Shown: positions 1-43,776 of the stretch, one piece after another
How positions within the stretch are numbered: the stretch's first letter is position 1
Layout of the letters: every line of letters starts with the position of its first letter
NCBI GenBank assembly: GCA_001874365.1
Contig: MPDF01000013.1
Location: forward strand, 1-43,776
Source: Gammaproteobacteria bacterium MedPE
Lineage (GTDB): Bacteria; Pseudomonadota; Gammaproteobacteria; Enterobacterales; Psychrobiaceae
Length of the DNA stretch: 43,776 nucleotides
Direction: 5' to 3'
Position numbers and translations under genes: made by a program
The notes under the pieces: model-generated
Database searches by the model: none
Told to the model about the DNA's origin: nothing
The model's input: the letters and a program-made list of their open reading frames with translations, nothing else

Positions 1-37
1 CATAAATCGCGATCAATTCGCTGCAAAAACCTTCACC

Positions 38-49
38 AAAGATCAACAG
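38..49. repeat. Copy 1 of the AAAGATCAACAG intergenic motif (partial element)
   Basis: The 12-mer AAAGATCAACAG is followed by ACCCTAAT. The same 12-mer occurs at 9273-9284 and 16913-16924, where the bases after it pair with an upstream arm. Here the expected upstream arm would lie before the window, so only the right side is visible. Confidence 0.6.
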
Positions 50-70
50 ACCCTAATATTTTTAACTATC

Positions 71-116
71 ATTAAAAACAAAAACGCCTTAACGACATTA
101 ATCGTTAAGGCGTTTT
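71..116 (-). terminator. Rho-independent terminator after the DUF3622 gene
   Basis: A perfect 15-bp inverted repeat (arms 81-95 and 102-116, 6-base loop) lies 21 bases beyond the stop codon of the minus-strand gene. On the minus strand it is followed by a T-rich run interrupted by one G. The plus-strand side has only four T, so it probably works mainly for the minus strand. Confidence 0.85.
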
Positions 117-136
117 ACTATCTTCAGAAGGTAGAA

Positions 137-343
137 TTAACGACGCTTATTACGTGCAGTAATAGTCGCCAAGAAACCTTTAAGCTCTTCATCAGCCCAA
201 GCTTGTGCTTTTGCTTCGGTTTCAAACCCTGTTTCAGATTTTGAAACAATCGTTTCTCTCGCCGTTTTACGACGCGTAATTTGTGCTGTCCATTGACCGT
301 TTTCTTCAAGTAAACGGATATCAAATTTTTTGCTGTTGCTCAT
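137..343 (-). CDS. DUF3622 family small protein
   Basis: A 68-residue protein that I recognise as the DUF3622 family, found in Vibrio, Shewanella and relatives. It begins MSNSKKFDIRLLEENGQW and carries the typical basic centre (ITRRKTARETIV) followed by an FETEAKAQAWADEEL helix. No signal peptide or membrane segment is visible, so it should be cytoplasmic. The function of the family is unknown to me. The start is supported by an AGGA ribosome site about 8 bases upstream. A strong terminator lies just downstream, so it is probably a single-gene unit. An overlapping frame at 124-324 is a shadow. Confidence 0.85.
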   Translation of the reverse strand: MSNSKKFDIRLLEENGQWTAQITRRKTARETIVSKSETGFETEAKAQAWADEELKGFLATITARNKRR

Positions 344-493
344 TGTTAGATCCTAGCTCATTTATCTATTCGCCACGACGTGACGAGAATTGGCGCTAGT
401 TTACAGATTTATCGACCGCTATGCTCGTAAATTTCTCAAAAGAGTGACAATTAAGCGGAGTTCGAGACATGGCGCAAATCACGTTATATAAGC

Positions 494-2266
494 TTATCCA
501 ATTTTGCTATTTTCAGCATATTCACATCGTGAAGTCGGTTTAGTACGACGTGACAAAAAGATAGCTGAATGCGTAAACTTCTTCGCTTGTTTCTTCGCTT
601 CACTGGCCATTTCAGCCACATCGTGATGGGAGCTACAAATGCTCACATCAGGTGCAACAACGCCAACAGCAAGACTCAACAATGGAAAGAACTGCTCCTC
701 GCCATTACGAGATTTTGCATAAATACCTGACTGATTAAGATCTTGTTCGTTATAAAATTTACGAACCTCTCGATCAAACTCACTTAAGATCAACTGACAA
801 TGATGATGCCAATTTTCCCGTTCAAAAATAGCCACGAAATCATCACCACCAATGTGTCCAACAAAATCATTGGCATGACAATTACTCTGCATCAATCTCG
901 AAACAAGTCCAATAACGGCATCACCCTTTGAATAACCGTAAACATCATTAAAAGGCTTAAAATTGTTAAGGTCAAAATAGGCGAAATAGAACGTTCGTTG
1001 TTCACTAATTAAACGGTCAACATGGCGATATATCGGCACATTACCCGGTAATAATGTTAACGGATTAGCATAACTTGCATGCTTGATTTGTTGCTGGGTT
1101 AATTGACGTAGCAAGTCACGAATAGAGCCAATGCCTACATAATTTTCTTGGTCGGTAATGATAAAATGCCATTGCAGTTGATCGTCTTTTTCCGCCGTCA
1201 CCATTTTCGATAACTCATCTAGTCGAGTACTCGCCTCAACGACAACCGGCGCATCATTCATAATTTCTTTAATACGTTTACGCTCACTTAATGCTCGTCC
1301 ATAGGGCGTCGAATACAACTCTAAAATATCACTCCGTAAAATCATCCCAACAGGCTTTTTACCATCTAATACTGGAATTGAATTCACGTTGACGTGCTTG
1401 TGAAAATAGTTCACCACATCGTTAGTACGCGTATTCATATGGAAGGTTTGCGCCGATTGTAATAATGAACTAGCTGTTTGCTCAAGTTGCGGCAAATAAA
1501 GTGTTGAGCGCTGATGATTATAAATAATTGCAGGCACGTCACGTATCGGATAAGACTCTGGCCGCGCGAACAAAAAGCCTTGGCCAAAACAAATTCCCAA
1601 GTCTTGTAGCTGTTCAAATTCTTGTTCCGTTTCGATGCCCTCAGCAATGACGCGCGCATTGATTTTTTGCCCAAGCGACAAAATACTTGTTACAAATTCA
1701 CGTTTAACAGGATCAAGGTGCAGTTGGTTTATAAAGTAATAATCAATTTTGACAAAATCAGGTTTGACTTGCGACCACAACTTAAGGCCAGCATAACCAG
1801 CACCTAAATCATCGACTGCGATCCGAAAGCCTAGGTCGCGATAATGCATCAACGCTTTTTGCAACACCAACGGGTTATCAATGGGATACTTTTCACTGAG
1901 TTCAATCACTACTTGTTCTGGTAATAAGCCACTCTCTTTGACATAGGAAAGTGTTTTTCCATGCGGATGATCGGTTTGCAGAAAAATCATCGGACTCACA
2001 TTTAAAAACAATAATCCTGAGAGTTCTAATTCAGCAAAGCGAGTAATAGAGATCTTGCGACAAACAAGCTCAAGTTGCGATAACAGGCCACATTCTAATG
2101 CCGTATCAAATAACATTTGCGGACTCGCAAGCGGGCTATTCGACGGGCCTCGAATCAGCGCTTCATAGCCATATAATTCACATTTATCTGTCGCATAAAT
2201 GGGTTGAAAAACCGCATTTAACAATTCATGTTGAATAATTTCTGCTAATTCTTGCTGTAAGCTCAT
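494..2266 (-). CDS. EAL-CBS-GGDEF cyclic-di-GMP signalling protein
   Basis: A 590-residue cytoplasmic protein. The N-terminal EAL phosphodiesterase domain (about 1-245) keeps EAL at 35-37, NVSP, the VIELSE motif, DDLGAGY, the K-x-D lysine, AEGIE and GQGFLFARP, so c-di-GMP hydrolysis is likely. A CBS-like pair follows at about 270-390 and may bind a nucleotide. The C-terminal GGDEF domain (about 400-570) has GGDDF at 473-477 in place of GGDEF and shows no RxxD inhibitory site in front of it, so cyclase activity is uncertain and the domain may be regulatory. There are no membrane segments. No clear ribosome site precedes the ATG at 2266. It is flanked by intergenic gaps and is probably transcribed alone. 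Confidence 0.9.
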   Translation of the reverse strand: MSLQQELAEIIQHELLNAVFQPIYATDKCELYGYEALIRGPSNSPLASPQMLFDTALECGLLSQLELVCRKISITRFAELELSGLLFLNVSPMIFLQTDHPHGKTLSYVKESGLLPEQVVIELSEKYPIDNPLVLQKALMHYRDLGFRIAVDDLGAGYAGLKLWSQVKPDFVKIDYYFINQLHLDPVKREFVTSILSLGQKINARVIAEGIETEQEFEQLQDLGICFGQGFLFARPESYPIRDVPAIIYNHQRSTLYLPQLEQTASSLLQSAQTFHMNTRTNDVVNYFHKHVNVNSIPVLDGKKPVGMILRSDILELYSTPYGRALSERKRIKEIMNDAPVVVEASTRLDELSKMVTAEKDDQLQWHFIITDQENYVGIGSIRDLLRQLTQQQIKHASYANPLTLLPGNVPIYRHVDRLISEQRTFYFAYFDLNNFKPFNDVYGYSKGDAVIGLVSRLMQSNCHANDFVGHIGGDDFVAIFERENWHHHCQLILSEFDREVRKFYNEQDLNQSGIYAKSRNGEEQFFPLLSLAVGVVAPDVSICSSHHDVAEMASEAKKQAKKFTHSAIFLSRRTKPTSRCEYAENSKIG

Positions 2267-2376
2267 AATGATTTTGTATTAGTTTAGATAGGCAACAGTC
2301 TATTAACTATTTATTGCAGCATTGTGACAGTAGAGATTTGAGAAATGGAAGAAATTGGAACAGCAAGAAAACGTCC

Positions 2377-2408
2377 TTGTTATCTTGTTATCTTGTTATC
2401 TTGTTATC
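2377..2408. repeat. Tandem octamer repeat, 4 x TTGTTATC
   Basis: Four perfect head-to-tail copies of TTGTTATC lie five bases beyond the stop codon of the cyclophilin gene, between it and the EAL gene. It is a simple repeat of the kind that varies in copy number by slippage. It is outside any coding frame, so a change would not alter a protein. Confidence 0.9.
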
Positions 2409-2413
2409 GAACG

Positions 2414-3151
2414 TTAAGAATAGCGGCGGCGAAATGCAATAAATGCGGTACCAAGTAATGCGATAATCCCAACACTACCACCGCCGGAATCTCCTGTTGT
2501 CGGTTCCGTACGCTTCGTTTTTACTGGATTTAAACCAGCTGCCGTATCAACAGTGGCGTCTTTGATATCAACGTTAGTAATGCTGACAAAATTTTCAAAA
2601 CCAGCAACCGTGCTACATTGTGCAGTTGTAAAATTATCTAATGGTGTTTCACCACAATGTGTTAACCCTTGGATTTTCTCTAATACATCAAAGCCACTAA
2701 CCACTTGGCCGAATACAGTAAAACCACTATTTTGAAAATCAAGATTTGCAGAGTTGTCAGCCATATTGAAGAACCACTGATTAGTCGCGCTATTAGCATC
2801 GCTGCCAAGTTTCGCCATTGCAATAGTCCCTTTAACGTTCGAATAAACAGGCTCATTAACAACAGCGGCTTTAGTATCCGTTTTTACCAGTTTCGCGCCA
2901 TCATAGGTGAAACCGCCACCTTGGACGATAAACCCTTTAACACTACGATGTATAACGGTTGTGTTATAACTACCGTCATTCACATAGCTCAAAAAGTTAG
3001 CCACCGTTTTAGGCGTTGCATTATCAAATAGGTTAACTTCAACATTACCTTGCGACGTTTGGATTTCGACGATAGTTGCAAAACTCGATGCCGCAAAGAT
3101 GCTTAATGATGAAGCAACTAGCAATGATCTCTTAAAAAATTTTAAAGCCAT
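2414..3151 (-). CDS. Exported cyclophilin-type peptidyl-prolyl isomerase with GlyGly-CTERM tail
   Basis: A 245-residue protein with an N-terminal signal peptide (about 1-25, ending near ASSFA) and a cyclophilin domain (about 27-195). Recognisable motifs include VANFLSYVNDGSY, VIHRSVKGFIVQGGG and the NSATNQWFFNMADN region, so it should catalyse cis-trans prolyl isomerisation outside the cytoplasm. The C-terminus has a Gly/Ser stretch (GDSGGGSVG), a short hydrophobic helix and a basic end FRRRYS. This is the layout of a GlyGly-CTERM sorting signal, which in other bacteria is processed by rhombosortase on type II secreted proteins. It lies 16 bases downstream of the YceI gene and is probably co-transcribed with it. 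Confidence 0.85.
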   Translation of the reverse strand: MALKFFKRSLLVASSLSIFAASSFATIVEIQTSQGNVEVNLFDNATPKTVANFLSYVNDGSYNTTVIHRSVKGFIVQGGGFTYDGAKLVKTDTKAAVVNEPVYSNVKGTIAMAKLGSDANSATNQWFFNMADNSANLDFQNSGFTVFGQVVSGFDVLEKIQGLTHCGETPLDNFTTAQCSTVAGFENFVSITNVDIKDATVDTAAGLNPVKTKRTEPTTGDSGGGSVGIIALLGTAFIAFRRRYS

Positions 3152-3167
3152 ATTTCTCTACTTTATT

Positions 3168-3746
3168 TTATTGGTTGTTTAAGCGTAACGAAAACGTCAC
3201 TGGCACTGTCGTTGAAATCGACGGCAACCCAGCAAGCTCACGCAGTTTTTCAATTCCTTTGATTAAATTAAAATCACCAGCGTTCACAAAGACTGGTTTA
3301 TTACTCGATACCAACAAGTTACCGTCACTCAATAGAGTGACGCTCACATCGGCATTCATTGCTTGTTTTTCACCATGCAAATTTAACGAAGCAGGTACTT
3401 TCATCATTGCCGTTTGATTAACGACCAAACCAGCTAATGCTTTACTTGGTATCGATGCGCTTAACGTCGCCTGCGGGAATTTATTTGTCTCAAACAAATG
3501 TTCTCCCATACGCGAATCACGTATCGCTATTGCCGTATCAACTGACGATAAGTCGATAACCAATGAAAACGCACCATTATCTGTAAGCGTGCCATTAATA
3601 TGGTTAAAGTGATGTGCTTCCATCACGTCACTTTTCTTTACCGACACAAAACTCAATGTAGAATTAGCTTTGTCTAATGCCCAGTCAGCATGCGCTGAAT
3701 GACTTAATGTCATTAATAACACTGCGGCAACGGTTGATTTAATCAT
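3168..3746 (-). CDS. YceI family periplasmic protein
   Basis: A 192-residue protein with a signal peptide (MIKSTVAAVLLMTLSHSAHA, cleavage before DWALD) and one YceI domain. Typical motifs are the opening WALDKANSTLSFVSVK, the central IDLSSVDTAIAIRDSRM and the FPQATLSAS strand. YceI proteins are lipocalin-like periplasmic proteins that bind isoprenoid-type lipids in characterised members; the ligand here is unknown. An AGGAG ribosome site precedes the ATG. It is the first gene of a two-gene unit with the exported cyclophilin, which suggests a shared envelope or stress role (inference). Confidence 0.9.
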   Translation of the reverse strand: MIKSTVAAVLLMTLSHSAHADWALDKANSTLSFVSVKKSDVMEAHHFNHINGTLTDNGAFSLVIDLSSVDTAIAIRDSRMGEHLFETNKFPQATLSASIPSKALAGLVVNQTAMMKVPASLNLHGEKQAMNADVSVTLLSDGNLLVSSNKPVFVNAGDFNLIKGIEKLRELAGLPSISTTVPVTFSLRLNNQ

Positions 3747-3868
3747 TATTTTTCTCCTAGATGGGCGGTCATAGTAGCTAACATCCGGTAATATTCAAGC
3801 AATTCGCTCAATTTTTACCTTTGATTACACTTACTTATTATTGTACTAACACTTGATAACATTTTTAC

Positions 3869-3908
3869 TAAAAAAAAAGGAAGTGCTAATTAACTTAGCA
3901 CTTCCTTT
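3869..3908 (-). terminator. Rho-independent terminator after the TonB-dependent receptor gene
   Basis: A perfect 14-bp inverted repeat (3876-3889 and 3895-3908, 5-base loop) is followed on the minus strand by a long T tract, which reads as eight or more A on the plus strand from 3869. It lies about 40 bases downstream of the receptor stop codon. Confidence 0.9.
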
Positions 3909-3950
3909 CTGTCGATTTCATCACTATTTGCTAACAAAGTTAGCTTTTAG

Positions 3951-6212
3951 TTAGAAGAATGTCGCTTTGTATTCAACACCCCAGAATGCAGGCTCTTTAA
4001 CCATACCTGTTAGGTTGTTGAAATCAACACCACCAGTGATGCTGTCATCATCGGTAATGTTACGACCAAAGATTGCAACTTCGTGGCCGTTGTTATCTGT
4101 GTCCCATGCGTAGCCAAAGCGAACACCGCCTTCAAGCATGTTGTCATCATTAAATTCAACTGACTCATACAAGAAGAAGTTAATTTTGCTACGGTATGCC
4201 CAGTCAGTGTATGCAAAGATTTCACCTTCACCGAACTCTTTCGAGTAGCGTAAAGTGAAGTTAGCAATCCACTCAGGTGCATTTGGAAGGCTATTTCCGT
4301 CAATAATTGCTAAACCATCGCTATTTAATGGATCTGCTATTGTACAAGAACGACAGAATTGAACAGCTAGGTCGCTATCGTTGATTTCAGTCTTGTTATA
4401 GCTCACACCAGCGGTCATTAACAAATCTTCAGTGATTGCAACTTCAGAGTCTACTTCAAAACCGTAACCTTTAGTGTTATCAGCATTTAGAAGACGCGTA
4501 GTATTTGAACCACCACCAACAGCCGTTAGTTGTTGGTCATCCATGGTGTAGTAGAACGTAGAAACGTTAACACGAGCACGATCTTCCCAGACGCTTGATT
4601 TAACACCAAACTCAATCGAGTGCAGTGTTTCTGAATCAGCGGTCGTAATGTCATCACCGAAAGATACACGACCTTGGATAGATGGTGCACGGAAACCTTT
4701 TGCAGCGCGGGCATATAGGTTTACATCTTCCGAATAATTGTAAAATGCACTCAGATCCCAGCTCACTTGTGAATCATTAACGTTTAATTTCTTAAGTGCT
4801 AAGTTAGCGCCACCAAAGGCGGTTTGCGTACGCTCAGCTTCGAAATCTTTGTCATCATCAGTGTAGCGAACACCCGCAGTTACTTTTAAGCGGTCTGATA
4901 CATCGTAATCAGCTGATGCGAAAACAGCCCAAGCGGTTGTCTTTTGATTTTGACGAGCAAAAATATTCTGAGCACCACCACCTAAAGTATCAAAACCTAG
5001 GTTATTAATGGTTAAGTCTTCTTTAAAGAAAAACACACCGTATTGGTAATCAAGCTTACCTAGTTCATTTGAAGCAACGCGAAATTCCTGTGTAAACTGA
5101 GAATGGTCAGGAATCACACCAGCACTTTCTGATGGGAAAGGAATTGGCGTCTCATCAGTACGAGGACCACTTACAGGCAAGAATACAGCGCCGTAACCAC
5201 CATCGATATCGCCTTGAGAGAATACTTCTACAGACTCATACCCTGTAATCGAGGTAACAGTGTGATCGCCAAGATCATATTCTAGATTTAAACTAGCACC
5301 TTGGTTATCTACAAACTGCTTAGAGCGGCTGGCAGCATCATGATAAATAGTTTCATAATCGAAATCATCAACGAGATCATTAGTACCCGGCTTAATGATA
5401 TTTGCGCGGAAGTTAATCGGCGTACCGTTCATATCGCGCCAGTGGTAGTTGAACAACGCGTTCATGTTGTCGCCTTCGTAAAGGAACTGAACACGACCAG
5501 CGATTTCCTGATAGCCACCAACGACATCATTTTGTTCAAAGCCAGGTGCTTTGTTATCAATAAAATTATCGCGAGATTGACGTAACAAAGAGACACGAGT
5601 TGATAATTCATCAGTCAAACCAAAACCAGCAGCCCCTTGAAGATCCATCGATCCCCAAGTACCGTATGATGCAGATACGTAAGCATCAAACTCTTGTGAT
5701 GGTTTTACTGAGTCAAACTTTACAAGACCAGCAGGCGTATTACGACCAAATAACGTACCTTGTGGACCACGAAGCATTTCAACGCCTTCAAGATCAAATA
5801 CTGGGAAACCTTTTAGGATAGGGTTTTCCATCACTACACCGTCAAATACTAGTGATACTGGCTGAGATGCATTTAAATCGAAATCTGCGTTACCTAAACC
5901 ACGTACGTAAAAACGCGGGAATGTACGACCAAATGACGTTTCAATGTTTAAACTAGGAATTCGACCAGACATAAAGCGAATATCCATACCACTTGAACCA
6001 TAAGCATCAAGCGCTTCACCTTGAACGGCAGCAACAGACAACGGTACTTCTTGTAAGTTTTGAGTACGACGCTGTGCGGTAACTTGAATGGTTTCTAATT
6101 TGATTTTCTTTTCATCGGCTTCTGCTGCTAGAGCATTGGCACCAGAAAAAGCAGACGCAAGTAAAGCAGCCTTAACACAAATTGCTAATGGCTTATGTTT
6201 AAGTGAGTTCAT
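3951..6212 (-). CDS. TonB-dependent outer-membrane receptor
   Basis: An outer-membrane active-transport receptor of 753 residues. A start at 6212 is preferred over one 38 codons upstream because it places a clean signal peptide at the N-terminus (MNSLKHKPLAICVKAALLAS, ending near ALAA). A TonB-box-like ETIQVTAQRR follows, then the plug domain (about 35-150) with VFDGV and LEGVEMLRGPQGTLFGRN. The rest is a 22-strand type barrel that ends in YKATFF, with the expected terminal Phe. The substrate is not evident: I saw no Fur box, but a perfect CRP-type palindrome lies about 160 bases upstream, which favours a carbon source over iron (inference). It is divergent from the ABC exporter genes. Confidence 0.92.
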   Translation of the reverse strand: MNSLKHKPLAICVKAALLASAFSGANALAAEADEKKIKLETIQVTAQRRTQNLQEVPLSVAAVQGEALDAYGSSGMDIRFMSGRIPSLNIETSFGRTFPRFYVRGLGNADFDLNASQPVSLVFDGVVMENPILKGFPVFDLEGVEMLRGPQGTLFGRNTPAGLVKFDSVKPSQEFDAYVSASYGTWGSMDLQGAAGFGLTDELSTRVSLLRQSRDNFIDNKAPGFEQNDVVGGYQEIAGRVQFLYEGDNMNALFNYHWRDMNGTPINFRANIIKPGTNDLVDDFDYETIYHDAASRSKQFVDNQGASLNLEYDLGDHTVTSITGYESVEVFSQGDIDGGYGAVFLPVSGPRTDETPIPFPSESAGVIPDHSQFTQEFRVASNELGKLDYQYGVFFFKEDLTINNLGFDTLGGGAQNIFARQNQKTTAWAVFASADYDVSDRLKVTAGVRYTDDDKDFEAERTQTAFGGANLALKKLNVNDSQVSWDLSAFYNYSEDVNLYARAAKGFRAPSIQGRVSFGDDITTADSETLHSIEFGVKSSVWEDRARVNVSTFYYTMDDQQLTAVGGGSNTTRLLNADNTKGYGFEVDSEVAITEDLLMTAGVSYNKTEINDSDLAVQFCRSCTIADPLNSDGLAIIDGNSLPNAPEWIANFTLRYSKEFGEGEIFAYTDWAYRSKINFFLYESVEFNDDNMLEGGVRFGYAWDTDNNGHEVAIFGRNITDDDSITGGVDFNNLTGMVKEPAFWGVEYKATFF

Positions 6213-6773
6213 AGTATTCTCTAAGTAGTTAATTATCGGCTCCGTGGATATGCTGCCAATCAAATTTAACAATTGATTAACAAGATGCCGTCCTTGAAAG
6301 TTCCGCACGGTGTGCAAAACGCGCATATTTTAAGATGTAAATCTCATTTCTCACACCTCACCACGTAATTTATGTGATTAAAGTCACACTTAATTATCGT
6401 ATTATTACAAGCTAGACTCAAACTTCACAGCTGAATGCCCTGAGCAAGGTGAAACATCTCATTAACTTGTACAAAGTGTCAACTTTTTTATTTACGCAAA
6501 TATAGACGTATTAGTCAGAGTGATTTTCGCCTTTTGATAGACATGCGCTGGCTTAATAAATCTCTCATCTATTTCCATCAAATACGTTTCCCCATGCTAA
6601 CTTCCGAATTAAAACACCGCTAACTAGCAAGTGGTAAAAATAACGATTTAATAGCCTAAAAAACTAACCAACAACAAGATAAATTACATAAACCACTAAT
6701 TTTATTACTTTTAATTACTGGCAAAGGCTTTGCTACTTCCTATAAAAATAAACAAAAAGAATAAGGAATAGCA
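6213..6773. other. 561-base divergent intergenic region
   Basis: The space between the TonB-dependent receptor (minus) and the ABC exporter (plus). It holds a CRP-type site at 6373-6388 and AT-rich stretches likely to carry both promoters. I saw no coding frame with a ribosome site, no Fur-box-like 19-mer and no recognisable riboswitch. The second half (6600-6770) is strongly AT-rich. Confidence 0.6.
6373..6388. promoter_or_regulatory. CRP-type operator upstream of the TonB-dependent receptor
   Basis: TGTGATTAAAGTCACA has both half-sites of the gammaproteobacterial CRP consensus (TGTGA-N6-TCACA) without mismatch. It lies 160 bases upstream of the receptor start and about 385 bases upstream of the ABC ATPase, so the receptor is the likelier target. 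Confidence 0.7.
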
Positions 6774-7688
6774 ATGACATTGGAACTCAAAAACTTATCA
6801 CTCAATTACGGCGATAAAAAACAAGCACTTAACGATTTAACACTATCCACTACGACCGGTGTGTTAGGACTGCTTGGCCCCAACGGGGCAGGTAAATCTT
6901 CGTTAATGAGAATTTTAGCAACGTTGAAAAAGCCCACCTCTGGCAATGTCCTTTGGCAAGGTAAGGATATTATCGACAAACCTACATCACTTCGTGAAGA
7001 GTTAGGTTATTTACCGCAATACTTTGGCGTTTACGAACAACTGACCGCCAAAGAATTTTTACACTATTTAGCAGGTTTAAAGGGGCTTAAACACAAAGAT
7101 GCTGAGCAACGGATCATGAACTTACTCTCGCAGTTTAATCTTGCCCATGTTGCAGACTCGCCGCTCGCTAGCTTTTCGGGCGGAATGCGCCAACGAATAG
7201 GCATTGCTCAGGCACTCCTCAATAATCCCAAACTGTTGATTGTGGATGAACCGACTGTCGGCTTAGATCCACATGAACGTTTAGTCTTTAGGCAACTCAT
7301 TGCAGATATTAGTCGGGATGCATTAGTTATTTTATCAACACATATTGTGTCTGACATTGAAACGATTGCAGACTCGATTGCAATTATGGATCAAGGGAAA
7401 TTAATCAGCCACAATTCACCAGAGACATTAATTCAAGAAGTGGCACCGTATTGTTTTGAGATAACACTACCTCGAGAACAAGCCAACGCATTACAACCTC
7501 AGCTCAATGTCAGTCACAGCTTGCGTCAAGGTGAAAACATGACGCTTCATTTTGTAAGCACACAGCCTATTCCATCAGGGGCTGTCACACGAAATGCCAC
7601 ACTAGAAGATGCTTACCTATTCTTTGTTAAAGGAAAAGAGTTTATTGACATGCCAATAAACTCAGACACTGCGTTGGAGGCCGTATGA
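6774..7688 (+). CDS. ABC-2 type exporter, ATP-binding protein
   Basis: A 304-residue ATPase with a complete nucleotide-binding domain: Walker A GPNGAGKSS (about 37-45), Q-loop PQYFG, signature SGGMRQR, Walker B LLIVDEP, and the switch His in STHI. The C-terminal 85 residues after the ATPase core are the variable extension common in ABC-2 exporters (NATLEDAYLFF). An AAGGA ribosome site precedes the ATG. The gene overlaps the following permease by four bases (ATGA), so the two form one translationally coupled transporter. The cargo is unknown. It is divergent from the TonB-dependent receptor and I see no clear functional link to it. Confidence 0.92.
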   Translation: MTLELKNLSLNYGDKKQALNDLTLSTTTGVLGLLGPNGAGKSSLMRILATLKKPTSGNVLWQGKDIIDKPTSLREELGYLPQYFGVYEQLTAKEFLHYLAGLKGLKHKDAEQRIMNLLSQFNLAHVADSPLASFSGGMRQRIGIAQALLNNPKLLIVDEPTVGLDPHERLVFRQLIADISRDALVILSTHIVSDIETIADSIAIMDQGKLISHNSPETLIQEVAPYCFEITLPREQANALQPQLNVSHSLRQGENMTLHFVSTQPIPSGAVTRNATLEDAYLFFVKGKEFIDMPINSDTALEAV

Positions 7689-9232
7689 GTAATGTACTTA
7701 TCGCCAGTATCAAAGCAGACTTTAAACAACGAGTTCGTCAATCAAGCTTTGTTATTACCTTATTAGTAATGGCTTTGCTTACCGTGTTATTTTTTCCTGC
7801 ACCCAGTGCCGAATATCAAACATTAGTCATTAATGGTTATCGCGGAATATACAATAGCGCTTGGATAGGAATTTGTCTTGCGAGTCTGAATATCACGTTG
7901 TTGCCCATTATCTGTTTCTATCTCGTGAAAAACACCATAAATAACGATCGACGATTACTCGTGTCTGAGTTAATTGCCGCGACTCCCGTCAGTAAAACTC
8001 ATTACCTTTTTTCTAAATGGTTGGTAAGTGTCATTGTTTTAAGTGCCGTAATGATGGTGATGATGACGATAAGCGTACTGATGCAACTCTATTTTGGTGA
8101 GGCATACGCCATTGATCTATGGCAGATTATCTGGCCTCAACTGGTATTTGTATTCCCGCTATTGTTAGCCATTGCGTCAATTGCTTTATTTTTTGAAACC
8201 GTTCCATGGCTTCGTGGTGGACTTGGCAATGTAGCCTACTTTTTTATCTGGGTAACAACGCTGGTCAAACTTATTGCATCAGGCAGTGGTATATCCGTGA
8301 TTCACGCACAAATTCAACGAGATATTGCAACGTTGTATCCAGAAACAGCGTTAGATTCTAGTATTAGTATTGGTACCAGCCTTTCAGAAAACGAAGTTTT
8401 AACCTTTGTTTGGCATGGCGCAACAATATCGTCAGAAATATTTATCGATGTATTGCCTATTACGCTTAGCAGTGTTCTTTTCTTAATAGTAGCCATTATT
8501 CTGTTTGATCGCTTTACGCATAGTGGCGCAGCGGTTAGTAAAACATCTAACCACTTTATTGATAAAAAATTGTCGTTATTAGGCGCGTCTTTTGATGTGA
8601 TTTTTAAGAAAATGACTAACATTAGTACGTTTACTCGCCAAGTTAGACTTGAACTATTATTGTTAATAAAAGGGTTATCTAAATACTGGTATATAGTCAT
8701 TATTGGCCTTAATATCGCTCAAATTTTTGTGCCATTAGCAACACTCAACCAAGCTATTATTCCGCTAAGTTGGCTAATGTGTGTACTGATTTTGTCCCCT
8801 ATTGGTGTACGCTCGCACCTCAATAATACAGATTCCCTATTGAGCTATTGTAATTTTTCCATCAATAAACAGGCATTGAGCGTTATCTCAGCGGCAATAT
8901 TACTACTATTGCTAACAACATCTGGTGGGCTTATTAGGCTGTTGGTAACTGGCGAATTACTGATCGTTGCTCAAATGTTCATTGCAACGTTCTTTATCAG
9001 CGTACTTGCTTTTACTTGCGCCAGCCTTACTAAAACGAATCGAACATTCGAAGTTATTTACCCTGCATTGTGGTATTTAGGGCCATTGCATGCATCACTC
9101 TATTTAGACTATTTTGGGGTCAATAGCCAATTAAGCTGGCAAGCGAACATACCAATTTACTTCCTTGGCATTGCAATCTTGCTCTTTGTTATCGGATTAT
9201 TTAAGTCTCATCGTAATTATGCGGTTAGCTAA
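7685..9232 (+). CDS. ABC-2 type exporter, membrane permease
   Basis: A 515-residue polytopic inner-membrane protein with roughly a dozen hydrophobic segments, for example near 20-40, 60-80, 110-135, 150-170, 185-200 and 255-275, and further groups between 330 and 510. The arrangement looks like two tandem six-helix halves, as in larger ABC-2 permeases. It starts inside the stop of the ATPase gene (ATGA overlap) and so is its partner. Its own stop codon lies in the left arm of a hairpin element (9229-9291). The transported substrate cannot be inferred. Confidence 0.85.
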   Translation: MSNVLIASIKADFKQRVRQSSFVITLLVMALLTVLFFPAPSAEYQTLVINGYRGIYNSAWIGICLASLNITLLPIICFYLVKNTINNDRRLLVSELIAATPVSKTHYLFSKWLVSVIVLSAVMMVMMTISVLMQLYFGEAYAIDLWQIIWPQLVFVFPLLLAIASIALFFETVPWLRGGLGNVAYFFIWVTTLVKLIASGSGISVIHAQIQRDIATLYPETALDSSISIGTSLSENEVLTFVWHGATISSEIFIDVLPITLSSVLFLIVAIILFDRFTHSGAAVSKTSNHFIDKKLSLLGASFDVIFKKMTNISTFTRQVRLELLLLIKGLSKYWYIVIIGLNIAQIFVPLATLNQAIIPLSWLMCVLILSPIGVRSHLNNTDSLLSYCNFSINKQALSVISAAILLLLLTTSGGLIRLLVTGELLIVAQMFIATFFISVLAFTCASLTKTNRTFEVIYPALWYLGPLHASLYLDYFGVNSQLSWQANIPIYFLGIAILLFVIGLFKSHRNYAVS

Positions 9233-9291
9233 GGTCTAATAAACGTTTTAGATTAAACTTTGGACAATCGACAAAGATCAACAGACCTTAG
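9229..9291. repeat. Copy 2 of the AAAGATCAACAG hairpin element
   Basis: Left arm CTAAGGTCT (9229-9237) pairs perfectly with right arm AGACCTTAG (9283-9291) across 45 bases. The conserved 12-mer AAAGATCAACAG is at 9273-9284 and runs into the right arm. It sits between the ABC permease and ettA; the left arm overlaps the permease stop codon. It resembles copy 3 at 16885-16929 but its arms have a different sequence, so pairing is kept while bases change. Confidence 0.65.
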
Positions 9292-9353
9292 TACCTTGTT
9301 GCGATAAATTTGTTTACACTAGGGCCATTGAAAAACACTATTTAGGACACTCA

Positions 9354-11018
9354 ATGGCTCAATTCATTTATTCAATGAATCGCGTTGGTAAAGTAGTACC
9401 GCCAAAGCGACACATCCTCAAAGACATTTCTCTTAGCTTTTTTCCTGGCGCAAAAATCGGCGTACTCGGTTTAAATGGCGCTGGTAAGTCAACGCTATTA
9501 AAAATCATGGCTGGTTTAGACACTGAAATTGAAGGTGAAGCACGCCCACTTGCTGATATTCGAATTGGCTACTTACCACAAGAGCCTGTACTTGATGAGC
9601 AGCAAACGGTTCGAGAAGCTGTTGAAGAAGCCTTCAAAGAGGTTAAAAATGCACTGACTCGTCTTGATCAAGTATATGCGGAATACGCTGAGGAAGGCGC
9701 TGATTTCGATGCGTTAGCAAAAGAGCAAGGCGAACTTGAAGCACTCATTCAAGCAACCGATGGCCATAATCTGGAACATGCTCTTGAGCGCGCGGCTGAC
9801 GCACTGCGTTTGCCGGAATGGGACCAAAAAATTCAGGTACTGTCCGGTGGTGAGCGTCGCCGTGTTGCATTATGTCGTTTGTTGTTAGAAAAACCAGATA
9901 TGCTGCTACTTGATGAACCAACTAACCACTTGGATGCTGAATCAGTCGCTTGGTTAGAGCGCTTCTTACACGACTATGCGGGAACTGTTGTGGCGATTAC
10001 CCATGACCGTTATTTCTTAGACAACGTAGCAGGCTGGATTTTAGAGCTAGACCGCGGCCAAGGTATTCCATGGGAAGGTAACTACTCAAGCTGGTTAGAG
10101 CAAAAAGACGAGCGTTTAGCTCAAGAGAAATCATCAGAAAAAGCACGTCAAAAATCAATTGCTAAAGAATTGGAATGGGTTCGTTCTAATCCTAAAGCAC
10201 GCCAAGCCAAAAGTAAGTCACGTATGGCGCGATTTGAGGAGCTTAACAACAATGACTACCAAGCGCGTAATGAGACTAATGAATTATTCATTCCACCAGG
10301 ACCTCGCCTAGGAGACAAAGTCTTAGATATCACTAATCTATCGAAATCATTTGACGGCCGTGTGCTAATCGATGATTTAAACCTTAGCATCCCTAAAGGT
10401 GCAATCGTGGGTATTGTTGGTGCTAATGGTGCAGGTAAATCGACGTTATTTAAAATGATCACTGGTTCAGAGCAACCAACTTCTGGTGAAATCACCTTAG
10501 GTGATACTGTTGTTGCAGCAAGTGTTGACCAGTTCAGAGATGACATGAACGAAAATAACACGGTATTCCAGGAGATCGCTGAAGATCAAGATATTCTAAC
10601 GGTTGGTAATATTCAGATCCCTTCGCGTGCCTATGTTGGTCGTTTTAACTTTAAAGGCAGCGACCAGCAAAAGCGAATTGGTGAACTCTCTGGTGGTGAA
10701 CGAAACCGCGTTCACTTAGCTAAGCTTCTCAAGGCTGGCGGCAACATGTTGCTACTTGATGAGCCAACCAATGATTTAGATGTTGAAACATTACGTGCTC
10801 TTGAAGATGCATTATTAGAGTTCCCTGGTTGTGCCATGGTTATTTCCCATGACCGTTGGTTCCTTGATCGTATTGCCACACATATCATCGATTACCGTGA
10901 TGAAGGGAAAATCAATTTCTTCGAAGGTGCCTACTCTGATTATGAGAAATGGTTGAAAGAGGAACTTGGAGAAGCAGCCGTTAATCCACACCGTATTAAG
11001 TACAAGCGTATTTCTTAA
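9354..11018 (+). CDS. ettA: Energy-dependent translational throttle protein EttA (ABC-F)
   Basis: A 554-residue soluble ABC-F ATPase with two nucleotide-binding domains and no membrane segment. Domain 1 has GLNGAGKST and LSGGERRRVALCRLLL with LLLDEPTNHLD; domain 2 has GANGAGKST and LSGGERNRVHLAKLL with LLLDEPTNDLD. The P-site-tRNA-interaction linker lies between them (about 245-320) and contains the basic NPKARQAKSKSRMARFEEL segment. Length and motifs match E. coli EttA, which binds the ribosomal E site and gates entry into elongation according to ATP/ADP ratio. The ATG is preceded by TTAGGACAC. It is monocistronic, with a terminator after it. Confidence 0.97.
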   Translation: MAQFIYSMNRVGKVVPPKRHILKDISLSFFPGAKIGVLGLNGAGKSTLLKIMAGLDTEIEGEARPLADIRIGYLPQEPVLDEQQTVREAVEEAFKEVKNALTRLDQVYAEYAEEGADFDALAKEQGELEALIQATDGHNLEHALERAADALRLPEWDQKIQVLSGGERRRVALCRLLLEKPDMLLLDEPTNHLDAESVAWLERFLHDYAGTVVAITHDRYFLDNVAGWILELDRGQGIPWEGNYSSWLEQKDERLAQEKSSEKARQKSIAKELEWVRSNPKARQAKSKSRMARFEELNNNDYQARNETNELFIPPGPRLGDKVLDITNLSKSFDGRVLIDDLNLSIPKGAIVGIVGANGAGKSTLFKMITGSEQPTSGEITLGDTVVAASVDQFRDDMNENNTVFQEIAEDQDILTVGNIQIPSRAYVGRFNFKGSDQQKRIGELSGGERNRVHLAKLLKAGGNMLLLDEPTNDLDVETLRALEDALLEFPGCAMVISHDRWFLDRIATHIIDYRDEGKINFFEGAYSDYEKWLKEELGEAAVNPHRIKYKRIS

Positions 11019-11032
11019 ATACAGCGTCTGAG

Positions 11033-11069
11033 AAAGCGGTCAAATGATTATTCATTTGGCCGCTTTTTT
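11033..11069 (+). terminator. Rho-independent terminator after ettA
   Basis: A 14-bp stem with one G-T pair (11033-11046 and 11053-11066), a 6-base loop and a T run directly after it. It begins 15 bases after the ettA stop codon. Confidence 0.9.
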
Positions 11070-11160
11070 ATTTATATGTTAAGACGATAGATTTGCTTTC
11101 ATTCAATTGAACAGCTAACTTAATAATTAATTCTATTTCATCGTAGGTGGTGAGGTTACT

Positions 11161-11514
11161 ATGCAAGATAAACGTATTTTTCAACGTGTCTTATTTAGTC
11201 ATGACGCAAAATTGCTGTGTAATGGCGAAAGTCATATCGTTCAAGTGCTGGATTTATCGATGCATGGATTTTTGTGCACTAAACCAAACACGCTTGATGT
11301 TAGCCTTAACGATGAAACAACCTTGATTTTAACCCTTGAACAAGGGCGAAAAATTGTTATGGAATCCACCGTCGTTCACATTGATAATTCACACCTTGGT
11401 ATGAGCAGTCATCACATCGATATTGACAGCATCAGTGAACTAAAACGACTCATACAACTTAACCTTGCCAATGACGACTTGCTTAACCGCGAGCTTGATA
11501 TGTTAGCGCGATAG
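11161..11514 (+). CDS. Small single-domain PilZ protein
   Basis: A 117-residue cytoplasmic protein made of one PilZ domain. The c-di-GMP-binding signature is complete: RxxxR at residues 5-9 (RIFQR) and DxSxxG at 31-36 (DLSMHG). It should act as a c-di-GMP-responsive adaptor; its partner is unknown. The ribosome site is in GGTGGTGAGGTTACT just before the ATG. It is convergent with radA, 45 bases away, with no obvious hairpin between. Together with the EAL-GGDEF protein and the large PilZ protein nearby it makes this region rich in c-di-GMP components, although they are not in one operon. Confidence 0.88.
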   Translation: MQDKRIFQRVLFSHDAKLLCNGESHIVQVLDLSMHGFLCTKPNTLDVSLNDETTLILTLEQGRKIVMESTVVHIDNSHLGMSSHHIDIDSISELKRLIQLNLANDDLLNRELDMLAR

Positions 11515-11559
11515 GTAAATAACAAAAATAAAAAAGGCCAATAGTTATTTAACGCAATA

Positions 11560-12975
11560 TTAAGATGCCTGTCGGCGTCCTACTTCCATTGCCTGGCCTA
11601 AATCACTAACTTTCTCTACAGGAATAAACGCAATCCCTTGATGATTAGTGAGCTCCTTGCTGTAATTCTTCTTCGGTAGAATAATGGTTTTAAAACCATT
11701 TAACACGGCTTCTTCAACACGTTCTACACCATTTCTTACAGGCCTTACTTCACCATTAAGTCCCACTTCTCCAAATGCAATAGTGTCATTAGGAAATACA
11801 ATTTCTTGGTGAGATGACATCAACGACATAACCAGCGGTAAATCACAACCAACATCTCTCGTTAAATTAACACCACCAACCACATTGGCATATATATCTT
11901 TAAAACCGATCATCACGCCCATTCGCGTCCGCATAATTGCCAGCAGCATATTTAATCGTTTGTAGTCGATGCCAATAACACCGCGTTCAGGTTTTTCTGA
12001 CGTGCTGTCACTCACTAATCCTTGCATATTGACCAGCAGAGTTCTGTTGTCTTCGCTGTACGCATAAGCCATGTTACCTGTGGCTTCAACGCCACTGTGT
12101 TCTAAGTAAATAGCACTCGGGTTAGTCACATCTTTTAAGCCGTCGGCCATCATCGCAAAGGTACCAATCACATTAATGCCGCCATAACGATTCTTATTAG
12201 GTTTCATGGTTCGGTATTTGGCATCAATTTCCGTTTCTAATTTAAATGCACCATCGATGATGTGACTTAATGTCTGCGGACCAGCAAAAGAACCATCTTT
12301 CGTTTCATGGCCTACTAAAAATACCGAAATGCCATCTGCTTTTGCTTTACGCGTAAGAAACGCAGCACTTTCTTTAACTTGAGTCACACTACCAGGGCTG
12401 TTATCCAATGACGGTAAAAAGGCGGTTTGAATAGAATCAACAATCAAAAACTTGATGCTCAAGCGGTCACACTCAGCGGCGATTTCATCGACATCGCCAG
12501 AGGTCATAATATTCACATTGTCAATATTGAGACCCAATCGTACACCGCGAGCTTTAACCTGCTCTGCACTTTCTTCACCAGTGACATACAGCGTTGGCAT
12601 TGACTGCGATACGAAACAAGCCGTTTGAATTAAAATGGTACTTTTACCAGCACCCGGGGATCCAGAAAGTAAGTTGACCGAGCCGTACGCCGTGCCCCCC
12701 CCCATGAGTCGATCAAGCACCTTAGAGCCAGAGCTAAATCGCGCGACTTCAGAATCTTGTACGTCAGATAACTTTTTAGATTGCGCACTTGCCGCGCCAG
12801 CATACCCAGAACGGGCAGTCGTTTTAGTGCTATGAGTTGCTTGAGTTGGACTTTTAGCTGCTTTAAATTCAACAATAGTGTTCCATTGACCACATTCACT
12901 ACATTGCCCCTGCCAGCGTGGATATCCATCAAATCCACAATCTGAACACATATATGACTTTTTCTCTTTAGCCAT
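11560..12975 (-). CDS. radA: DNA repair protein RadA (Sms)
   Basis: A 471-residue protein when started at 12975 (MAKEKKSYMCSDCG), which matches the family; a frame extension of 11 codons upstream is not needed. It has a C4 zinc finger (CSDCG then CSECG, about 9-27), a RecA-like ATPase with GSPGAGKST, the KNRYG motif (usual KNRFG) and a C-terminal Lon-protease-like domain ending in GQAMEVGRR. RadA is a DnaB-type helicase that drives branch migration in recombination. A run of nine G on the coding strand (12695-12703) encodes Met-Gly-Gly-Gly just before the ATPase core and is a possible slippage site. It is divergent from the large PilZ gene. Confidence 0.96.
   Translation of the reverse strand: MAKEKKSYMCSDCGFDGYPRWQGQCSECGQWNTIVEFKAAKSPTQATHSTKTTARSGYAGAASAQSKKLSDVQDSEVARFSSGSKVLDRLMGGGTAYGSVNLLSGSPGAGKSTILIQTACFVSQSMPTLYVTGEESAEQVKARGVRLGLNIDNVNIMTSGDVDEIAAECDRLSIKFLIVDSIQTAFLPSLDNSPGSVTQVKESAAFLTRKAKADGISVFLVGHETKDGSFAGPQTLSHIIDGAFKLETEIDAKYRTMKPNKNRYGGINVIGTFAMMADGLKDVTNPSAIYLEHSGVEATGNMAYAYSEDNRTLLVNMQGLVSDSTSEKPERGVIGIDYKRLNMLLAIMRTRMGVMIGFKDIYANVVGGVNLTRDVGCDLPLVMSLMSSHQEIVFPNDTIAFGEVGLNGEVRPVRNGVERVEEAVLNGFKTIILPKKNYSKELTNHQGIAFIPVEKVSDLGQAMEVGRRQAS
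12695..12703. repeat. Nine-base homopolymer (C9 / G9) inside radA
   Basis: Nine consecutive C on the plus strand (G on the coding strand), spanning the end of an ATG codon and most of three Gly codons. The radA frame is intact through it. Long G/C runs are unusual in this AT-rich window. Confidence 0.9.
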
Positions 12976-13266
12976 GCTTACTTTCCACTCAATTATTGTC
13001 TGTTTCACTAATACGCTCTATCATACTGTAAAGTATAATTTATTGATAAGCATTAGCTGTATTTTCTGAGTATCAAGTCCTAATTTATTGTAGAAGTATT
13101 CCCTAAAATATTCGGAAATAGTCGTTAGCCCTACTGACTTTTCGCTTAGGCATGTATATTGCTTATTTAGCTATTTCTGTGGTTTCCAATGATAATACGC
13201 CAAATTAGTGACACACTCAGCGTGGAAACAGCATTAACACCATGAAACTTGGATTTTAGTACCACT

Positions 13267-15717
13267 ATGTCTTTAGATGATGACAAAGCATTTATTAAAA
13301 AGCTGATTCCTTATTACCAAGACTCAAATTTCAATGAAAGATTTGAGCATGTAACCCGTGAGCTTTCTAAATCGCGACGCTTTTTAGTTAAAATGGAAAT
13401 TAATCGCCTCTTTAACGATTGTAATCGGGTGATCGATTTGCGCGGTCGTGTTGATGCAACTTGCTTTGAACACCCTCATGACGGCCTTGTTCATTACCTT
13501 GATGACGTTGCCCTCAATTTATTTGAAGAATCTATCTCCGTATTTGGCAAATTTACGGTGGGTGTATTTGAAGAAGTTACGAATGCGAAAAACAGTTACC
13601 GAGAAAAACAACAAAGAGAAGATGATGCACGTCGTAATGAATTAAAAAGTAGAAGCCAAGGAGCCGTGAAGGAAAAGACAAGTGAGCCTGTTGCAATTTC
13701 CGAAGAAATTGTTATTCCACCTAATTTCGCCCAAAAAGTTAGCCTAACTAATTTAAATCCGCGTATTGAAGAGCGAATAAACATACTCACACGGGTCAAA
13801 GTTAGATTAGCCAACGGCCGAACTATTCACGGTTTAACCACAAACATGTCAACTCGTGGTGCTAAAATAAAACTCAATAACACATACAAAATAGCACTTG
13901 GTGACGTACTTTATGTAGACTTTGTTGAGATAGAGCAAACTGGCGAGGAAATAGTTTCTCTTGATCTAACCTATAAAGTTATCGATGTCACCTCCAGTGG
14001 TGATCAACATTGGTTTAACCTACATAGAGTACATCAACAAGCCGATGTTGATAGTGTTTTAACCGCATTTATTAAGAAAGAACGACCATCTAGTTCTACT
14101 GATGTCGAGCACATTATAGAAGGTGTTCGTTCGCTAGGTTATCAATTCATTCACCTAAACAAAATGTCTGGATTACCAATATTTTTCGAACAGCGAGACA
14201 ATATTTATATTCCGATGTTTGCACTGAGCAATTCCGAAAACAAAAATATGCTCAGCTATTGGCAGACACACAACAATATGCTTCGTATTGCATCACTAAT
14301 CTCTCATCAGCGCATCAAACAAGCACTAGATACGGGACAACCTGACCAACCTATTTTAATATTTTGTTTTACGCATATTGCCAAAGGTCGAAAATTTTTC
14401 TATAGCGCAACTGAACAAGAATTAAAGGAAAGTGGTTTAACCGACTTGTTTATGCAATTTGGCGCGAAGAAAGAGAGTTGGAAGATTTATCAGCTTTACG
14501 TTAATGATGTAAAAGATTACGAATGGCACATGCCTGATATATTGCCACAGCATTTAATTAGCAAGGAAAAATCAACCTTAGAGCAACACAAACATTTGCT
14601 AAAACTTCATGATATCGAAATATCAGCGTATTTATTCGAAATATCAACCGGTGATGGTTTTAAACACTATCGCATGCGAAAGCCTCAAGAAACACGCATT
14701 AACTTGCTACAAAAGTTCGGCCATAAAGACGCAAAAGATGCCGGTATTAAACTCATTGAAACCAGTAATATGACAATGAGTAATCGCCGTGAGGATAGAT
14801 TTAACTATCAAACCAAGGTCAACATATTACACAAACGTAAACAGTATTCCGGCACAACGGTCGATTTTTCAGTTCATGGTATCCAAGTTAATTTAAATGA
14901 CACCTTTGAGATTCATAAAGGCGATATCCTTAAGGTCATTATCCCCATTTTTAATAAAGCAGCCAAAGAAGCTGAAGATACAGTGTTACTCTATGAAGTC
15001 ATGCGAGTTGCCAATGAAGGAAAGATCCTTAACCTTAAAATTTCAGTGACGCCTGAGACAGAGTTTGGGCCTAAGGCGGTCTACCGAATAATTAAAAGTA
15101 ATCAACATAAGCTAACAGCACAAATAGCACCGCCTGCTAATTTTACGAAATCATTAATTTTACAATATTGCCATTATCTAAGCTCATTGATTATCATGAT
15201 TTCTAAGGTGCAAAACAGCTATAAAGTTTCGCAAATAATAACGCCACCGCAACACAGTTCGTTATTCAATCTTTTTTCAGTTTTATCACCAATAGACAGT
15301 CATTGTGATATGTCACCTATTTCGCAAAATAACCTATTTAAAGAGATTTTTACCAATACGTTAAAGCAATTAATGGCAAATTCACCAGCCGCTTGTAAAG
15401 AAGTCTATATTCAGTTGATTAATGAAGGGCAAAGTTATCGCACCCTTACCCATCATTTTGATCATTTTGAAACGCCACAAGAACACTGTGAATTTATCAG
15501 TACTGCGAGTAAAGAAGGTCAACTATTCGCACTAAGAATTAGCATGAGCCGCAGTCCCAAGATGAATTACAAAACCTTCTCTCGTGAGATAATTTACGCG
15601 GCGAAACAAGCAAGTTATAAAACGCGTCAGTTGCAAGCAGAGCTTGACGCAATCATTGCCACAGCCGAGATTGTTGATATTTTACCTGAAATTAAGCAAC
15701 GCTTTAATTGTCATTAG
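13267..15717 (+). CDS. Large protein with two PilZ domains
   Basis: An 816-residue cytoplasmic protein. The first PilZ domain has RIEER at 166-170 and NMSTRG at 193-198; the second has RREDR at 507-511 and DFSVHG at 533-538, so both keep the RxxxR and [D/N]xSxxG binding residues. The N-terminal 150 residues are helical and charged. The regions between (about 270-490) and after (about 600-816) match nothing I can name. I chose the ATG at 13267 rather than a TTG six codons upstream; neither has a strong ribosome site. The 3' end overlaps the convergent serB by four bases. It is probably a c-di-GMP receptor. Similar long PilZ proteins occur in Alteromonadales, but their role is not known to me. 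Confidence 0.85.
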   Translation: MSLDDDKAFIKKLIPYYQDSNFNERFEHVTRELSKSRRFLVKMEINRLFNDCNRVIDLRGRVDATCFEHPHDGLVHYLDDVALNLFEESISVFGKFTVGVFEEVTNAKNSYREKQQREDDARRNELKSRSQGAVKEKTSEPVAISEEIVIPPNFAQKVSLTNLNPRIEERINILTRVKVRLANGRTIHGLTTNMSTRGAKIKLNNTYKIALGDVLYVDFVEIEQTGEEIVSLDLTYKVIDVTSSGDQHWFNLHRVHQQADVDSVLTAFIKKERPSSSTDVEHIIEGVRSLGYQFIHLNKMSGLPIFFEQRDNIYIPMFALSNSENKNMLSYWQTHNNMLRIASLISHQRIKQALDTGQPDQPILIFCFTHIAKGRKFFYSATEQELKESGLTDLFMQFGAKKESWKIYQLYVNDVKDYEWHMPDILPQHLISKEKSTLEQHKHLLKLHDIEISAYLFEISTGDGFKHYRMRKPQETRINLLQKFGHKDAKDAGIKLIETSNMTMSNRREDRFNYQTKVNILHKRKQYSGTTVDFSVHGIQVNLNDTFEIHKGDILKVIIPIFNKAAKEAEDTVLLYEVMRVANEGKILNLKISVTPETEFGPKAVYRIIKSNQHKLTAQIAPPANFTKSLILQYCHYLSSLIIMISKVQNSYKVSQIITPPQHSSLFNLFSVLSPIDSHCDMSPISQNNLFKEIFTNTLKQLMANSPAACKEVYIQLINEGQSYRTLTHHFDHFETPQEHCEFISTASKEGQLFALRISMSRSPKMNYKTFSREIIYAAKQASYKTRQLQAELDAIIATAEIVDILPEIKQRFNCH

Positions 15718-16760
15718 TCTGACAACAATGCAATCACGCTGCGTAAATCGCCATAATTAATAGCCACATCTGCCTGTTGTTGAACAACAGGCTTAGCGTG
15801 ATAGGCTATTCCTAATGCCGCTTTTTTCATCATTACCAAATCATTGGCGCCATCACCAATAGCAATAGTCTGTGATGGCTCAATATCATATTCTTTAGCA
15901 AGTACCTCAATCGTATCAGCTTTAACTTGGGCATCGACGATAGTACCCGCAACTTCTCCAGTTAATTTACCGTCTTCAATAACTAAGGTATTTGATACCG
16001 CAGCATCAAGCCCTAATTGCACTTTTAAGTTATCAGCAAAATATGTAAAACCACCAGAGGCAATAGCCACACGCCAGCCATGCTCTTTAAAGGATTTTGC
16101 AAGCGCAGCCATACCAGGCATCAACGGCAAATTATTAGCAATAGAATCTAATAATGAAACCTCGATGCCTTTTAATTTACTAACCCGTAAGCGCAAGCTT
16201 TCAGAGAAATCGAGTTTACCTTGCATTGCAAGTTCAGTAATCTCTGCAACTTCATCACCGACATCAGCAAGCTTCGCGATTTCATCAATACATTCAATGG
16301 TAATACTGGTCGAATCCATGTCTAAAACCACAAGTCCTGGTTTTAGCAAGGTTGGTTTAGTGTCATTACATTCAATGAGATCAACGTTATTATCGTTGCA
16401 ATACTGGTAAAGATTGGTGTTTTCCGTTGATGACAATCGTTCACTTAAACGAATAGTCAGTTTTTCAACATCAAGATGACTCGATAATAAACTGACAGTC
16501 CAATCTTGCTTTGGGAGCAGCGCAATAACACCTTCTATAACGGTTTCGCTTAACTGTTTACTTAAAAAAACAAACTGCTGAGTAACGACAGGAATTACTT
16601 TGTCGTCAGACGAAAGACTCAACCCGCCAATAGATTCATCACTCCATATGCCACGGACATTTCCTCGTGATATTTCAATCTGCGAATCAGCTAAAAAGCC
16701 CCCATTAATCAACTGAAAAATATCCTGACTATGAGTAATATAAAGTTGTTTTTGTGACAC
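15714..16760 (-). CDS. serB: Phosphoserine phosphatase SerB
   Basis: A 348-residue HAD-superfamily enzyme that dephosphorylates phosphoserine in the last step of serine synthesis. The N-terminal part (about 1-130) is a divergent ACT-like region. The catalytic core has motif I LDMDST, the substrate-binding MQGKLDFSESLRLRV segment, the ASGG motif and motif IV IAIGDGANDLVMM. The C-terminus ends in the expected VAINYGDLRSVIALL. Its stop overlaps the stop of the convergent PilZ gene. As in E. coli it is divergent from ytjB, which supports orthology. Confidence 0.96.
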   Translation of the reverse strand: MSQKQLYITHSQDIFQLINGGFLADSQIEISRGNVRGIWSDESIGGLSLSSDDKVIPVVTQQFVFLSKQLSETVIEGVIALLPKQDWTVSLLSSHLDVEKLTIRLSERLSSTENTNLYQYCNDNNVDLIECNDTKPTLLKPGLVVLDMDSTSITIECIDEIAKLADVGDEVAEITELAMQGKLDFSESLRLRVSKLKGIEVSLLDSIANNLPLMPGMAALAKSFKEHGWRVAIASGGFTYFADNLKVQLGLDAAVSNTLVIEDGKLTGEVAGTIVDAQVKADTIEVLAKEYDIEPSQTIAIGDGANDLVMMKKAALGIAYHAKPVVQQQADVAINYGDLRSVIALLSD

Positions 16761-16815
16761 GAAACCGTTCCTGATTAGCTAATTGACAACATTGTCGGTT
16801 AAACTAACAAAAATA

Positions 16816-16880
16816 ATGTCTATTGAACATGCCCAATAAGTCTGTTTTGTTTATTAGCTATTCCATTAGTTCATAGACAT
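16816..16880. repeat. Imperfect inverted repeat between serB and ytjB
   Basis: Left arm ATGTCTATTGAAC (16816-16828) pairs with GTTCATAGACAT (16869-16880) with a one-base bulge, across 40 bases. It lies immediately before the AAAGATCAACAG element at 16885, inside the divergent promoter region. It could be an operator pair or a transcribed hairpin. Confidence 0.5.
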
Positions 16881-16884
16881 CATT

Positions 16885-16929
16885 AGGGGCTATTGCACAA
16901 AATTCATTCTCAAAAGATCAACAGCCCCT
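16885..16929. repeat. Copy 3 of the AAAGATCAACAG hairpin element
   Basis: Left arm AGGGGCT (16885-16891) pairs with AGCCCCT (16923-16929) across 31 bases, with AAAGATCAACAG at 16913-16924. Read as terminal inverted repeats, the outer ends share AGGGGCT[A/G]TTG. It lies about 50 bases upstream of ytjB. Confidence 0.6.
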
Positions 16930-16991
16930 GATAAATATGCTTTAATTTAATATCAAGGAAACACCACAAGGACAGTGTGATTGGACATTCT

Positions 16992-17594
16992 ATGAAAAAG
17001 AACTCATTAAATAAGCAAATAATCATTAGGCGCCTGTCGCAAATATCTTTGGCATTAGTACTCATTGCGGCCCTTGCATCACTATTGTGGCATTCGCAAG
17101 AGCAATCAAAAGAAATGCGGGCCCAACAAGAAGAATCGATGGCTGCGATTTTAAAACAGCAATTAGCGCTCGCCGCCACTATGGGACTAAAGCTTAATGA
17201 CCAACAACAATTACAATGGCTGGCGCAGACATTGAGTGAATCACCACTGATCAATGGTGTTTGGATCCATCGCAGTGACGGCACCTTGATGGCAGAATCA
17301 ACCGTACAAACTGAGCAACCAACATTAATGCTGGCGGCTGAAATCCGTCAAGATAAGTTGTTAGGCTATTTACGATTACGTTTGAACCAAGATGTCTTTG
17401 TGCAACCCATTGTTGAAATTCAAAAACAACAACAAGAATGGCAACGTTGGTCACTACTTTTAGCTGGGCTGATTGGTATTTTGTTAGCGCGAGCATTATC
17501 GCAAAAACGGGCAAAATATCAGCTGAGAGATTTACTCAATAAATACCGTAGTAAAGAACGTAATGAGCAACAAGAAGCCAGTGATTCGGCGTAA
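16992..17594 (+). CDS. ytjB: AhpA/YtjB family membrane protein
   Basis: A 200-residue inner-membrane protein. It has a basic N-terminus, a transmembrane helix (about 15-35), a periplasmic helical region rich in Gln (about 36-150, containing a WIHRSDGTLMAES strand) and a second helix (about 155-172) followed by a basic cytoplasmic tail. This layout and the divergent position next to serB match E. coli YtjB (Smp), whose exact role is unclear to me. The ATG at 16992 has GGA 6 bases upstream. A GTG at 16977 with a close AAGGA is an alternative start that adds five residues. Confidence 0.8.
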   Translation: MKKNSLNKQIIIRRLSQISLALVLIAALASLLWHSQEQSKEMRAQQEESMAAILKQQLALAATMGLKLNDQQQLQWLAQTLSESPLINGVWIHRSDGTLMAESTVQTEQPTLMLAAEIRQDKLLGYLRLRLNQDVFVQPIVEIQKQQQEWQRWSLLLAGLIGILLARALSQKRAKYQLRDLLNKYRSKERNEQQEASDSA

Positions 17595-17627
17595 CAGAAG
17601 ATATAGTTTTTCGGTTATTCAAGCATA

Positions 17628-17659
17628 AAAAAAGCCAGTGATATGTCACTGGCTTTTTT
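17628..17659. terminator. Bidirectional terminator between ytjB and deoD
   Basis: A perfect 14-bp stem (17628-17641 and 17646-17659) with a 4-base loop, flanked by A6 on the left and T7 on the right. It can stop both ytjB (plus) and deoD (minus), whose stop codons lie 34 and 14 bases away. Confidence 0.92.
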
Positions 17660-17672
17660 ATTAACGTAATAA

Positions 17673-18383
17673 TTAATCTTTTAATAAAGACTCTAACGTT
17701 AACTCAATCATGCCGTTAAACGTCGTTTGACGCTCTTCAGCTGTTGTTTCTTCACCAGTACGAATGTGATCAGATACCGTAACAACACATAATGCCTTAG
17801 CGCCAAACTCAGCAGCTACGCCGTATAGACCAGCAGCTTCCATTTCAACACCTAATACGTTCATCTTCTCAACTGTATCAAACATGCTTGGCTGTGGCGT
17901 GTAGAACAAATCAGCCGTGTAAACGTTACCAACGAGTGCATCGATGTTATTTTCTTTAGCCGCTGTAACCGCATTGTGTAATAAACCGAAATCAGCAATC
18001 GCCGCGAAATCGTGATCTTGGAAACGTGCACGGTTTACTTTTGAATCAGTACAAGCACCTTGAGCAATGATGATGTCACGAACTTTAACGTCAGTCGACA
18101 CAGCACCACAACTACCAACACGTACTAGACGCTTAACGCCGTATTCAGTAATTAACTCTTTCGCGTAGATAGAGATTGAAGGAATCCCCATACCAGTGCC
18201 CATGACTGAAATACGCTTGCCCTTATAAAAACCAGTGTAACCAAACATGTTACGAACATCAGTTACCTGCTCAACATCTGTTAGAAATGTTTCTGCAATA
18301 AATTTAGCGCGAAGCGGATCGCCCGGTAATAAAATATCTTCTGCAAATGCACCTTCTGGAGCGTTAATATGCGGAGTCGCCAT
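17673..18383 (-). CDS. deoD: Purine nucleoside phosphorylase DeoD
   Basis: A 236-residue cytoplasmic enzyme that splits purine (deoxy)ribonucleosides with phosphate to free base and (deoxy)ribose-1-phosphate. Sequence from the start [10 protein letters not shown] through [31 protein letters not shown] and VVTVSDHI matches the hexameric E. coli enzyme, with the phosphate-binding Arg and catalytic Asp present. It is the last gene of the deoC-deoB-deoD unit, 23 bases after deoB. Confidence 0.97.
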
Positions 18384-18406
18384 AATAAGTTAACCTTAAT
18401 AATTAA

Positions 18407-19621
18407 TTATAAAAATGATTTACCATACGCCAGTGGCGATAAATCTAAATAGGATGCAATGCTTTGACCAATATCGGCAAACGTATCACGTTTACCGACA
18501 CTTCCACCCTGCATTGATGGGCTATAAAAAATAACAGGAATATGTTCACGGGTGTGATCACTACCTGGCCAGCTTGGATCACAACCGTGATCCGCTGTTA
18601 ATACTAATAAATCATCGTCTGCCATTTGCGCGATAAACTCAGGTAAACGACTGTCGAAATATTCCAGAGCACTCGCATAACCAGGAATATCACGGCGGTG
18701 ACCGTAAGCCGAATCAAAATCAACAAAGTTAGTAAAGACAATGGCATTTTTTGGCGCGGCTTGATGTGCTTTTAGCGTCTCATCGAACAAATCGGCAAGA
18801 CCAGTTGCTTTCACTTTTTTCGTAATGCCTTGTTGCGCATAAATATCGGCAATTTTACCGATACTAACCACTTCATTACCGGCCTCTTTAGCAAAGTCTA
18901 ACAACGTCTTAGATGGTGGCAACACTGATAAATCGCGACGATTACCAGTACGCTCAAAAGACGTGCTGTCTTTACCAATAAATGGACGAGCAATTACTCG
19001 GCCAATGTTGTATTCATCCAAAACATCACGAGCTGCTTCACAGACTTCTAATAAACGCGCTAAACCAAAGCTTTCTTCATGGGCAGCAATTTGAAATACA
19101 CTATCACTCGAGGTATAAAAAATAGGCTTACCAGTCGCCATGTGCTCTTCGCCAAGCTCTTCTAAAATAGTTGTGCCAGAGCCATGACAATTCCCTAAAA
19201 CGCCAGGTAAATCACAGCGTTTGATGAGTTCATCAATAATTTCTTGAGGAAATGAGTTTTCTTTCTCCGTGAAGTATCCCCATTCAAACAATACTGGCGC
19301 ACCGGCAATTTCCCAGTGGCCACTTGGCGTATCTTTACCTGTGCTAATTTCCGCGGCAAAACCGTATTGACCGACAGGTGCCGTATCTTGATCATTTCCT
19401 TCTGGAAAATAACCAGAGCTATCTAAACACGCATGAGACAAACCCAATTTGGTCAACGTTGGAATATTTAATGTGCCTTGACGGTTTATATCAGCCGTGC
19501 CTTGTGCACAAGCTTTTGCAATACTACCCAGAGTATTTGCACCGACATCACCAAACGTATCAGCGTCATCGCTGGCACCAATACCTAAAGAATCTAACAT
19601 CATAATAGTGACGCGTTTCAT
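18407..19621 (-). CDS. deoB: Phosphopentomutase DeoB
   Basis: A 404-residue enzyme of the alkaline-phosphatase superfamily that interconverts (deoxy)ribose-1-phosphate and -5-phosphate, linking DeoD to DeoC. Metal-binding motifs are visible: [17 protein letters not shown] at the N-terminus and LTADHGCDP with DHTREHIPV near the C-terminus. The activating phosphothreonine lies in [12 protein letters not shown]. Length fits the family (about 405). It is spaced 17 bases from deoC and 23 from deoD. Confidence 0.97.
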
Positions 19622-19638
19622 AACTTATCTTCCGTCAA

Positions 19639-20412
19639 TTAGTAGCCCGTGCTTTGTACACTTGGCTGTTGATTATTTAATGTTGCAATTAAATTGCTTA
19701 ATAAGCTACTGGCACCAAATCTAAAGTGTGCTGGTGTAATCCATTCACTTGATAATATCGATTGAGTCAGTGCAAGATAATCAGCAACATCTTGCGCGTT
19801 TTTAACGCCGCCAGCGGCCTTAAAACCACAGGTTTCGCCAGTTTCTTTTATGGCATGAAGCATTTGCTCCGCAGCTTCTAATGTCGCGTTAACAGGTACT
19901 TTACCCGTCGATGTTTTAATAAAATCTGCACCTGCGTTAATGGCAATTAAGCTGGCTTTTTTAATGAGTTCAGGAGATTTAATTTCGCCGGTTTCTAAAA
20001 TAACTTTTAACACGGTATTATCACCACAGGCATCTTTACAGCCACGAACAAGTTGCGCACCAACTTCTTCATTACCTGCTAAAAATGCGCGATATGGGAA
20101 TACAACGTCGACTTCATCAGCACCTGCTTCTACCGCCGCTTTTGTCTCAGTAACGGCACTCTCAACATCATCATTTCCGTGAGGAAAATTAGTCACAGTC
20201 GCCACTAAAATATCGCTAGCGTTTAACGTCTTGAGCTGCGCCTTAGCGGTTTGAATAAATGCAGGATAAATACACACTGCTGCCGTTTTGCCAGCCTCGC
20301 TTATTGCTTGGCGACATAATGCTTCAACGTTCTCAGGCGTATCATCTTCGCTTAGCGTCGTCAGATCCATCAACTGAATGCCATAACATGCCGCGCGTTC
20401 TAAATCAGTCAT
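19639..20412 (-). CDS. deoC: Deoxyribose-phosphate aldolase DeoC
   Basis: A class I aldolase of 257 residues that cleaves deoxyribose-5-phosphate to acetaldehyde and glyceraldehyde-3-phosphate. The Schiff-base Lys is in [10 protein letters not shown], the assisting Asp in [12 protein letters not shown] and the second Lys in [10 protein letters not shown] chose the start at 20412 (MTDLERAAC) because it aligns with the E. coli start MTDL; an ATG eight codons upstream (20436) is also possible. It is the first gene of the operon. The usual deoA (thymidine phosphorylase) between deoC and deoB is absent here. Confidence 0.95.
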
Positions 20413-20516
20413 TCTTATCTCAACATCATTGTTCATTCTTATTAATATAACTAAGTATTAATTATAGTTTCCGATAACGGATGCGAGCAATTTAGCGATT
20501 TTTAACGTTCGTTACT

Positions 20517-20532
20517 ATCGCAGCGATCACAT
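20517..20532 (-). promoter_or_regulatory. Possible CRP site upstream of deoC
   Basis: On the minus strand the sequence reads TGTGATCGCTGCGATA: one half-site is perfect and the other is weak. It lies about 105 bases upstream of the deoC start. deo operons of enterobacteria are controlled by CRP and CytR, which makes the assignment plausible but not proven. Confidence 0.4.
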
Positions 20533-20773
20533 TTGTCGTTAAAAACAATCTAGTTATCTCCGCCATTACACTTTTAATGCGTCAATAAAAGACGTCTGAC
20601 TACAAATCCAACAACAACTAAAAAGGTTTGAATATAAAAACCTACTTAAAGCTTACCACACAAGCTTTACAGCTACTAAAGTACCAAAATAATCACTATA
20701 AAAATAAGGCAAAAAACAACAAATTCCTTAAAAATCATATGTCAACATTTACGCAACATACCATTAACAAAAA

Positions 20774-20789
20774 TGTGATCTGGTTAACA
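20774..20789 (+). promoter_or_regulatory. CRP-like palindrome upstream of the biosynthetic operon
   Basis: TGTGATCTGGTTAACA has one perfect CRP half-site and one with a single mismatch, and the flanks extend the symmetry to AAAATGT...ACATTTT. It is 137 bases upstream of the first operon gene. Confidence 0.5.
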
Positions 20790-20796
20790 TTTTTAT

Positions 20797-20810
20797 ATGT
20801 AACTTTACAT
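20797..20810. promoter_or_regulatory. Short palindrome ATGTAA-CT-TTACAT, possible operator
   Basis: A 14-base palindrome with perfect 6-bp arms, seven bases after the CRP-like site and 116 bases before the first operon gene. The regulator is unknown; no regulator gene lies in the operon. It may overlap the promoter. Confidence 0.4.
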
Positions 20811-20926
20811 TATATGCTAGTTCGCTATTGCCCATTTAATGAACTCTAATTATCTTGACTGCCGAATGGATGACGCTTCGTATTGATACTCTTTATCAAC
20901 GAAGAATTTTTAAATGGAGGTTTAAT

Positions 20927-22420
20927 ATGTTGTTTTCACTGGCAGATTTTTTCTATAAGGTTAAAGATAACCATTGGCGTGGTAATATTAATTTTAGCCC
21001 TACTTCTGAAGCATTTAGCGCTCTCTCACTCCAATCTTTTACCGCGCTACAATCAGAAAATCCAATAATCTCATTCGGCGATCGTGTACTAGTTACTGAT
21101 GAACCAACCCCCAATACTATCTCAACGTTTCTATGGCTCTGGTCTATTGGTGCCGTTATTGTGCCGATAAGGCACTCCATGAAACAAGAAGCAATAATGA
21201 ATATTGCAAGTGATTGCCACGCAAAAGTACTGTTTAGAAATGGGAAAATGCACACGTTGTCAATTTCACCACGTCAACCCGCCAGTGAGACAGACGTGAA
21301 ATCGTTCTCTTTTGAATCAACGAGAATTGTCTGTGGTTGTGATCTTGCGTTAATTATTTACACGTCGGGAAGTACTGGCGCTCCTAAGGGCATTATGCTC
21401 AGTCACAATAACGTCATTACGTCGATCAACGCCATCGGCACATACCTGTCTCTCGATGCACAAGAACACATTTTATGTCTCTCTCCTCTTTCATTCGACT
21501 ATGGTCTTTATCAACTGCTCTTTAGTTTAAAATTCGATTGCCAATTAACGTTATTCCAAGAAGATTTCCATCCCATAAAAGTCATCAAAGCCCTAGAAAA
21601 TAACGATGTCTCACTGCTGCCTGTCGTCCCCGCTATGGCTAGTTCATTAGTCAAGATAATTCAGGTATTCAAAACAAAGCTACCGCATCTAAAAAAGATA
21701 ACAAATACAGGTGGCCACCTAGCTCAGGAAACGATCAAAAATTTAACAACGTTATTGCCAACAACCAATATTTACGCAATGTACGGCCTAACGGAATGTA
21801 AAAGAGCATTGTATTTACCACCACAGGACACGATAAAAAAACTGGGGTCTGTTGGTATTCCAATTCCTGGGCTGGAAGCAAAAATTTTTAAAGCGCAGTG
21901 TGACCAACACTTCAAAGAAGTTTCACAAGGTGAAATTGGCGAACTTTTTATTCGCGGAGCAGCACTAATGCAAGGCTACTATGGCCAAGCTGACGCAGGT
22001 GCGAGTATTCACAAAGGCCACTATAGGGATGATAACTGGCTGGCAACAGGAGATCTCTTTACTCAAGACGAAGACGGCTACTTTTATTTTAAAGGGCGTT
22101 GCAAAGACCTTATTAAACAAGCGGGATATTGCTTGTACCCAGCAGAATTAGAAGCACAAATTGAGCTGTATTCCAACGTCTACCTAGCAGCAATCGTTCC
22201 TCACACCGATAGATATGGCGATGAAATTGCTTGCTTATATGTCCAACTCAATCAAAACGATACATCTCATCAAGCTGAGTTCAAAGCGTGGCTCAAAGAA
22301 CACTTAGACCCTAGTTATTGTCCCCGCGAAATTAACTTCACCGACAATATGGTACTGACCCCAAATTCTAAAGTTGATAAACAGCACTTAATTTCACATT
22401 TAGCTGCCGTGCAGTCATAA
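20927..22420 (+). CDS. AMP-forming acyl/aminoacyl ligase (adenylation enzyme)
   Basis: A 497-residue ANL-superfamily enzyme, first gene of the operon. The start at 20927 is chosen for its GGAGG ribosome site 6 bases upstream; an in-frame extension to 20855 has none. Core motifs are all present: YTSGSTGAPKG (145-155), YGLTEC, WLATGDL, the hinge FKGRCKDLIKQAGY and the C-terminal catalytic Lys in NSKVDK (K482). It should adenylate a carboxylic or amino acid and pass it to a thiol, most simply the ACP at 31129-31377. Length and the SPLSFDYG segment recall prolyl-AMP ligases (PltF type) and the ligases of exosortase-A loci. The substrate cannot be read from sequence. Confidence 0.9.
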   Translation: MLFSLADFFYKVKDNHWRGNINFSPTSEAFSALSLQSFTALQSENPIISFGDRVLVTDEPTPNTISTFLWLWSIGAVIVPIRHSMKQEAIMNIASDCHAKVLFRNGKMHTLSISPRQPASETDVKSFSFESTRIVCGCDLALIIYTSGSTGAPKGIMLSHNNVITSINAIGTYLSLDAQEHILCLSPLSFDYGLYQLLFSLKFDCQLTLFQEDFHPIKVIKALENNDVSLLPVVPAMASSLVKIIQVFKTKLPHLKKITNTGGHLAQETIKNLTTLLPTTNIYAMYGLTECKRALYLPPQDTIKKLGSVGIPIPGLEAKIFKAQCDQHFKEVSQGEIGELFIRGAALMQGYYGQADAGASIHKGHYRDDNWLATGDLFTQDEDGYFYFKGRCKDLIKQAGYCLYPAELEAQIELYSNVYLAAIVPHTDRYGDEIACLYVQLNQNDTSHQAEFKAWLKEHLDPSYCPREINFTDNMVLTPNSKVDKQHLISHLAAVQS

Positions 22421-22443
22421 AAATCACAGGAAGAAATGAGTTT

Positions 22444-23574
22444 ATGGAAAACGTAATTAACGCGCTAAATAGCAGCCACCGCTCAATAGAGACGCCTTGC
22501 TATCTCTATAGTGTGAGTCAGGTTGCTGACAACTTTAATCAATTAAAGTCTGCGCTCGGAACAGAGTTAATCTATTCCATGAAAGCTAACAACAATATCG
22601 ATTTACTCATGCGATGTAGTCATCACCTCACAGGAGGTATTGAAATAGCTTCCATTGGTGAACTCAATTCAGTCGCGGGCGGCAATAGTGAAAAGTATAT
22701 TAATAACCCCAGTGCAGATAAAAAGTTCTTACGGGCTGCGATTGCATCGCGATCGACCATTATCATTGACAACTTAACACAGTTAACCACGCTAGAAACA
22801 CTAATAGGAAAACGCCCTCTTAAACCAATATTACTTAGACTAAACCCTTGTTTATTAAAGCGGTTTAATGCAGATATAGGCAAAATACGTTCTGATCAGT
22901 TTGGCATGGACTGGGATACTACATGTCAAGCAATTGATTTTTGTCGAGAGCACACCATACCACTTGCAGGCTTTCATGTATTTAATGGCTCTTATCAATT
23001 CACCGCCAACGCAATGGGAACAGCAACAGCAGCACTTTCCATCATTCAGGCGATAGAAAAACGATATCAACAGCCACTTAGCTTTGTCAATTTAGGCGGG
23101 GGATTTGGAGAACATTGGCAGCAAAGTGATTTTGATTTCCAAGCATACCGAGAATTATTAGCCACCTTTCCTGAACACATCACCATTGCCCATGAGACAG
23201 GCCGTGGCCTCATGGCATCTGCTGGATATTTTTTGACTCGAGTGCGTTACATAAAAAATATTGAGCAACAGCAATATGCAATCTGTGACGGTGGAATGAA
23301 TCAAAACTTCTTGCTCGCAAAAACAGAAAATAGCTTTCGACGCTTTAACACACCAACACTATGGAGTTCGTCACCACATCAACTAAAAAATAGTTGTACC
23401 TACGTGGGCAGCTCATGCAGCAAAGATGATGTTATTGGCAAGCAATCTGACACTGATGTTTCACCACAGGTCGGTGATATTTGTATTTACGATAATTGCG
23501 GCGCCTATAACGCGAGTTACACCTTGTCGCCATTTTTAACCTTGCCAAACGCAAAAACATTTATCATCGAATAG
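22444..23574 (+). CDS. PLP-dependent decarboxylase, fold type III (LysA/ornithine decarboxylase family)
   Basis: A 376-residue alanine-racemase-fold decarboxylase. Lys47 in YSMKANNN should bind PLP. Other family motifs are HVFNGSYQ, the glycine loop VNLGGGFG, HETGRGL for the phosphate, CDGGMNQNF, the catalytic Cys325 in GSSCSKDD and YDNCGAYNASYT. It is closer in style to the carrier-linked or specialised members (BtrK of butirosin synthesis, exosortase-A-associated decarboxylases) than to LysA, which is an impression from motifs only. It could act on a free amino acid or on an aminoacyl-ACP made by the preceding ligase. An AGGAAG site lies 10 bases before the ATG. Confidence 0.9.
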   Translation: MENVINALNSSHRSIETPCYLYSVSQVADNFNQLKSALGTELIYSMKANNNIDLLMRCSHHLTGGIEIASIGELNSVAGGNSEKYINNPSADKKFLRAAIASRSTIIIDNLTQLTTLETLIGKRPLKPILLRLNPCLLKRFNADIGKIRSDQFGMDWDTTCQAIDFCREHTIPLAGFHVFNGSYQFTANAMGTATAALSIIQAIEKRYQQPLSFVNLGGGFGEHWQQSDFDFQAYRELLATFPEHITIAHETGRGLMASAGYFLTRVRYIKNIEQQQYAICDGGMNQNFLLAKTENSFRRFNTPTLWSSSPHQLKNSCTYVGSSCSKDDVIGKQSDTDVSPQVGDICIYDNCGAYNASYTLSPFLTLPNAKTFIIE

Positions 23575-23581
23575 GCTTATT

Positions 23582-24625
23582 ATGAGTGATTTACAATCTA
23601 TCTTTTCTCGTTTTGTGACGGACCATCTTGATACTTATCAAGCGGTGCCCAAAACATTTAACGACATTATTGATCGTGCCGTCTTTGGCTTATTAGACTC
23701 TGAAATTCTCATTGAAGATAATTTTTCTGTCAAGCCACCATTAGTTCCACCTAAAGTCGGACAACCGTTACCTGAATTCGAGCAAACCTACGTCATTGAT
23801 CAATTAACGAATCAAATCAAGACGGATGGGTTTGGCCCTCATTTTCATAATATTATTGGCTTATTTGGCTCTATTATGTTGCAAATGACGGCAACACCAG
23901 AGCAACAACAGCAGGTCAATGACTGGCTAGAACAAGGGCATTTCGGTCACTTTTTAATGACTGACGCCGGCGGTCCTTCATTAAATCATTGGGACACAAA
24001 GCTAGATAATTCATCTGCGCAATGGACCATTGCTATTAATAAGAAGTGGGGTATTGAAGCTCACCAATTAGGCTTTTTAATGCTTGTTGTTAAACAACCT
24101 GGTAAACCCTTTCCTCTCACTTTTTTAGTGCCTCCAGACCAAGCGCAACATATAGAGCAACATAAAGTTGGAGTAAGTTATCTGGATGGTCGACTACAAC
24201 TGGGCAATGTCAAAGGCACGATTAATGTCGATGCCTCTCAGCAATTAAAACTTGGTGGCTTAAGCAGCGTTAATCGCTTCCTCACACTCGTGAGACCTCG
24301 CTTTGTAAAGGCACTCATGAATCACATGTTGTGGTTAGCGAGCCAAAAACGACTTGCGATGGATGACACACTATACGAACACATTCAGTATTTACACAAG
24401 GTAGCAGACGGCTGTTTGGCCAATAAATCATTTTCTATTCATTCTGTTGATCAGGTGCTTGCCTTAAAGTTTGCCTCAAATGAATTGCTCTTTGACACTG
24501 TTGCTCAAGGCAAAGTGTGCCATTTTAGCGATCAACGAGACCTCCTTGGTTTCACCAAAATGGAAGGTAGTTCCTATCGTTGCTTTCTTGAAATCTACGC
24601 CAAGCAAAAAAGGGCTCGCCAATGA
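23582..24625 (+). CDS. Short acyl-CoA dehydrogenase-like protein
   Basis: A 347-residue protein with the order of an acyl-CoA dehydrogenase but shorter than the usual 380-400. A helical N-terminal part is followed by a middle domain with GHFLMTDAGGPSLNHWDTK, which resembles the flavin-contacting MTEP..GSD segment. The C-terminal helical domain ends with KMEGSSYRCFLEIY, which resembles the YEGT motif carrying the catalytic Glu. Sequence identity to standard members is clearly low. It may oxidise an acyl- or aminoacyl-ACP, as PltE/RedW-type enzymes do, or may have lost flavin. The next gene begins in its stop codon (ATGA). Confidence 0.6.
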   Translation: MSDLQSIFSRFVTDHLDTYQAVPKTFNDIIDRAVFGLLDSEILIEDNFSVKPPLVPPKVGQPLPEFEQTYVIDQLTNQIKTDGFGPHFHNIIGLFGSIMLQMTATPEQQQQVNDWLEQGHFGHFLMTDAGGPSLNHWDTKLDNSSAQWTIAINKKWGIEAHQLGFLMLVVKQPGKPFPLTFLVPPDQAQHIEQHKVGVSYLDGRLQLGNVKGTINVDASQQLKLGGLSSVNRFLTLVRPRFVKALMNHMLWLASQKRLAMDDTLYEHIQYLHKVADGCLANKSFSIHSVDQVLALKFASNELLFDTVAQGKVCHFSDQRDLLGFTKMEGSSYRCFLEIYAKQKRARQ

Positions 24626-25473
24626 GCGCATTAACACTTAAAGCAATTGCGTTTCAACCATTAACGCAGCAGCTATTTAAAGAACCAACCAATACCGAAG
24701 CAGCATTTGAGTGGCTCACTCACTTATTAGCTAAGCAAACATCACAGGTTGTTGATATTTTATCTGACGATCAGCGTTCAAAAATAGCGCGTCACTTTTT
24801 ATGTTCAACGATGATCGAGCTGCCCTTCACAACAGGTGATATTTCTTGGTCAATGGTTAGTAATATGTTGGCTCAGCATGGAACACATCAGGCCGATACT
24901 TTTATTAATGCGTATGAATGTGCCTCTTGGGGTTATTCCCTACGGCATGATTTACACCATAATCAATCATCAAAATTTTTATTGGTGAGTATTATCGATG
25001 CCAACATCTATGACTTAGAATTTTGGCGATACAACGAACACTGGCACGAATCAGGTTTTGGAATAACAACCGTGCTTATCGAAGTCAATGGACAAGTGAC
25101 GAACGAGCTAATCACACAATGTGCTAATACTCATAACTCAATGGCAGAATTCGCGACAGTCATTAGACGACACGCGGCAGAACTAACAGATACAACATTA
25201 GCGATGCCCTTCTTTCCCGAAAATATTCAGCAAATGTTCGACAAACTATTAGCAACTGAATCGCGACTCGATGACTTGCATCAACAATGGGGGCATTGTT
25301 TTGGCTCAGATCCTTGGCTATCAATTTTATCTCACTGCCGTGAAAACCCAGTGCGAGAAGATCAGGATTATTTGGCCTGTTCATTGGCACTTAACGGTTA
25401 TTTTGCCATGGCGAATATTACAGTGACTCCAGCGACTCAATTTATTCTGCAAGAGGTGCAAGGCTATGCATAG
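24622..25473 (+). CDS. Divergent thiolase-fold (KAS III-like) protein, tentative
   Basis: A 283-residue soluble protein not recognised with certainty. The segment FINAYECASWGYSLRHDL (Cys100) followed by a LLVSIIDANIYD strand and FGITTVLIEV follows the order of KAS III: active-site Cys in NAACxG, a hydrophobic VIGAD strand, then FGDGAGAVVL. The last strand, LALNGYFAMANI, could be the C-terminal GGG-type strand. I could not place the catalytic His and Asn, and it is about 40 residues shorter than FabH. If the fold is right, it may act as a partner or pseudo-enzyme of the protein at 25975-27030. It overlaps both neighbours. Confidence 0.4.
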   Translation: MSALTLKAIAFQPLTQQLFKEPTNTEAAFEWLTHLLAKQTSQVVDILSDDQRSKIARHFLCSTMIELPFTTGDISWSMVSNMLAQHGTHQADTFINAYECASWGYSLRHDLHHNQSSKFLLVSIIDANIYDLEFWRYNEHWHESGFGITTVLIEVNGQVTNELITQCANTHNSMAEFATVIRRHAAELTDTTLAMPFFPENIQQMFDKLLATESRLDDLHQQWGHCFGSDPWLSILSHCRENPVREDQDYLACSLALNGYFAMANITVTPATQFILQEVQGYA

Positions 25474-25975
25474 ATGTTACACCTTGCAATATAATGGGAA
25501 ATTACGAGGGACGCCCTTTCCCCATAAGCCGTCGGCGGCGCTTGCTCGCTGTATGCCACTCACCTCAGATAATGACTTTGAAGTATTTGCGCGCTTACCT
25601 AATTCACAGGCACCGATTCTCGTTAATTTTATTGAGCATTACCAAATACTTGATGCACTCGTGTTACGTGCCAATGAAATATGGCCGAACGAATTAACGA
25701 TTCTAGTACGACTATCAATGCCAGGGGGAATGCGTTTACCAAAATCGCTATTAGCATCGAACGTTTTGCTCATGCAAGACGTTCAACCAGAAATTAAAAA
25801 ACTGTCAGGGTGTGTGTCTCACTTACTTGTTATTGACGATGACTTTATTCGCTATCAATTAGAACAAGGGAACAACGACATGACTGTACAACTGTTTAGC
25901 ACCCAAGCGGATCAAGATGGCAATTTTGCGCTGTTTTTAAGCGAACTGACTCAATTTAATATTGGTGAAAAATAA
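25466..25975 (+). CDS. Uncharacterised 169-residue operon protein
   Basis: I do not recognise this protein. It is soluble, starts within the end of the preceding gene (8-base overlap), and its stop overlaps the next start (TAATG), so its translation is coupled to the two thiolase-like neighbours. It has alternating hydrophobic strands (PILVNFIE, LTILVRLSM, SHLLVIDDD) and no signal peptide or membrane helix. Its position suggests a role in the same assembly step, perhaps as a third subunit or a hotdog-like enzyme, but the sequence does not show this. Confidence 0.7.
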   Translation: MHRCYTLQYNGKLRGTPFPHKPSAALARCMPLTSDNDFEVFARLPNSQAPILVNFIEHYQILDALVLRANEIWPNELTILVRLSMPGGMRLPKSLLASNVLLMQDVQPEIKKLSGCVSHLLVIDDDFIRYQLEQGNNDMTVQLFSTQADQDGNFALFLSELTQFNIGEK

Positions 25976-27030
25976 TGTCAGTATCGACTTCGCCACAGGT
26001 TGTTCTTGATAAATTTTGGGCTAATAAAGTCGACTCCGTCGTTCAAGGTTTAGCTCAATTACGCCAACAACTTGATGCTATTGATGAAATACCACAACAC
26101 ATAATTTTTGTCAGTGCAGGCGAAGTTAAGCCCCTACTAAATCCTGATATAGCAGCATTTTGTCAGTCGATACGTGACGACTTCTCAGGTGAAATAGACT
26201 TCATTAGCGCAGCTTGTACAAGCTTGCATGCCAGTATTTTACATTTTAATCATAGTGAAGCGATTAGCTGCTTTGTGCTCTTTTTAGAATTAGACGAGCC
26301 CATTCAACAAGGCTGTTTAGATTCTTTAGGCATCGGTTTACTTAACGATCACCAACATGAATCATCACCCGCTAATAGTGGATTAAGTGTCAAAAATAGT
26401 GTTGGATTTTGTCTGCTGCGTAAAAAAGATCCGCTTCCCCAAGACCTTGTCATTGCACAGTGTCATATATTTTCTCAGCCGAAAGGCATACCAGGTATGC
26501 AACAATTGCTGAAACAGCTTGTTCCTTATTTAACCTATGCAACAAGCCCTGAAAAAGTTGTCGCTTTTGACATTAGTTCCTCGTGGAGTACCCAACTTAA
26601 ACTTGCCTTAACACATCATCTGAGACAGCGTGCTCACATTGTGTCTTGGCTAGCAAGTTTTGAGACAGATCATCACCACTATTTAAGTCTAAAACCGATC
26701 TTTGAACTGCAAAATTATTATCAGCACCTCCAAAAAAACACATTGTCTTTGTTAACACTGGGAGGTGGTGGACGCGTTGGCTACCTTACTATTTCAACTC
26801 AACATCGTCTTAACAGCTCCATAGATAACGCATCCTTTGATGACTGCAACCTTGACCAAGATACAGCTATCTATGCTCATTCAATCGATGTTAGTCAATA
26901 TTCAACGCCAGACTATCACGCCATGGTTAAGGCTAATTTAAAATACCCACGATTACAGTATCGCGGCTTAAACAACCATTACTTTCGCTGGCAGTATCGC
27001 GGATTTTCACACGCTGGAATTAAACAATGA
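25975..27030 (+). CDS. Divergent ketosynthase-like (thiolase-fold) protein
   Basis: A 351-residue protein. FISAACTSLHASIL with Cys81 resembles the nucleophile motif of beta-ketoacyl synthases (xxACSSxLxA); SVGFCLLRKK sits where GAGAVVL is expected; and the C-terminal LLTLGGGGRVGYLTIS matches the closing glycine-rich strand of KAS III enzymes (GFGGGLTWG). The usual catalytic His and Asn contexts are not clear, and the N-terminus is short, so activity is uncertain. With an ACP and a ligase in the operon, a condensing or acyl-transfer role is reasonable. It overlaps the next gene by four bases (ATGA). Confidence 0.5.
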   Translation: MSVSTSPQVVLDKFWANKVDSVVQGLAQLRQQLDAIDEIPQHIIFVSAGEVKPLLNPDIAAFCQSIRDDFSGEIDFISAACTSLHASILHFNHSEAISCFVLFLELDEPIQQGCLDSLGIGLLNDHQHESSPANSGLSVKNSVGFCLLRKKDPLPQDLVIAQCHIFSQPKGIPGMQQLLKQLVPYLTYATSPEKVVAFDISSSWSTQLKLALTHHLRQRAHIVSWLASFETDHHHYLSLKPIFELQNYYQHLQKNTLSLLTLGGGGRVGYLTISTQHRLNSSIDNASFDDCNLDQDTAIYAHSIDVSQYSTPDYHAMVKANLKYPRLQYRGLNNHYFRWQYRGFSHAGIKQ

Positions 27031-28952
27031 ATATGTTTACAACACCTAAACAAGCTTATGACGTCATTATCATCGGTGCTGGATGGGCTGGCTTAACGTT
27101 AGCAAGACAGCTAAAGCACGAAAACCCTCAACTTACGATTCTACAACTAGAAGCCAGTACGCAATTTAAAGCGAAAGTAGGCGAAGCAACCGTAGAAATT
27201 GCCGGACATTATCTAATGCACCGCCTTGGATTAGCAAATTACCTGTATCGTAATCATTTACCTAAGAATGGCCTGCGCTTCTTGTTTGATTCACCCAATC
27301 ATGATCTTAGACTCGATCAAATGAGTGAACATGGGACAACGAGTATACCGCCCCACCCCGCCTTTCAATTGGATAGAGCCAGATTTGAAAAAGATTTAGT
27401 ACAAATGAATCGAGAGCAAGGTATCGAGTTATTGATGGGGGCGAAGGTCAACATAATCGCCACCAGCCACGGTGAAAAAAATGAACATCAGGTCGACTTC
27501 AAATATCAAGGTGAAACTCATCAGATAAATAGTCGTTGGCTGATTGATGCTAGCGGTAAAGCGAGCTTACTTGCCAAACAAAAGAAATTACATCATCGCC
27601 AAGATATTCCCAAAAATTGTGCGGCTTGGGGACGATTCAGTAACATCAAAGATATCGATTCACTGGGTTCTAAGACATGGCAGAAAAAAGTGAACGGCCG
27701 TTTCTTATCAACCATCCACTTTACAGGTCCGGGCTATTGGATTTGGGTGATTCCATTAAGTGGTGGTTTCACTAGCATTGGTGTGGATTGCGATAAAAAC
27801 GTCATGGACAATCCACCGCTAAAACAAGATCAGTTTCTTGATTTTTTAGCTCAACATACGGGGCTATCTCAATTACTCGAAGGAGCCAATTTAGAAGACT
27901 TCGAAGCTTGGGGACAGCTAGCATATCGTGGAAAACAATACATCAGTGAAGAACGTTGGGCAACAACAGGTTTCGCCGCGATGTTCTTAGATCCGCTATT
28001 TAGTGGTGGTGGAGACATGATTGCATTAATCAATGATGCCCTTTGTGAAACAATTTGTGATGATATTGCCTGTAGTGACGAGCAGACAGCAAATCGCCTT
28101 TTAGCAGATAAAGTGCCCACCTTAAATCAGCAAGCACATGAGTTTTATCAAGGGCTATTTACCTATGTTAACAACACAATGCCTATTTTAGATTGTGCTC
28201 ATCTGTGTTCTAAAGTTGTTGCCTATAATACCGCAATTTATTTTTTAGAATCCGCTTGGGATTACATGGCTGGAAATTACCTTGATCTTGCTCATTGGAA
28301 AAAACGCGATTACATTCGCCGAGGTAATTTGGCGTTAGAGAAACATCTCAATACTCAAATACTCGCCACCGTGGACACTTTACGTGAACAAAATCGTTAC
28401 TTTGAACGCAATGATGAAGGTTTTTTTGAATCAGGCGCAGATCTCTATAAATACTTTGTGTTTAACATGGGCGAGTCAGGAAAAGATGGTTGGCGCATGG
28501 ATTTACACATCAAATTATGGGTGGATATCTACTTAAAAGTTACAGAAGCACGCCTCAACTTACCTCAGTTTGCAGCACGTCGACTCGTACAAGAATGCTT
28601 AACATTACCAACTATTTTAGCCTGTGAAGATTTTTCTGATGAGCAATTTCCTGATTTATTAGCACAAATAAATCAAACGCTCACGCAAGAATTACAACAG
28701 CTCACTGAGCATACCGTCCTAACCCACGTTACGCGGGATTCATTTACCAGTGGACATGTTGATGTTCAAATCGTTGATAGTCAGATCCCTGATGACGAAT
28801 ATAAAAAGCTTGTTAATCAAGCCAAAGGCTTATTTAACAGTGAACAAGAATACATTGCGATGCCATTTATGGTGCCATATTTCTTACAGTTTTGTCGTCA
28901 AACAGACCTAGAAATCATGTCGGAAGCCATCATGCCGAGTGAGGTTTATTGA
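27027..28952 (+). CDS. Flavin-dependent halogenase-like protein
   Basis: A 641-residue flavoprotein of the tryptophan-halogenase superfamily. It has the FAD Rossmann motif GAGWAG (17-22), VGEATVE after the first domain, and a Lys at 80 (LPKNGLRF) that aligns by eye with catalytic Lys79 of PrnA. It also has the halogenase signature WxWxIP (WIWVIP, 238-243) and FxxPxxSxG at 320-328. The last motif is shared with halogenases that act on carrier-bound substrates such as PltA. About 100 residues at the C-terminus exceed the typical length. It could halogenate an ACP-bound aromatic or pyrrolic intermediate, or be a related monooxygenase. A flavin reductase is not encoded nearby. Confidence 0.82.
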   Translation: MNMFTTPKQAYDVIIIGAGWAGLTLARQLKHENPQLTILQLEASTQFKAKVGEATVEIAGHYLMHRLGLANYLYRNHLPKNGLRFLFDSPNHDLRLDQMSEHGTTSIPPHPAFQLDRARFEKDLVQMNREQGIELLMGAKVNIIATSHGEKNEHQVDFKYQGETHQINSRWLIDASGKASLLAKQKKLHHRQDIPKNCAAWGRFSNIKDIDSLGSKTWQKKVNGRFLSTIHFTGPGYWIWVIPLSGGFTSIGVDCDKNVMDNPPLKQDQFLDFLAQHTGLSQLLEGANLEDFEAWGQLAYRGKQYISEERWATTGFAAMFLDPLFSGGGDMIALINDALCETICDDIACSDEQTANRLLADKVPTLNQQAHEFYQGLFTYVNNTMPILDCAHLCSKVVAYNTAIYFLESAWDYMAGNYLDLAHWKKRDYIRRGNLALEKHLNTQILATVDTLREQNRYFERNDEGFFESGADLYKYFVFNMGESGKDGWRMDLHIKLWVDIYLKVTEARLNLPQFAARRLVQECLTLPTILACEDFSDEQFPDLLAQINQTLTQELQQLTEHTVLTHVTRDSFTSGHVDVQIVDSQIPDDEYKKLVNQAKGLFNSEQEYIAMPFMVPYFLQFCRQTDLEIMSEAIMPSEVY

Positions 28953-29884
28953 TGGATAAAATGACCTTCACCGCGCGAGACGGTGCGTTACTCGCCTATG
29001 ATGATTATCGTCAAGAAAACGACAAAGCTATCGTCATTTTTTTGCACGGTAGTACATACAACAGCCGTCGTTATGCCAATTTAGCTAAAAAGCTTAACAG
29101 TGACAATTACGGTGCCTGCCTCTTAAATTGGCGAGGTCATGGAACATCTGAAGGGCGGCCTGGCACGGTTGACTATATCGGTCAACTAGAGGATGACTTA
29201 TCTGATTTTATTCAACAGCTAAAAACCCAAACTAACAAACCACTTATTATTTGTGGTCACTCAGCAGGAGCTATTATTTGCCTCCGATATATCAATAAAT
29301 ACGGGTGTGATGACATTGATGGAACCTGCTTCATTGCTCCAGCAATTAACGGCCCGCTAGAAACGGTAAGGTATCAACACCCTTCTGCACGTTGGCAATA
29401 TAGAATAAGTTACTTCCGGGCAGCGAAAACGACAGAGCCAGTGCCAAGTAGTGCGTTACTGTATGCACCAAGCTTGAAAACGATGTCATTTTTCGGCGCT
29501 AAGCTGCTGCCATTTATGCGTCACAACGCCATTTTAACCTTCCCCGCTAACGAACGGATGGCACAACTTGAGGGACGCGTATTAAATTACAGTTACAACT
29601 TAATGTTATCGTGCGATATCAATGATTATCCCGATGCCTTCAATAAAATCACGGTACCTACACTATTACTGTGCGGTCAAGACGATGAAGTGGTTCACCC
29701 TGCATTATTATCGACTATTTTTAATTGGCACCTACCGCCTAACATCGCTAAAGAACTCATTGAACTTGAAAATATCAATCATATTCAAATCAATAATGCC
29801 GCGACAAAAATACTTCCATCATGGCTAGAGCGACACTTTTCAGTAGTGCCTGAACAAACCTTGTGTGAGGCGGTATCATGCTAA
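28952..29884 (+). CDS. Alpha/beta hydrolase
   Basis: A 310-residue alpha/beta-hydrolase-fold protein of the monoglyceride-lipase/lysophospholipase style. The oxyanion strand VIFLHGSTYNSRRY, the LNWRGHGTSEGRPG segment and the nucleophile elbow GHSAG (Ser104) are visible; the acid is likely Asp in LLCGQDDEVVHP and the base His in NINHIQIN. No signal peptide is present. In the operon it may release the product from ACP or hydrolyse a thioester, comparable to the hydrolases found in exosortase-A loci. The start ATG overlaps the preceding stop (TGATG) with a GAGG ribosome site 7 bases upstream; a TTG one codon earlier is unlikely. Confidence 0.88.
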   Translation: MDKMTFTARDGALLAYDDYRQENDKAIVIFLHGSTYNSRRYANLAKKLNSDNYGACLLNWRGHGTSEGRPGTVDYIGQLEDDLSDFIQQLKTQTNKPLIICGHSAGAIICLRYINKYGCDDIDGTCFIAPAINGPLETVRYQHPSARWQYRISYFRAAKTTEPVPSSALLYAPSLKTMSFFGAKLLPFMRHNAILTFPANERMAQLEGRVLNYSYNLMLSCDINDYPDAFNKITVPTLLLCGQDDEVVHPALLSTIFNWHLPPNIAKELIELENINHIQINNAATKILPSWLERHFSVVPEQTLCEAVSC

Positions 29885-31113
29885 CACTTAATACGCTGAC
29901 ACTAAAAGGCGAGCTGACTAATCGAACATCATTAATTAAGCAATTAAATCTGACCGACGACGCCACAAATAACACACTAATAACAGCAGCGTATCAGCAA
30001 TGGGGAAATGATATGAATCGTCATATCAGCGGTGATTATCTCATTGTATTACCGCTTCCTAACCATCAGTTATTAGTATGCTTATCGGGATTTTCTAGCT
30101 ATCGACTATTTTATAGAAGCAACGCAGGATCGTTACAGATAAGTGATAACCTTGCTGATTTTAGCCATAACGCTCAACTCACGCCGTCAAGTATCAGTCA
30201 CTTATTACACGGTGAAATACTTAACCATCATCACACGTTATTCGAACATGTTGAACAGCTAGCCTGTGGACAATCGATACATTGGCAATTAGATGGCACG
30301 GTCGAGTTATTAAATCATCAAACGCTGTCATTACAACAAAAGTTAAATTGTCCGCCCGCCGACTGCGTCAATTCAGCTGACGATAACATTCAAACTTCAG
30401 CATTAGATACAACGCAAGCGTTCAATCAATTACCGCAGTTGGCGCAAATATTAACGCGCCCTATATCAGCCTCATGGCAACTTGAATTTTATTTACAAGT
30501 ACAACAAAGCAATCATATACAACTTTATTGCGATCAACCGCCTATCATTCATTTACCCTTTGAAACGACCGTTGAGAACCTAAGTGGTCAATTATTGAAA
30601 AAGCCGCTAAAGCACTCAAAACAAAAACTGAATCAACTACAGCAACAGCATGATTCACAATATAAAGAAGAGCTCGCCACTTGGAATATCAGCAACAATT
30701 TAGATTTTCGTACGTGGTTATATCTCTCCTTTGAAATCAACGAACAATGGGCACAGAAAAGACTCATCGCTCAAGCCTGTAACAAAAGCATTCGCTTCAA
30801 TTATTGTGATAATGCAACCCTAAAACAATGGCTATTGTCGCAAACAGATAGAAATAAAAACAAGAATTTAATGGCGTCGATAAGGCCTTTTAGCTTTGAC
30901 GATGACAGCATAATTAACATCTTTGATGCAATGCAACGATTGATGTATCACGGTTATCAACCCGTCACTAATACCTTGTTCAATATTGTACCTCCTTTAT
31001 CAGCAAAACTTCTTAAACAGCATGCTCGGTTCCCGGCTCAAGTCGAATCGTTTTGCTGTTTATCTTTAACCCTAGATCACTTGGCAAGACATGCTAACTG
31101 GTCATTAACTTAA
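29878..31113 (+). CDS. Asparagine-synthetase-like protein lacking the catalytic Cys
   Basis: A 411-residue protein. Its first 150 residues follow the N-terminal glutaminase domain of AsnB-type enzymes: GDYLIVLPL, LLVCLSGFSSYRLFY (compare RDxxGxxPLYY), LQISDNLADF (compare FASEIKAL), then TLFEHVEQLACGQSIHW (compare the I..LPPGH motif). The Cys that must follow the initiator Met is absent (it begins MLTLNT), so glutamine hydrolysis is not expected. The C-terminal half is shorter than a synthetase domain and I find no SGGxDS pyrophosphate loop. It may be a degenerate amide or ester synthetase, or a scaffold. It overlaps the hydrolase gene by 7 bases. Confidence 0.6.
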   Translation: MLTLNTLTLKGELTNRTSLIKQLNLTDDATNNTLITAAYQQWGNDMNRHISGDYLIVLPLPNHQLLVCLSGFSSYRLFYRSNAGSLQISDNLADFSHNAQLTPSSISHLLHGEILNHHHTLFEHVEQLACGQSIHWQLDGTVELLNHQTLSLQQKLNCPPADCVNSADDNIQTSALDTTQAFNQLPQLAQILTRPISASWQLEFYLQVQQSNHIQLYCDQPPIIHLPFETTVENLSGQLLKKPLKHSKQKLNQLQQQHDSQYKEELATWNISNNLDFRTWLYLSFEINEQWAQKRLIAQACNKSIRFNYCDNATLKQWLLSQTDRNKNKNLMASIRPFSFDDDSIINIFDAMQRLMYHGYQPVTNTLFNIVPPLSAKLLKQHARFPAQVESFCCLSLTLDHLARHANWSLT

Positions 31114-31128
31114 CGTAACGAGAATCAC

Positions 31129-31377
31129 ATGTCAGACAATACATTATTAATCGCCTTACAAACTGAAGTTGCAGAGATGCTTAACAAAGACCAAATCGAC
31201 GCCGATACGCCATTAGGGGAATTAGGCGTCGATTCATTAAATGTTGTTGAGGTCATTTTAATTTGTGAGCAAATCTATACCAATGTCAGCGATCCTGAAG
31301 CCTTAATATTTGATGAGTTCACCACACTACGTGATATGGATGCCCAATTATTAGAAGCATCAGATAATTTTGTATAA
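31129..31377 (+). CDS. Acyl carrier protein
   Basis: An 82-residue carrier protein. The phosphopantetheine attachment site is Ser36 in LGVDSLNVVEV, and the helix pattern with acidic composition is typical (helix II VVEVILICEQIY, then the DEFTTLRDMDAQLL end). It is probably the carrier on which the ligase, dehydrogenase, ketosynthase-like and halogenase-like proteins of this operon act. No phosphopantetheinyl transferase gene is in the window, so activation would rely on a transferase elsewhere. It lies 15 bases after the asparagine-synthetase-like gene and 22 before the TPR protein, and so sits between the biosynthetic and export halves. Confidence 0.93.
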   Translation: MSDNTLLIALQTEVAEMLNKDQIDADTPLGELGVDSLNVVEVILICEQIYTNVSDPEALIFDEFTTLRDMDAQLLEASDNFV

Positions 31378-31399
31378 CTATCAATTATAGGACTTACTC

Positions 31400-32134
31400 A
31401 TGAAAAAAATCTTCAGCTTTATTGTGATCAGCTTTGTTATCGGCAATATCGTATCTTGGTCGATGGGCTCGTGGCCAATTGAATTTAAACAACAGCCTTA
31501 CAGTGAACGCCAAATAACGGCTATTGATGCGTTGAAAAAAGAGATGTCCAATCATGCTGAAGATGTTTCAATTTTGATTGAACTAGGCGCGATATACTCG
31601 ATGCACAATGATATTGAGTTAGCTAATGGTTATCTTGATAAAGCCATTACACTAAGTCCAAATAATGCCTTAGCCATCGCATGGTACAACGCTAATCGCG
31701 CAAAAATATCAGGAGCATCGTTAGATTTTACATGGGGGTTATATAAACTTTACACGCTAAACACCGCGTTATCTAACATTAGTAAAGCTGTCACTATGGC
31801 ACCTGACGATATCACTATCCGAACAATTCGCTTAGCGACCTTTGCTAATATTGGGCCTATTAATCCTGAATTTAATCTAGTTTTTGAGGATGAAACTTGG
31901 TTTAACACATTATTTAATAATCCGACGGCGCAGCTACCACAACAGTTAAAAGCACAGTTTTATTTGTCGATGGCCCAAGCATATTATTTTAACGAAAATA
32001 AACAAGCAGCCATTGATGTCACCAAGTATTTGAATTTGTTTAAATCAGTTCCTCATAAAACAAAACAAGATGAAAAGCAATTTCAACAACTTACCATAAA
32101 ATTCGATCAAGCTGACCGGGGTAAATCATGGTAG
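31400..32134 (+). CDS. Membrane-anchored TPR-like protein
   Basis: A 244-residue protein with an N-terminal signal anchor (MKKIFSFIVISFVIGNIVSW) and a periplasmic helical body. A TPR-like unit is visible at about 50-90 (ILIELGAIYSMHNDIELANGYLDKAITLSPNN) and a second pattern around 115-150 (ISKAVTMAPDDITIRTIRLATFANI). It resembles the lipoprotein at 32808-33578, which has AIKKAPANLGARFLRGVSYANM in the same order; the two are probably distant paralogues. Its neighbours suggest that it assists the ABC exporter. The ribosome site is TAGGAC before the ATG, and the end overlaps the ATPase gene by 7 bases. Confidence 0.75.
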   Translation: MKKIFSFIVISFVIGNIVSWSMGSWPIEFKQQPYSERQITAIDALKKEMSNHAEDVSILIELGAIYSMHNDIELANGYLDKAITLSPNNALAIAWYNANRAKISGASLDFTWGLYKLYTLNTALSNISKAVTMAPDDITIRTIRLATFANIGPINPEFNLVFEDETWFNTLFNNPTAQLPQQLKAQFYLSMAQAYYFNENKQAAIDVTKYLNLFKSVPHKTKQDEKQFQQLTIKFDQADRGKSW

Positions 32135-32811
32135 TGGTTGAACTAAAAAACATCAGCCGTCACTTCATGCTAGGCAACAATCAGGTCAATGCGTTAACGC
32201 ACATTAACTTGACGATCAATCAGGGCGAATTTCTAGTACTCAAAGGCGCGAGTGGCAGTGGAAAGAGCACCCTACTAAATATTATTGGCATTATGGATCA
32301 GGCAAGTCATGGCGAAACCTATATCGCCGGAAAAAGCCTAAATCAGCTGTCTGATAATCAACAGTCAGCGATGCGTAAAAAGCACATTGGGTTTATTTTT
32401 CAGTCATTCAACCTCTTGCCTGTCTTAACAGCGCTTGAAAATGTTCAATACCCACTGTCTTTACAAGGGATAAAAAACACCAAAGAGCGCGCAACAATAG
32501 CGCTTGAACGCGTTGGTTTAGGGGAGTTTATTCATCATAAGCCCAATCAACTGTCTGGCGGGCAAATGCAACGCGTCGCTATTGCACGAGCCTTAGTAAC
32601 CGAACCCGATATCATTTTGGCGGATGAACCCACGGCCAATTTAGATTCGGTATCAGCTCAATCGATCATGACCTTAATGACCGAGCTTAATCAACAAGGA
32701 ATAACTTTCATTTTTGCTACCCATCACGATTATGTGCTTTCAAAAGCATCTCGTATTATTGAATTAAAAGACGGGGCGATTCTTGAAGATTCCCGAAAGG
32801 CTGTCGCATGA
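32128..32811 (+). CDS. LolD/MacB-type ABC transporter ATP-binding protein
   Basis: A 227-residue ATPase with Walker [10 protein letters not shown] (40-48), Q-loop [18 protein letters not shown], signature [15 protein letters not shown], Walker [14 protein letters not shown] and switch His in ATHH. The FQ.FNLLP.LTA.ENV pattern is typical of the LolD/MacB/FtsE class, which works with FtsX-fold permeases to drive mechanotransmission rather than transport across the membrane. The partner permease is at 33578-34807. The gene is overlapped by its neighbours on both sides (7 and 4 bases). Confidence 0.93.
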
Positions 32812-33578
32812 AATTGACTTTGATTGTCCTATTACTCAGTGGACTACTCACCGGATGTGGTGACAATACTGTTGTTGAGTCCTCCCCCAACAATGACATC
32901 GGTACTCAACACGAAGCAACCAGTACCTCTCTGTTACCTGCTGACACAATTTATCAACAACCAACAGACCTTGGCGCGACGACTAACGAACAAAATGCAA
33001 AATTAATACAACTGCAATCGATTAAAATGCCATCCCCAACACAACAACGGTTGATTGCACTGCTTAAATTAGCGCTGTTCTCAAGCGATAGTAAACAGTC
33101 CCTTGAAAAGCTCATAACCATTACATCGACGCTAGAGCAACTGTCAAATAAAACGCCCACTGATTACGAGCTCATGGCTGCTTATGGCAGTGCCCTCAGC
33201 TATCAGTCAATCTTTATGCAAGATGATCTTGGTCGTATGAATTTAACAGCACGTAAGGGCATGCGAATTATGGATCGTGCTATTAAAAAGGCTCCGGCTA
33301 ACTTGGGCGCTCGATTTTTACGTGGTGTCAGTTACGCTAATATGCCCAGTTTTTTGAATCGTGCGTCATTTTCAATCGATGACCTGCAACTCCTAAAGCA
33401 ACACACGAATGCTCAACCTCAAAGTCAATTCATGGCGTTGGTTGATTACTACCTCGCGCTAGCTTATTCACGTAATAATCAAATGCCTCAAGCCAAAGCA
33501 TTATGGACATCACTCAGTAATCAGCCGAATACACAATGGAAAACACTAGCGATTGCAAAGCTTAAGGAGATTGATTAA
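32808..33578 (+). CDS. Predicted lipoprotein with TPR-like body
   Basis: A 256-residue protein with a lipoprotein signal: [17 protein letters not shown], with the lipid-modified Cys at 17. Residues after Cys are GDN, and Asp at +3 rather than +2 does not clearly retain it in the inner membrane. About 50 polar residues follow, then a helical repeat region (about 75-250) similar in order to the TPR protein two genes upstream. It probably forms part of the export module. Its start overlaps the ATPase stop (ATGA), and its stop overlaps the permease start (TAATG). Confidence 0.8.
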   Translation: MKLTLIVLLLSGLLTGCGDNTVVESSPNNDIGTQHEATSTSLLPADTIYQQPTDLGATTNEQNAKLIQLQSIKMPSPTQQRLIALLKLALFSSDSKQSLEKLITITSTLEQLSNKTPTDYELMAAYGSALSYQSIFMQDDLGRMNLTARKGMRIMDRAIKKAPANLGARFLRGVSYANMPSFLNRASFSIDDLQLLKQHTNAQPQSQFMALVDYYLALAYSRNNQMPQAKALWTSLSNQPNTQWKTLAIAKLKEID

Positions 33579-34807
33579 TGGGATTTCGTTACAAAATTGC
33601 GCTGCTTAATGTATTGCGAAATCGTCGGCGTAGCATATTGACGCTACTGGCCATTCAAGTTGCTGTTGTCAGTCTTATTTTATTCGCAGGTTTTGTCGCG
33701 TCGATGTTTGATGGGATGCGAGAAAACATGATTCGCTCACAGCTAGGTCATTTGCAGATTTATAAGAGTGGTTTCAATCAATATGGTCATATTGAACCTG
33801 AAAAATATCTACTTACTCCTGAGGATGTCACCAAGATTACCCGTATAGTCCACACCTTACCTGACGTTGAGTTAATGACACCTCGACTAAATTTTTCAGG
33901 ATTGTTAACCAATTCCAATCAATCTATCGCCGTTGTCGGTATTGGCATAGATCCAGACGAAGAATCATTACTTAGCTCAGCAATTACCATCACAAAAGGA
34001 GAAGACTTATTTAGCCAAGATCAAGATGGAGCGCTACTTGGTGAAGGGTTATTTAATGCTCTAAATACTAATATTGGCGATTATTTAACGTTACTCAGTT
34101 CTACTACTGACGGTTCAGTCAATGCCATTGATATTAAAGTTGTTGGCGCCATCAACACCGGTCTTAGGGATATTGATAATCGACTTATTCGTATCAACCT
34201 TCCTCATGCACAAGACCTACAATACACGCAAGGAATTAGCCGATTAGTTATTTTGCTGTCAGATACAGAACAAACCCAAGCAACTTTAATTTCACTAAAA
34301 CAACGTTTTAAGCAACAAGGTTTAGGCGTTGAGATTAAAACCTGGTCACAGCTCGCGGATTATTATCACGAAGTCACTAAATTATTTAATGGTGTATTTG
34401 ATTTCCTTCAAATCATTGTGTTGTTTATCGCCGCACTAAGTATTGCCAACACGATGATGATGGCTGTCATGGAGCGTACACCTGAAATTGGCTCAATTCG
34501 AGCACTAGGCGCAACACGCTATGAAGTCATGATGCTGTTTATCACTGAGGCTTGTTATTTGGGGCTTATTGGTAGTGTCATCGGCGTATTGTTAGGAATT
34601 CTATTAGCCAACGGGATCACAGCTGCTGATATTACAATGCCGACACCACCAGGAAGCAGCCAAAATTATCCAATTCGAATATTCATATCTTGGACGATTT
34701 TGCTACAAACAGCATTTACCGGCACTGTTGTTGCTGTTGCCGCCAGTATATATCCCGCTTTCAAAGCATCTCGATTACAAATCAACCAAGCGATGCGCTC
34801 AGTGTAA
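33578..34807 (+). CDS. LolE/MacB-type (FtsX-fold) ABC permease
   Basis: A 409-residue inner-membrane protein with the four-helix MacB/LolCE layout. TM1 is at about 20-42, followed by a large periplasmic domain (about 45-270); TM2-TM4 lie at about 280-302, 325-350 and 370-395. The C-terminal part has the FtsX-domain motif NTMMMAVMERTPEIGSIRALGATR and closes with YPAFKASRLQINQAMRSV, both typical of LolE/MacB. With its ATPase it should extract or push a lipidic substrate at the periplasmic face. A LolA-like carrier follows directly, which supports a Lol-type route. Confidence 0.93.
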   Translation: MGFRYKIALLNVLRNRRRSILTLLAIQVAVVSLILFAGFVASMFDGMRENMIRSQLGHLQIYKSGFNQYGHIEPEKYLLTPEDVTKITRIVHTLPDVELMTPRLNFSGLLTNSNQSIAVVGIGIDPDEESLLSSAITITKGEDLFSQDQDGALLGEGLFNALNTNIGDYLTLLSSTTDGSVNAIDIKVVGAINTGLRDIDNRLIRINLPHAQDLQYTQGISRLVILLSDTEQTQATLISLKQRFKQQGLGVEIKTWSQLADYYHEVTKLFNGVFDFLQIIVLFIAALSIANTMMMAVMERTPEIGSIRALGATRYEVMMLFITEACYLGLIGSVIGVLLGILLANGITAADITMPTPPGSSQNYPIRIFISWTILLQTAFTGTVVAVAASIYPAFKASRLQINQAMRSV

Positions 34808-34816
34808 GGAACACTC

Positions 34817-35575
34817 ATGAAAAGCTTTTTAATAACCTGTTTCTTGTTCACCGTCTCATTAAGTCACAGTGCAATGAGCCAACCTAAGGATACAAGTACG
34901 CAAACGAAAGACTCGATGACCGTGACTGAATTAATCAACATCATCGACTCATACCGAGGATTCGGCTCACAAGGTTTCAGTTTTGATGTCACTAATGTCA
35001 GCTATAAAGCAAATAGAGAACCCCGCCAAAATAAACTCAGGGTTGACGTAAAACAAAATGACTCCATCATTAAGTTTTTATCTCCGGCAAGACAACAAGG
35101 GCGTGTTTTACTCAAGCAACAAAACAACATGTGGTTGTATATTCCGGGGACGCGTAATGTCATTCGCATTTCACCCGCACAGCGTTTATTAGGTGAAGCC
35201 AGTAACGCAGACGTCACTGGTAGTAATTTCAGTAGCGACTACACAGGCGAGATAATCGAGGGAACAAACAGTGATATACAGGTGTTATTAACCGCAAAAG
35301 AAAACAACACAAGTTACCACAAGGTAAAATTTTGGCTACAAAATAAAGCGCCTTATCAGCCTATTAAAAGCGAGTACTTTTCTCGTTCAGGAAAGCGCTT
35401 AAAAATAGCCCAATATAAAGAATTTAAAGAAGTTAATGGCGTCGTAAAAGTTCATAAAATGTTGTTATCGGATCCACTGATTGCGGGCAGCTATACATGG
35501 ATGCTCTTCGACAATTATCACCTAAATGAGTTGCCTAGTGCGCTATTTAATAAAGAAGCGATCACCAATTTATGA
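34817..35575 (+). CDS. Periplasmic LolA-like (outer-membrane lipoprotein-sorting) protein
   Basis: A 252-residue protein with a signal peptide (MKSFLITCFLFTVSLSHSAM) and a LolA-like fold of the PF17131 type. Typical features are the paired strands around GRVLLKQQNNMWLYIPGTRNVIRI, the SNADVTGSNFSSDYT segment, and the later strands ISPAQRLLG and KRLKIAQYKEF. Such proteins carry a hydrophobic cargo through the periplasm and often accompany RND or MacB-like exporters in lipid or polyene gene clusters. Here it probably carries the operon product, or a lipid bearing it, from the permease to the outer membrane (inference). It overlaps the barrel gene by four bases. Confidence 0.85.
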   Translation: MKSFLITCFLFTVSLSHSAMSQPKDTSTQTKDSMTVTELINIIDSYRGFGSQGFSFDVTNVSYKANREPRQNKLRVDVKQNDSIIKFLSPARQQGRVLLKQQNNMWLYIPGTRNVIRISPAQRLLGEASNADVTGSNFSSDYTGEIIEGTNSDIQVLLTAKENNTSYHKVKFWLQNKAPYQPIKSEYFSRSGKRLKIAQYKEFKEVNGVVKVHKMLLSDPLIAGSYTWMLFDNYHLNELPSALFNKEAITNL

Positions 35576-36837
35576 GGCCGTTTCATTTACTACTAGGCAT
35601 AATTTCACTGTTCTTCTCTGTGGTCATTGTTGCGCAAACAGACGAGCCTGTTGATCCCTTTGCCAATAATTTAACAGACACTAAAACAACGTATTTAAAT
35701 CAAGTATCGCTTCAATCGTACTATCAAGCTAATACACTCAATAGAAACAATCTATTCAACCCAGGATTAACTAAATTTCCCAATTATCAACACGTGTCAG
35801 TCGTTGACTGGCAATTAACATCACAGTGGCAAAGTAACTACCAAGTTATCACTCGCGCTATTGCCCAATATGATCAGTCTAATCTTGCAGAAGATTCACG
35901 AGCCTCAATGCTTGAAGGCGCAATAAAATGGCACAGTGATGACTATCGATGGCAATGGCAGTTAGGTCGCATTCACACGCAATGGAGTACAGGTTTTAAT
36001 TGGCATCTGATGAATGTGCTGTCACCTTTTCGCAACAGGCCCTATATCGATATTGACGATCCTAATCAACAGAAAGGTTGGGACATGTTCACCGTAAAAT
36101 ATCAACATAATAATTGGTTTTATCAATTAGTTGCTGCTGATTATGTGACAGAAAACGATCGACACAAATTACAATATGTAGCTAGGTTCGGCTATCAAGG
36201 TGAACATGATTTTTCACTGCTCATTCATAAATTACCTGCTCAAGATATTAACTTTGCTGCCAGCTATAACAAAGTGCTAACCGATCACATCACTGTGCGA
36301 ATGCAATGGAGCCAATCTAGCCTGCGCGAACAAGATACCCATGTTCTAATCGAAAGCATTAACGATAAACACTATCAAAAGTTTCTTGCTGGTATCGGTT
36401 ATTCTTTTGCATCAGGACATGAATTACGTCTCGAATATTTAAATACCGAACACGGCTTTCGAGAAGATGAATGGAATCACATAACGCAGCAAAGTACTGT
36501 TTCAAGCACTCAAATAACGAACATGCAAGGAAGCAATAATGACTATGCCTACCTTGGCGCAGCACTCTCTAGCCTAGGACGTGGCCAACTACGACGAAAC
36601 TATCTGTATCTGAGCTATACCAGCCCATTATCCAGCCAACTTTGGCAGTACCGTCAAAGTATTCAGCTCAACATGGATGATGACAGCCAACTACACCGCC
36701 TAGCCATATTAAAATCTTGGAACAACAGTTTAACCAGTCGCTTACAGGTGGAAGCATTTAGTGGCTGCACTCAATGCGAATATGGCTTAACACCAAACAA
36801 ACATAACATTCGAATTGTTCTTAACTGGGCATTTTAG
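35572..36837 (+). CDS. Predicted outer-membrane beta-barrel protein
   Basis: A 421-residue protein with a signal peptide (about 1-23, ending near VIVAQT). The mature part consists of alternating amphipathic strands rich in Tyr, Trp and Gln (for example WQWQLGRIHTQWSTG and HELRLEYLNTEHGF) and ends in RIVLNWAF. The terminal Phe after alternating hydrophobic residues is the usual outer-membrane barrel signature. A CxxC (CTQC) lies near the end. I do not recognise the family. Directly after a LolA-like protein, it may be the outer-membrane acceptor or exit channel. Confidence 0.75.
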   Translation: MRPFHLLLGIISLFFSVVIVAQTDEPVDPFANNLTDTKTTYLNQVSLQSYYQANTLNRNNLFNPGLTKFPNYQHVSVVDWQLTSQWQSNYQVITRAIAQYDQSNLAEDSRASMLEGAIKWHSDDYRWQWQLGRIHTQWSTGFNWHLMNVLSPFRNRPYIDIDDPNQQKGWDMFTVKYQHNNWFYQLVAADYVTENDRHKLQYVARFGYQGEHDFSLLIHKLPAQDINFAASYNKVLTDHITVRMQWSQSSLREQDTHVLIESINDKHYQKFLAGIGYSFASGHELRLEYLNTEHGFREDEWNHITQQSTVSSTQITNMQGSNNDYAYLGAALSSLGRGQLRRNYLYLSYTSPLSSQLWQYRQSIQLNMDDDSQLHRLAILKSWNNSLTSRLQVEAFSGCTQCEYGLTPNKHNIRIVLNWAF

Positions 36838-36856
36838 CAATAATAAAGGAAAAAAA

Positions 36857-38719
36857 ATGATGTTTAATAATGCTTATCGCGCTGATTTACGTGACCATTC
36901 ATTTTTATTATGGCAACAATTTAAGGTACAAGAACATTTACTCGACGTTGATATTTATCCAGAGTTTGACCAAGATTTTTGTACGCAACTAATCGACCAC
37001 GCGCATACCTTTGCAACACAACAGTTAGGACCACTCTATCAATCAGCGGATCGAGACGGTTGTCAACTAGGTGAAGATGGCAAAGTCACCCTTCCCCAAG
37101 GGTTTGAATCCCTCTGGCAAGACTATTTAGCGTCACAATGGGGGCGACTAGGAGCACCAGCAGAATATGGCGGTCTGGGTGCACCATACATTTTAGCCCA
37201 AGTAATAAACGAACTATTCATGGGGGCAAATCCTGCTTTTATGATTTACTCAGGCTTTTGTAGCCCGGCACTCTACCTCATTGAAAAATTTGGCACGGAA
37301 CAGTTAAAAGATATCTTTTGTCAAAAACTAGCAAGCAATCAATGGGGCGCCTGTTTGTGCATGACAGAGCCTGATGCTGGTAGCGACGTGGGTAACTGCC
37401 GTACAAAAGCCATTAAGCAGCCTGATGGTCGCTATCAAATTAGCGGAGAGAAAATATTTATTTCAGCGGGAATGCATCAACTAACCGACAATATCGCCTA
37501 TATTGTCTTAGCGCGTGTCGAAGGTGCTAAAGCGGGCACTGTAGGCCTTTCATGTTTCGTCGTGCCGAAGGTTGATTTATCCGGTAATGACAATGGTGTC
37601 AACTGCTTACGCCTTGAGAACAAAATGGGATTAAACGGCTGTGCAACCAGTCACTTAACGTTTGGTGCTGATACACCAACCTATGGTTATCTACTTGGTG
37701 AACGCGAAAATGTCGGATTACGTCAACTGATGACCATGATGAATTTGGCGCGCATTGCGACAGGCATTTACGCACTAGGAATGGCTTCAAGTGCGTATCT
37801 AAATGCCGCAGAGTATGCAAATGAACGTATTCAAGGTACCGATTTCAAGCAGTCTTTTAACCCAAAAGCGAAACGCGTTGCAATTAATGCCCACGTTGAT
37901 GTGAAACGAATGCTACTTGAAATGAAAAGCAAAGTAGAAGGGTGTCGCGCGTTAATCGTAAAATTATGTTTTCATCAAAGCATGGTAACAAATATTACAA
38001 TTAAACAGCAAAATGAGTTACTAGAACCAGAAGAAGCAACAAAACAGAGCTATTTACATCAATCGTTAGTCAACTTACTAACGCCCATTGTCAAAGCCTA
38101 TACGTCAGATCAAGCATGGCAAGTGGCCGAATTAGCAATCCAAGTCTATGGCGGACACGGTTATATCAAAGATCACCCAGTAGAACAATACGCGCGTGAT
38201 ATCAAAGTATTATCCTTGTGGGAAGGAACAAATTTTGTCCAGTCGGCTGATTTATTTCGCGACAAATTAGCCATGGGTAGACACTCAAAACTATTGGCAC
38301 TATTTGAAGAACAAGTTAGGGCGTTTTTAACCACTCATCAAGATCGTCAGGAATTCTCTTCGTCACTAGCGATGCTTGACAAGGCATTAGTTCAATTAAC
38401 ACAAACCCATCAATTAATGGGAAGTTGGATAAAAATCCAAAAAATGGAGCGTATTTTCTTAGTTTCTACGCGATTTCTGCAAATGATGGCCGAAGTGACT
38501 GTGGCTTGGTTGTTACTTGACGGTGCCATCATCGCAAGAAATGAGCTAAACGCTCATCCCGATGAGCAAAGTAGCAACTTCTATCGTGGAAAAATAGCCT
38601 CTGCTACTTTTTATATTAATAATATTCTGCCGAATGTTTTCAGCACGGCACAAATTATTGCCCTTGCAGACGACACAGCCATTGATGCTGACAGCACAAC
38701 ATTTCTAGCCCAGCAATAA
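36857..38719 (+). CDS. Acyl-CoA dehydrogenase, long form
   Basis: A 620-residue flavoenzyme of the long acyl-CoA dehydrogenase class (about 600 residues, DmdC-like layout). Motifs include the flavin-binding MTEPDAGSDVGN, GEKIFISAG, YGGHGYIKDHPVEQYARD and LWEGTNFVQ with the likely catalytic Glu456. The start at 36857 has AAAGGA 6 bases upstream; a longer frame running back into the barrel gene is not supported. It is the last gene of the operon, 19 bases after the barrel gene, and probably makes or degrades an acyl precursor for the pathway, or acts on ACP-bound acyl groups. Confidence 0.93.
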   Translation: MMFNNAYRADLRDHSFLLWQQFKVQEHLLDVDIYPEFDQDFCTQLIDHAHTFATQQLGPLYQSADRDGCQLGEDGKVTLPQGFESLWQDYLASQWGRLGAPAEYGGLGAPYILAQVINELFMGANPAFMIYSGFCSPALYLIEKFGTEQLKDIFCQKLASNQWGACLCMTEPDAGSDVGNCRTKAIKQPDGRYQISGEKIFISAGMHQLTDNIAYIVLARVEGAKAGTVGLSCFVVPKVDLSGNDNGVNCLRLENKMGLNGCATSHLTFGADTPTYGYLLGERENVGLRQLMTMMNLARIATGIYALGMASSAYLNAAEYANERIQGTDFKQSFNPKAKRVAINAHVDVKRMLLEMKSKVEGCRALIVKLCFHQSMVTNITIKQQNELLEPEEATKQSYLHQSLVNLLTPIVKAYTSDQAWQVAELAIQVYGGHGYIKDHPVEQYARDIKVLSLWEGTNFVQSADLFRDKLAMGRHSKLLALFEEQVRAFLTTHQDRQEFSSSLAMLDKALVQLTQTHQLMGSWIKIQKMERIFLVSTRFLQMMAEVTVAWLLLDGAIIARNELNAHPDEQSSNFYRGKIASATFYINNILPNVFSTAQIIALADDTAIDADSTTFLAQQ

Positions 38720-38745
38720 TAATGAATAGATTGATAAACATAAAA

Positions 38746-39519
38746 TTATGCTAAAAATAATCTTTTAGCATTTTCACTTGTTTGTCGCCCTATATTGTCT
38801 ATCGTCGTGCCATGAAGTGACGCAAGTTGTTGTGCAATCAACGGGATATTTTTGGGGTGATTAACTCGCCCCTGTTGCCCAGACAATGGCATATCTGGAC
38901 TGTCCGTCTCCAATAACAAAGACGCTAACGGTAATTGAGCCACTGTACGACGAGTTTTTTGAGCGCGCTCATAGGTAATTACACCGCCAACACCAATTAA
39001 AAAGCCCAGCTTAATAAATTCGTTAGCCTGGACAAGACTGCCACTAAACCCGTGAATAACCCCGCCTTTGGGTAACTGATATAAACGCAGATATTTTAAT
39101 AATGTATCAAGAGATTTGTGCCCATGACATATAACGGGTAGCGCTAACGTTTTTGCTAGCCCCAATTGATATTTAAGGACGTCGATTTGCTGTATTTGTG
39201 ATGTTTCAATTTGACCATCAAGGCCAATTTCACCAATAGCCACGATATTGTTTCGTTGCGTGGTAGCGAGTTTAGTTAGTCGATCTAATTGATTATTCTC
39301 AGATAAGAAGTGTGGATGAACACCCAGTGCACTGTAGATATTTCGATGAGCCAAAGAGAGTGCTAAAACCCGTTGCCAATTGTTAGCATCAACGCTAGGT
39401 ACAATGAATTGAGTGACGTTAGCGTCGACACATTGTTTAATGACATCACTGACATCCCCCATGCGACAAAAATCTAAATGGCAGTGAGTGTCAATGAAAT
39501 GTTGAGTATTCAAATTCAT
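38746..39519 (-). CDS. TatD family metal-dependent hydrolase
   Basis: A 257-residue TIM-barrel amidohydrolase-type nuclease. Metal ligands are visible in order: DTHCHLD at the N-terminus, GEIGLD, VICHGH, VIHGFSG and ETDSPDMPL. It is probably a 3'-5' deoxyribonuclease-type enzyme of the TatD/YcfH/YjjV group; the position beside prfC and near rimI-holD is like yjjV in E. coli, but I do not assign the paralogue with confidence. It is convergent with the biosynthetic operon and separated from prfC by a strong terminator. Confidence 0.92.
   Translation of the reverse strand: MNLNTQHFIDTHCHLDFCRMGDVSDVIKQCVDANVTQFIVPSVDANNWQRVLALSLAHRNIYSALGVHPHFLSENNQLDRLTKLATTQRNNIVAIGEIGLDGQIETSQIQQIDVLKYQLGLAKTLALPVICHGHKSLDTLLKYLRLYQLPKGGVIHGFSGSLVQANEFIKLGFLIGVGGVITYERAQKTRRTVAQLPLASLLLETDSPDMPLSGQQGRVNHPKNIPLIAQQLASLHGTTIDNIGRQTSENAKRLFLA
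38748..38775 (+). terminator. Weak terminator-like hairpin at the end of the operon
   Basis: A 9-bp stem (38748-38756 and 38763-38771, 6-base loop) followed by TTTTC. The stem is AT-rich and overlaps the end of the convergent tatD gene. It is the only hairpin found between the operon and tatD. Confidence 0.4.
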
Positions 39520-39520
39520 G

Positions 39521-39566
39521 ATGAAAACTAAAAAGGTCTAATGAACGACTATTCATTAGACCTTTT
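39521..39566 (-). terminator. Rho-independent terminator after prfC
   Basis: A perfect 15-bp inverted repeat (39531-39545 and 39552-39566, 6-base loop), followed on the minus strand by T5-A-G-T4. It lies 21 bases after the prfC stop codon and just before tatD. Confidence 0.88.
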
Positions 39567-39586
39567 CTTAACATGCTTTACTAGTG

Positions 39587-41167
39587 TTAGTTTTCGCGTG
39601 TTTCTCTAAACGTAATCTCAGGATAGCGTTCATAAGCAAGATTTAAATTAACCATCGTCGGAGCAATATAGGTCAAGTTATCACCGCCATCTAACGCTAG
39701 ATTATCATGAGCTTTCTTTCTAAACTTCTCGAGTTTGATCGGATCATCACAGTTAACCCAACGCGCAGTTGCCACGTTAATAGGCTCGTAAATTGCCTCT
39801 ACTTTATATTCTGATTTAAGACGAGCAACAACCACGTCAAACTGAAGAATACCCACAGCGCCTAAAATCAATTCATTTGAACGCAGCGGTCTAAACACCT
39901 GTACGGCGCCCTCTTCTGATAATTGGATCAGGCCTTTTTGGAGCTGTTTCATCTTCAATGGATCTTTTAACAAGATACGGCGGAATAATTCTGGAGCAAA
40001 GTTTGGAATACCGCTGTATTTAAGCATTTCACCCTGAGTGAAGGTATCACCAATTTGAATGGTTCCGTGATTGTGCAAGCCGATAATATCGCCAGAAGTT
40101 GCGCCATCAGCATGAGAGCGATCGCCCGCCATAAAGGTTAGTGCATCAGACACGTTGATATCTTTACCAATACGCACGTGTTTCATTTTCATACCTTTGT
40201 CATACTTGCCTGAACAAATACGCATAAACGCGATACGGTCACGATGTTTGGGATCCATGTTTGCTTGAATTTTAAACACAAAACCCGTGAATTTTTCCTC
40301 TGTTGCAGACACTTCACGTTGCTCTGTAATACGGTTAACAGGCGTTGGCGCCCAGTCAACAAACGCATCAAGCATATGGTCAACACCAAAGTTACCCATC
40401 GCAGTACCAAAGAATACCGGTGTTAACTCGCCCGCTAAGAACATTTCAAGATCAAATGGATTAGAAGCGCCTTGCACTAACTCCATCGTTTCACGTAATT
40501 CTTCAGCGTAATAACCAATCGCGTCATCAAGTTCAGGATTATCAAGCCCTTTAATGGTGCGAACCTCTTGAATCGTGTGACCTTGACCCGTTTGATATAA
40601 AACGGTTTCGTCTGTCAGCAGGTTATAAATTCCTTTGAATTCTTTACCCATACCAATTGGCCAAGTAATTGGTGCGCAAGCAATGTTTAATACATCTTCC
40701 ACTTCATCCATTAGCTCTAACGGATCGCGTGTATCACGGTCAAGCTTATTCATGAAGGTAACGATAGGTGTCGTTCTTAGACGCGTAACTTCCATTAATT
40801 TAATGGTACGTGCTTCTACGCCTTTTGCCGCATCAATCACCATTAAACATGAATCAACAGCGGTTAACGTACGGTACGTATCTTCCGAGAAATCTTCATG
40901 TCCTGGTGTGTCGAGTAAATTAACCAAACAATCTTTGTAAGGAAATTGCATTACTGAGGTCGTAATTGAAATACCACGCTCTTTTTCCATGTCCATCCAA
41001 TCGGATTTTGCGTGCTGTCCAGATTTTTTACCTTTGACGGTACCTGCTTTTTGCAAGGCTTGTCCGAATAATAATACTTTTTCGGTAATCGTTGTTTTAC
41101 CCGCATCCGGGTGAGAAATAATCGCAAACGTACGGCGTTTATTTACAGAAGTCTCAAAAGGCGTCAT
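39587..41167 (-). CDS. prfC: Peptide chain release factor 3 (RF3)
   Basis: A 526-residue translational GTPase that recycles RF1/RF2 from the ribosome after termination. GTP-binding motifs are SHPDAGKTT, the [14 protein letters not shown] segment and NKLDRD; the middle and C-terminal parts ([23 protein letters not shown]-like TARWVNCDD) match RF3. The ATG at 41167 ([16 protein letters not shown]) gives the family length of about 527-529; a TTG eight codons upstream is rejected. It appears monocistronic. Confidence 0.97.
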
Positions 41168-41388
41168 AGAAATCTCTAAGCAGTCAATCAATGAAAAATT
41201 AATGGGCGCGATTATAACGGATTTTAGAAAGCAATGTGTGATGTTTTGCTAACTCTGTTGTATTGATATAATCAAAACAGGTGTTTAAATTTATTTGCAT
41301 CAACAAAAAATCGTGATAAGTTAATTCACTCACCTAGAGTTAATGCTCTAACAAATAGATTTATAATCATAATAATAAGGAATCAATC

Positions 41389-41700
41389 ATGTCTAGCGTT
41401 GTTGAATACAAAGAAATCTTAGCCAGTAAATTCAATCCAAGTGCCGCAGCGGGTCTTAATGAAGTTTTTCAATTTGATCTTGAAGGTGAGCTATTTCATC
41501 TTGTCGTTGCTGACGGCAGTTATGATGTTTTAGAAGGTGAGCATGACGATCCATCGGTAACGCTTCAGCTAAAAAGCGCCACTTTAAAAGGCCTATTAGA
41601 TGGCAGCGTTAACGGCATGACAGCCTTTATGATGGGAAAAGTGAAAGCGATTGGTGACATGATGCTAGCCACTAAATTAACTCAACTGTTTCCAGCGTAA
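41389..41700 (+). CDS. SCP2 sterol-binding domain protein
   Basis: A 103-residue single-domain protein of the SCP2 lipid-carrier family. It has the pattern FDLEGELFHLVVADGSYDVLEG, then PSVTLQLKSATLKGLLDGSVNGMTAFMMGKVKAIGDMMLATKLTQLF, where the last helix forms the lipid-binding cavity in known structures. The ligand is unknown. AATAAGGAATCAATC provides a good ribosome site. It stands alone between prfC (divergent) and rimI (convergent), with a shared terminator. Confidence 0.93.
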   Translation: MSSVVEYKEILASKFNPSAAAGLNEVFQFDLEGELFHLVVADGSYDVLEGEHDDPSVTLQLKSATLKGLLDGSVNGMTAFMMGKVKAIGDMMLATKLTQLFPA

Positions 41701-41724
41701 ATACAGTTAAATTTAATGCTAAAT

Positions 41725-41752
41725 AAAGCGCCAGTCAATGACTGGCGTTTTT
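41725..41752. terminator. Bidirectional terminator between the SCP2 gene and rimI
   Basis: An 8-bp GC-rich stem (41729-41736 and 41740-41747) extended by A-T pairs, with a 3-base loop and T5 on the right. It lies 28 bases after the SCP2 stop and ends at the rimI stop codon. Confidence 0.85.
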
Positions 41753-42200
41753 ATCCAAATGAGAAATAACTCATAATAATTGCATCTTCTTTCCCCGTTT
41801 CGGTGGGGTAATAATTAATCCGTCGATCAACTTCATTAAATAACATCGATTGGTATAGCTTGTGAGCAGCGGCGTTTGACTCTCTTACTTCAAGCCAACA
41901 ACTCATTGCGCCTTTTTCAGTGGCTTTTTCAATATAGTGACCGAGTAGCTCTCTGCCCAGCCCTTGCCCTTGAAAGTTAGGATCAATACAAATCTCGATT
42001 AGCGATGATTCGTCTAAGACAATTTCACCAATATAAAATCCCGCTAACTCGCCACCAACGTAAAGCGCACTATTGAAATAACGTTTGGCCAAACATGACT
42101 CCATCACGCTTTGAGACATTGGGTGACTTTGTGCACGTTGCTCAATGACGTAAACATTTGGAACATCTTCAAATGAAAAAGCTTTAAAGATATGACTCAT
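41751..42200 (-). CDS. rimI: Ribosomal protein S18-alanine N-acetyltransferase RimI
   Basis: A 149-residue GNAT acetyltransferase. The acetyl-CoA loop is QGQGLGRELL, preceded by IEICIDPNF, and followed by ESNAAAHKLYQSMLFNEVDRRINYYP, all as in RimI, which acetylates the N-terminus of ribosomal protein S18. I chose the start at 42200 (MSHIFKAFSFED), which overlaps the holD stop in an ATGA; an earlier Met would put nine residues inside holD. The holD-rimI pairing is the same as in E. coli and supports the assignment. Confidence 0.93.
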   Translation of the reverse strand: MSHIFKAFSFEDVPNVYVIEQRAQSHPMSQSVMESCLAKRYFNSALYVGGELAGFYIGEIVLDESSLIEICIDPNFQGQGLGRELLGHYIEKATEKGAMSCWLEVRESNAAAHKLYQSMLFNEVDRRINYYPTETGKEDAIIMSYFSFG

Positions 42201-42649
42201 GATTGAGGGCTCGATAATAACTGCCATAACTGTTTTTTTAACGACGGCGAATTAAACAACGTGTCCAGCGATGGTAACAATAGCTTGTCTGCCTTTAATG
42301 CCAATTGTTTAGTTTGATGCATCTGCCATTCGATGGCTTTATCGTGCTTAGCAACGTACTCCAGCGCCCGTTCTAATTCTTTAATAAGATGGGCTGGTTG
42401 CATGGTAGACGTCTCAGGAATAGCGTAATCGGCGTCAGGCTCTTTAACCGCTTCACAGATGCTTGCTGTAATATCTGATTGTTCTCTTACGTCAGTTAAT
42501 AATTCAGCGTTTACAGGTGATGGTGTTTCTTCAGGTGAAGCAAGATCTTGAGACAGATCAGGTTGAGTCGGTGCGTGGCGATACTGCCATGGCGTAATAC
42601 CAATACCTTTGAGACAGTGCTGTTGTAGCGGCGTTAATTGAAGGCTCAT
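42197..42649 (-). CDS. holD: DNA polymerase III psi subunit HolD
   Basis: A 150-residue protein; E. coli HolD has 137. The N-terminal segment LQLTPLQQHCLKGIGITPWQYR is the conserved part that contacts the chi subunit and gives the family its recognisable QLGITQW-like motif. The rest is poorly conserved, as is normal for psi. It links the clamp loader with chi and SSB. Start at 42649 (ATG) is preferred over a TTG four codons upstream. It is translationally coupled to rimI. Confidence 0.82.
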   Translation of the reverse strand: MSLQLTPLQQHCLKGIGITPWQYRHAPTQPDLSQDLASPEETPSPVNAELLTDVREQSDITASICEAVKEPDADYAIPETSTMQPAHLIKELERALEYVAKHDKAIEWQMHQTKQLALKADKLLLPSLDTLFNSPSLKKQLWQLLSSPQS

Positions 42650-42746
42650 TAAATAATCCAACTCAAAGAAAATAGAATTGCATTCTACGCGATTTACGTA
42701 ATGTGCCCAAATAAAAATTCATCCCCAATTATTATCGGCTTATCTT

Positions 42747-43379
42747 TCATTTCACTTTCTTAAACAGACAATAATTGAAAGCTTGATCAGTATTAAATGG
42801 CGTACGATGGGTTTCTTGGTGATGACTAATTAACTCAAAATTACTGCCCAGTCGTTCACTGAGTGTCTGCCAGTTGTATTGTTTAATTGGAATACCGCTA
42901 CATTGCGTTGGCCCGCCAATATCAAATGTAGATATCACTGCGTAACCATCGACCTTAAGAGCTTTATTGAGCTGTTCGAGGTAGACAAGTTGTTCTGAGT
43001 TCTCAGTTAAAAAATGAAAAACTGCGCGGTCATGCCACAAGCCAAAACTGTCCGTTTCAAAGTTAAATGTAAGCATATCTGCACACAGCCATGAAACTAG
43101 TTCCGATGACGTTGAGTTATTAGCACTCTTCACTAGAGTTTGCTTCGCTACAGCTAATGCGTGCTGCGAAATATCGAGCACAGAGAGATTACTAAACCCC
43201 TCTTCTAGTAACTGTTCAACTAAACAGGAAGCACCGCCGCCAATATCAATAATCGGAGTGTTCTTTTGACAAGACTGTTCTATCAAAGTTAAAGAGAGAG
43301 TTGCTGATGATTGAAACCAACTCACTTTATCAACCGCTTTAGTTTTATACACCTGCTGCCAATGTTCTTGTTTATTCAT
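42747..43379 (-). CDS. Class I SAM-dependent methyltransferase
   Basis: A 210-residue Rossmann-fold methyltransferase. Motif I is IIDIGGGASCLVEQLL (about 43-58), motif II acidic residue is in SVLDIS, and motif IV region is FGLWHDRAVFHFL. The N-terminal HWQQVYKTKAVDKVSWFQ is typical of a widespread bacterial group annotated only as methyltransferases. The substrate is unknown. It lies downstream of the EF-G gene but behind a strong terminator, so it is likely transcribed from its own promoter. Confidence 0.88.
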   Translation of the reverse strand: MNKQEHWQQVYKTKAVDKVSWFQSSATLSLTLIEQSCQKNTPIIDIGGGASCLVEQLLEEGFSNLSVLDISQHALAVAKQTLVKSANNSTSSELVSWLCADMLTFNFETDSFGLWHDRAVFHFLTENSEQLVYLEQLNKALKVDGYAVISTFDIGGPTQCSGIPIKQYNWQTLSERLGSNFELISHHQETHRTPFNTDQAFNYCLFKKVK

Positions 43380-43407
43380 TGCAATATTTTTCTCAAAGAA
43401 TGGTCAT

Positions 43408-43441
43408 AAAAAAACCCCGCTAGATAATCTAACGGGGTTTT
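43408..43441 (-). terminator. Rho-independent terminator after the EF-G gene
   Basis: A stem with a GC-rich outer part (AAAACCCCG paired with CGGGGTTTT) and an inner TAGA/TCTA pairing across one mismatch, followed by further T on the minus strand. It lies 27 bases after the EF-G stop codon. Confidence 0.9.
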
Positions 43442-43467
43442 ATAAAGATTCTAACGATTAAGAAGAA

Positions 43468-43776
43468 TTACTTCTTGTTAGCTTCTTTAACGTCAGCAAT
43501 TACTTGCTCAGCTACGTTTTGTGGACAAGGCATGTAGTGTGAGAACTCCATAGAGAACTGACCACGACCTGAAGTCATTGTACGTAGTGAACCGATGTAA
43601 CCGAACATTTCAGATAAAGGAACATCACCTTTAATACGAACGCCGGTTGCGCCAGCCATTTGATCTTTGATCATACCGCGACGACGGTTTAAATCACCGA
43701 TAACGTCACCAACGTGATCGTCTGGTGTAAATACGTCAACGTGCATGATAGGTTCGATTAGCTGTGCACCCACTTT
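43468..43776 (-). CDS. fusA: Elongation factor G, C-terminal fragment (runs off the window)
   Basis: The last 102 residues of EF-G, with the 5' end beyond the window. Domain V is clear: [29 protein letters not shown], the MSGYATxLRS-like [22 protein letters not shown], and a Lys-rich end. EF-G catalyses ribosomal translocation. Many Alteromonadales carry more than one EF-G gene, so whether this is fusA of the str operon or a second copy cannot be decided here. No rpsG or tuf is visible downstream, and a terminator follows directly. Confidence 0.93.

Follow-up and report, generated by a model that had tools for sequence, protein, structure and literature searches.

A 17-gene operon of Gammaproteobacteria bacterium MedPE that probably joins a halogenase-bearing relative of the afc pathway to an outer-membrane delivery system

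The window, a stretch of 43,776 nucleotides, contains 17 plus-strand genes (g1 to g17, 20927-38719 according to ORF analysis) which probably encode an afc-type thiotemplate pathway free of condensation domains, together with a delivery system of its own for the outer membrane. Ten of the genes have homologues in a single Burkholderia arboris locus (L070) that fits the afc cluster of AFC-BC11 in gene content and order. The best reading of the product is a halogenated N-acyl-β-alanyl or N-acyl-dehydro-β-alanyl lipid or lipopeptide. The operon looks like a remote relative of the AFC pathway that has acquired a halogenase, and so it may make a new halogenated lipid-peptide.

The 17 genes form a real operon, as the preliminary description had proposed. 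The g1 gene starts with the ATG at 20927, which is preceded by GGAGG. Ten of the 16 gene junctions overlap by 1 to 8 bases, the remaining six leave gaps of 7 to 23 bases (23 bp being the maximum), and the genes are kept together in other genomes. The claimed lack of a PKS or NRPS megasynthase was also confirmed: neither a PKS ketosynthase nor an NRPS condensation family was detected in the 17 proteins at E 0.001, and the operon shares the lack of a condensation domain with afc. No tRNA or Rfam match was found in the window. The genes, with the evidence for their assignment, are:

20927..22420, plus strand: g1, predicted VinN/AfcQ-type adenylating ligase (phmmer to PDB, pocket residues, Burkholderia homologue)
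22444..23574, plus strand: g2, predicted PLP decarboxylase, AfcP/BtrK-like (PDB profile matches, motifs)
23582..24625, plus strand: g3, orphan family, homologous to the AfcJ-position gene (Burkholderia homologue)
24622..25473, plus strand: g4, AfcL homologue, putative KAS III-like acyltransferase (Burkholderia homologue, Foldseek, hhalign)
25466..25975, plus strand: g5, weakly homologous to the AfcM-position gene (profile match, position)
25975..27030, plus strand: g6, orphan with AACTS and GGGGRxG (motifs; KAS III-like only by eye)
27027..28952, plus strand: g7, predicted flavin-dependent halogenase (PDB profile matches, motifs)
28949..29884, plus strand: g8, alpha/beta hydrolase (Hydrolase_4, E 3.9e-32)
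29878..31113, plus strand: g9, degenerate asparagine-synthetase-like protein (weak N-terminal matches)
31129..31377, plus strand: g10, acyl carrier protein, AfcK homologue, with the Ser in GVDSL (PP-binding, E 6.5e-8)
31400..32134, plus strand: g11, probable membrane-anchored TPR protein (weak TPR match)
32128..32811, plus strand: g12, LolD/MacB-type ABC ATPase (ABC_tran, 2.8e-35)
32808..33578, plus strand: g13, periplasmic TPR-like protein with a lipobox in the window (sequence, lipobox)
33578..34807, plus strand: g14, LolC/E-like FtsX permease (FtsX, 1.9e-19)
34817..35575, plus strand: g15, LolA-like periplasmic carrier (PF17131, E 7e-37)
35572..36837, plus strand: g16, probable outer-membrane barrel (by eye)
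36857..38719, plus strand: g17, acyl-CoA-dehydrogenase family protein, AfcE/BolQ-like (Acyl-CoA_dh_C, 2.9e-24)

The search for co-occurrence that had been suggested revealed all 17 genes together in six further genomes, giving seven loci with the window: Pseudoalteromonas sp. NBT06-2 (L002), P. denitrificans (L003), a genome of the same genus as the latter (G486; L044/L045), two Pleionea (L004+L019 and L005+L020) and a genome from the same class as the window (G925; L075). The comparison of g8 in G486 covered its 204-aa C-terminal part only, and g12, g14 and g15 are each split into two ORFs in G925. The order of g1-g6 and g8-g16 is identical in all seven loci; only g7 and g17 change place, and the gene order is rearranged in three of the six other genomes. 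The main motif tests covered five loci, with six for g1 and g2. The gene set is rare and patchy. A phylum survey of 398 genomes with g3 as the probe detected it in the own genome and one other; with g6 as the probe, three of 108 genomes of one genus and none of eight other species of the window's genus were positive. A search of plasmids with g6 gave no match, and no description of the operon was found among the literature matches listed. Some of the seven host genomes are marine.

The preliminary description knew of no characterised pathway with such a gene set. This did not fully hold, and novelty in this sense was rejected, when a tblastn search of plasmids with g2 led to the afc-like locus: two Burkholderia records headed 13 records (223 and 211 bits), the next one reaching 114 bits. 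The homologues found in L070 are those of g1-g5, g10, g12, g14, g15 and g17, three of which have no Pfam family; identities measured for g2-g5 were 19-37%. The order in L070 is ABC, permease, LolA-like, barrel place, g3, ACP, g4, g5, AurF-like, KAS III, g2, g1, g17, citrate synthase and methyltransferase. The record is unannotated, and its identity as afc was derived from content, order and two residue numbers: the Cys of the g4 homologue is number 111 and the carrier Ser, counted from the only Met of its ORF, is number 40, which equal the numbers of AfcL Cys111 and AfcK Ser40 in the afc reports (PMC12186527, PMC6301696). The letters J, L and M of the L070 homologues were assigned by gene order. 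In a control, the same search on the window's own 25.6 kb flanks (one locus, with 73 ORFs as against 232 in L070) matched only g12, to other ABC ATPases.

Like afc, the operon combines a VinN-type A protein, a PLP decarboxylase, a single stand-alone carrier, a KAS III-like AfcL with its Cys, AfcJ and AfcM homologues, an acyl-CoA dehydrogenase (AfcE) and ABC/FtsX/LolA-like genes. In contrast to afc, it lacks the fatty acyl-AMP ligase AfcA (there is one AMP-binding protein among the 17 genes), the AurF-like protein, the citrate synthase and the methyltransferase; for AfcO, too, sequence comparison detected no counterpart in it. Conversely, the operon brings the predicted flavin-dependent halogenase, the orphan g6, the alpha/beta hydrolase, the degenerate AsnB-like protein and the two TPR proteins. 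For seven genes (g6, g7, g8, g9, g11, g13 and g16) the 29 kb of L070 yielded no homologue, so the product must differ from AFC-BC11. The word 'halogen' is absent from the main text of PMC12186527.

The best PDB match of g1 in a phmmer search was the VinN chain 3wvn (E 2.9e-48); in a profile search of the PDB, multi-domain LgrA entries ranked just ahead of VinN. Residues D191, T261 and R293 of g1, which are invariant in all six loci aligned, align to VinN D230, S299 and R331 and so agree with the pocket of VinN-type adenylating proteins, in which an Asp and an Arg are combined with either Ser or Thr. The position of VinN Ser299 is occupied by Thr in g1 and likewise in the AfcQ homologue of L070 (E 2.3e-43), which shares the Asp, Thr-Gly-Gly and Arg of g1; Arg311 of AfcQ is numbered 317 in the L070 ORF. 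AfcQ is reported to activate L-Asp in vitro (PMC12186527, PMC6301696). Since g1 is of the VinN/AfcQ type, L-Asp is probably attached to the ACP through its side chain and decarboxylated to a β-alanyl thioester. The decarboxylase candidate, g2, matched 6knh (4e-31) and BtrK (2j66, 2e-27) in PDB profile searches and its L070 homologue with 270 bits. Its PLP-Lys, Cys-xx-Asp and further motifs are kept in six of six loci; of the decarboxylase motifs tested, only GGGF and HEAGR were matched in the L070 AfcP homologue. Judged by sequence, g2 is a carrier-dependent PLP decarboxylase closest to AfcP.

The g3 protein, previously taken for a short dehydrogenase, matched neither that family nor any other in Pfam or NCBIfam. 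It has a homologue in L070 (E 5.3e-63, 35.3% over 346 aa), with which it shares QRDLLxFxKMEGSSYRC. Repeated hhalign tests against acyl-CoA dehydrogenases were not significant and a profile search of PDB sequences gave only five chance-level matches (E 0.1-0.53); g3 is possibly a divergent acyl-CoA-dehydrogenase-like protein. Two thiolase-like proteins had also been claimed, of which g4 was supported as KAS III-like and g6 was not established. The g4 protein matched its L070 homologue with E 4.4e-34 (28.9% over 266 aa), its Cys100 being aligned to AfcL Cys111; His225 and Asp230 are candidate catalytic partners. Foldseek with a model of pLDDT 66.8 gave PqsBC (5e-7), FabH (1e-6) and altogether 225 matches at E <=0.001. 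Alignment to KAS III sets by hhalign was significant (E 8e-6 and 4e-6) with the Burkholderia homologue added and the KAS III side enlarged by three Tritonibacter proteins and, in one of the two runs, by the protein occupying the AfcO position in L070; it was not significant without the Burkholderia homologue. A g4 profile search of PDB sequences yielded no result, and hhalign of g4 against g6 was not significant. A thiolase fold with an active-site Cys is thus supported for g4, the model being of moderate confidence. Condensing KAS III enzymes carry HQAN and GN motifs, which g4 lacks in five of five loci. The g5 match to L070 is weak (profile E 1.8e-8, 18.6% over 167 aa), with the counterpart in the same position after g4; its best fold match, a ketosynthase (E 0.017), and its hhalign to FabH, also on retest, were not significant. 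AfcJ, AfcL and AfcM thus all have homologues in the operon (E 5e-63, 4e-34 and, weakly by profile, 2e-8). The orphan g6 carries AACTS and GGGGRxG in five of five loci, and G925 has SACTS and likewise GGGGRxG; g6 gave no significant profile or PDB match, including hhalign to FabH and retests. The carrier g10 matched that of L070 with E 9.5e-21.

The halogenase-like flavoprotein of the preliminary description was borne out. The PDB profile matches of g7 were PltA (1e-24), ChlB4 (5e-20) and CmlS (3e-18), and the four halogenase motifs tested, GxGxxG (17-22), PK (79-80), WIWVIP (238-243) and FxxPxxSxxG (320-329), are present in five of five loci; the Lys was positioned via alignment to FPKKFG of PltA. 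We take GxGxxG, Lys, WxWxIP and FxxPxxSxxG to have their usual roles in halogenases. By sequence family and motifs, g7 appears nearest to carrier-dependent flavin halogenases, and halogenation in the pathway is likely. In contrast to PltA, a pyrrolyl-carrier halogenase, ChlB4 and CmlS, g7 has about 250 C-terminal residues outside the halogenase matches, and its substrate is possibly non-aromatic.

The g17 protein matched its L070 homologue with E 9.7e-147, and WEGT with the presumed catalytic Glu is kept in five of five loci; the L070 gene adjoins a citrate synthase gene, like afcE. We infer that g17 is a β-alanyl thioester desaturase and g8 a release or editing hydrolase. The asparagine-synthetase-like character claimed for g9 is limited to a weak similarity to the N-terminal part of these enzymes; Cys2 and the SGGxDS motif are absent in five of five loci, and g9 is probably not catalytic as a synthetase.

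A Lol-like route to the outer membrane, also proposed previously, is supported by the predicted ABC ATPase, FtsX permease and LolA-like carrier, which resemble LolCDE-LolA sorting. The operon differs from that system in a single permease gene scoring below the LolC/LolE equivalog cut-off (g14 against TIGR02212, 132 bits with a cut-off of 362), a PF17131 carrier and TPR partners. This part is separate from the housekeeping Lol system, whose lolC/E pair lies elsewhere in the genome (C24; 426 and 409 bits). The L070 homologues of g12, g14 and g15 matched with 1.5e-51, 1.6e-59 and 9.2e-14. The g11 gene is kept in the six other loci. The lipoprotein nature claimed for g13 holds for four of six loci examined, which have a lipobox (the window and three of the Pseudoalteromonas group), and fails in both Pleionea. 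The g16 gene, without a Pfam match, follows g15 in seven of seven loci; a 446-aa ORF, likewise without a Pfam match, occupies the AfcI place in L070. A dedicated trafficking system spanning both membranes was also inferred by the authors of the afc work (PMC12186527, PMC6301696). Against such a route, both the outer-membrane channel gene afcI and the ABC transporter gene BCAS0204, not necessarily the g12 counterpart, were dispensable in the afc cluster.

Four other explanations were weighed. In the same pathway g7 could be a flavin oxygenase that hydroxylates or epoxidizes the carrier-bound chain, giving an unhalogenated, oxidised β-alanyl lipid. This is consistent with the unmatched C-terminal region and with NCBIfam, where models for QhpG, LodB and further flavin oxygenases of the superfamily also scored and neither these nor the halogenase model CmlS reached the cut-off, but we consider it unlikely in view of the halogenases as best PDB relatives and of Lys80, WxWxIP and FxxPxxSxxG in all five loci. 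PltA as the best PDB relative of g7, together with ACAD, ACP and KAS-like genes, could also indicate that a halogenated pyrrole or a polyketide-like amine is made by a GABA- or proline-like route, with g4/g6 as condensing enzymes. This is highly improbable: Arg293 and Thr261 speak for an amino acid that is bound via its side chain and keeps its alpha-carboxylate free, g2 follows AfcP, and g4 lacks the motifs of condensing enzymes.

The module could also be functionally akin to XrtA/PEP-CTERM polysaccharide loci, where the same ligase type adjoins an ACP and an asparagine-synthetase-like amidotransferase, so that the amino-acyl group would decorate an envelope polymer instead of a free lipid or lipopeptide. 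TIGR03098 was the best NCBIfam match of g1 and TIGR03099 the second of g2, both below cut-off. The pattern YGxxTECKR occurred in seven of 369 genomes of the class (own included) as against one of 369 for the reversed control; proteins of such regions were scanned in three of the six other genomes (L064, L068, L069; in L068 the ligase alone), the ligases having TIGR03098 as the best match, below cut-off, and an XrtA deacetylase above cut-off adjoining the ligase in L069. A plain exosortase module was rejected; none of the TIGR03098, TIGR03099 and TIGR03108 equivalog cut-offs was reached. The wider reading is very unlikely, as no glycosyltransferase or exosortase family was found among the 17 proteins, the scores are far under the cut-offs (g1 250/592 bits, g2 148/478 bits), g9 had no TIGR03108 match at E 0.001, and g3, g4, g5 and g17 have afc-locus counterparts. 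Finally, the ABC/FtsX/LolA-like/barrel route would suit a structural outer-membrane lipid serving membrane remodelling, as opposed to a secreted bioactive compound. We regard this as rather unlikely since the rare, patchy distribution fits a specialised metabolite better, and AFC-BC11 is an antifungal that builds up in culture (PMC12186527, PMC6301696).

In the preferred, afc-type pathway, g1 would adenylate the side-chain carboxyl of L-Asp and load it on g10, and g2 would decarboxylate the isoaspartyl thioester to β-alanyl-g10, perhaps iteratively. The amine would then receive a fatty acyl group, for which g6 or an acyl-ACP are candidate agents, as the operon has no fatty acyl-AMP ligase. The N-acyl-β-alanyl thioester would be desaturated to N-acyl-dehydro-β-alanyl thioester by g17, perhaps with g3, and g7 would halogenate the carrier-bound chain, plausibly at the electron-rich enamide. 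As a KAS III-like enzyme, g4 may receive the chain on Cys100 and hand it to an acceptor, with g8 editing or releasing it. For delivery, g12/g14 would extract the lipophilic product from the inner membrane, g15 would ferry it, and g16 would insert it into the outer membrane or let it pass through, assisted by the TPR proteins g11 and g13. The amine or amide chemistry claimed earlier is likely and is narrowed to a β-alanyl or dehydro-β-alanyl lipid or lipopeptide. The specific proposal that g7 acts on carrier-bound N-acyl-dehydro-β-alanine to give halo-enamide lipids or lipopeptides, in a condensation-free line co-inherited with the LolA-like shuttle to the outer membrane, is tentative and rather unlikely; neither this product class nor such a halogenase substrate class was found among the literature matches listed.

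The same starting logic occurs elsewhere. In vicenistatin (VinN/VinO/VinL) and butirosin (BtrK) biosynthesis an acidic amino acid is loaded on an ACP through its side chain and decarboxylated there; unlike the operon, the former proteins belong to a polyketide pathway, BtrK is part of an aminoglycoside pathway, and we know of no lipid export in either. In the bolagladin cluster of Burkholderia gladioli, BolO/BolC/BolN/BolQ convert Asp to dehydro-β-alanine on a stand-alone ACP, with KAS III-like partners as in the operon, but bolagladins use a modular NRPS which the operon lacks, and the word 'halogenase' is absent from that paper (PMC7756342). With the operon, AFC-BC11-type assembly would reach beyond Burkholderia into Pseudoalteromonas, Pleionea and the lineage of the window, with g1-g5, g10, g12, g14, g15 and g17 as the core shared with afc and a halogenase added. 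The operon also suggests a kind of natural-product export that is based on a lipid shuttle. The families of AfcJ and AfcM, which AFC production requires but which are not understood, gain relatives in other bacteria, so that harmless hosts can serve for their study.

The preliminary description had placed 17 genes in a single plus-strand operon, and this was right. The open reading frames in the window define it as follows.

20927-38719, plus strand, 17-gene operon g1-g17

Ten of the 16 gene junctions are overlapping and the remaining gaps measure 7-23 bases. GGAGG precedes the g1 start at 20927, and the start of g17 is most likely at 36857. At 41.0% the operon differs little in G+C content from its flanks (40.2 and 40.4%). 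On the other strand lie, to the left, genes for a deo-type aldolase, a metalloenzyme and a phosphorylase and, to the right, TatD and prfC. A TonB-dependent receptor gene upstream (3951-6326) has apparently no relation to the operon. The window comes from a draft genome of 3.25 Mb which is 80.9% complete.

The same description knew of no characterised pathway with this gene set; a relative does exist, however, in the afc cluster for the antifungal lipopeptide AFC-BC11. A tblastn search of plasmids with the PLP decarboxylase g2 gave 13 records, in which two Burkholderia replicons scored 223 and 211 bits and the next one 114. In the Burkholderia arboris region L070, whose record carries no annotation, the genes run as follows: AMP ligase, ABC ATPase, FtsX permease, LolA-like match, 446-aa ORF, g3, ACP, g4, g5, AurF-like protein, weak KAS III match, g2, g1, acyl-CoA dehydrogenase, citrate synthase, methyltransferase, TauD-type protein and another ABC gene. 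This fits the published afc gene content (PMC12186527, PMC6301696); the letters J to T were given to L070 genes from order and function, not from the record. Two residue numbers also agree: the g4 homologue has its active-site Cys at 111, as does AfcL, and the carrier Ser, counted from the only Met of its ORF, is residue 40, as in AfcK. In the published account, afcE is the acyl-CoA dehydrogenase BCAS0208, a number adjoining that of the citrate synthase BCAS0207.

Ten window genes were matched in L070, nine of them by phmmer (g1, E 2e-43; g2, 2e-70; g3, 5e-63; g4, 4e-34; g10, 1e-20; g12, 2e-51; g14, 2e-59; g15, 9e-14; g17, 1e-146) and g5 by profile (E 2e-8). Three of the ten (g3, g4 and g5) gave no hit to Pfam or NCBIfam families at E 0.001. 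Over its 29 kb, L070 has no match to g6, g7, g8, g9, g11, g13 or g16. When the same 17 queries were run against the window's own flanks as a control, only g12 matched, to other ABC ATPases. The earlier interpretation, an ACP-based pathway coupled to Lol-like export, was correct in outline but overlooked its characterised relative. The new elements are a branch that carries a halogenase, the constant set of 17 genes in it and the coupling of assembly line and LolA-like shuttle.

A search for the gene set in other genomes, as had been proposed, found all 17 genes together in six relatives. A pattern scan with the halogenase gave at least four loci, in Pseudoalteromonas sp. NBT06-2, P. denitrificans, Pleionea sp. 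CnH1-48 and Pleionea sediminis. Within the genus to which P. denitrificans belongs, 3/108 genomes carry the operon, G486 being the new one; a survey of the phylum gave 2/398, namely the window's own and a new genome of the same class (G925). The gene set is rare: other surveys returned only the source genome (1/58 and 1/369), none of eight other species in its genus, and, in the order of Pleionea CnH1-48, that strain itself (1/294). Presence in the first four loci was established by alignment for g1-g7, g9 and g17 and by phmmer for g8 and g10-g16; phmmer also served for most G486 genes (g1 and g2 of this genome being aligned, and g8 compared only for the part in L045) and, with profiles, for G925. 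The order of g1-g6 and g8-g16 is constant. The Pseudoalteromonas-group loci, like the window, have g7 between g6 and g8 and g17 at the end; in Pleionea the two stand together ahead of g1, and in G925 g17-g7 lies between g6 and g8. The flanks, as read, are unlike one another between the window, NBT06-2/G486 and Pleionea. In G925 (L075, 2081-5661), g12, g14 and g15 each read as a pair of ORFs that overlap, owing either to frame breaks or to errors in sequencing.

The closest solved structures to the ligase g1 in a single-sequence search were 3wvn (E 2.9e-48) and 3wv4 (E 2.8e-41), which we take to be VinN from their codes and from the agreement in residue numbering; in a profile search, multi-domain LgrA entries came just ahead of 3wvn by summed score. 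The best structure for g2 was 6knh, labelled probable diaminopimelate decarboxylase and presumably a siderophore-pathway enzyme, followed by BtrK (2j66, 7ru7) and other diaminopimelate decarboxylases. The account of AfcQ describes L-Asp activation in vitro and equates its Arg311 with VinN Arg331 (PMC12186527). The L070 homologue has the same Asp, Thr-Gly-Gly and Arg as g1, the Arg being R317 in the ORF as read, an offset of six. Ligases with the VinN-type TECKR motif also occur in three other loci from genomes of the class (L064, L068 and L069), with TIGR03098 as best model, below its cut-off; L069 has an XrtA polysaccharide deacetylase too, above cut-off. For the exosortase-associated ligase too, the amino acid loaded may be an acidic one, attached through the side chain. 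On a Tritonibacter mobilis plasmid (L072, 8959-11394), a g2-like decarboxylase part forms the start of an 812-aa protein whose annotation is acyl-CoA dehydrogenase family. Beside it are KAS III-like, ACP, adenylating and P450 genes, and the locus may be a further relative of the chemistry considered here.

The predicted g4 model (pLDDT 66.8) had 225 structure matches at E <=0.001, with TM about 0.5 among the best 50 of them; those listed include PqsBC, FabH, HMG-CoA synthases and type III polyketide synthases. A profile of g4 and its Burkholderia homologue aligned with KAS III at E 8e-6, Cys on Cys. The asparagine-synthetase-like g9 is without both synthetase hallmarks, and g17 retains the WEGT glutamate, which has a role in acyl-CoA dehydrogenases. 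The best structures for g7 were PltA, ChlB4 and other halogenases, and the halogenase markers GxGxxG, Lys (Lys80), WxWxIP and FxxPxxSxxG are conserved in 5/5 loci. A Janthinobacterium lividum plasmid (L071, 11989-13587) encodes a flavoprotein resembling g7 (33.5% over 59% of g7); genes for a PPTase, an Asp-hydroxylase-type protein, a hydrolase and a type I PKS are close by.

As published for AFC-BC11, synthesis starts with AfcQ attaching L-Asp to AfcK through the side chain, and AfcP decarboxylates the residue on this carrier. After further action of AfcQ the trimer is capped by the acyl ligase AfcA, and AfcL accepts the chain and joins it to an amine acceptor. AFC-BC11 itself is sensitive to light. 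In that account, deletion of afcJ, afcL, afcM, afcN, afcO or afcP abolished production, whereas the afcI mutant produced like the wild type. BolQ is reported as required for dehydro-beta-alanine in bolagladins (PMC7756342), and its homologue AfcE is expected to act like it. By homology to these genes, the operon should make beta-alanyl and probably also dehydro-beta-alanyl thioesters. All seven loci of the group have the halogenase, of which the search of the 29-kb L070 region gave no sign; since every member has it, halogenation probably belongs to the core pathway of the group. On chemical grounds, an N-acyl enamide, being electron-rich, could be a site for electrophilic halogenation.

The export genes common to the operon and L070 are g12, g14 and g15. 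The genome has a lolC/E pair (426 and 409 bits) on another contig and g14 reaches only 132 bits against a cut-off of 362; the operon's export set is therefore additional to the housekeeping one. A second TPR/ABC/FtsX/LolA-like/barrel set was seen in Pleionea CnH1-48 (L024, 6049-14393, and L056, 62-12479), and the two together suggest that such ABC/FtsX/LolA-like/barrel sets serve lipophilic natural products. The Pleionea set is accompanied by LytS/LytR-type regulators and an Sfp-type PPTase. Genes that look NRPS-like by eye are found about 15 kb upstream of it, and the stretch between encodes an exporter, hydroxylases, an acylase, a JmjC-like protein and an aspartokinase.
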